A stretch of 34,959 nt of DNA, from positions 18,679 through 53,637 of the forward strand of contig JAJQEV010000079.1 in assembly GCA_021201475.1 (NCBI GenBank). The letters are read 5' to 3'. This stretch comes from Clostridiales bacterium. GTDB lineage: Bacteria > Bacillota > Clostridia > Oscillospirales > Oscillospiraceae. Made by a program: the position numbers and the translations under genes. Position 1 is the first letter of the stretch; each line of letters starts with the position of its first letter. Below are positions 1 to 34,959 of the stretch, piece after piece. The notes beneath the pieces are model-generated. The model saw only the letters and a program-made list of their open reading frames with translations. It made no database searches and was not told where the DNA came from.

Positions 1-1752
1 GAAGCCGAGCCTGAGGAAACCGATGAGGCCGAAGCCGGGGAATCCTCTGAGGCCGAGGATGAGGATCCGGATCCCGTCCTGGAAGAGCTGTGTATTGATG
101 ACACCTTGCAGCTTTCCCTGTCTGAGGACTGTGAGAATGTGACCTGGAGCAGCAGCAACACCTCTGTCGCCTCCATCACGGAGGACGGCGTTGTGACTGC
201 GCTGGATGCCGGTACCGTGACCATCACTGCCACCATAGACGAGCGGGTGAAGTCCACCACCGTAATCAAGGTGCTGGAGCCCGTTTTGGCGGCGGAGACC
301 AGCGCCATGTACATCGGCAGCGTGGGCCTGCTGAGCATGGAGAACTACAACCAGGAGCTGACCTGGACCTCCTCCAAGCCGGAGGTGGCGACGGCGGACG
401 GCATGGGCGCGGTCACAGGCCTGACCACCGGCACCACCACCTTTACCACCCAAATCGCCGGTGAGACCTACAGCGTGGAAATGACGGTCTATGCGCTGCC
501 CAGTCTGGCAGACGGCAGCGTCACGGTCAATCTGGCTGCGGAAAAGGCCCTGACCTTTGACACTGAACTTCTGGACGGCGCCAGCACCATTTGGTTCTCT
601 GAGGATGAATCCATCGCCACTGTGGACGAAACCGGCACTGTGACGGGCGTTGCCCCCGGCACCACCAACATCATCTGCTACCTGAACGGCTGCGAGGTCT
701 CCGCCTCTGTGACCGTCAGCACCCCGACCCTGGACTATACCGAAATTACTTTGGTGGCCGGCAGCATCTATGAGCTGGAGCTGTCCGGCGCCAATAAGGA
801 TGCAGCCGTCTGGTCCTCCTCTGATGAGGATGTGGCCACTGTGACCCAGCACGGCACGGTGACGGCCAGCGGCACCGGCGACTGCGTGATTTCCGTAAAA
901 ATTAACGATTATGAAGTCAACTGCGACCTGCACATCCCCAATCCCAGCCTGAGCCAGTCCACCCTGACCCTGACGGTGGGCGGCACCAGCACCCTGACGA
1001 TGAAGCAGACCTTTAGCGAGGACATCACCTGGACTTCTTCCAACAGCGCAGTGGCCACCGTGGACGAGAGCGGTGTCGTCACCGCTGTGGCAGCAGGTAC
1101 CTGCACCATCAGCGGCACAGCCAACGGCGTCACCAATACCTGTGAAGTAACGGTCGATGCCGCCGTTGCCGTCACTACGGCCTCCACCGGCACGAGCAGC
1201 AGTTCCTCGTCCAGTTCGTCCAGCTCGTCCAGCGGCTCCAGCAGCTCCTCGTCCAGTTCGTCCAGCTCCACGACCTCCAGCACCACCAACGGCGGCAAAA
1301 AGGTTTTGTCGGCGGCGGCGTCCTTTGTCAGCAAGATCCGCTCCGACGGAGACTGGTACTATAAATCCGGCGCCAATATGAGCAAGCACCAGATCTCCTG
1401 CGGCAACTTTGTCACCTATGTGCTGAAGGCTGCCGGTTATGCCACCGGGACGGTCAGCCATGCCAGCTCCGGCTCCACGCCCTACGGCGCGTCCAACCTG
1501 GTCAACTGCACCATCATCAAGACCAACAATAAGAGCATCACCAAAATTGATTTGCAGCCCGGCGACATCGTGGTACGCAACGGCGGCTCCGCTCACTGCA
1601 TCGCCATCTTCGCCTACAAGAAGGGCGACACCTATTACTTCTACGGCGCCCAGAGTAGCACAGAGGTCAGCACCTATTACTGTGGCCCGGACAGCTCCGC
1701 CTCCAACTGGTGGAAGAATAACGGCGTCACCTGCGTGATTCGCCCCAACTGA
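1..1752 (+). CDS. Ig-like (BIG2) repeat surface protein with C-terminal NlpC/P60- or CHAP-like domain, 5' truncated
   Basis: The reading frame is open from base 1, so the N-terminus, including any signal peptide, lies outside the window; 583 residues are visible. An acidic Glu/Asp/Pro-rich stretch (about 1-30) precedes five Ig-like repeats of about 70-75 residues, each carrying the W(S/T)SS...VAT(V)...G.VTA...GT pattern of BIG2 domains. A Ser-dominated linker of about 40 residues follows (residues about 395-432). The last 150 residues contain SCGNFVTYVLKAAGY (candidate Cys nucleophile) and GSAHCIAIF (candidate His), as in NlpC/P60 or CHAP amidases. The likely role is an exported cell-wall-binding peptidoglycan hydrolase or adhesin. 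The domain calls are by pattern only; the enzyme's specificity cannot be told. A strong terminator follows the stop. Confidence 0.8.
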   Translation, partial: EAEPEETDEAEAGESSEAEDEDPDPVLEELCIDDTLQLSLSEDCENVTWSSSNTSVASITEDGVVTALDAGTVTITATIDERVKSTTVIKVLEPVLAAETSAMYIGSVGLLSMENYNQELTWTSSKPEVATADGMGAVTGLTTGTTTFTTQIAGETYSVEMTVYALPSLADGSVTVNLAAEKALTFDTELLDGASTIWFSEDESIATVDETGTVTGVAPGTTNIICYLNGCEVSASVTVSTPTLDYTEITLVAGSIYELELSGANKDAAVWSSSDEDVATVTQHGTVTASGTGDCVISVKINDYEVNCDLHIPNPSLSQSTLTLTVGGTSTLTMKQTFSEDITWTSSNSAVATVDESGVVTAVAAGTCTISGTANGVTNTCEVTVDAAVAVTTASTGTSSSSSSSSSSSSSGSSSSSSSSSSSTTSSTTNGGKKVLSAAASFVSKIRSDGDWYYKSGANMSKHQISCGNFVTYVLKAAGYATGTVSHASSGSTPYGASNLVNCTIIKTNNKSITKIDLQPGDIVVRNGGSAHCIAIFAYKKGDTYYFYGAQSSTEVSTYYCGPDSSASNWWKNNGVTCVIRPN

Positions 1753-1764
1753 CGTCAGCATAAC

Positions 1765-1806
1765 AAAATTCTCCCTTCTGCAAGCACGCAGAAGGGAGAA
1801 TTTTTT
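1765..1806. terminator. Bidirectional rho-independent terminator
   Basis: A 16-17 bp stem (arms 1765-1781 and 1788-1804) has A-rich left and T-rich right ends, so it can terminate both the surface-protein gene (plus) and the convergent glmS gene (minus). Confidence 0.9.
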
Positions 1807-1818
1807 CTGTGCTTTTAC

Positions 1819-3678
<1,860 letters not shown>

Positions 3679-3698
3679 AAGTGTTCCCACCTTTAAAC

Positions 3699-3763
3699 GC
3701 TGTCAGTCTTTCAGGCGGGATACCCGCCCGCGCCACGGCGCTGCTATTCTATGCCATGACAGC
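3699..3763 (-). promoter_or_regulatory. Structured 5' leader of glmS (not a recognisable glmS ribozyme)
   Basis: In the minus-strand transcript a 7-bp outer helix (3757-3763 with 3699-3705) encloses two hairpins: GCGC/GCGC at 3730-3741 and a 6-bp GGCGGG/CCCGCC stem at 3714-3728. The AAAGGTGG ribosome binding site follows directly. The leader is shorter than a glmS ribozyme and lacks the catalytic-core sequences I would expect, so its function is unknown. If transcription begins near 3760, only part of the outer helix would be transcribed from that promoter. Confidence 0.35.
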
Positions 3764-3766
3764 ACT

Positions 3767-3775
3767 ATCATACCA
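3767..3775 (-). promoter_or_regulatory. Candidate extended -10 promoter of glmS
   Basis: The minus strand reads TGG-TATGAT, matching an extended -10 element; no good -35 box lies 17 bases upstream. Transcription would start near 3760, about 80 bases before the glmS ATG. Confidence 0.5.
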
Positions 3776-3831
3776 CATCTTTGAGGAAACGAAAAGGGCT
3801 TTTTGCGCTTCGGCTCCCGCCGAAACAAACG

Positions 3832-3861
3832 CAGGCAGGGGCGCGGCCGCGCCCCTGCCTG
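3832..3861 (-). terminator. Perfect 30-bp GC palindrome after galE
   Basis: A perfect inverted repeat 22 bases past the galE stop can form a very stable hairpin. On the minus strand it is followed only by a weak T-rich stretch (GCGTTTGTTTC), so it is probably a leaky terminator that may allow read-through into glmS. Confidence 0.55.
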
Positions 3862-3882
3862 TGCAGTGAGAGGGAAGGCCCG

Positions 3883-4899
3883 TCAGCTTTCAAAGCCGTT
3901 GGGGTTGTTCTTCTGCCAGCGCCAGGAGTCCTGGCACATCTCCGCCAGGCCCAGCTCCGCGTGCCAGCCCAACTCCTCACCGGCCTTGGAGGGGTCGGAG
4001 TAGCAGGTGGCCAGGTCGCCGGCCCGGCGGCCCTTGATGACGTAGGGAATCTCCACCTGGTTGACCTGGCTGAAGGTGTTCACCACGTCCAGCACGGAGT
4101 AGCCCACGCCGGTGCCCAGGTTGTAAACCGCCAGGCCGCACTGCCGCCCGATGGCATCCAGGGCCTTCACATGGCCCTTGGCCAGGTCTACCACATGGAT
4201 ATAGTCCCGCACGCCGGTGCCGTCAGGGGTGTCATAGTCGTTGCCGTAGACGCTGAGCTGGGGCAGCTTGCCCACTGCCACCTGGGTGATGTAGGGCATC
4301 AGATTGTTGGGAATGCCGTTGGGGTTCTCCCCGATCAGGCCGCTCTGGTGAGCGCCGATGGGATTGAAGTACCGCAGCAGCACCACGTTCCACTCCTTGT
4401 CGGCAAACTGCACGTCGGTGAGGATCTGCTCGATCATGCTCTTGGTCCAGCCGTAGGGGTTGGTGGGGGAGCCCTTGGGGCAGCTTTCCGTGATGGGAAT
4501 CTCCGCCGGAGAACCGTAAACCGTGGCGGAGGAGGAGAAAATCAGGTTCTTGCAGCCGTGGGCCCGCATGACCTCCAGCAACACCAGGGTGCCGGTCAGG
4601 TTGTTGTCATAGTATTCCAGGGGTTTGGCGACGCTTTCGCCCACCGCTTTCAGCCCGGCGAAGTGAATCACGCAGTCAAAGTGGTTTTCCGCAAAGACCT
4701 GCTCCAGCCCAGCCCTGTCCCGAAGGTCCACGGTGTAGAGCTTCGGCTCAGTGCCGGTGATGACGCTCACCCGCTTCAGGCTCTCCGGGCTTGCGTTGAC
4801 CAGGTTGTCCACCACAACGACAGTGTGACCCTCCTGAATCAGTTCGATGGCAGTATGGCTCCCGATGAAGCCCGCGCCTCCGGTCAAAAGAATGTTCAT
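3883..4899 (-). CDS. galE: UDP-glucose 4-epimerase
   Basis: Interconverts UDP-glucose and UDP-galactose for the Leloir pathway and cell-surface glycans. The 338-aa protein has the usual length. The NAD-binding GGAGFIGSH motif is at residues 7-15, and Ser124, Tyr149 and Lys153 (SSSATVYG, NPYGWTK) fall at the same numbers as in the E. coli enzyme. The ATG at 4899 follows AGGAGG at good spacing. The gene has its own consensus promoter and is divergent from the cytidylate-kinase-like gene at 5158. Confidence 0.96.
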   Translation of the reverse strand: MNILLTGGAGFIGSHTAIELIQEGHTVVVVDNLVNASPESLKRVSVITGTEPKLYTVDLRDRAGLEQVFAENHFDCVIHFAGLKAVGESVAKPLEYYDNNLTGTLVLLEVMRAHGCKNLIFSSSATVYGSPAEIPITESCPKGSPTNPYGWTKSMIEQILTDVQFADKEWNVVLLRYFNPIGAHQSGLIGENPNGIPNNLMPYITQVAVGKLPQLSVYGNDYDTPDGTGVRDYIHVVDLAKGHVKALDAIGRQCGLAVYNLGTGVGYSVLDVVNTFSQVNQVEIPYVIKGRRAGDLATCYSDPSKAGEELGWHAELGLAEMCQDSWRWQKNNPNGFES

Positions 4900-4931
4900 A
4901 AGAATCGTTCCTCCTGCGAATTGATAGTTTC

Positions 4932-4959
4932 ATTATACCATTTGCACCGGCGCTGTCAA
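4932..4959 (-). promoter_or_regulatory. Promoter of galE
   Basis: On the minus strand TTGACA (4959-4954) is followed after 16 bases by TATAAT (4937-4932), preceded by TG, giving a consensus vegetative promoter about 30 bases upstream of galE. Confidence 0.8.
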
Positions 4960-5052
4960 TCAAAAAATCCCCCTCAAAAGCGTAAAAAAGCTGTATTCCG
5001 CTGCGGAAAACACGTTTCATTGTGCTTTGTGCAAAACGCAGAGGAAATTCCC

Positions 5053-5081
5053 TTGACAGAGGCATAAAATTGTAATATAAT
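5053..5081 (+). promoter_or_regulatory. Consensus vegetative promoter
   Basis: TTGACA (5053-5058), a 17-base spacer and TATAAT (5076-5081) match the sigma-A consensus perfectly. It drives the gene at 5158, with a start expected near 5088. Confidence 0.85.
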
Positions 5082-5090
5082 GCAGTTACG

Positions 5091-5141
5091 ATGAGAGAAG
5101 TAGAATTGAACTTTGCGTATCTCACAGAATACAGGCTGTAA
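5091..5141 (+). CDS. Possible 16-aa leader peptide
   Basis: An ATG only about three bases past the expected transcription start opens a 16-codon frame (MREVELNFAYLTEYRL) whose stop lies one base before the AAGGAGGG ribosome binding site of the next gene. There is no room for a ribosome binding site, so it would have to be translated leaderless. It could be chance; no homolog is known to me. Confidence 0.2.
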   Translation: MREVELNFAYLTEYRL

Positions 5142-5157
5142 CAAGGAGGGTTTTATC

Positions 5158-5787
5158 ATGTTACCTGTCATTACCATTGCCCGTGAATACGGCAGCGCAG
5201 GCCACAGCATTGGCGAAATGGTCGCCAAGGAATTGGGGATGCCGTTCTACGACAGCGCAATCCTGGACCATGTGGCCGAGCAAAGCGGATTTACCAAGGA
5301 TGTCATTGCGGAGCAGGGGGAGTATGTCAACCAGCGCTCCAAGTTCTGGAGCGGCTTCTCCCTGAGCGGCGGCCTCTATTTTGAGGATCCCCAGGACATG
5401 ATCTACCGGCTGCAATGCAAGGCCATTCAGGACTTTGCCGCGGCGGAGCCCTGTGTCATCGTGGGCCGCTGTGCCGACTATGTGCTGAAGGATACCTGCG
5501 ATACGCTGAGGGTCTTTATTCACTCGGACTTTCCCTACCGCGTCAAGCGCATTCAGGAGGTCTATCACGAGAATCCCCCTGACCCCAAGAAGTATCTGCA
5601 GCAGCGGGACCGCAACCGTTCTACTTATTACAAGTATTACACCGACCATGAGTGGGGCGATTTCCGCAACTACAACCTGGATTTGGACAGCGGCTATCTG
5701 GGCATCGACCAGTGCGTCGCCATCATCGTTAATGCCGCCAGGCTGCGTGACACGGCGCCGGAGCCGACCCTGCCGCCGGTGGAATAA
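5158..5787 (+). CDS. Cytidylate kinase-like family protein (paralogue 1)
   Basis: A 209-aa protein of the cytidylate-kinase-like P-loop family. It begins ITIAREYGSAGHSIGEMVAKELG, a phosphate-binding-loop variant (GSAGHS), and has the family's VGRCADY, YYKYYTDHEWGDF and LDLDSGYLGID segments. The true substrate of this family is not established and may not be CMP. The start is the ATG at 5158, after AAGGAGGG at 7 bases. It is monocistronic behind a consensus promoter. A second family member lies at 7711, separated from it by the HTH gene and the perR-rbr operon. Confidence 0.85.
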   Translation: MLPVITIAREYGSAGHSIGEMVAKELGMPFYDSAILDHVAEQSGFTKDVIAEQGEYVNQRSKFWSGFSLSGGLYFEDPQDMIYRLQCKAIQDFAAAEPCVIVGRCADYVLKDTCDTLRVFIHSDFPYRVKRIQEVYHENPPDPKKYLQQRDRNRSTYYKYYTDHEWGDFRNYNLDLDSGYLGIDQCVAIIVNAARLRDTAPEPTLPPVE

Positions 5788-5800
5788 GCAAACAAGGATC

Positions 5801-5873
5801 CGGGGCGGGACCGTCCGCCCCGTCTTGACAAACAGAGGGAGCGTCCTGCGGGAAAGCGGGGGCGCTCCCTTTG
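5801..5873 (+). terminator. Two hairpins, possible weak terminators
   Basis: An 8-bp stem (5801-5808/5815-5822) and a second 8-bp stem (5836-5843/5863-5870) follow the gene. Only short T-rich tails follow each. Beyond them, to 5922, I see nothing recognisable. Confidence 0.45.
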
Positions 5874-5922
5874 CTATGCAAAGGGGCGATAGAACGGACT
5901 GGAAAATCGGACTACGCGACGC

Positions 5923-5963
5923 TGTCAAACAATTTTGACAACGCATTTTTGCAGATGTAAATG
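5923..5963 (+). promoter_or_regulatory. Promoter and palindromic operator candidate of the HTH gene
   Basis: TTGACA (5935-5940), 17 bases and TAAATG (5958-5963) form a plausible promoter. The -35 box is the right arm of a perfect inverted repeat, TGTCAAA (5923-5929) with TTTGACA (5934-5940) around a 4-base spacer. That is a typical operator shape for Xre-type repressors and suggests autoregulation. A TATAAT at 5994-5999 lacks a good -35. Confidence 0.45.
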
Positions 5964-6024
5964 CTGTTTGATAGAAAAAACAAAGATGATTCGATATAAT
6001 CCTTTCAGATGGAGGTCATATATT

Positions 6025-6462
6025 ATGGAGATTTGCGAGAAGCTGAAAAAAGCCAGAGCAGGTGCAGGCATGACGCAAGAGCAGGTTGCAGAGAAAATAG
6101 GTGTTTCTCGCCAGACAATTTCAAATTGGGAAAATGGCAAGACTTTACCCGATGTGATGAGCGTCATAAAATTAAGTGATCTTTATCAAGTGACTTTAGA
6201 CGAGTTGTTGAAAGGAGACAGTAAAATGATGGATAAAATTAAAAAAGACATGGATACTGTGAAAAGCAGCCAATCCCTAATGAAAGTTGCATGGATTTTG
6301 ATTATAGTCACTTTTCTGTTTTCTGTTTGGTGTAATAGTAGCTATGCCTATGATGGAAGCAATCCGATTTTACAGTTTACCCTTGCAGCTGTACCTTGGG
6401 TGTTGATGGGGGTAAGTATTGCTTGCATAGCAGCATCGGTTTCAAACAGGAAGAGAACTTGA
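6025..6462 (+). CDS. Xre-family HTH regulator with two C-terminal membrane segments
   Basis: A 145-aa protein. Residues 1-66 form a classic Xre/Cro HTH (MTQEQVAEKIGVSRQTISNWENGK); a short linker and two hydrophobic stretches (about 91-106 and 117-138) follow, so it should be a membrane-anchored DNA-binding protein. The start is the ATG at 6025, after GGAGG at 9 bases; upstream in-frame codons lack a ribosome binding site. It is much richer in A+T and in AAA/TTA-type codons than all its neighbours, which suggests recent transfer. The ligand and targets are unknown; the palindrome at 5923-5940 may be its own operator. Confidence 0.85.
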   Translation: MEICEKLKKARAGAGMTQEQVAEKIGVSRQTISNWENGKTLPDVMSVIKLSDLYQVTLDELLKGDSKMMDKIKKDMDTVKSSQSLMKVAWILIIVTFLFSVWCNSSYAYDGSNPILQFTLAAVPWVLMGVSIACIAASVSNRKRT

Positions 6463-6486
6463 GTTTATCAGCTAAGCGACCACAAA

Positions 6487-6524
6487 AGGAGGGGCAGCCC
6501 GTGGGGCTGCCCCTCCTGATTTCT
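6487..6524. terminator. Bidirectional terminator between HTH gene and rubrerythrin
   Basis: A 14-bp perfect stem (6487-6500/6504-6517) with a 3-base loop. On the minus strand it runs into TTTTGTGG, so it serves rubrerythrin best; on the plus strand the tail is weak (GATTTCTG). Confidence 0.8.
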
Positions 6525-6538
6525 GCGCAGTGCCTGCG

Positions 6539-7072
6539 TCAATAATTCTCCGCCCTGACCTCGAAATAGCTCTGGGGATGGGCGCAGACCGGGCACACCT
6601 GGGGGGCCTTCTTACCCATGACCAGGTGGCCGCAGTTGCGGCACTCCCACATGGTCAGCTCGCCCTTGGCGAAGACCTCCTGCATCTCCACATTGTGGAG
6701 CAGGGCGCGGTAGCGCTCCTCGTGGTGCTTCTCCACCTCGCCCACCATGCGGAATTTGGCGGCCAGGGCAGTGAAGCCCTCCTCTTCGGCCTCCTTGGCG
6801 AAGGTGGCGTACATATCCGTCCACTCGTAGTTCTCGCCCTCGGCGGCGGACAGCAGGTTCTGGGCGGTGTCGCCCAGGCCGCCCAACTCCTTGAACCACA
6901 TCTTGGCGTGTTCCTTCTCGTTCTCGGCGGTTTTCAGGAACAGGGCCGCGATTTGCTCATAGCCCTCCTTCTTGGCGACGCTGGCGAAATAGGTGTACTT
7001 GTTGCGGGCTTCGCTCTCACCGGAGAAAGCGGTTTTCAGGTTGGCTTCGGTCTTGGTGCCTTTCAGTTCCAT
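6539..7072 (-). CDS. rbr: Rubrerythrin
   Basis: Non-haem di-iron peroxidase that removes hydrogen peroxide in anaerobes. The 177-aa protein has the ferritin-like four-helix domain, with iron ligands around Glu20, E52-x-x-H55 and E114-x-x-H117, and a C-terminal rubredoxin-like domain with Cys144/147 and Cys160/163. The ATG at 7072 follows AAGGAG. It lies 45 bp downstream of perR on the same strand with no terminator between, so the two are probably co-transcribed and derepressed by peroxide. Confidence 0.96.
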
Positions 7073-7117
7073 GGTTCAAATCTCCTTTTTTAATTAGTTT
7101 GTGTGATTGTTGGTAAG

Positions 7118-7492
7118 TTATGCGGATTGGCTCTCACCGCCCCGGCAGGCGGGACAGATGTAGTGAACGCTCAGGTCGTAGGACTCCACAGGGATGCCCA
7201 GCTGTTCCTCCAGCATCCGGGAAAAGTTGCCCAGCTGGATGTCGGCCAGCCTTCCGCAGCGGTCACAAATCAGGTGGTCATGGGGGGTCATGGTCTTATC
7301 ATACCGATCCGCCTGGTCGGGGATGCGCACCCGGCGAATCTGCCCCTCCTGCACCAGGGCGGCCAGGTTGTTGTACACCGTGGCCATGGCGATGGTGGGC
7401 TGAACCTCCTTCACCTGTAAGTAGAGCTGCTCTGCGGTGGGATGGCCGTCGCATTGGCGGAGCAGTTGTAAAATCAGCGCTCTGTATCGCAT
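7118..7492 (-). CDS. perR: PerR-type peroxide-responsive Fur-family repressor
   Basis: A 124-aa Fur-family regulator. It has a winged HTH (HPTAEQLY...ATVYNNLAALV), the sensor residues expected of PerR by alignment to Bacillus (His17, Asp65, His71, His73, Asp84) and a structural zinc site C76-x2-C79/C113-x2-C116. The start is the ATG at 7492, after GGGAGG at 5 bases; an in-frame extension upstream would run through the promoter and PerR box. The N-terminus is about 20 residues shorter than B. subtilis PerR. It heads an operon with rubrerythrin and has a PerR box at its own promoter. Confidence 0.88.
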   Translation of the reverse strand: MRYRALILQLLRQCDGHPTAEQLYLQVKEVQPTIAMATVYNNLAALVQEGQIRRVRIPDQADRYDKTMTPHDHLICDRCGRLADIQLGNFSRMLEEQLGIPVESYDLSVHYICPACRGGESQSA

Positions 7493-7513
7493 AGCGTCCT
7501 CCCATTCTAAGAA

Positions 7514-7528
7514 TTGGAATAATTCTAA
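7514..7528 (-). promoter_or_regulatory. PerR box
   Basis: On the minus strand TTAGAATTATTCCAA matches 11 of 14 specified positions of the TTATAATnATTATAA PerR consensus. It overlaps the expected transcription start of perR-rbr, the right place for repression. Confidence 0.7.
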
Positions 7529-7532
7529 TTCT

Positions 7533-7560
7533 ATTATAGCAGAAGAATCCGATTTGTCAA
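7533..7560 (-). promoter_or_regulatory. Promoter of the perR-rbr operon
   Basis: TTGACA (7560-7555), a 16-base spacer and TATAAT (7538-7533) on the minus strand, with the start expected near 7526, inside the PerR box. Confidence 0.8.
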
Positions 7561-7615
7561 GCATTATTTTCAATTTTTTCTGGCAGAATATTGATTTTGA
7601 TTTTTTATAAACTTC

Positions 7616-7644
7616 TTGCAATTTTGGCCGAGCCAGTGTATAAT
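7616..7644 (+). promoter_or_regulatory. Promoter of the second cytidylate-kinase-like gene
   Basis: TTGCAA (7616-7621), 17 bases and TATAAT (7639-7644); the leader to the ATG at 7711 is about 60 bases. Confidence 0.7.
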
Positions 7645-7710
7645 GATAGTAGAAAATCGGCGGCGTGTCGGCAGCTCTGCCCGCAGGCGACCCACAGGGA
7701 GGTTCACAGT

Positions 7711-8304
7711 ATGAAGAGTATCATCACCATCGGCAGGCAGTTCGGCAGCGGCGGCCGGGAAATCGGCCTCAAGCTGTCCCAGGAATTGGGCTACGCCTTT
7801 TATGACAAGGCTGTGCTGGCGGATGCCGCGAAAAAGCTGGGGGTCTGCGAGGCCCTGCTGGAGCAGAGCAGTGAAAGCTCCATGGGCGCCTTCATCTACA
7901 ACGTGGTGCTGAACAACCGGGAGGAGTCCTTTGAGGATAAGCTGGCCAAGCAGGAGTTTGACTACCTCCGCAAGCAGGTCAAGAAGGGCCCCTGCGTCAT
8001 CATTGGCCGCTGCGCCGGCTATCAGTTCCGGGAAGAGCCCGGCCTGTTCAGCATTTTCATCACCGCCCCCATGGAGCAGCGGGTGGAGCGCATCCTCTCC
8101 CTGAAGGAGACCTACGGCGCGGACAATGAGAAGGCCGCCAGGCGGATGATTCAGCATACCGACAAGAAGCGCGCCAACTACTATAACTACTACACCAACC
8201 AGCGCTGGGACGATATGAACCAGTACCACCTGATTCTGGACAGCACCCTGATGGGCATCGACGGCACCGTGGACGCCCTGGCCCAGTTCATCCGGAACAC
8301 CTGA
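7711..8304 (+). CDS. Cytidylate kinase-like family protein (paralogue 2)
   Basis: A 197-aa member of the same family as the gene at 5158. It shares ITIGRQFGSGGREIGLKLSQELG with a GSGGRE phosphate-binding loop, IIGRCAGY, NYYNYYTNQRWDD and LILDSTLMGID. The ATG at 7711 follows AGGGAGG at 8 bases. The loop differs from paralogue 1 (GSAGHS), so the two may prefer different substrates. It has its own promoter and a strong terminator and is therefore a single-gene unit. Substrate unknown. Confidence 0.85.
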   Translation: MKSIITIGRQFGSGGREIGLKLSQELGYAFYDKAVLADAAKKLGVCEALLEQSSESSMGAFIYNVVLNNREESFEDKLAKQEFDYLRKQVKKGPCVIIGRCAGYQFREEPGLFSIFITAPMEQRVERILSLKETYGADNEKAARRMIQHTDKKRANYYNYYTNQRWDDMNQYHLILDSTLMGIDGTVDALAQFIRNT

Positions 8305-8321
8305 ACCGCACACAGAAAGAT

Positions 8322-8366
8322 ACCCTCCGCATTGCGTCTTGCACGCGCTGCGGAGGGTGATTTTTT
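8322..8366 (+). terminator. Rho-independent terminator
   Basis: A 10-bp stem (8322-8331/8349-8358) is followed by GATTTTTT. It lies 17 bases past the kinase-like gene and just before the end of the convergent DUF3783 gene. Confidence 0.85.
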
Positions 8367-8367
8367 G

Positions 8368-8757
8368 TTATTGAGCCGTTTCCGCCGAGGTGATGGCGTC
8401 CCGCTCCTTCAGCAGCTCCCGCTGCAGGGTGATGACGTTCCACCGGGCGTTGTCCGGCGTCAGGATGCACTTGACCACCCTGGCCCCGGTGGCGTTCAGC
8501 CCGGCCACCACGGCATCCAGCCGCTCATCGTTGGCGAAGCCGCACAGCACCGCCATGGGCACCTCCAGCTCCGGCCCGATATAGGGCGCTCTGGCGTACA
8601 GGGAGCGGGTCTGGTTGACCTGGGTCAGGGTGCCGATGGACCGGTTATACAGGCTGCGCTCCACCCGCACGGCGGAGACGCCCAGCCCCTGGGCCGCGGC
8701 GGTCAAAGCATTGGCGCTCATCACGTCGCAGCCGAACAGTAAAATCAGTTCCTTCAT
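8368..8757 (-). CDS. DUF3783-like protein of unknown function
   Basis: A 129-aa protein with a Rossmann-like start (ELILLFGCD) and a C-terminal half (MAVLCGFANDERLDAVVAGL...VVKCILTPDNARWNVITLQREL) that resembles DUF3783. No catalytic motif is evident. It lies 55 bp downstream of glgB on the same strand with no convincing terminator between, so it is probably co-transcribed with glgB. The ribosome binding site is weak (AGAGG). Family assignment is from memory of the motif and is moderate. Confidence 0.65.
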   Translation of the reverse strand: MKELILLFGCDVMSANALTAAAQGLGVSAVRVERSLYNRSIGTLTQVNQTRSLYARAPYIGPELEVPMAVLCGFANDERLDAVVAGLNATGARVVKCILTPDNARWNVITLQRELLKERDAITSAETAQ

Positions 8758-8812
8758 GGCGCCTCTTTTTCCGGAACGGGCCGGGGCGTGAACCGCCCCG
8801 ACCCTGTGAATG

Positions 8813-10852
8813 TTACGAAATTGCCTCTGTTTCCCCGGAAGCCGCGTCCTGCGGCACGTCGGCGTCGGGGATGGCGCGGAGCACTACGGCGGTGCGAGCG
8901 GGCAGGTAGAGCCGCAGCTTCCGACCATACTCGCCGGGAATCAGGCTGGGGTAGCGCTGGTGGCTGATGCGGTTCTGGCCGCCGTAGCGCTCGTCGTCGG
9001 TGGAAAGCACCACCTCATAGTCGCCCCCCGCCGTCACCGGGATACGGTAGTTGTCAAAGGACTGGGAGGGGTTGAAGTTCAGGACAAACAGCAGGCCGCT
9101 GCGTTCAAAGGCGATGACCTGATCCTGCCGGTGCATCCAGTTCAGGTGGGGCATCCACTGCTCGAACAGGTTGGCGTCCTTCACGGTGGCAACCATGTCC
9201 CGGTCAAAGTCCCCCAGCCACTGATATTTCAGGAAGCCGTTGTCCACCAGGCTCCACTGGCGGCGGCAGTGGAAGAAGCTCCAGCCGTTGCCCTCCCGTG
9301 GGAAGTCGATCCACTCCGGATGGCCGAACTCGTTGCCCATGAAGTTCAGGTAGGCCTCCCCGCCGCCGGCAATGGTCAGCAGGCGGATCATCTTGTGCAG
9401 GGCGATGGCCCGGTCAATGACCAGGTTGTGGGTGGCCTTGTCCATGTCCGTGTACATACTGGCGTCCGCCAGGCGGAAAATCATGGTTTTATCCCCCACC
9501 AGGGCCTGGTCGTGGCTCTCCACATAGGCCACGGTTTTTTCACCGGGGCGGCGCAGACACATAGAGGACCAGATTTTGTCCAAATCCCAATGCTCGTCGG
9601 ACTGCTCCTTCACCAGCTTGATCCACATATCCGGCAGGCCCATGCCCAGGCGGTAGTCAAAGCCGATGCCGCCGTCTTCGATGGGCAGGCACATCCCCGG
9701 CATACCGGACATATCTTCGGAGATGGTGATGGCGTTCGGATTCACCTGGCGAATCAGCTCATTGGCCAGCTGTAAATAGGTGACGGCCTCCGTGTCCGTG
9801 TTCAGGGAGAAGTACTTCCCGTTGCTGTCAAAGTCCGTCCCCAGGCCATGGTCATGGTACAGCATGGAGGTGACGCCGTCAAAGCGGAAGCCGTCAAAGT
9901 GGTACTCCTCCAGCCAGAACTTCAAGTTGGACAGCAGGAAGTGCAGCACGTTATTGTCGTTATAGTTGAACAGCTTGGTGCCCCAGGCGGGATGGTCGCC
10001 CTGCTCCCCCCGGTGGAAGAACTGCCACTCGGTGCCGTCGAAGCAGTTGATGCCCTCTGCCGTATTCTTCACTGCGTGGGAGTGTACCAAATCCATAATG
10101 ACCCGGATGCCCATGCTGTGGGCCTTATCCACCAGGTACTTCAAATCCTCCGGCAGGCCGAACCAGCTGGAGGCGGCGTAGAAGCTGGACACCTGGTAGC
10201 CAAAGGAGCCGTAGTAGGGGTGCTGCATGATGGCCATAAGCTGGATGGTGTTGTAGCCCGCCTTCTGGATACGGGGGAGGGTCTTGTCGGCAAACTCCCG
10301 ATAGGTGCCGATGCGCTCCTCCTCCTGAGCCATGCCCACATGGGCCTCGTAAATCAGCAGCTCCTCCTGGCTGCTGAACCCCTGATCCGTCCAGGGATAG
10401 GAGACGGAATCGTCCCACACCTCGCAGCACCACTGAATCGTCTTTTCATCCTGCACCACCCGGCGGGCGTACAGGGGGATATGCTCGGCGGTGGAGCCGT
10501 CGTGCTTCACCACGGTCTTTACCTTGCAGCCGTTCCACAGGGCGTTGTCGCCTTCCAGGAAGATTTCCCACACGCCGTCGTCATGGTCGTGCAGTTCGTG
10601 GCTCTTGGGATTCCAGCCGTTGAAGTCGCCCATCAGCCAGACCCGCTGGGCCGCAGGCGCCCACTCCCGGTACACCCAGCCGCCCTCTACATGGTGGAAG
10701 CCGTAGAAGAGGTGGGCGTTGGCGAAGTCCTTCAGGGTAGCGCCATCGTGCAGGAGCTGATCTTTCTTCCAGTGGTAGTTGTCCATCCGCTGACGGATAT
10801 CCCCCTCATAGGGTGTCAGCTGGGGGTTCAATTCCAACAAGCGATAAGCCAT
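8813..10852 (-). CDS. glgB: 1,4-alpha-glucan branching enzyme (GH13)
   Basis: Introduces alpha-1,6 branches in glycogen. The 679-aa protein has a CBM48-type N-domain (about 50-130), a GH13 catalytic barrel with conserved region DLVHSH (254-259), nucleophile Asp325 in GFRFDG, acid/base Glu379 in TISED, and His447/Asp448 in ESHD, then an alpha-amylase C-terminal domain. The sequence resembles the eukaryotic-like GH13_8 group. The start is the ATG at 10852, after AGGAAGG; a 22-residue upstream extension has no ribosome binding site. No other glycogen genes are in the window. Confidence 0.94.
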   Translation of the reverse strand: MAYRLLELNPQLTPYEGDIRQRMDNYHWKKDQLLHDGATLKDFANAHLFYGFHHVEGGWVYREWAPAAQRVWLMGDFNGWNPKSHELHDHDDGVWEIFLEGDNALWNGCKVKTVVKHDGSTAEHIPLYARRVVQDEKTIQWCCEVWDDSVSYPWTDQGFSSQEELLIYEAHVGMAQEEERIGTYREFADKTLPRIQKAGYNTIQLMAIMQHPYYGSFGYQVSSFYAASSWFGLPEDLKYLVDKAHSMGIRVIMDLVHSHAVKNTAEGINCFDGTEWQFFHRGEQGDHPAWGTKLFNYNDNNVLHFLLSNLKFWLEEYHFDGFRFDGVTSMLYHDHGLGTDFDSNGKYFSLNTDTEAVTYLQLANELIRQVNPNAITISEDMSGMPGMCLPIEDGGIGFDYRLGMGLPDMWIKLVKEQSDEHWDLDKIWSSMCLRRPGEKTVAYVESHDQALVGDKTMIFRLADASMYTDMDKATHNLVIDRAIALHKMIRLLTIAGGGEAYLNFMGNEFGHPEWIDFPREGNGWSFFHCRRQWSLVDNGFLKYQWLGDFDRDMVATVKDANLFEQWMPHLNWMHRQDQVIAFERSGLLFVLNFNPSQSFDNYRIPVTAGGDYEVVLSTDDERYGGQNRISHQRYPSLIPGEYGRKLRLYLPARTAVVLRAIPDADVPQDAASGETEAIS

Positions 10853-10927
10853 AGTGACCTTCCTTTCGTGTGTAACAGGGCTCCTTTGGGGGATGCGGAG
10901 GCCGTACTGCCCCGGCATTCTTTTTTT

Positions 10928-10956
10928 ATTTTAGCAGATTTGGGCGGATGATACAA
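10928..10956 (-). promoter_or_regulatory. Candidate promoter of glgB
   Basis: On the minus strand TTGTAT (10956-10951), 17 bases, TAAAAT (10933-10928). Confidence 0.6.
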
Positions 10957-11088
10957 CCGTTATTTTTCATTTTCCGGCGGGCTTTGTGCAGGATTACGTA
11001 TTTCCGGCTGGCCACAAGGCCAGACTGAGGGGTTCCTTTGGAATGTTTGACCTGAAACCTGAGTTCCGTGCTTCCCGCGAAAAACAGC

Positions 11089-11117
11089 TTGTGCTTTTCC
11101 CCAAAATCAGGTACAAT
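11089..11117 (+). promoter_or_regulatory. Candidate promoter of the radical SAM operon
   Basis: TTGTGC (11089-11094), 17 bases, TACAAT (11112-11117), about 30 bases upstream of the ATG at 11150. Confidence 0.55.
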
Positions 11118-11149
11118 AGTTCCAATTGACGAAAAGGCAGGAATGAGCC

Positions 11150-12994
11150 ATGAATCCAAAGCTGGAACGCATCCTGCCGCGTGTACAGAAGCCTGCGCGG
11201 TACACCGGCGGAGAATACCGGGAGATTCAGAAGGACAAGGCCACGGTGGACACCCGCTTCGCCTTCTGCTTCCCGGACACCTACGAAATCGGCATGAGCA
11301 ACCTGGGTATGCGCATCCTCTACGGCGCCATCAATGAGATGGACGGCGTCTGGTGCGAACGGTGCTTCGCCCCCTGGGGGGACATGGAGGCGGAGCTGCG
11401 CCGGGCGGAACTGCCTCTGTTCGCCCTGGAGTCCGGCGACCCCATCCGGGACTTTGACCTGGTGGCCTTCTCCCTGGGCTATGAGATGGCATACACCAAC
11501 GTGCTGAATATGCTGGATCTGGCAGGGATTCCCCTCTACGCCGCTCAGCGGGATGAGAGCTGGCCCATCGTCTGCGCCGGAGGCACCTGCGCCTACCATG
11601 CGGAGCCGCTGGCGGATTTCATCGACCTGTTCTTCCTGGGGGAAGGGGAGGAGCTGGACCCGGAGGTCATTGAATGTTACCGGGCCTGCAAGCGCCAGGG
11701 GAAGAGCAAGACGGAGTTCCTGGAGGAGGCCGTGAAAATTCAGGGCGTCTACGTCCCCGCCTTCTATCAGGTGGCGTACAACGAGGACGGCACCCTCCGC
11801 TCCATGACCCCCACCCACGGCGCGCCCGCCAGGGTGACTAAGCGCATCATCAAGGATTTGGACAGCGCCTATTACCCCGCCCACACCATCGTCCCCTCCA
11901 CAGAAATCGTCCATGACCGGGTGATGCTGGAGCTGTTCCGGGGGTGCGTCCGGGGCTGCCGGTTCTGCCAGGCGGGGTACTGCTACCGCCCTGTCCGGGC
12001 AAAAACCTCGGAGACCCTGGTGAAACAGGGTATCGAGGCCTGCGTGGACTCCGGCTATCAGGAGATGACCCTGACCAGCCTCTCCTCCAGCGACTACCGC
12101 CCTTTGACCTGCCTGCTGGACGGGCTGCTGGACTACTGCGAGCCTCGGAATATCAACATCTCCCTGCCCTCTCTCCGGGCGGACGGCTTCTCCATGGGCA
12201 TCATGCGGCGGCTGCAAAAGGCCCGGAAATCCTCCATGACCTTCGCGCCGGAGGCGGGCACCCAGCGGCTCCGGGACGCCATCAATAAGAACGTGACGGA
12301 GGATGACCTGCTCCAGTCCTGCCGCACGGTGTTCGAGGGCGGGTGCAGCGCGGTGAAGCTGTACTTCATGCTGGGCCTGCCCACGGAGTCGGACGAGGAC
12401 GTGGCAGGCATCGCCGCCCTGGCGGACAAGGTCTACCAGTCCTGGCGCACCTACACCCCCAACCGGGCCAAGGGGGTGCGCATCACCATCTCCACCTCCT
12501 TCTTCGTCCCCAAGCCCTTCACCCCCTTCCAGTGGGAGAAGCAAATCAGCATGGAGGAGTACCAGCGGCGGGTAGACCTGCTACGCTCCTGCATCCATAA
12601 CCGCTCCATCGTCTACAACTGGCACGACGGGGACGCCAGCTATGTGGAGGCGGCCCTGGCCAGGGGCGACCGGCGGATGAGCCGGGTGCTGGAGGAGGTC
12701 TGGCGCAGCGGCGGCAGACTGGATTCCTGGTCGGAGTATTTCGATTTTGAGCGGTGGATGGCCGCCTTCTGCAGGGCAGGGCTTGACCCGGACTTTTACG
12801 CCTGCCGGGAGCGGCCAAGGTGCGAGCTGATGCCCTGGTCGGTCAGCGACGTGGGCGTGCGGCAGGACTACCTGTGGCAGGAGCGGGAGCAGGCCTATCG
12901 GGGCGTCATCACCCCGGACTGCCGGGTGAAGTGTATGGGCTGCGGAGCGACGCGGCTGATTCCCGGCGAAAAGTGCGACGTGGACAGGGGGTGA
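11150..12994 (+). CDS. B12-binding domain/radical SAM protein (TIGR03960-like)
   Basis: A 614-aa protein. An N-terminal B12-binding-like region (about 35-170, PDTYEIGMSNLG) precedes a radical SAM core whose 4Fe-4S ligands are Cys266, Cys270 and Cys273 (RGCVRGCRFCQAG), the CxxxCxxC signature. A C-terminal domain follows, ending with a CMGCG cysteine pair. The family is typically encoded next to a DUF2344 partner, as here, and is fused to it in some bacteria. The chemical role is not established to my knowledge; RNA modification has been suggested. The ATG follows an AGGCAGGA sequence. Confidence 0.88.
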   Translation: MNPKLERILPRVQKPARYTGGEYREIQKDKATVDTRFAFCFPDTYEIGMSNLGMRILYGAINEMDGVWCERCFAPWGDMEAELRRAELPLFALESGDPIRDFDLVAFSLGYEMAYTNVLNMLDLAGIPLYAAQRDESWPIVCAGGTCAYHAEPLADFIDLFFLGEGEELDPEVIECYRACKRQGKSKTEFLEEAVKIQGVYVPAFYQVAYNEDGTLRSMTPTHGAPARVTKRIIKDLDSAYYPAHTIVPSTEIVHDRVMLELFRGCVRGCRFCQAGYCYRPVRAKTSETLVKQGIEACVDSGYQEMTLTSLSSSDYRPLTCLLDGLLDYCEPRNINISLPSLRADGFSMGIMRRLQKARKSSMTFAPEAGTQRLRDAINKNVTEDDLLQSCRTVFEGGCSAVKLYFMLGLPTESDEDVAGIAALADKVYQSWRTYTPNRAKGVRITISTSFFVPKPFTPFQWEKQISMEEYQRRVDLLRSCIHNRSIVYNWHDGDASYVEAALARGDRRMSRVLEEVWRSGGRLDSWSEYFDFERWMAAFCRAGLDPDFYACRERPRCELMPWSVSDVGVRQDYLWQEREQAYRGVITPDCRVKCMGCGATRLIPGEKCDVDRG

Positions 12995-12998
12995 CAGC

Positions 12999-13673
12999 AT
13001 GGCAGGACACAAACACAGACTGCTCTTCCGGAAGGAGGGGCGGGGGGTGTATATCTCCCATTTGGATTTGATGGCCCTGTTTCAGCGGGCCTTCCTGCGG
13101 GCAGAGGTGTCCATCTGGCAGACGCAGGGCTATAACCGGCACTCTTTTGTCTCCCTCCCGCTGCCCCTCAGCGTAGGCTACAGCAGCCGGTGCGAGCTGC
13201 TGGAGTTCACCCTGGAGAGCGACACGCCCCTGGATGAGATACCGGCCCGGCTGAACGCCACCCTGCCGGAGGGCATCGTGGTGGAGCGGTGCTATGAGGC
13301 GGAGGTGCCGTTCAAGCGCATTGCAGCCATTGGCTGGACGGTGGCGCTGGAATATGACGACGGCACGCCGGAGGGCGTCCTCCCCGCCCTGGAGGGGTTC
13401 TTCGCCCAGGAGAGCTGCGTCATTCAGAAGCCCTCCAAGAAGTCCAAAAAGGGCTATACGGAGCTGGATTTGATCCCCATGGTCTACCAGTGGGACGCCG
13501 CAGCGGAGCCGCAAGCGGTGAACCTGCACCTGCGGCTGATGGCCCAGAACCCGGGGCTGAACCCAGCGGTGCTGGTGGGTACCCTGACGGAGCGGAGGCC
13601 GGAGCTGACACCGGACTTCGTCCGCTATCGCAGAAATGAAATTTTCGGGGCGGACGGCGGAATTTTTCGGTAA
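12999..13673 (+). CDS. DUF2344 (TIGR03936-type) radical SAM-associated protein
   Basis: A 224-aa protein beginning HKHRLLFRKEGRGVYISHLDLMALFQRAFLRA and continuing with the SLPLPLSVGYSSRCELLEF block typical of DUF2344. It starts four bases past the stop of the radical SAM gene, with the ribosome binding site (AGGGGGTG) overlapping that stop, so translation is probably coupled. It presumably works with the upstream enzyme as substrate-binding partner (inference). The gene ends just before the rplS promoter. Confidence 0.88.
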   Translation: MAGHKHRLLFRKEGRGVYISHLDLMALFQRAFLRAEVSIWQTQGYNRHSFVSLPLPLSVGYSSRCELLEFTLESDTPLDEIPARLNATLPEGIVVERCYEAEVPFKRIAAIGWTVALEYDDGTPEGVLPALEGFFAQESCVIQKPSKKSKKGYTELDLIPMVYQWDAAAEPQAVNLHLRLMAQNPGLNPAVLVGTLTERRPELTPDFVRYRRNEIFGADGGIFR

Positions 13674-13681
13674 AAAAGTGC

Positions 13682-13710
13682 TTGCATTTCCGGCGTTCCC
13701 ATGCTATAGT
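13682..13710 (+). promoter_or_regulatory. Promoter of rplS
   Basis: TTGCAT (13682-13687), 17 bases, TATAGT (13705-13710); start expected near 13717. Confidence 0.75.
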
Positions 13711-13727
13711 ATACAAGTTGAATAAAG

Positions 13728-13792
13728 GGTGTTCCTCTGCCCTGCCGCCGATTTTCCGGCGGCTGCCCGACCGGGCAAAGCGCAAGAACGCC
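13728..13792 (+). ncRNA. Structured 5' leader of rplS (L19-leader-like)
   Basis: A 7-bp outer helix (13728-13734 with 13786-13792, one G-U) encloses a 7-bp hairpin (13744-13750/13757-13763) and a GCCC/GGGC hairpin (13765-13776). The AGGAGG of rplS begins nine bases later. Firmicutes rplS genes are known to carry an autoregulatory L19 leader; the position and multi-helix form fit, but I cannot score it against the covariance model. Confidence 0.55.
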
Positions 13793-13815
13793 TATAAAAC
13801 AGGAGGAAAACCATT

Positions 13816-14160
13816 ATGGCAAATCTGATTGAAACGCTGAATGCGCAGAACATGAAGCAGGAGGTGCCGGTCATTGAGGTCGGCTCTACCGTCCGCGTCC
13901 ACATCAAGGTCAAGGAAGGCTCCAAGGAGCGCATCCAGATTTTTGAGGGCACCGTCATCGCCAAGAAGCACGGCAGCGTCAGCGAGACCTTCACCGTCCG
14001 CCGCATCTCCTATGGCGTGGGTGTGGAGAAGGTGTTTCCCGTCCATTCCCCCAACGTGGTGAAGGTGGAGACGGTTCGCCGCGGCAAGGTGCGCCGCGCC
14101 AAGCTGTACTATCTGCGCGGCCGCGTGGGCAAGGCCGCCAAGATTGCGGAGAAGCTGTAA
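13816..14160 (+). CDS. rplS: 50S ribosomal protein L19
   Basis: A 114-aa protein of standard length, with [44 protein letters not shown] and the basic C-terminus [15 protein letters not shown] characteristic of L19. It sits at the 30S-50S interface of the ribosome. It has its own promoter, a structured leader and a strong ribosome binding site, and is followed by a terminator. Thus it is expressed separately from the ylqF group even though the order rplS-ylqF-rnhB is the common Firmicutes one; trmD/rimM and lepB are not adjacent here. Confidence 0.98.
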
Positions 14161-14190
14161 GCATCCTTCGGAGTTTTCCGAGACAGGGAA

Positions 14191-14216
14191 AGGAGCGGGA
14201 AACCGCTCCTTTTTTG
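14191..14216 (+). terminator. Rho-independent terminator of rplS
   Basis: An 8-bp stem AGGAGCGG/CCGCTCCT with a GAAA tetraloop is followed by TTTTTG. Confidence 0.9.
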
Positions 14217-14249
14217 TTAGAGTAGCGTATAAAGTAGTGTGGTGGGGAA

Positions 14250-15218
14250 ATGTATCAGCCCAGTAAAAAGAACAAAGCGAAGCGCCAGGCCCGCAGCCAG
14301 GCCCGGCAGGAGAAGACCTCAGCCAGCGGCCAGCCGGGCAGCATGACGGTGCAATGGTATCCGGGGCACATGGCCAAGACCCGCCGCATGATTCAGGAGA
14401 ACCTGAAGCTGGCGGATTTGGTGGTGGAGATTATCGACGCCCGCATCCCCGTCTCCAGCCGCAACCCGGATTTGGACGAACTGGTGGGGGAGAAGCCCCG
14501 CCTCATCCTCTTAAACCGGGCCGACCAGGCCGACCCCGGAATGAACCGGGTGTGGTCGGACTGGTTCCGCGCCCAGGGCCTTTCCGTCCTGCAAACGGAC
14601 TGTAAGACCGGCGCAGGGGTGAAGCAGTTCCCCGCCGTGGTGCGGGGCATCCTAGCGGACAAAATCGCCCGGTGGGAGGAGCGGGGCCAGGTGGGCCGCC
14701 CCATCCGGGTGATGGTGGTGGGGGTACCCAACGTGGGTAAGTCCACCTTCATCAACCAGGTGGCCCAGCGGAAGGCCGCCGCCGCCGAGAACCGCCCCGG
14801 CCTGACCCGGGGCAAGCAGTGGGTGACAGTAGACGCCGGGCTGGAACTGCTGGACACGCCGGGCATCCTCTGGCCCAAGTTTGAGGATGAGACGGTGGGG
14901 CTACACCTGGCCTTCACCGGCGCGGTGAAGGATACCATCATGGATTTGGAAACCCTGGGCTGCCACCTCATCCTTCTGCTGGCCCGGCGCTACCCGGAGG
15001 CCGTGCAGGCCAGATATAAAATCGACACGCCGGAGGACGCCCAGGGCTGGGAACTGCTGGAGGCCGCCGCCAGGAAGCGGGGCTTCCTGGTGTCCGGCGG
15101 CAAGGTGGATTTGGAGCGGATGGCGCGGGTGCTGCTGGAGGAGTACCGCTCCGGCAAGCTGGGGCGGTTCACGCTGGAGGAACCTCCGGCCGGGAAAGAG
15201 GAACTCTCATCAACTTAA
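14250..15218 (+). CDS. ylqF: Ribosome biogenesis GTPase YlqF/RbgA
   Basis: Circularly permuted GTPase needed for late 50S assembly. The motif order is G4 (NRAD, residues 89-92), G1 (GVPNVGKST, 158-166), G3 (DTPG, 202-205), as expected. At 322 aa it is longer than the usual 280-290 because of a 31-residue Lys/Arg-rich N-extension before MTVQWYPGHMAKTRR, where most family members start. The ATG at 14250 has a nearby GGTGGGG; the internal ATG at 14343 has no clear ribosome binding site, so the longer form is kept, with doubt. The last codons and stop (EELSST) lie inside the terminal repeat of element A. Confidence 0.93.
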   Translation: MYQPSKKNKAKRQARSQARQEKTSASGQPGSMTVQWYPGHMAKTRRMIQENLKLADLVVEIIDARIPVSSRNPDLDELVGEKPRLILLNRADQADPGMNRVWSDWFRAQGLSVLQTDCKTGAGVKQFPAVVRGILADKIARWEERGQVGRPIRVMVVGVPNVGKSTFINQVAQRKAAAAENRPGLTRGKQWVTVDAGLELLDTPGILWPKFEDETVGLHLAFTGAVKDTIMDLETLGCHLILLLARRYPEAVQARYKIDTPEDAQGWELLEAAARKRGFLVSGGKVDLERMARVLLEEYRSGKLGRFTLEEPPAGKEELSST

Positions 15219-15614
15219 AGACGCAATCTATCCTGAGTTGAGGAGCTTAACGTATCCGTACAGTTGAGATGTTATCCATCGTTGGACTATAAAATTGCAC
15301 GTTCCGCCCGCCAACGGCGAGGGCGGAACGGCAATCGTACCCAGCCGCCATGGGCGGCAGTCTCAGCAGGTATCAAGTCACATCGTCTGTTGCCTGATAG
15401 ACCACTTGATTGAAGGACAAGGCGAAGCCCACAGTGGGATAGGGGAAGGTTCTTAGGGAGGGGCGAGGCCCCGAAGCCCCTCCTTAAGCCGCCCTCTTTT
15501 GCTACTTTTCTCGGCGGAGCGAGAAAAGTAGGCCATGCCCTGGCAAGGGCAAACAACCTGTTTCCTTTATCAATCCTTATCCACGGAAATTACTCTTGTC
15601 CTGATAACTTTACC
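15200..15614 (+). repeat. Dispersed non-coding element, full copy A (MITE-like/structured RNA)
   Basis: About 415 bp, alignable along its length with copy B at 29512-29919. The left end (GGAACTCTCATCAACT) and the reversed right end (GGTAAAGTTATCA) form imperfect terminal inverted repeats. Internal features are a 9-bp stem with nested GCC/GGC (15301-15309/15321-15329), a GCCGCC-ATG-GGCGGC hairpin, a CTTAGGGAGGGG...CCCCTCCTTAAG stem, and a perfect 12-bp stem with GCGGAG loop (15502-15513/15520-15531). It overlaps the ylqF 3' end and stops one base before the GAGAAAGGAG leader of rnhB. It has no credible gene; the 89-codon minus-strand frame is GC-bias driven. Confidence 0.8.
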
Positions 15615-15632
15615 GAGAAAGGAGCCACGCGG

Positions 15633-16250
15633 ATGAACACCCACCCCACCCAGCCCATCGACTTGTGGGCCTATGAGCATCAATACTATGCCGCAGGCTG
15701 CCGCCTCATCTGCGGCGCGGACGAGGCGGGGGCAGGCCCCCTGGCGGGAGCCGTCTACGCGGCGGCGGTGATTCTGCCGAAAGACCTGACGCTGCCCTAC
15801 CTGAACGACTCCAAGAAGGTGACGCCCAAACGCCGGGAGGTGCTGTTCGGCCAAATCAAGGAGCAGGCCGTCGCCTGGGCGGTGGCCTGGGCTACGGAGC
15901 AGGAAATCGACGAAATCAACATCCTGAACGCCCGGATGCTGGCCATGGACAGGGCCATCCGCCAGTTGGACCCCGCCCCGGACTTCGCCCTCATCGACGG
16001 CAACCGCAGCGCCGGAATCTCCGTCGCCAACGCCACCATCGTAAAGGGGGACAGCCACTCCGCCTCCATCGCGGCGGCCTCCATCCTGGCCAAAGTGTCC
16101 AGAGACCACTACATGGAGGACATGGCCCGACTCTACCCGGAGTACCAGTTTGAAAAGCACAAGGGCTACCCCACGAAGCTGCACTATGAACTGCTGCGAA
16201 AATACGGCCCCTGCCCCATCCACCGCAAGACCTTCCTGAAAAAACTATGA
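15633..16250 (+). CDS. rnhB: Ribonuclease HII
   Basis: Removes ribonucleotides and RNA from DNA-RNA hybrids. The 205-aa protein has catalytic Asp30/Glu31, Asp122 (LIDGN) and Asp158 (VSRDHY), plus NDSKKVTPKRRE and the FEKHKGYPTKLH block. Unusually, the substrate-recognising GRG motif reads GAG (DEAGAGPLAG; Arg to Ala at residue 34, codon GCA). The ATG at 15633 follows AAAGGAG at 8 bases; this site lies just outside element A. It overlaps yraN by 4 bp (ATGA). Confidence 0.94.
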   Translation: MNTHPTQPIDLWAYEHQYYAAGCRLICGADEAGAGPLAGAVYAAAVILPKDLTLPYLNDSKKVTPKRREVLFGQIKEQAVAWAVAWATEQEIDEINILNARMLAMDRAIRQLDPAPDFALIDGNRSAGISVANATIVKGDSHSASIAAASILAKVSRDHYMEDMARLYPEYQFEKHKGYPTKLHYELLRKYGPCPIHRKTFLKKL

Positions 16251-16612
16251 CGCGGGAACAGTCTTTGGGCGGTCTGGGGGAAGGGCTGACCGTCCGGCAC
16301 CTGGAGCGCCGGGGCTACGAGATTTTAGACCGGAACTGGCACTGCCGGTACGGGGAGTTGGACATCGTAGCGGCAAACGAGGCGTACCTGGCCTTTGTGG
16401 AGGTCAAGACCCGGAGGGACAGCCGCTACGCTCCGGCCCGGGACGCGGTGAACCGGCGCAAGCGGGAGAAGTTGCTCCTCACCGCCCAGGCGTGGCTGGC
16501 GGAGCACCCGGCGGAGGGGCGGCAGCCCCGGTTTGACGTGGCGGAGGTTTACACCGAGGAAGGGGGCGGCAGGCCCCTCCTCAACTATCTGGAAAATGCG
16601 TTTGGAGGCTAA
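16247..16612 (+). CDS. yraN: YraN family (UPF0102) endonuclease-like protein
   Basis: A 121-aa protein with the family's GE(G)...A..L...GY.IL.RNW pattern and the restriction-endonuclease-like core GELDIVA...FVEVKTR (D and ExK). The role is unknown; DNA-processing is suggested by the fold and by its frequent pairing with rnhB. The start ATG overlaps the rnhB stop (ATGA), so it is translationally coupled and lacks its own ribosome binding site. Confidence 0.92.
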   Translation: MTREQSLGGLGEGLTVRHLERRGYEILDRNWHCRYGELDIVAANEAYLAFVEVKTRRDSRYAPARDAVNRRKREKLLLTAQAWLAEHPAEGRQPRFDVAEVYTEEGGGRPLLNYLENAFGG

Positions 16613-16617
16613 GCAAG

Positions 16618-17553
16618 ATGCAAAAAAAGATACCGCTGTTTGACGGCCACTGTGACACCCTTTCACGGCTGAACTACGTCCCCCAGGAGCATATCGCAGG
16701 CAACTCCGGCCACTGGGATTTGGACAAGATGGGGCGTTTCGGCCCTCAGGCCCAGGTGATGAGCTTGTTCTGGGACTCCGCAAAGCCCTTCACCAGGCAT
16801 ATGGTGAAGCAGGAACTGCGCACCTTCAAGCGGGAGGTGTCCATTTACCGGGACAGGGCGGCCTTCTGCACCAACATGGAGGAGGCGAAGGCCGCCTGGA
16901 AGGAGAACAAGGTGGCCCTGTTCCTCTCCATCGAGGGGGCGGAGCTTTGGGGCTGCACCCTAAGCGACCTGGAGAATGCCTATGCCGCCGGCGTCCGCAT
17001 CATCAACCTGACCTGGAACCACGCCAACGCCCTGTCCGGCAGCAACGTGGAGGAGCCGGAGCGGGGCCTCAGCGAGGAGGGCCGGGCCTATGTGCAGCGG
17101 ATGCAGAAGCTGTATATGCTGGTGGACGTATCCCACCTGTCCGACCAGGGATTCTGGGACGTGATGGAGATTACGAAAATGCCCGTCATCGCCAGCCATT
17201 CCAACAGCCGGGCGGTGCAAAATCACCCCCGCAACTTGACGGATGAAATGTTTACTGCTATTATGAAGTGGCATGGTGTGGCAGGATTGAATGTATACAC
17301 CGACTTCCTAGGGCAGGGCAGGGTCACGGAGGACGACCTGCTCCGCCACCTGGAGCATTTCCTGGCCCTGGGCGGCAGCCGGGCGGTGGCCCTGGGGGGC
17401 GACTGGGACGGATGCCGCAGCCTGCCGGAGGGATACACCGGCATTTGGAGCTGGGCCAACCTTTACGAGCGGCTGCTGCGGGAGAACTACAGCGAGGAAC
17501 TGGTAAGCGACCTGTTCTTCCACAACTTCGCCCGCGTGATGAACAAGCTGTGA
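16618..17553 (+). CDS. Membrane dipeptidase-type metallopeptidase (M19)
   Basis: A 311-aa protein of the M19 family, a TIM-barrel metal hydrolase acting on dipeptides. Metal-ligand motifs are visible: His11/Asp13 (DGHCDT), Glu106 (SIEGAE), His173 (VSHLS), His194 (ASHSN) and GGDWDG at 260-265. There is no signal peptide, so it should be cytoplasmic, as is usual in Firmicutes. The ATG follows GGAGG at 9 bases, with the site overlapping the yraN end. The actual substrate (peptide or D-amino-acid dipeptide) cannot be told. Confidence 0.92.
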   Translation: MQKKIPLFDGHCDTLSRLNYVPQEHIAGNSGHWDLDKMGRFGPQAQVMSLFWDSAKPFTRHMVKQELRTFKREVSIYRDRAAFCTNMEEAKAAWKENKVALFLSIEGAELWGCTLSDLENAYAAGVRIINLTWNHANALSGSNVEEPERGLSEEGRAYVQRMQKLYMLVDVSHLSDQGFWDVMEITKMPVIASHSNSRAVQNHPRNLTDEMFTAIMKWHGVAGLNVYTDFLGQGRVTEDDLLRHLEHFLALGGSRAVALGGDWDGCRSLPEGYTGIWSWANLYERLLRENYSEELVSDLFFHNFARVMNKL

Positions 17554-17585
17554 GCCATCGGCTTGCATGGAAAGGAACAATGTCA

Positions 17586-19076
17586 ATGTATTACGTCAGC
17601 ACGAGAAACAAGGCGCTGCGCTACACGGCGGCGCAGGCCATTGCCCAGGGCCTCAGCCGGGAGGGCGGGCTGTTCGTCCCGGAGACGATTCCCGCCCTGC
17701 CGGAGGGGAAGCTGGAGGAGCTGAAGGGGATGAACTACCAGCAGCGGGCCGTCTACATCATGGGCCTGTACCTGGACGGCTTCGCCCAGGAGGAGTTGGA
17801 GGCGCGGGCGGCCCTGGCCTACGCCGTGCCGGAGAAGTTTGACCATCCCGACGTGGCCCCGTTGCGAAAGGTGGACGGGAACACCTACTGCCTGGAGCTG
17901 TGGCACGGCCCCACCTGCGCCTTTAAGGATATGGCGCTGCAAATGCTGCCCCACGAGTTGAGCCTGGCCCTGAAAAAGAACGACGAGCACCGCACCGCCT
18001 GCATCCTGGTAGCCACCTCCGGCGACACTGGCAAGGCGGCGCTGGAGGGCTTCAAGGACGTAGACCAGACCAAGATACTGGTGTTCTACCCCAAGGACGG
18101 CGTCTCCGACATTCAGAAGCTGCAAATGGCCACCCAGGAGGGGGGCAACGTGGGCGTGTCCGCCGTGGTGGGCAACTTTGACGATGCTCAGACCGGGGTG
18201 AAAACCCTGTTCTCCGACGAGGCGCTGCGGGAGGAGCTGTCCCGCCGGGGCTACTTCCTGTCCTCCGCCAACTCCATCAACTGGGGGCGGGTGCTGCCTC
18301 AAATCGTCTACTACATCTCCGCCTACTGCGACCTGCTGAAGCAGGGGGCCATCCAGTGCGGGGAGGAAATCAACATCTGCGTCCCCACCGGCAACTTCGG
18401 CAACATCCTGGCGGCCTACTACGCCAAGCGGATGGGCCTGCCGGTGAAGAAGCTGGTCTGCGCCTCCAACGCCAACAACGTGCTGACCGACTTCATCCGC
18501 ACCGGCGTTTATGACCGGAACCGACCCTTCTACACCACCGTCTCCCCGTCCATGGACATCTTGATTTCCTCCAACCTGGAGCGGCTGCTGTACCTGCTCT
18601 CCGGCGAGGACGACGGGCTGACGGCGGACTATATGGCCCAACTCTCCGCCACCGGGCGGTATGAGGTCTCCCCCGCCATCCGGGCGCAGATTCAGAACTT
18701 GTTCGGGGCGGGCTTCTCCACGGAGGAACAGACCGAGGCCATGATCGGCGCCATGAAGCGGGAGCAGGACTACCTCATCGACACCCACACGGCGGTGGCC
18801 TTCGAGGTGCTGCGCCAGTACCGGGCGGAGACAGGGGACGGCACCATCGCGGTGGTGGCCTCCACCGCCAGCCCCTTCAAGTTCTGCGACGCCGTGCTGG
18901 ACGCCCTGGGCGTGACGGAAAAGCAGTCCGGCACCGACCTTCTCGACCAGCTGGCCCAGGTCAGCGGCGTAGCCGCCCCGGCCCCCCTCGCCACGCTGAA
19001 GGACAAGCAGGTGCGCTTCGACGGCTGGACAGAGAAGGAAGCCATGATGCAGGTCGTCACCGACTTTTTGCAGTAA
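17586..19076 (+). CDS. thrC: Threonine synthase
   Basis: PLP enzyme converting O-phosphohomoserine to threonine. The 496-aa protein has MYYVSTRN...LSREGGLFVPE at the start, PLP-binding Lys114 in HGPTCAFKD, ATSGDTGKAAL and PTGNFGNILAAYYA. The start is set at the ATG at 17586 because the GGAAAGGA site is 9 bases away; the ATG at 17580 would leave only 3. It belongs to the long-chain ThrC group by length. It lies 32 bp after the dipeptidase in the same run; no other threonine-pathway genes are nearby. Confidence 0.96.
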   Translation: MYYVSTRNKALRYTAAQAIAQGLSREGGLFVPETIPALPEGKLEELKGMNYQQRAVYIMGLYLDGFAQEELEARAALAYAVPEKFDHPDVAPLRKVDGNTYCLELWHGPTCAFKDMALQMLPHELSLALKKNDEHRTACILVATSGDTGKAALEGFKDVDQTKILVFYPKDGVSDIQKLQMATQEGGNVGVSAVVGNFDDAQTGVKTLFSDEALREELSRRGYFLSSANSINWGRVLPQIVYYISAYCDLLKQGAIQCGEEINICVPTGNFGNILAAYYAKRMGLPVKKLVCASNANNVLTDFIRTGVYDRNRPFYTTVSPSMDILISSNLERLLYLLSGEDDGLTADYMAQLSATGRYEVSPAIRAQIQNLFGAGFSTEEQTEAMIGAMKREQDYLIDTHTAVAFEVLRQYRAETGDGTIAVVASTASPFKFCDAVLDALGVTEKQSGTDLLDQLAQVSGVAAPAPLATLKDKQVRFDGWTEKEAMMQVVTDFLQ

Positions 19077-19088
19077 AGCGGGGACGCC

Positions 19089-19775
19089 ATGGCACTTTAC
19101 GCGATAGGCGACCCCCACCTGTCCCTGAACAGCCCCAAGTCCATGGAGGTCTTTGGCGGCAACTGGGTGGGGTATGTGGAGAAGCTGAAGGAAGGCTTCT
19201 CGGTGGTGCAACCGGAGGACACGGTGGTGCTGGCCGGCGACCTGAGCTGGGGGATGAGCCTCCAGGAGGCGGAGGCCGACTTCGCCTTCCTGAACGCCCT
19301 GCCCGGCACCAAGGTGCTGCTGAAGGGCAACCACGATTACTGGTGGGAGACGGCCAGCAAAATGACGAAGTTCTTTGCCGAACATCACTTTGACACCTTC
19401 CACATCCTCCACAACAACTGCTTCCTCTATGGAGACTATGCCCTCTGCGGCACCCGGGGCTGGTTCATCGACGAGGAGAAGGGGGAGCACAACGAGAAAA
19501 TGCTCCACCGGGAGGTGTGCCGCCTGGAGGCGTCGCTGAAAGCGGCGGGGGAGCGGGAGAAGCTGGTATTCCTCCACTATCCCCCCATTTATCAGGGGTA
19601 CCGGTGCCCGGAAATTCTGGCCCTGCTCAGGGAGTACGGCGTGAAGCGGTGCTGCTACGGCCACCTCCACAGCCAGAGCTGCCGCCTGGCGGTGCAGGGA
19701 GAGCGGGATGGGACGGAGTTTTCCCTGATTTCGGCGGACTATCTGAATTTCATCCCCAAAAAAATCTTGAATTAG
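19089..19775 (+). CDS. Metallophosphoesterase
   Basis: A 228-aa calcineurin-like phosphoesterase with the five metal-binding blocks in order: GDPHLS, GDLSWG, GNHDYWW, LHYPP and GHLH. It resembles the YkuE/YmdB-like cytoplasmic phosphohydrolases found in Clostridia; the substrate is unknown. The ribosome binding site is weak (GGGGA), and the start is 12 bases past the thrC stop, so translation may be coupled. It is the last gene of the ylqF-to-phosphoesterase run. Confidence 0.9.
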   Translation: MALYAIGDPHLSLNSPKSMEVFGGNWVGYVEKLKEGFSVVQPEDTVVLAGDLSWGMSLQEAEADFAFLNALPGTKVLLKGNHDYWWETASKMTKFFAEHHFDTFHILHNNCFLYGDYALCGTRGWFIDEEKGEHNEKMLHREVCRLEASLKAAGEREKLVFLHYPPIYQGYRCPEILALLREYGVKRCCYGHLHSQSCRLAVQGERDGTEFSLISADYLNFIPKKILN

Positions 19776-19797
19776 TGGAAAAATTTAAAAAAAACAG

Positions 19798-19826
19798 TGG
19801 CAATCTCTGCTGGCATCTGTTAAAAT
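19798..19826 (+). promoter_or_regulatory. Candidate promoter of tig
   Basis: TGGCAA (19798-19803), 17 bases, TAAAAT (19821-19826), after an A-rich stretch (19779-19795) that could act as an UP element. The tig leader would be about 85 bases. Confidence 0.5.
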
Positions 19827-19919
19827 AGTTAGACGTAGAATTGTATCATTGCAGGATCGGTTCGTTTCGGCGGGATTCTGCGGAATAGTTGCCCTCAGGG
19901 CAAGCAGGAGGAAACAAAC

Positions 19920-21290
19920 ATGAGCTTAAAGAATGTCGAAACCAAGGAAAACAGCAGTGCTGTCCTGACCATCGAGGTAGACGCCGCCGCGTTCAACGCC
20001 GCCGTGGAGAAGGTCTACCGCAAGACGAGAGGCAGCATTGCGATCCCGGGATTCCGCAAGGGCAAGGCTCCCCGCAAAATCATCGAGAGAATGTACGGCA
20101 CCGGCGTGTTCTATGAGGATGCCATTAACGAGCTGTATCCCGCCGCCCTGGACGAGGCCGTGAAGGAGTCCGGTCTGGACGTAGTGGGCTATCCCAAGCT
20201 GAACATCGAGACGGTCAGCGAGGCCGAGGGCCTGGTGTTTACCGCCGAGGTGGGCGTCCGCCCCGAGGTGACTCTGGGCGAGTATAAGGGCGTCTCCGCC
20301 CCCAAGAGCGCTGTGGAGGTTACCGATGCCGATGTGGACAGCGAAATGCAGCCCCTCATCAGCCGCGCCACCAACACGGTGGACGTGGATCGCCCCGCCC
20401 AGATGGGCGACACCGCCAACATCGACTTTGAGGGTTTCAAGGACGGCGCAGCCTTCGACGGCGGCAAGGGCACAAATTACGATTTGAAGCTGGGCTCCGG
20501 CACCTTCATCCCCGGCTTTGAGGAGCAGGTCGTGGGGATGTCCGCCGGTGAGGAGAAGGATATTGACGTGACCTTCCCTGAGGAGTACGGCGCAGAGGAG
20601 CTGGCCGGTGCAGCTGTGGTGTTCAAGGTCAAGTGCAACACCGTTCAGGAGGAGCAGGTTCCTGTCATTGACGACGAGTTTGCCAAGGATGTCTCCGAGT
20701 TTGACACCCTGGACGAGCTGAAAGCCGACCTCCGCAAGCAGGTGGAGGAACGCAAGACCAAGAACGCCGAGGACGCCTTCAAGGCGGCCGTCATGGCCAA
20801 GGTGATTGAGAACGCCCAGGTCGTTGTGCCGGACGCCATGGTAGAGTATGAGTTGGACAAGCAGATGGACAACTATTCCAACCAGCTGCAAAGCTCCGGC
20901 ATGAGCCTGGAACAGTACGTCCAAATGATGGGCACCACTATGGAGGTCTTCCGGGAGCAGAACAAGCCTGGTGTGCTCCAGAGCATCAAGTCCGACCTGG
21001 TGCTGGAGGCCGTGGTGAAGGCCGAGGGCCTGGAAGCCTCCGAGGAGGAGGTCTCCGCCGAGGTGGATCGCCTGGTTGAGCAGTACAGCATGGAGGCGGA
21101 CAAGATCAAGGAGGCCATCCCCGCCGAGAACCTGGCCAACGCCGTCAAGCTGGACAAGGCTTCCAAGCTGATTTATGACAGCGCCGTGGTTGAGGAGCCC
21201 GCTGAGGAGACCCACGCCGTTGAGGAGACCCCCGCCGCTGAGGAGGCCCCCGCCGCAGAAGAAACGCCTGCGGAGGAGCCCGCCGAGTAA
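19920..21290 (+). CDS. tig: Trigger factor
   Basis: Ribosome-associated chaperone and peptidyl-prolyl isomerase. The 456-aa protein has the ribosome-docking signature GFRKGKAP near residue 46, an FKBP-type domain at about 155-245 (GDTANIDFEGFKDG...FIPGFEEQVVGM) and a helical C-terminal domain. It ends with a Glu/Pro/Ala repeat tail (about 425-456, EETPAAEEAP type), an acidic low-complexity extension not present in all family members. The ribosome binding site is AGGAGG at 8 bases. It heads the tig-clpP-clpX-lon-engB cluster typical of Firmicutes. Confidence 0.96.
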   Translation: MSLKNVETKENSSAVLTIEVDAAAFNAAVEKVYRKTRGSIAIPGFRKGKAPRKIIERMYGTGVFYEDAINELYPAALDEAVKESGLDVVGYPKLNIETVSEAEGLVFTAEVGVRPEVTLGEYKGVSAPKSAVEVTDADVDSEMQPLISRATNTVDVDRPAQMGDTANIDFEGFKDGAAFDGGKGTNYDLKLGSGTFIPGFEEQVVGMSAGEEKDIDVTFPEEYGAEELAGAAVVFKVKCNTVQEEQVPVIDDEFAKDVSEFDTLDELKADLRKQVEERKTKNAEDAFKAAVMAKVIENAQVVVPDAMVEYELDKQMDNYSNQLQSSGMSLEQYVQMMGTTMEVFREQNKPGVLQSIKSDLVLEAVVKAEGLEASEEEVSAEVDRLVEQYSMEADKIKEAIPAENLANAVKLDKASKLIYDSAVVEEPAEETHAVEETPAAEEAPAAEETPAEEPAE

Positions 21291-21305
21291 TTCGACCGGC
21301 TTCGC

Positions 21306-21334
21306 TGTATATTTTCCCTCGCATGGGATATAAT
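21306..21334 (+). promoter_or_regulatory. Possible promoter of clpP
   Basis: A perfect TATAAT (21329-21334) has only a poor -35 (TGTATA at 21306-21311). No CtsR-type heptad repeat is visible nearby. Confidence 0.4.
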
Positions 21335-21386
21335 GGCTCTGTGGCAGTCTACAGACCCGTATCCCGACTTACAAAGGAGTATTATC

Positions 21387-21968
21387 ATGAGTTTAGTTCC
21401 TTATGTAGTAGAACAGACCAACCGCGGCGAGCGCAGCTATGACATCTTCTCCCGCCTGCTGAATGACCGTATCATTTTCCTGGGCGAGGAAGTGAACGAC
21501 ACCACCGCCTCCCTGGTGGTGGCCCAGCTGCTGTACCTGGAGGCGCAGGACCCGGATAAGGACATTCAGCTGTATATCAACTCCCCCGGCGGTTCCGTCA
21601 CCGCCGGTATGGCGATTTATGACACGATGCAATACATTAAGGCGGATGTCAGCACCATTTGCATCGGCATGGCAGCCAGCATGGGCGCGTTCCTGCTGTC
21701 CGCCGGGACGAAGGGCAAGCGCTACGCCCTGCCCAACGCGGAGGTCATGATTCATCAGCCCTCCGCCGGTACCCAGGGCAAGGTCACGGATATGGAAATC
21801 GACGTGGCCCACGTCCTGCGCATCAAGCAGCATATCAATGAGATTTTGGCGGCCAACACCGGCAAGACGCCGGAGGAGGTCAAGGCGGACACCGAGCGCG
21901 ACCATTGGCTCACCGCCCAGGAGGCCAAGGAGTACGGCCTGATCGACGAAGTGATCGCCCACCGCTGA
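21387..21968 (+). CDS. clpP: ATP-dependent Clp protease proteolytic subunit
   Basis: Serine protease barrel that degrades proteins fed by ClpX. The 193-aa protein has the catalytic triad Ser98 (GMAASMGAF), His123 (MIHQPSAG) and Asp172 (ERDHWL), and the [18 protein letters not shown] block. The start is the ATG at 21387, after AAAGGAG at 7 bases; an upstream in-frame ATG at 21333 overlaps the -10 box and is rejected. clpX follows after 62 bp containing a GC-rich hairpin. Confidence 0.98.
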
Positions 21969-21977
21969 TGTGCGACC

Positions 21978-22002
21978 GGGGGCGGGAGACGCGCCCGCCC
22001 CC
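21978..22002 (+). promoter_or_regulatory. GC-rich intercistronic hairpin between clpP and clpX
   Basis: A 9-bp all-GC stem (21978-21986/21994-22002) has a 7-base loop and no T-tract, so it is unlikely to terminate; it may protect the clpP message or adjust the clpP:clpX ratio. Confidence 0.4.
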
Positions 22003-22030
22003 GCCCTTAGCATGAAAAGGAACACAGTTT

Positions 22031-23341
22031 ATGGCTAAAAATGACGAAAAACGCACCATTCGATGCAACTTCTGCGGGAAGAGCCAGGATCAGGTCAAGC
22101 GCATCATCGCCGGGCCGGGGGTGTTCATCTGCAACGAGTGCGTCGAGCTGTGCAACAGCATTTTAGACGACACCGACGCCCGCCAGGGTTCCTCCAGCGG
22201 CCTGGAGATGCCGGGCAAGCTGCCCACCCCCAAGGAGATCCACGATGTGCTGGACCAGTATATCATCGGCCAGGAAGAGGCCAAGGTGACGCTGGCCGTG
22301 GCGGTCTACAACCACTATAAGCGCATCTACTTCGGCGGCGGGGACGATGTGGAGCTTCAAAAGAGCAATATCCTCCTCCTGGGCCCCACCGGCTGCGGCA
22401 AGACCCTGCTGGCCCAGTCCCTGGCCCGCATCCTGGACGTACCCTTCGCCATCGCCGACGCCACCACCCTGACCGAAGCCGGTTATGTGGGCGACGATGT
22501 GGAGAACATTCTCCTCCGGCTGGTGCAGGCGGCGGACTACGACGTGGAGCGGGCCCAGTACGGCATCATCTATGTGGATGAAATCGACAAAATCGCCCGC
22601 AAGAGCGAGAACACCTCCATCACCCGGGATGTCTCCGGTGAGGGAGTGCAGCAGGCCCTCTTAAAAATCCTGGAGGGGACTGTGGCCAACGTGCCGCCCC
22701 AGGGCGGCAGGAAGCACCCCCAGCAGGAGTTCATTCAGGTGGACACCACCAACATCCTCTTCATCTGCGGCGGCGCCTTTGACGGCATCGAGAAAATCAT
22801 CGAGAACCGCACTGACCGGAAGAACATCGGCTTCGGTGGTACCGTCCTGACCAAGAAGGAAAAGGAAAGCTCCACCCTCCTGAAGGAGATTCAGCCTCAC
22901 GACCTGATGAAGTTCGGCATTATCCCGGAGCTGATCGGTCGTCTGCCGGTCATCACCACCTTGCAGCAGCTGGATCGGAATCAACTGGTGCAGATTCTGA
23001 CGGAGCCGAAGAATGCCCTGGTGAAGCAGTACCAGAAGATGATGGAGTATGACAACGTCAAGCTGGAGTTCCAGCCTGCGGCACTGGAAGCCATTGCAGA
23101 CATCGCTCTGGAGCGGGGCATCGGCGCCCGGGGCCTGCGGGCCGTGGTGGAGGACACCATGAGCCGGCTGATGTACGAGGTACCCTCTGACCCCACCATC
23201 TGCAAAATCACCATTACACCGGAATCGGTGCGGCACACGGGTGAGCCGCTGGTAGAGCGGGATGAGAACCGTAAATCCCGCCCCCGGCTGGGCGCAGTGC
23301 AGCCTGAGCGCACTGTCCGCCGCCGCAGCACCACCGCCTGA
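22031..23341 (+). CDS. clpX: ATP-dependent Clp protease ATP-binding subunit ClpX
   Basis: AAA+ unfoldase partner of ClpP. The 436-aa protein has an N-terminal zinc domain (Cys12/15/34/37), Walker A GPTGCGKT (118-125), Walker B IIYVDEID (about 179-186), the pore-loop GYVGDDVEN (usually GYVGEDVEN) and the IGF loop (NIGFGG) for ClpP docking. The ribosome binding site is AAAGGA at 9 bases. The C-terminus ends in a basic tail (RRRSTTA). Confidence 0.98.
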
Positions 23342-23362
23342 CCCATGACGCAATCAAAAATT

Positions 23363-23399
23363 GCCGCAAGCAGCCCGGGTGCTGCCTTGCGGCCTTTTT
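23363..23399 (+). terminator. Rho-independent terminator after clpX
   Basis: An 8-bp outer stem (23363-23370/23386-23393) extended by an inner CAGC/GCTG pairing is followed by CTTTTTG. It separates clpPX from lon, or attenuates read-through. Confidence 0.85.
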
Positions 23400-23421
23400 G
23401 ACAGAAGGAGACCCTTACCCT

Positions 23422-25881
23422 ATGAGTATGAGTGAACGGAACACGATTTTGGAGGAGACACTTCCCGAGGAGAGAGAGACGAAGCGTATGCCCGTTATCG
23501 CGCTGCGGGGGCTGACCATGTTCCCCAGTATGCTGCTCCACTTCGATGTGGGGCGGCGGGCATCTGTCAAGGCGCTGGACCAGGTGAACGAGGATGGAGG
23601 CACTATCTTTCTGGTGGCCCAGAGGGACCTGCGGGTGGAAAATCCCAGGCAGTCAGACCTCTACGAGGTGGGCACCATCTGTGCTGTCCGCCAGGTGCTG
23701 CGCCTGCCGGGGGACAACGTCCGGGTCATGGTGGAGGGGCTGTCCAGAGGCCGCCTGCTGACGATGGAGCAGGAGAAGCCCTATCTGGCCGCCGCCATCG
23801 AACCCATGCCGGAGCAGGCCGTCTCAGGCCGGTCGCTGAAAACGGAGCTGTACCTGCGCAAGGGTTGCGAAGCCTTTGAGGCGTACTGCGAGCTGAACCA
23901 GAAGCAGTCGCCGGACACCCTCATCAACGTGCTGTCCGCCCGGAATCCGGGGTATATGGCGGACTATATCGCCCAGAATATCAGCCTCCGGGTGGAGGAT
24001 AAGCAGCGGGTGCTGGAGGAGGAGCAGCCTATTGAGCGGCTGGGCCTGATGATTCAAATCCTGAACCGGGAGAATGACCTCCTGCGCCTGGAGCAGGATT
24101 TGGAGGGCAAGGTACAGGAGCATATGAACCAGGCCCAGAAAGACTACTTCCTGCGGGAGCAGATGAAGGTCATTCAGGCTGAACTGGGGGAAAACCCGGA
24201 GGACGACGACGAACTGCAGGAGTACCAGGAGAAAATCGCCGCGGCCAAACTCCCCGACGAGGTGCGGGAGAAGCTGGAGAAGGAGCTGCGGAAGCTGGCG
24301 AAGCAGCCCTTCGGCTCCGCTGAGTCCTCCGTCATCCGGAACTATCTGGATGTCTGCCTGGAGCTGCCCTGGCAGGTGAAAACGAAGGAGCGGGTCAATA
24401 TCGAAGCGGCCCGCAAGACCCTGGACGCCGACCACTATGGCCTGGAGAAGGTGAAGGAGCGCATCCTGGAGTTCCTGGCAGTACGGAAGCTGGCCCCGGA
24501 ACTGGGCGGGCAAATCATCTGCCTGGTAGGCCCTCCCGGCGTAGGCAAGACCTCCATCGCCTCCTCCGTGGCCAAGGCGCTGAACCGGAAGATGGCGAGG
24601 GTGTCCCTGGGTGGCGTCCATGACGAGGCGGAGATTCGGGGGCACAGAAAGACCTATATCGGGGCCATGCCCGGCCGCATCATCACCGCCATCCAGAAGG
24701 CCGGTTCCTCTAACCCCTTGATTCTGCTGGACGAAATCGACAAGGTGGGCAGCGACTATCGGGGCGACCCCTCCTCCGCCCTGCTGGAGGTGCTGGATGG
24801 GGAGCAGAACGCCACCTTCCGGGATAACTTCCTGGAGCTGCCCTTTGACCTCAGCGATGTGCTGTTCATCACCACCGCCAACGACATGAGCACCGTTCCC
24901 CCCGCTCTGCGGGACAGGATGGAAGTCATCGAGCTGTCCAGCTACACCGATGAGGAGAAGCTGCAAATCGCCCGCCGCCACCTGCTGCCCAAGGAGATGA
25001 AGCGCCATGGCCTGGATGGCCGCCGCTTCCGGGTGACGGACGACGCCCTGCGGGAAATCATCACCGGCTACACCCGGGAATCCGGTGTCCGCCTGCTGGA
25101 GCGGCAGCTGGCTTTCCTGTGCCGGAAGGGGGCCATGGAGCTGGTTTCCGGCACCGGCAAGCGGGTGACCGTCACCGGCGACAATCTGGAGCAGTACCTG
25201 GGCATCCGCCGCTACACCCCGGAGAAGCTGGCGAAAGCGCCGGAGGTGGGCGTGGTCAATGGCCTGGCCTGGACCAGCGTAGGCGGCGAAATGCTCCAGG
25301 TGGAGGTCAACGTGGTGCCTGGCTGCGGCAAGGTGGAACCCACCGGCAACCTGGGCGAGGTGATGAAGGAGTCCTGCCACTCCGCCATCTCCTATATCCG
25401 CGCCCACACGGCGGAGCTGGGCATTGAGCCGGACTTCTACCAGAAGTGGGACATTCACATCCACTTCCCGGAGGGGGCCGTGCCCAAGGACGGCCCCTCG
25501 GCGGGTGTGACCATCACTACCGCCATCGTCTCCGCCCTGACCGGCGCGCCGGTGCGTCCGGACGTGGCCATGACCGGCGAGGTGACGCTGCGGGGCCGGG
25601 TGCTGCCCATCGGCGGCCTGCGGGAAAAGACCATGGCCGCCTTCCGCAACGGCATCAAAACCGTCATCATCCCCGCCGACAACGAGAAAGACCTGGAAGA
25701 AATCGACCAGACCGTCCGCAAAGCCCTGCAATTCTGCACGGCGGAGCGGGTGGATACGGTGCTGAGCGCCGCCCTGCTGCCCGTGCCGGTGCAGAAGGAG
25801 AAGGCCCTGACCGTCCCCCAGCCCATCCCCGTATCGGAGCAGCAGCCCAGAGGCGGCGACAAGCTGGGTATCCAGCAGTGA
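23422..25881 (+). CDS. lon: ATP-dependent protease Lon (S16)
   Basis: The 819-aa protein has the Lon N-domain ([22 protein letters not shown]), a coiled-coil middle ([12 protein letters not shown]), an AAA+ module with Walker A GPPGVGKT (370-377) and LLDEIDKVG, and the Ser693-Lys736 dyad ([21 protein letters not shown]). The 43-residue spacing equals that of E. coli Lon. The start is the ATG at 23422, with GGAG 11 bases upstream. The C-terminus has an extra Gln/Pro-rich tail. engB follows after 8 bp. Confidence 0.98.
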
Positions 25882-25889
25882 GGTGACTT

Positions 25890-26477
25890 ATGAACTTGCA
25901 CAACGCGGCCTATGTCCGCTCTGCGGGAACCCCCAGGGACTTCCTGCACGACCATAAGCCCCAGTTCGCCATGGCGGGCCGCTCCAACGTGGGCAAGTCC
26001 TCCGTCATCAACCGGATGTTGGATAGGAAGAACCTGGCCCGTGTGGGCAACTCCCCCGGCAAGACCCGGCAGGTGAACTATTTCCTGATTGACGACAGCT
26101 TCTACCTGGTGGATTTGCCGGGCTATGGCTACGCCAAAGTCACACGGGAGGAGAAGCAGCGCTGGTCTCAGCTGATGGAGGCGTATTTTGCCGACGGGCA
26201 AATCACCTTAGGCCTGCTGATTGTGGACGCACGGCACAAGCCCTCCAAGGACGATGTGGTGATGGCCAACTGGTTCCAGGAGACGGGCTGCCCCTTCGCG
26301 GTGGTGGCCAACAAGCTGGACAAGCTGAAAAGGAGCGAGATTCAGCCCAACCTGGCCCTGATTCGAGAGACCCTGGCGCTGGGGGAGGATGTTCCGCTGA
26401 TTCCCTTCTCCGCCGAGAAGGGGGACGGAAAGCAGGCGCTGGTCAGCCTGGTGCTGAACACTCTGACAAAAAAATGA
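25890..26477 (+). CDS. engB: Ribosome biogenesis GTPase EngB/YsxC
   Basis: A 195-aa TrmE-Era-family GTPase for 50S assembly. The motifs are G1 [10 protein letters not shown]3 DLPGYGYA, G4 NKLDK and G5 SAEKG, with the standard length. It starts 8 bp after the lon stop; the ribosome binding site (AGTGAGGTG) overlaps that stop, pointing to coupling. Its place after lon is conserved in Firmicutes. Confidence 0.96.
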
Positions 26478-26615
26478 CGCAGAACTGGAACGCTGCCCCA
26501 CGAGGCTCTGATGGACCGGTAGTTTTTTATGCCAGTAGGTTTGACGCTTATGTCCAATCAGCTGAAGGGCATTTCCCGAAAAGAATTATGGCTATAGACT
26601 CTGTCAGCCCCCCTA
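26478..26615. other. Intergenic stretch without recognised feature
   Basis: Low-information sequence between engB and the terminator at 26616. A 78-codon plus-strand frame begins inside engB and runs through the terminator; it has no ribosome binding site or protein-like composition. I see nothing functional here. Confidence 0.5.
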
Positions 26616-26652
26616 CATCACCGCCCGGCGCGAGCCGGCGCGGTGGTGTTTT
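26616..26652 (+). terminator. Rho-independent terminator
   Basis: A 9-bp outer stem (26616-26624/26640-26648, one G-U) with a nested CGGC/GCCG is followed by TTTTGC. It closes the lon-engB transcript. Confidence 0.75.
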
Positions 26653-26686
26653 GCTCAGGAGGAAAAACGGATTATGCAGAGAAAAC

Positions 26687-26708
26687 AACCGTTTATGCAA
26701 AACGGATT
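26687..26708 (+). promoter_or_regulatory. Operator candidate upstream of the rhamnosidase
   Basis: AACCGTTT (26687-26694) and AAAACGGATT (26699-26708) form an imperfect inverted repeat overlapping the -35 box. A further AAACGGATT lies at 26664-26672. Placement suits control by a sugar-responsive regulator, which is not encoded in the window. Confidence 0.4.
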
Positions 26709-26735
26709 GAAAATCTTTTTTGCTATTGTTATAAT
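26707..26735 (+). promoter_or_regulatory. Promoter of the rhamnosidase gene
   Basis: TTGAAA (26707-26712), 17 bases, TATAAT (26730-26735); the leader to the ATG at 26850 is about 108 bases. Confidence 0.75.
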
Positions 26736-26768
26736 AGAAGCATAAGAGCGGAAGTGCGCTTTACAGGA

Positions 26769-26814
26769 GGCGGCAGGCGGTTCCGGCCCGGAGCCAGGGC
26801 GACAGGCTGCCGTC
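26769..26814 (+). promoter_or_regulatory. Stem-loop in the rhamnosidase leader
   Basis: An 8-bp outer helix (26769-26776/26807-26814) encloses a 7-bp GGTTCCG/CGGAGCC hairpin (26779-26795), each with one G-U pair. No known riboswitch is recognised; the role is unknown. Confidence 0.35.
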
Positions 26815-26849
26815 CAACGAAATTCAAATTAGGAAAGAGAGGAACGTTT

Positions 26850-29402
26850 ATGCTGAACATCACCCGCTTCGCAGTGGAGAACCTGACCGAGGGCTGCGTC
26901 ACCGACGCGGCCCAGCCCCGCTTCACCTTCACCCTGGGCAGTGACCGCACAGGGGTCACTCTGGCCAGCGCCAGGCTGGAGGTAAACGGCTGGCAGACCG
27001 ATACAGATACCCAGACCGGCGTGGCCTACGGCGGCGCGCCCCTGAAACCCTTCACCCGGTACGAGGCGACCCTCACCGCCACGGACGACGCCGGGGAGAC
27101 GGCCTCCGCCGCCCTGACCTTTGAAACCGGGCGCATGGGCCAGCCCTGGCAGGCCCAGTGGATCAGCGACCCCACCTATCAGTTCACCGAGAAGAAGGTC
27201 TCCCCCATCCCCATGGTGTTCCGGAAGCAGATCTCCGTCTCCAAGCCGGTGGCCTCCGCCCGGCTGTACGCCACGGCGATGGGCATTTACGAGCTGACCC
27301 TGAACGGCAAGAAGGTGGGCGACCAGTATTTCGCCCCCGGCTTCACCTCCTATAAGTCCCAGCTCCAGTATCAGACCTACGATGTCACCGACCTGCTGAG
27401 CGGGGACAACACCCTGCTGGCCACGGTGGCCGGCGGCTGGGCGGTAGGCTCCTTCGTCTTTACCCGGAAGAACCGCATCACCGCTGACCGGCAGGCCCTG
27501 TTGTGTGAGCTGCGCATCACCTACGCCGACGGCAGCCAGGAGATTATCGGCACCGACGGCAGTTGGGAGGTCACGGAGTCCGGCCCCGTCCGCATGGCGG
27601 ACATCTATGACGGCGAGACCTATGACGCCACGGTGGATTTGAACAAAGCCTCCTGGAACAAGGCCGCCCAGGAGACCCTGAAAATCCACCCCCAACTGCT
27701 GGCGGACTATGGCGCACCGGTGCGGGCCCATGAGGAGCTGCATCCCATCTCCTGTAAGGAGTTGCCCGGCGGTCTGCTGATTTACGACTTCGGCCAGAAC
27801 TTCGCCGGTGTGGTGAAGCTGAAGCTGACGGGCAAGGCGGGCCAGGTGGTGACTGTGAAGCACGCCGAGATTCTGAACGCCGACGGCACCCTGAATGTGG
27901 CCTTTCTCCGCACCGCCAAGGCCACCGCCACCTACACCTGCAAGGACGGCGAACAGACCTACAGCCCCCGGCAGACCTACATGGGCTTCCGCTATGTCAG
28001 CGTGGAGGGCATCGGCGAGGCCGACGTGGAGGTCTCCGCCCTGGCGCTGTACTCCGACCTGACCCCCAACGGCGGCTTTGCCTGCTCCAATGAGATGCTG
28101 AACCAGCTCCAGAGCAACATCCTGTGGGGCAGCAAGTCCAACCTGATGGACATCCCCACCGACTGCCCCCAGCGGGACGAGCGGATGGGCTGGACAGGCG
28201 ACATCGCCGTGTTCGCCCCCACCGCCTGCTACAACTTTGACATGAGCCGCTTCCTGGAGAAGTGGCTGCTGGACGTGAAGTCGGAGCAGCTGCCCTCCGG
28301 CGGCGTCCCCAACACGGTGCCTGCCCAGGGCTACGGCTTCCCGGCCACCATGCCCAAGATGGCGGTGGCCTGGTGGGACGACGCCTGCATCCTGGTACCT
28401 TGGGCGGAGTACCAGGCCCGGGGCGACGTGGAGCTACTGCGTACCATGTACCCCTCCATGAAGAAGTATGTGAAGGCCAGCAAGTTCTGGTGCAGCTTCG
28501 GCTTCGGCAAGAACCGCTACATCTGGAACGTCCCCGGCGCCCTGGCCTTTGGCGACTGGATTGCCCCGGACGTACCCCAGATGAGCCAGTGGCAGGGCCG
28601 CGTGAAGTGGACGGGTACCGCCTCCCTCCGGAACACCAGCGCCATTGTGGCCCAGGTGGCGGAGATTCTGGGCGAGAAGGAGGACGCCGCCTATTACCGC
28701 GACCTCAGCGATAAGACGGCGGACGCCTACTGCTCCATCCTCACCGACGGCAACGGCAAGCTGCTGGAGGAGTTCCAGACCGCCTACGTCCTGCCCATCT
28801 ACCTGGATATGTTCCCCGACGAGGCCACCAAGCGGAAGGCCACCGACAATCTGGCCGCCCTGGTGGAGAAGAATGACTACTGCATCGGCACCGGCTTCCC
28901 CGGCACCCCCTATATCCTGTTCGCCCTGGCGGACAATGGCCGGGAGGACGTGGCCTATAAGATGCTGATGAACACGAAATGCCCCTCCTGGCTGTACGAG
29001 GTCAAGATGGGGGCCACCACCATCTGGGAGCGGTGGGACGGCTTGGACGAGAACGGCGAGTGCCCCATCGGGGACGACGGCACCGACTCCATGATCTCCT
29101 ACAACCACTACGCCAGCGGCGCGGTGGGGGCCTTCCTGTATCAGCGGGTAGCCGGTATCGCCCCCATTGAGGCGGGCTACAAGTCCTTCCAGGTGAAGCC
29201 CCTGGTGGGCGGCGGCCTGACCTGGGCAGAGGGCCGGGTCAACACCCCCTATGGCGAAATCGCCTCCCGCTGGCAGGTCGAGGACGGCACGTTCACCGTC
29301 ACCGTTCAGGTGCCGGTGGGAACCAGTTGCCAGCTGACCCTCCCCGACGGCACCAGCTGCACCCTGTGCAGCGGGGCGTACAGCCGGAGCTGCAAGATGT
29401 GA
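26850..29402 (+). CDS. Alpha-L-rhamnosidase (GH78)
   Basis: Hydrolyses terminal L-rhamnose from plant glycosides such as flavonoid rhamnosides. The 850-aa protein has an N-terminal Ig-like domain (ENLTEGCVTDAAQPRFTF), a jelly-roll Bac_rhamnosid_N domain (LYATAMGIYELTLNGKKVGDQYFAPGFTSY), a concanavalin-like domain (YDFGQNFAGVV), an (alpha/alpha)6 barrel with Glu444 in DCPQRDERMGWTGD and Glu727 in TTIWERWDG as likely catalytic acids, and a C-terminal beta-domain. No signal peptide, so it is cytoplasmic and acts on imported glycosides. The ATG at 26850 follows AGAGGA. It pairs functionally with the transporter downstream. Confidence 0.93.
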   Translation: MLNITRFAVENLTEGCVTDAAQPRFTFTLGSDRTGVTLASARLEVNGWQTDTDTQTGVAYGGAPLKPFTRYEATLTATDDAGETASAALTFETGRMGQPWQAQWISDPTYQFTEKKVSPIPMVFRKQISVSKPVASARLYATAMGIYELTLNGKKVGDQYFAPGFTSYKSQLQYQTYDVTDLLSGDNTLLATVAGGWAVGSFVFTRKNRITADRQALLCELRITYADGSQEIIGTDGSWEVTESGPVRMADIYDGETYDATVDLNKASWNKAAQETLKIHPQLLADYGAPVRAHEELHPISCKELPGGLLIYDFGQNFAGVVKLKLTGKAGQVVTVKHAEILNADGTLNVAFLRTAKATATYTCKDGEQTYSPRQTYMGFRYVSVEGIGEADVEVSALALYSDLTPNGGFACSNEMLNQLQSNILWGSKSNLMDIPTDCPQRDERMGWTGDIAVFAPTACYNFDMSRFLEKWLLDVKSEQLPSGGVPNTVPAQGYGFPATMPKMAVAWWDDACILVPWAEYQARGDVELLRTMYPSMKKYVKASKFWCSFGFGKNRYIWNVPGALAFGDWIAPDVPQMSQWQGRVKWTGTASLRNTSAIVAQVAEILGEKEDAAYYRDLSDKTADAYCSILTDGNGKLLEEFQTAYVLPIYLDMFPDEATKRKATDNLAALVEKNDYCIGTGFPGTPYILFALADNGREDVAYKMLMNTKCPSWLYEVKMGATTIWERWDGLDENGECPIGDDGTDSMISYNHYASGAVGAFLYQRVAGIAPIEAGYKSFQVKPLVGGGLTWAEGRVNTPYGEIASRWQVEDGTFTVTVQVPVGTSCQLTLPDGTSCTLCSGAYSRSCKM

Positions 29403-29414
29403 GCGGTTGGCGGC

Positions 29415-29442
29415 TAGCTGTTAGTTGTTAGCTGTTAGCTGC
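29415..29442 (+). repeat. Tandem heptamer repeat (TAGCTGT)x4
   Basis: Four consecutive 7-mers: TAGCTGT, TAGTTGT, TAGCTGT, TAGCTGC. It lies 12 bases after the rhamnosidase stop; function unknown. Confidence 0.8.
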
Positions 29443-29479
29443 ACCCTCTTGCTCCCTTTTCAGGGGAGCAAGAGGGTGC
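29441..29479 (+). terminator. 16-bp perfect hairpin after the rhamnosidase
   Basis: Arms 29441-29456 and 29464-29479 pair perfectly around a TTTTCAG loop. The stem is very stable but is followed by GATTCC rather than a T-run, so it may be a weak terminator or message-stabilising hairpin. Confidence 0.6.
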
Positions 29480-29511
29480 GATTCCTGCCACGGTCTTGCC
29501 GCTCCTGAAAG

Positions 29512-29919
29512 GGCAATGTTATCAACTGAAAGTTGCAATCTATCCTGGGATGAGGGGAATAACGCAGCCGCACAGTCAGATGTTATCCACCGTTGGATAA
29601 TAAAATTGCACGTTCCGCCCGCCAACGGCGAGGGCGGAACGGCAATCGTCCCCAGCCGCCATCGGCGGCAGTCTCAGCAGTGTGAAGTCACATCGTCTCT
29701 AACGGGATAGACCACCTGATTGAGGGATAAGGCGAAGCCGCCAGTGGGATAGGGGGAAGGTTCTTAGGGAGGGGCGAGGCCCCGAAGCCACTCCCTAAGC
29801 CGCCTTCTTTCCCCCATTTCTTGGCGGAGCAAGAAATGGGGCCCCCGGAGGGAAAACACCTATTTCCTTTATCCATCCTTGTCTAAGGAGGGCAATCCTC
29901 CTAAATTGATGAAATTGCC
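29512..29919 (+). repeat. Dispersed non-coding element, full copy B
   Basis: About 408 bp, homologous to copy A. Ends are GGCAATGTTATCAACT on the left and, reversed, GGCAATTTCATCAATT on the right. The inverted match may extend outward (GCTCC-TGAAAG left; TTTTC-GGGGAGC right). It has the same hairpin order as A: GTTCCGCCC/GGGCGGAAC (29612-29620/29632-29640), GCCGCC-ATC-GGCGGC, CTTAGGGAG/CTCCCTAAG, and the 12-bp stem with GCGGAG loop (29812-29823/29830-29841), whose arms differ from A's by four compensated pairs. It separates the rhamnosidase from the transporter. No credible gene inside. Confidence 0.8.
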
Positions 29920-29923
29920 TTTT

Positions 29924-29943
29924 CGGGGAGCGTGGATTGAAAT
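29924..29943 (+). repeat. Orphan half of a type I-C-like CRISPR repeat
   Basis: CGGGGAGCGTGGATTGAAAT matches the 3' half of typical type I-C repeats (GCGTGGATTGAAAT end). No second repeat, spacer series, leader or cas gene is present. It directly abuts the right end of copy B. Confidence 0.4.
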
Positions 29944-30010
29944 TCCTATGAGCCGCTGGCCGACGAGACCCCCTCCCCAACTCACCAGAAAAAAGGAGCG
30001 CTGTTACATA

Positions 30011-31453
30011 GTGAGCAAACGACCCAAATCAGGCGGCTTCTGGAGCACGCCCCTGACCCGTTCCTTTATTCACTCTGATACCGTGAAGCTGCTGGAAATG
30101 CTGATGGGCTACCTCATCGGCCCCTTCGGGGCGCTGCTGTCCTCCGGCATCTTTGCCAGCTTCCTGAATAAGTACTTCACCGATGTGCTGCTGCTGGACA
30201 CCGGCTTCGTGTCCGCCTTGCAGCTGGTATCCACCGTTCTCATCGTGGCGGCCAACCTGATCGTGGGTCAGCTTATCGAGCGCACCCGCTGTCTGGCGGG
30301 CAAGGCCCGGCCCTGGGTGCTGCTGTCGGCGCTGACCCTGTCGGTAGCCAGCCTGCTGATGTTCGTCGTCCCCTTCCGGAACGAGACGGCGAAGATGGTG
30401 TGGATCGCCGTCGCCTACAACCTTTATTACTCGGTGGCCTACCCCATCTACAGCACCGCCAACGCCACCCTGATTCCCGTCTCCACCCGGAACAGCCAGC
30501 AGCGCGGCGCCCTGGCTTCCTTCGCCAACATTGCCGCCCTGGGGGCCGCAGGCGTCGGCTCCATGGTTTTCCCCATCCTGGTGTCCAACGTCATGGGCAA
30601 CAGCCAGCGGATGTGGTTCTTGGTGATGCTGGCCGTCGCTCTCTTCTCCGCCCTGACCATCTTCTTCCAATATAAGTTCACCCGCGAGCGGGTCACGGAG
30701 GAGGGCGCGTCCGCAGCCGACCCCCGGCAGAACGCCGCCCCGCCCCTGGGGCAGCAGCTGAGGGCCGTTGCCAGCGAAAAGTGGTGGTGGATTGCCATCA
30801 TCTTTTACCTGGTGTTCCAGTGGGCCGGGGTCATGAAGAACGGCTCCATGAGCTACTTCTGCCAGTGGGTCATTGACGCCACCCCTTTGGGGGGCGACTG
30901 GGGGGTCGCCCAGACCCTGCTCAGCGTCATGGGCGCTATCCCCATGGCCTTGGCGGCCCTGTTCGTGGTGCCGCTGGCCAACCGGTTTGGCAAGCGCGGG
31001 CTCTGCTTTGCCGGTATGGTGCTGGGCGTCGTCGGCGGCGTGATTGCCGGGCTGGGCGGCGGCAGCATCGTGCCGGTGGCCATCGGCGTGGCGCTGAAAT
31101 GCCTGGGTTCCTCCCCTGGCTGCTACCTGATCCTGGCTATGCTGGCCGATGTCATTGACCATATCGAGTTCAAGAGCGGCATCCGCACCGACGGCCTGAC
31201 CATGAGCATTTACAGCTCCCTGGCGGCGGCTCCCGTTATGAACGCCGTGTTCATGGCCATGCTGGGTGCAGCTGGCTACGACGCCACCGCCGCGGCCCAG
31301 ACCGCCGCCGTGCAGGCCACCATCTCCATCAGCTATATCTGGGTGGAGACCATCGCCTTCGCCGTAGACGCCCTTCTGGTGCTGTTCTTCACCGTGGAGA
31401 AGAACCTGCCCGCAGAGCAGGCCGCCATCGCGGAGCGGAAGAAGCAGGAGTAA
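30011..31453 (+). CDS. MFS/GPH-family sugar:cation symporter
   Basis: A 480-aa integral membrane protein with about 11-12 hydrophobic segments, of the glycoside-pentoside-hexuronide:cation (MelB-like) type within the MFS. Typical segments are LEMLMGYLIGPFGALLSSG near the start and CLGSSPGCYLILAMLADVIDHIEFKSGIRTDG late. The start is taken as GTG at 30011 (MSKRPKSGG), with AAAAGGAG about 12 bases upstream. A longer frame reaching back into element B (FRGAWIEI) is rejected as repeat-derived. Following a GH78 enzyme, it probably imports rhamnosides or rhamnose (inference). A strong terminator follows. Confidence 0.86.
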   Translation: MSKRPKSGGFWSTPLTRSFIHSDTVKLLEMLMGYLIGPFGALLSSGIFASFLNKYFTDVLLLDTGFVSALQLVSTVLIVAANLIVGQLIERTRCLAGKARPWVLLSALTLSVASLLMFVVPFRNETAKMVWIAVAYNLYYSVAYPIYSTANATLIPVSTRNSQQRGALASFANIAALGAAGVGSMVFPILVSNVMGNSQRMWFLVMLAVALFSALTIFFQYKFTRERVTEEGASAADPRQNAAPPLGQQLRAVASEKWWWIAIIFYLVFQWAGVMKNGSMSYFCQWVIDATPLGGDWGVAQTLLSVMGAIPMALAALFVVPLANRFGKRGLCFAGMVLGVVGGVIAGLGGGSIVPVAIGVALKCLGSSPGCYLILAMLADVIDHIEFKSGIRTDGLTMSIYSSLAAAPVMNAVFMAMLGAAGYDATAAAQTAAVQATISISYIWVETIAFAVDALLVLFFTVEKNLPAEQAAIAERKKQE

Positions 31454-31526
31454 ATGTCCTGCAGGCTGCGCTTCGTCCGGCGGCATCCTGCTTCCGCATT
31501 ACAAAGAAGGAATCGGCTTCCCCGAG

Positions 31527-31569
31527 GGAGGCAGCTTCGGAAACGGAGCTGCCTCCTTTGAGCGTTTTT
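31527..31569 (+). terminator. Rho-independent terminator after the transporter
   Basis: GGAGGCAGCT (31527-31536) pairs with AGCTGCCTCC (31547-31556) and closes on a GAAA loop; TTTGAGCGTTTTT follows. Confidence 0.8.
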
Positions 31570-31647
31570 GGGTGTACACTGTTTATGAACGTGCATCCAG
31601 CAAATTTGCATAGACTTTGGCAGTTTTTGTGTGGATCCTGAGGAACC

Positions 31648-31755
31648 GTCACTGACCGAGAGCACAAATCAAAATTATAGCAAGCAGTAGTCAGGGCCCG
31701 CCGGGAGGGCCAACCATGTTTTCCTTCCGGTATCCTTGCCTGAGGAGTTGCCCCT
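31648..31755 (+). repeat. Decayed 3' remnant of the dispersed element, copy D
   Basis: Aligns with the reverse complement of copy C: GTCACTG-n-CCGAG, AGCA(A/G)GC(A/G)GTA-n-TCAG, GGCCCGCCGGGA, TTTTCCTT and GTATCCTTG(C/T)CT(G/A)AGGAG occur in the same order and spacing. The terminal inverted repeat is not recognisable. The rest of the gap 31570-31845 holds only the tex promoter. Confidence 0.6.
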
Positions 31756-31771
31756 ACCCTTTTGGGTACTG

Positions 31772-31800
31772 TTGCACTTTCCCCCAAACTGTGGTAAACT
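31772..31800 (+). promoter_or_regulatory. Candidate promoter of tex
   Basis: TTGCAC (31772-31777), 17 bases, TAAACT (31795-31800) preceded by TGG, an extended -10. Confidence 0.6.
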
Positions 31801-31845
31801 GATACCGCTGTCAAATAAATCACCCCCTACAAAGGAGCAACCGTC

Positions 31846-34014
31846 ATGGAACCCATCATCACCACCCTTGCCGCCGAGCTGAACCTGAACCCCACCTATG
31901 TGGAGAACGTCGTCCGTCTGGTGGATGAGGGCAACACCATCCCCTTTATCGCCCGCTATCGGAAGGAGCTGCACGGCGGCATGGACGATACCGCCCTCCG
32001 CGCCCTCTTTGACCGCCTGAACAGCCTCCGGGCCTTAGCCGCCCGGAAGGAGGAGGTGAAGCGCTCCATTGAGAACCAGGGTAAGCTGACGGAGGAGTTG
32101 GCCGCCGCCATTGACGCCGCCGCCACCCAGACCGCCGTAGAGGACCTGTATCGCCCCTATAAGCAGAAGCGCCGCACCCGCGCCACCATCGCGAAAGAGC
32201 GGGGGCTGGAACCGCTGGCGGCCAAGCTGCTGCTCCAGCAGCCGAACGCCGACCCGGAGGCCATGGCCGCTCCCTATGTGGATGAGGAGAAGGGCGTACC
32301 AGACGTGGCCGCCGCCCTCCAGGGGGCCAACGACGTGCTGGCCGAAACGTTCAGCGACGACGCGGACATCCGCGCTCTCCTGCGGGAGCTGGCCCAGAAG
32401 CGGGGCAGCATCGTCTCCACAGCGGCGAAGCCTGACGAAGACAGCGTTTACCGGATGTACTATGAGTTCTCCCAGCCGGTGTCCAAGGTGCAGGGCCACC
32501 AGACCCTGGCCATGAACCGGGGGGAGAAGGAGGGCTTCCTGAAAGTCTCCCTGAACCTGGACGGGGAACTGGCCCTCCGGCAGATGGGCCGCAGGCTGCT
32601 CCACGGCACAGGCAAATGCACCGACCTGGTCCGCGTCGCCATCGAGGACAGCTACAGCCGCCTGATTTTCCCCTCCCTGGAGCGGGAGATACGCTCCGCC
32701 CTGACGGAAACCGCCAGCGAGGGGGCCATCAGGATGTTCGCCCTGAACTTGCGGCCCCTGCTAATGCAGCCCCCGGTGAAGGGCAGCGTCACCATGGGCC
32801 TGGACCCCGGCTATGCCCACGGCTGCAAGGTGGCGGTGGTGGACGGCACCGGCAAGGTGCTGGACACCACGGTGGTCTACCCCACCTTCGGCGCTCGCCG
32901 CCGGAACGAGTGCATTCAGGAGCTGAAAGGGCTGATTTTGAAGCATCGCGTCCGCCACCTCTCCATCGGCAACGGCACCGCCTCCCGGGAGACGGAGGCC
33001 ATGGCGGTGGATCTGATCCGCGACCTGGCGGGTACCCCCATGGAGGGCAAGGTCAGCTATATGATCGTCAACGAGGCGGGGGCCAGCGTCTATTCCGCCT
33101 CCAAGCTGGCGGCGGAGGAGTTCCCCCAGTACGACGTGAACCTGCGCTCCGCCGTCTCCATCGCCCGGCGGCTCCAGGATCCCCTGGCGGAACTGGTGAA
33201 AATCGACCCCAGGGCCATCGGCGTGGGGCAGTATCAGCACGATATGCCCCAGGCCCGGCTCAGCGAGGCCCTGGACGGGGTGGTGGAGGACTGCGTCAAC
33301 GCAGTGGGGGTGGACGTGAACACCGCCTCCCCCTCCCTCCTCCAGCGGGTGTCCGGCCTGAACGCCACCACCGCGAAAAACATCGTGAAGTACCGGGAGG
33401 AGAATGGTATCTTTACCAGCCGGAAGCAGCTGTTAAAGGTGCCCAAGCTGGGGCCGAAAGCCTTTGAGCAGTGCGCGGGCTTCCTCCGGGTGCCGGAGAG
33501 CGACAACCTGCTGGACAACACCGGCGTCCACCCGGAGAGCTACCAGGCGGCGGAGAAGCTGCTGGCCCTGTGCGGCTACACCCTGGAGGACGTGGAGCAG
33601 GGGCGCATCGTCCTGCTGTCCGGCCGGTTGAAGCAGGTGGGGGAGGCCAGAGCCACCGCCTACTGCGGCGTGGGCATGGCTACTCTGAACGACATCGTGA
33701 AGGAGTTGATGAAGCCGGGCCGCGACCCCCGGGACGAGCTGCCCAAGCCCATCCTCTGCACCGACGTGCTGGAGATGAAGGATTTGAAGCCTGGGATGGT
33801 GCTGACCGGCACGGTGCGCAACGTCATCGACTTCGGCGTATTCGTGGATATCGGCGTCCACCAGGACGGGCTGGTGCATATCTCCCAGGTGGCTGACCGG
33901 TATATCAGGCACCCCAGCGAGGTGGTGTCTGTGGGCGATGTGGTAAAGGTCGTGGTGCTGGACGTGGACGAGAAGAAAAAACGCATTTCGCTGTCCATGA
34001 AGCAGGCGAAGTGA
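31846..34014 (+). CDS. tex: Tex family S1 RNA-binding/transcription accessory protein
   Basis: A 722-aa protein of standard length. It has a helical Tex N-domain (EGNTIPFIARYRKELHGGMDD), a YqgF/RNase H-like domain with Asp320 in GLDPGYAHG, helix-hairpin-helix motifs (VDVNTASPSLLQRVSGLNATTAKNIV; LLKVPKLGPKAFEQCAGF) and a C-terminal S1 domain (about 648-717, GTVRNVIDFGVFVDIGVHQDGLVHIS). It binds nucleic acid and is implicated in transcription and RNA quality control. The ribosome binding site is AAAGGAG at 8 bases. It is probably monocistronic. Confidence 0.96.
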   Translation: MEPIITTLAAELNLNPTYVENVVRLVDEGNTIPFIARYRKELHGGMDDTALRALFDRLNSLRALAARKEEVKRSIENQGKLTEELAAAIDAAATQTAVEDLYRPYKQKRRTRATIAKERGLEPLAAKLLLQQPNADPEAMAAPYVDEEKGVPDVAAALQGANDVLAETFSDDADIRALLRELAQKRGSIVSTAAKPDEDSVYRMYYEFSQPVSKVQGHQTLAMNRGEKEGFLKVSLNLDGELALRQMGRRLLHGTGKCTDLVRVAIEDSYSRLIFPSLEREIRSALTETASEGAIRMFALNLRPLLMQPPVKGSVTMGLDPGYAHGCKVAVVDGTGKVLDTTVVYPTFGARRRNECIQELKGLILKHRVRHLSIGNGTASRETEAMAVDLIRDLAGTPMEGKVSYMIVNEAGASVYSASKLAAEEFPQYDVNLRSAVSIARRLQDPLAELVKIDPRAIGVGQYQHDMPQARLSEALDGVVEDCVNAVGVDVNTASPSLLQRVSGLNATTAKNIVKYREENGIFTSRKQLLKVPKLGPKAFEQCAGFLRVPESDNLLDNTGVHPESYQAAEKLLALCGYTLEDVEQGRIVLLSGRLKQVGEARATAYCGVGMATLNDIVKELMKPGRDPRDELPKPILCTDVLEMKDLKPGMVLTGTVRNVIDFGVFVDIGVHQDGLVHISQVADRYIRHPSEVVSVGDVVKVVVLDVDEKKKRISLSMKQAK

Positions 34015-34036
34015 GGAAAGCTGCGCCTAAATCAAC

Positions 34037-34077
34037 AACCCCCTCCGTCCGACTGCCGGACGGAGGGGGTTCTCTTT
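34037..34077. terminator. Bidirectional terminator between tex and the rhomboid gene
   Basis: A 14-bp perfect stem (34037-34050/34058-34071) with a 7-base loop is followed on the plus strand by TCTCTTT. The minus strand has only a modest T-rich tail. Confidence 0.8.
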
Positions 34078-34119
34078 CCAATGGGATTTCGGAACAGCAG
34101 GGTCTCGGCGGCACACCAG

Positions 34120-34692
34120 TCAGCCGCCGCTCCCCTGTCGCCGGTGGAAGTACAGCCCCATCAATCCGCCCACCAGGCCGCCCACCACATGGGTCAGCTG
34201 GGAGATATTGTCCGCCGTGGTGACGCCGCTGACGATCTCCTGCCCCAAAAACAGGACGACCACCAGAATCAGCGTCAGGGGTATCTCCCCCTTCCCGAAG
34301 CTGGACAGGGAGGACAGCACGATCATCATAAACACCACCCCGCTGGCCCCCAGCAGGGCCTGGCCGGGGAACAGGGCGATGAACACCAGGCCGGTGGTCA
34401 GCGCCGTGACGCAAATCATCAGGAGCAGCGGCCTGCTGCCGTACTTTTCCTCCAGCATGGGGCCCAGGAGGAGGATATAGGTCATGTTGCTGATGTAATG
34501 CTCCCACCCGCTGTGGCCCAGCACATGACCGAAGAGCCGCACATAGGTCAGCGGGTCGGTGGGGGAGGAGCGGTAAACGGAGAACACCAGGCCGGTGCTG
34601 GCCCCGTCCGTCAGGAAGCTGAGCAGCAGCGCCCCCAGGCTCAGCAGGGCAAAGGTCAGCACCACGGGGGAATTGTAGCGGATGCGTTTCAA
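34120..34692 (-). CDS. Rhomboid family intramembrane serine protease
   Basis: A 190-aa protein with about six membrane segments. The catalytic Ser117 lies in LGASGVV and His168 in LTHVVGG; His65/Asn69 (HYISN) are the oxyanion-type residues. The length fits the compact bacterial six-helix form. The start is TTG at 34692 (MKRIRYNSP), with AGAAAGGA about 12 bases upstream; no ATG or GTG is better placed. Copy C of the dispersed element lies just upstream in the same orientation. Substrates unknown. Confidence 0.9.
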   Translation of the reverse strand: MKRIRYNSPVVLTFALLSLGALLLSFLTDGASTGLVFSVYRSSPTDPLTYVRLFGHVLGHSGWEHYISNMTYILLLGPMLEEKYGSRPLLLMICVTALTTGLVFIALFPGQALLGASGVVFMMIVLSSLSSFGKGEIPLTLILVVVLFLGQEIVSGVTTADNISQLTHVVGGLVGGLMGLYFHRRQGSGG

Positions 34693-34714
34693 ACCGGGTC
34701 AGAGTCCTTTCTGT

Positions 34715-34959
34715 GGCAATGTCATCAATTTAAGGGAATTACGCTCCTTAGACAAGGATACTATAAGGAAATAAAGCGTTTGCCTTCCCGGCGGGCCTGA
34801 GTACCGCCTGCTGACCCTTTACGGTATCCTCCTCGGACAGTGACCCTCGCCAGCGTAGCTGGCATCGGTTTCCGGCTAAAAATGTGCCGCTGGCACATTT
34901 TTGGACGCCGTAAATTGCTCCGCCAAGAAATGGGGGAAAGAAGGCGGCTTAGGGAGGGG
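34715..34959 (-). repeat. Dispersed non-coding element, copy C (inverted, cut by window edge)
   Basis: The 3' end lies at 34715 (GGCAATGTCATCAATT on the plus strand, the terminal repeat). Going inward, GTATCCTTGTCTAAGGAG matches B; then comes a module of about 120 bp absent from A and B, with hairpins GCCAGC-GTA-GCTGGC (34849-34863) and an 11-bp AAAAATGTGCC stem (34878-34902). Then the GCGGAG loop and the left arm of the B-type stem (34916-34936) and AAGCCGCC...CTTAGGGAGGGG resume. The 3' arm of the 12-bp stem is missing. It continues beyond the window. Confidence 0.75.

Follow-up and report, generated by a model that had tools for sequence, protein, structure and literature searches.

Is the ~410-bp repeat dispersed over this locus a piece of mobile DNA, a structured RNA, or both? 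The window (the whole stretch of DNA that was analysed, 34,959 nucleotides) had been credited in a preliminary description with a family of four such copies, A to D. We found by BLAST that A, B, C and a part of D align with one another, which confirms the family. The copies and their parts are as follows, where R1 and R2 are covariance models and the RNA features are predictions.

15200..15614, + strand: copy A, a monomer between an rbgA-like gene and rnhB; 84.5% identity to B over 380 nt (BLAST); R1 scores 210.8 bits at 15342-15533
15200..15218, + strand: 5' terminal inverted repeat of A, degenerate, three substitutions from GGCAATGTCATCAAYTTAA
15294..15335, + strand: H1 hairpin of A (ATTGC..GCAAT), from the sequence; its class is covered by the G-U/A-C count below
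15442..15533, + strand: conserved RNA core of A, the P5 (H5) hairpin and pseudoknot; R2 scores 80.6 bits
15489..15493, + strand: pseudoknot strand CCGCC of A, partner 15513-15517; covarying pairs in the family
15494..15500, + strand: predicted triplex strand CTCTTTT of A, matching the purine strand of stem 2; family covariation
15502..15531, + strand: H6 hairpin of A (stem 2), loop GCGGAG; family covariation
29512..29919, + strand: copy B, a monomer with both terminal inverted repeats; R1 scores 218.2 bits at 29653-29843
29512..29530, + strand: 5' terminal inverted repeat of B, two substitutions from the consensus
29753..29843, + strand: conserved RNA core of B; R2 scores 83.7 bits
29800..29804, + strand: pseudoknot strand CCGCC of B, partner 29824-29828; covarying pairs in the family
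29805..29810, + strand: predicted triplex strand TTCTTT of B; family covariation
29813..29842, + strand: H6 hairpin of B (stem 2); family covariation
29901..29919, - strand: 3' terminal inverted repeat of B, two substitutions from the consensus
31679..31747, + strand: D, a 3' remnant similar to C in its module and 3' end; 79% identity to C over 70 nt (BLAST)
34715..34959, - strand: copy C, inverted, truncated by the window edge; BLAST; R1 scores 30.2 bits

B and C align in two stretches, one of 45 nt at 98% identity and one of 77 nt at 78% (BLAST), and C appears by eye to carry a foreign module of ~130 nt within the H6 loop. D had been described as a remnant at 31648-31755. Its alignment with C covers just D positions 32-100, so D is supported for that stretch only, the rest having no alignment support. 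The shared terminal inverted repeats hold for both ends of B, while those of A are degenerate, the 3' one more so than the 5' one (by eye). The view that the repeat encodes no credible protein also stands: among open reading frames of at least 80 aa, the one inside A is an 89-aa antisense frame.

The number of copies in the genome is near a hundred instead of four. The core motif CAGCCGCCATNGGCGGCAG occurs 101 times there (reversed control, 0), and the end sequence AATGTCATCAAYTTAA, with at most two mismatches, 120 times (control, 0). Further copies exist in relatives as well: six sister species contain 54-105 core motifs per genome, and 23 of the 32 genus genomes lack the motif altogether. 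The unit is ~410 bp long and has ~19-bp terminal inverted repeats with the ends GGCAATGTCATCAA; the fetched loci yielded 142 distinct end sequences. An exact 5-6 bp target duplication is retained in four of 21 end pairs, a set that includes two 3-4 kb spans joining different copies. Where the target hairpin repeat has no insert, its 6-bp target is present a single time. The site of A is vacant in 24 of the 26 genus genomes having both flanking genes on one fetched stretch: the gap between the rbgA-like (ribosome-binding GTPase) gene and rnhB is 6-40 nt in these 24 loci (BLAST hit to hit), and 418 and 411 nt in the two filled loci, G000 and G028. The site of B is filled in genome G017 too (L032, 91% alike). 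The family has the traits of a MITE, namely terminal inverted repeats, target duplication, shortness, high copy number and no coding capacity. The repeat also bears on genome assembly: of 46 scored matches in the own genome, at least 18 sit no more than 15 nt from where a contig ends.

Some copies form head-to-head pairs, whose arms are of unlike type in 14 of 17 cases, alike in none and untyped in three. These pairs were no part of the preliminary description, nor were the pseudoknot, the hairpin that serves as target and the occurrence outside the genus.

We analysed the hairpins for signs of an RNA strand. On both strands the predicted fold of B is better than that of every one of 100 dinucleotide shuffles (z -5.5 and -4.9). 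In H5, 77 G-U cells stand against 10 A-C cells (74 copies). The H1 hairpin shows 16 G-U against 4 A-C in type 1 (73 copies) and 12 against 9 in type 2. H6 shows only 55 G-U against 43 A-C, under a loose pattern that let in unrelated hairpins. When 89 segments were aligned by sequence only, the hairpins fell out of register and RNAalifold failed to recover most of the pairs. Compensatory changes and the one-strand G-U excess in H5 point to the body of the element being a structured RNA, a chain of hairpins ending in an H-type pseudoknot.

An ordinary MITE, in which the hairpins act as DNA (cruciforms or single-strand hairpins for a transposase) and have no RNA role, would share the inverted repeats, the target duplication and the hairpin-loop targets. 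It is also favoured by the head-to-head arms, one of which is in part the inverted repeat of the other in six of 10 distant pairs (BLAST), and by a search for a + strand sigma-70-type promoter in A or B, which gave no match. Also in its favour, mirror-repeat pyrimidine tracts can form H-DNA. We nevertheless consider this explanation unlikely, given that G-U far exceeds A-C in H5, that only a single strand can form a pseudoknot in which changes compensate, and that the core is conserved among relatives with other flanks.

The pseudoknot was compared within and across lineages. In 24 copies, the pseudoknot and stem are 99.2% paired, and their covariation score is higher than in any of 500 shuffles or any slid version; the number of further pair types in the same test is not above the shuffles, 409 of 500 of which reached it. 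Across lineages, the mean pseudoknot is 3.66 bp in 32 representatives, against a permuted mean of 2.37 and a maximum of 2.97 in 2000 permutations, in a set that still contains unrelated hairpins. At the triplex base, 124 of 126 copies are in the state C-C-G or T-T-A, under a pattern that fixes CG in both pseudoknot strands, takes loop 1 from a short list and leaves the covarying base free. The stem in between has four alleles on which both states are found. For the triplex strand, the mean match across 37 parsed elements is 5.43, against a permuted maximum of 4.81 in 5000; two of the 39 rows (L326, L334) gave no pseudoknot, L219a, L320 and L322 scored 0, 1 and 2 in the parser's register, and L317 parsed oddly. 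Alignment A1 comprises B together with 23 of the 24 segments selected for it, and A3 comprises 23 of 25 rows, with two long L226 copies omitted and three rows trimmed. Alignment A2 (50 of 53 segments) was selected entirely by fixed 5' H5 letters and a GGCGG loop, and was therefore kept out of the G-U argument and the pseudoknot tests. In these comparisons the proposed pseudoknot strands covary and the putative triplex strand follows the Hoogsteen code. Loop 1 is predicted to form a pyrimidine triple helix with stem 2.

The covariance models found relatives beyond the genus. R1 matches 22 of 394 order genomes, 20 of them outside the genus, and R2 matches 29 of 391 class genomes, other orders included. 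Among 398 phylum genomes, R1 matches the own genome alone. All seven viral contigs picked by a motif scan carry the core; BLAST of three queries against plasmid and phage collections gave no match. The matches in other Clostridia and in some phages are likely relatives of the RNA. A short motif scan hit 101 of 394 genomes, a figure we rejected as a count of the RNA because the scan is not specific: some of its matches are plain hairpins by tRNA or 5S genes (genes identified by eye). Relatives in other families keep the core and differ in their flanks, suggesting that the RNA core is older than the inverted repeats seen here.

The surroundings of the copies bear on a role in transcripts. A crude ORF caller places 29 of 57 single copies sense to both neighbours and 14 antisense to both, a count that leaves aside copies close to the end of a locus and six whose neighbours are distant. 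By eye, some copies in genome G141 stand just upstream of a start codon. Both observations would suit a cis-regulatory or RNA-stabilising device of 3' or 5' untranslated regions that has multiplied by duplication and is retained because it serves the host. An unsystematic look revealed no shared downstream gene, and the high copy number is limited to the clade. Three phage contigs were inspected, and in them the RNA lies antisense to the phage genes identified; these antisense copies adjoin structural genes. We regard such a device as quite improbable.

The element had earlier been matched to no named family, and this remains so at both gathering and permissive thresholds of Rfam. None of 4227 families matched the window at gathering score. 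Under permissive settings, B gave 16 matches below threshold, to miRNA-type families, Pseudomon-1 and SNORA61; the best weak one, mir-6644, was rejected as a plain hairpin upstream of B. A second permissive scan gave a T-box and a tRNA, both away from the element, and nothing above gathering at the element itself. Literature searches, at the level of titles and abstract openings, brought up no description of it.

A transposase with matching ends was absent from the loci read in eight carriers searched for PF01609 (DDE_Tnp_1). This domain occurs in six places in four of the eight; three of these loci have one unpaired string each that resembles the terminal inverted repeat (at most three substitutions in 14), whereas the inverted repeats of these loci are different ones. 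A guide-RNA scaffold of a TnpB/IscB-type system (an omega or HEARO-like RNA) would likewise be structured, dispersed and pseudoknotted. The TnpB zinc-ribbon PF07282 is found in none of 12 carriers, and Rfam gave no match at gathering score, the sub-threshold matches of B being those named above. This explanation, already disfavoured, is highly improbable. Palindromes, high copy number and insertion at hairpins would fit a REP/BIME element mobilised by a Y1 (RAYT) transposase. We give this very little credence, since PF01797 is absent from the own genome (G000) and from nine of 12 carriers in all (it matches three, two over the cut-off) and since the element is ~410 bp long with terminal inverted repeats and a target duplication.

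We return to the alternative posed at the outset, a MITE-like element or a mobile structured RNA. Both are supported at once, with no autonomous partner found among the loci read: the MITE half by the inverted repeats, the target duplication (4/21), the insert-free target repeats and the empty orthologous site, and the RNA half by RNA-type covariation, the covarying pseudoknot and the triplex strand. A non-autonomous mobile element family whose body encodes a triplex-pseudoknot RNA is the probable explanation. Points that speak against it are the lack of a transposase with matching ends in the loci read, the target duplication in no more than four of 21 end pairs, the small G-U surplus in H6 and in H1 type 2, the further pair types at shuffle level, the missing + strand promoter match, the antisense copies in phage contigs and among the 57 single copies, and the R1 result for the phylum. 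Within its own clade, the ~410-bp unit would move as DNA by its ~19-bp ends, inserting into loops of GC-rich hairpin repeats and duplicating about 6 bp, a step seen in part. The + strand of the body would give an RNA with a hairpin chain, then P5, then the H-type pseudoknot, whose first loop, as covariation suggests, may line the major groove of stem 2 and form a U.A-U/C+.G-C triple helix there. The RNA is most likely the part that is kept. As a guess, it may be a compact, nuclease-resistant molecule that mobilising machinery recognises in trans or that makes insertions tolerable inside transcripts. Ancestrally, the unit may have been a head-to-head pair whose arms read away from its centre. 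More tentatively, and with somewhat less than even confidence, we suggest that mobile non-coding RNAs have a further, new class here: a selfish triplex-pseudoknot RNA that has spread through Clostridia and some phages, with DNA ends that change between lineages (a MITE here) and a selected fold, its ancestral unit made of two unlike RNAs that point away from the centre they share. If the RNA reading is right, about 100 intergenic spots per genome here, and more in other Clostridia, hold one unannotated RNA family, and structured RNA biology is joined to MITE biology. It would also provide a natural series of covarying triple helices for testing folding rules and make the RNA fold testable as the selected part of a mobile element.

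ERIC, Correia and YPAL are bacterial MITEs, and like them the element is short and geneless, with terminal inverted repeats, target duplication and high copy number; it differs in a pseudoknotted RNA core conserved outside the MITE ends and in having no parent IS found. HEARO and IscB-TnpB omega RNAs are also mobile and dispersed structured RNAs, whereas here Rfam gives no match, 12 carriers lack the TnpB zinc-ribbon, and the element is bounded by inverted repeats and a duplicated target. SAM-II and telomerase RNA form H-type pseudoknots with a major-groove triple helix. SAM-V is reported to be another such pseudoknot (PMC6061858). The predicted loop 1 pyrimidines along stem 2 resemble all three; the element differs by lacking Rfam membership, by its high-copy mobile context and by the absence of any linked metabolic gene that we noticed. 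REP, BIME and REPIN sequences are extragenic palindromes (PMC3116915). They too occur in many copies, but the element is ~10 times longer, has terminal inverted repeats and target duplication, and occurs without a Y1 transposase in nine of 12 carriers. Foldback transposons resemble the head-to-head pairs as long inverted repeats with a short centre, whereas the arms here are of two types, each of which would read outward as a structured RNA.

Four copies of a non-coding repeat of about 410 bp lie in the window:

15200-15614, copy A
29512-29919, copy B
31679-31747, copy D, a remnant
34715-34959, copy C, inverted

The preliminary description held that all four align over long stretches. This is true of A and B (84.5% identity over 380 nt), while C belongs to the family by its common ends and part of its body; for D, the support covers 70 nt. 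The expected further copies were found in large numbers in the window's own genome (2.69 Mb in 129 contigs, the window being in contig C99) and in relatives. At least 46 places in this genome match A (40 of 174 candidates scored), and an exact core motif and an end motif occur 101 and 120 times, respectively, each against 0 for its control (the reversed motif in the case of the core). The core motif is present in 105, 82, 79, 78, 58 and 54 copies in six sister species and in 2 and 1 copies in two more genomes of the genus; by exact count it is absent from 23 of the 32 genus genomes. A contig end lies within 15 nt of at least 18 of the 46 A matches, and among the matches listed, all 80 named records are MAGs called 'Clostridiales bacterium'. 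A GC-rich hairpin that is long and nearly perfect, with TTTTC as its loop, lies just upstream of B (29427-29492) and adjoins a run of TTAGCTGTTAGCTG repeats.

Sixteen end-paired copies measure 402-445 bp, and copies outside this range are rearranged or carry inserts. The termini are GGCAATGTCATCAAYTTAA in inverted orientation. Of the 21 end pairs, which include two that reach from one copy to another (3.2 and 3.7 kb), 4 are flanked by exact direct repeats of 5-6 bp (TGAAA, CTGAAA or TTTCAG). The sequence on either side of these four copies is one half of a hairpin repeat (CCCC-TTTCA-GGGG or the complement), and six other places have the same repeat without an insert and with the target present once; these are related rather than orthologous empty sites. 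Loops of a second dispersed hairpin repeat, about 100-130 nt long with CCCCTTTCAGGGG and CCCCTGAAAGGGG hairpins (780-910 of locus L129, 2290-2420 of L134 and 6120-6250 of L094), are insertion targets of the element. At what is apparently the same site in two species (L052 1507-1915 and L094 5955-6490), the element is present in one, and in the other the target hairpin repeat takes the place of its interior between the two retained ends.

A look for empty sites in sister strains had been proposed as a check; at A, empty sites were found in genomes of the genus. This copy lies between the genes for RNase HII (rnhB) and a 50S ribosome-binding GTPase (rbgA-like). Both genes are visible in 26 of 30 loci, and 24 of these 26 lack the insert, the BLAST hits of the two genes being 6-40 nt apart. 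The site is empty even in two genomes (G022 and G027) with a few copies elsewhere. The two genes are separated by 418 nt with the element in the window's genome and by 411 nt in genome G028. Three further carriers (G017, G029 and G020) have a contig break immediately upstream of rnhB, in sequence that by eye resembles the element's 3' end; in G011 the contig ends at rnhB. The two orthologous inserts are only 75% alike, while the two rnhB genes share 94% identity and A's best match elsewhere (87%) is at a different site, in G020; this suggests replacement or conversion among element copies. The dispersed family, terminal inverted repeats, target site duplications in some copies and empty site indicate that the element moves or moved as DNA. 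A DDE-type enzyme acting in trans may transpose it; profile searches of carrier genomes found no mover among the PF01609, PF07282 and PF01797 families.

We investigated the fold of the putative RNA. Base-pair cells of hairpin H5 in 74 copies comprise 862 Watson-Crick, 77 G-U, 10 A-C and 87 others. Since G-U exceeds A-C, H5 points to a plus-strand RNA, although these cells are not independent events because the copies are related. The G-U and A-C counts are 16 and 4 in H1 type 1 (73 copies), 12 and 9 in H1 type 2, and 55 and 43 in a loosely anchored set of H6. RNAalifold predicted 43 pairs from 50 copies, 12 with compensatory changes. Directly 5' of H6, a CCGCC is complementary to the H6 loop GGCGG, so that H6 would be stem 2 of an H-type pseudoknot. 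In 126 copies, the two strands are CCGCC/GGCGG (118), TCGTC with GACGA (5), CCGCT (2) or TCGTC with GGCGG (1). In an alignment of 23 element segments plus B, pseudoknot and stem are 99.2% paired and the covariation score exceeds all 500 shuffles; the number of further pair types is not above shuffles. Across lineages the strands vary yet match (mean 3.66 bp, permuted 2.37; 32 representatives). These comparisons show compensatory change and covariation of the predicted pseudoknot. The plus strand would be transcribed and a stable RNA made from it; no plus-strand promoter match was found in A or B.

The base after CCGCC covaries with an H6 stem pair (C/C-G in 68, T/T-A in 56 and C/T-A in 2 of 126 copies). 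Both states are found on four alleles of the intervening stem sequence (115 copies), and therefore simple linkage does not explain this covariation. A YTCTTT tract and the purine strand RAGAAA are parallel, the orientation that a pyrimidine-motif triple helix requires. Both strands have changed together elsewhere: CTTTTC/GAAAAG (L321), TTTTTT/AAAAAA (L323) and CTTTTT/GAAAAA (L325 and L327). By eye, L322 has an 11-base match of TTTCCCTCTTT with AAAGGGAGAAA, where the parser chose another register. The mean match of 5.43 (37 parsed of 39 elements) exceeds the maximum of 4.81 in 5000 permutations; when only the 7 elements that lack AGAAA near the purine-strand start are taken, 5 of 5000 permutations reach the observed mean. 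The covariation is thus evident, and a triple helix is predicted from it.

Relatives beyond the genus were found with two covariance models, whose E-values are rough. R1 (50 copies, 191 positions) matches 22 of 394 genomes of the order, 20 of them outside the genus, the weakest matches (E 0.002-0.003) being doubtful; at least two places match in 13 of these 20 (6 candidates scored each). Among 398 genomes of the phylum, R1 matched only the window's own. R2 (23 sequences of several families, 85 positions) matches 29 of 391 genomes of the class at E 0.01, 20 outside the order, the weaker ones being doubtful. Among the matches listed, flanks are unlike between copies in G141, G379, G281 and G267, and therefore the copies are dispersed there too. 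All seven viral contigs picked by motif scan have the core by R2 (E 2e-11 or better), although three have similar scores and could be nearly identical to one another. The three annotated ones carry portal, terminase, scaffold or head proteins. Their cores adjoin structural genes in L342 (3016-3123, with portal and scaffold genes on either side) and in L336 (3960-4095, after a major head gene), and L341 (4092-4199) has a head gene on the same contig; the core is antisense to the portal, scaffold and head genes named here.

The element occurs as monomers and as head-to-head pairs with a common AT-rich central spacer. Among 100 of the 105 core motifs of G017, we counted by eye at least 22 minus-plus pairs spaced 255-327 nt and no plus-minus order within 700 nt. 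The clade's fetched loci contain 17 distinct minus-plus pairs and one plus-minus pair within 900 nt; the arms of the 17 are of unlike type in 14, alike in none and untyped in 3. In distant relatives, 8 of 37 loci have, by R1 and R2, another copy in divergent orientation no more than 500 nt away (L219, L231, L232, L235, L317, L321, L327 and L329; the weaker of the two at E up to 0.004). A motif scan added L221 and L226, and L226 has one convergent neighbour as well. BLAST aligned the two arms as mutual inverted repeats in 6 of these 10 loci.

Several variants were also seen. By eye, some copies have a nested mobile piece inside an H5 or H6 loop, a module some 130 nt long with hairpin AAAATATGCC..GGCATATTTT or AAAATGTGCC..GGCACATTTT:

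34780-34914 of the window, in copy C
870-1160 of L117
also in L023, L029 and L048

Several copies, such as those in L032, L023 and L051, have a short palindrome, TAGGGAGCGAAGCGGAAATGCCGCTTGACGGCG, inserted in their H1 loop, and it also lies beside elements. A third kind of 5' end has the same terminal inverted repeat and subsequent core without H1 (L061, L072, L082, L107, L150 and L163). In another family of the order, L252, L253 and L261 have plain hairpins without the pseudoknot, TTCTTTGCTTACTTTCTTG..CAAGAAAGTAAG or close variants, which by eye adjoin apparent tRNA or 5S rRNA genes.

Single copies show a mild orientation bias relative to their neighbours (crude ORF caller, n = 57: sense to both 29, antisense 14, convergent 9, divergent 5). 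No Rfam family fits the element, and no description of it was found in searches of open-access literature. The mobile element resembles a MITE, and there is a real chance that its predicted RNA represents a new RNA class.
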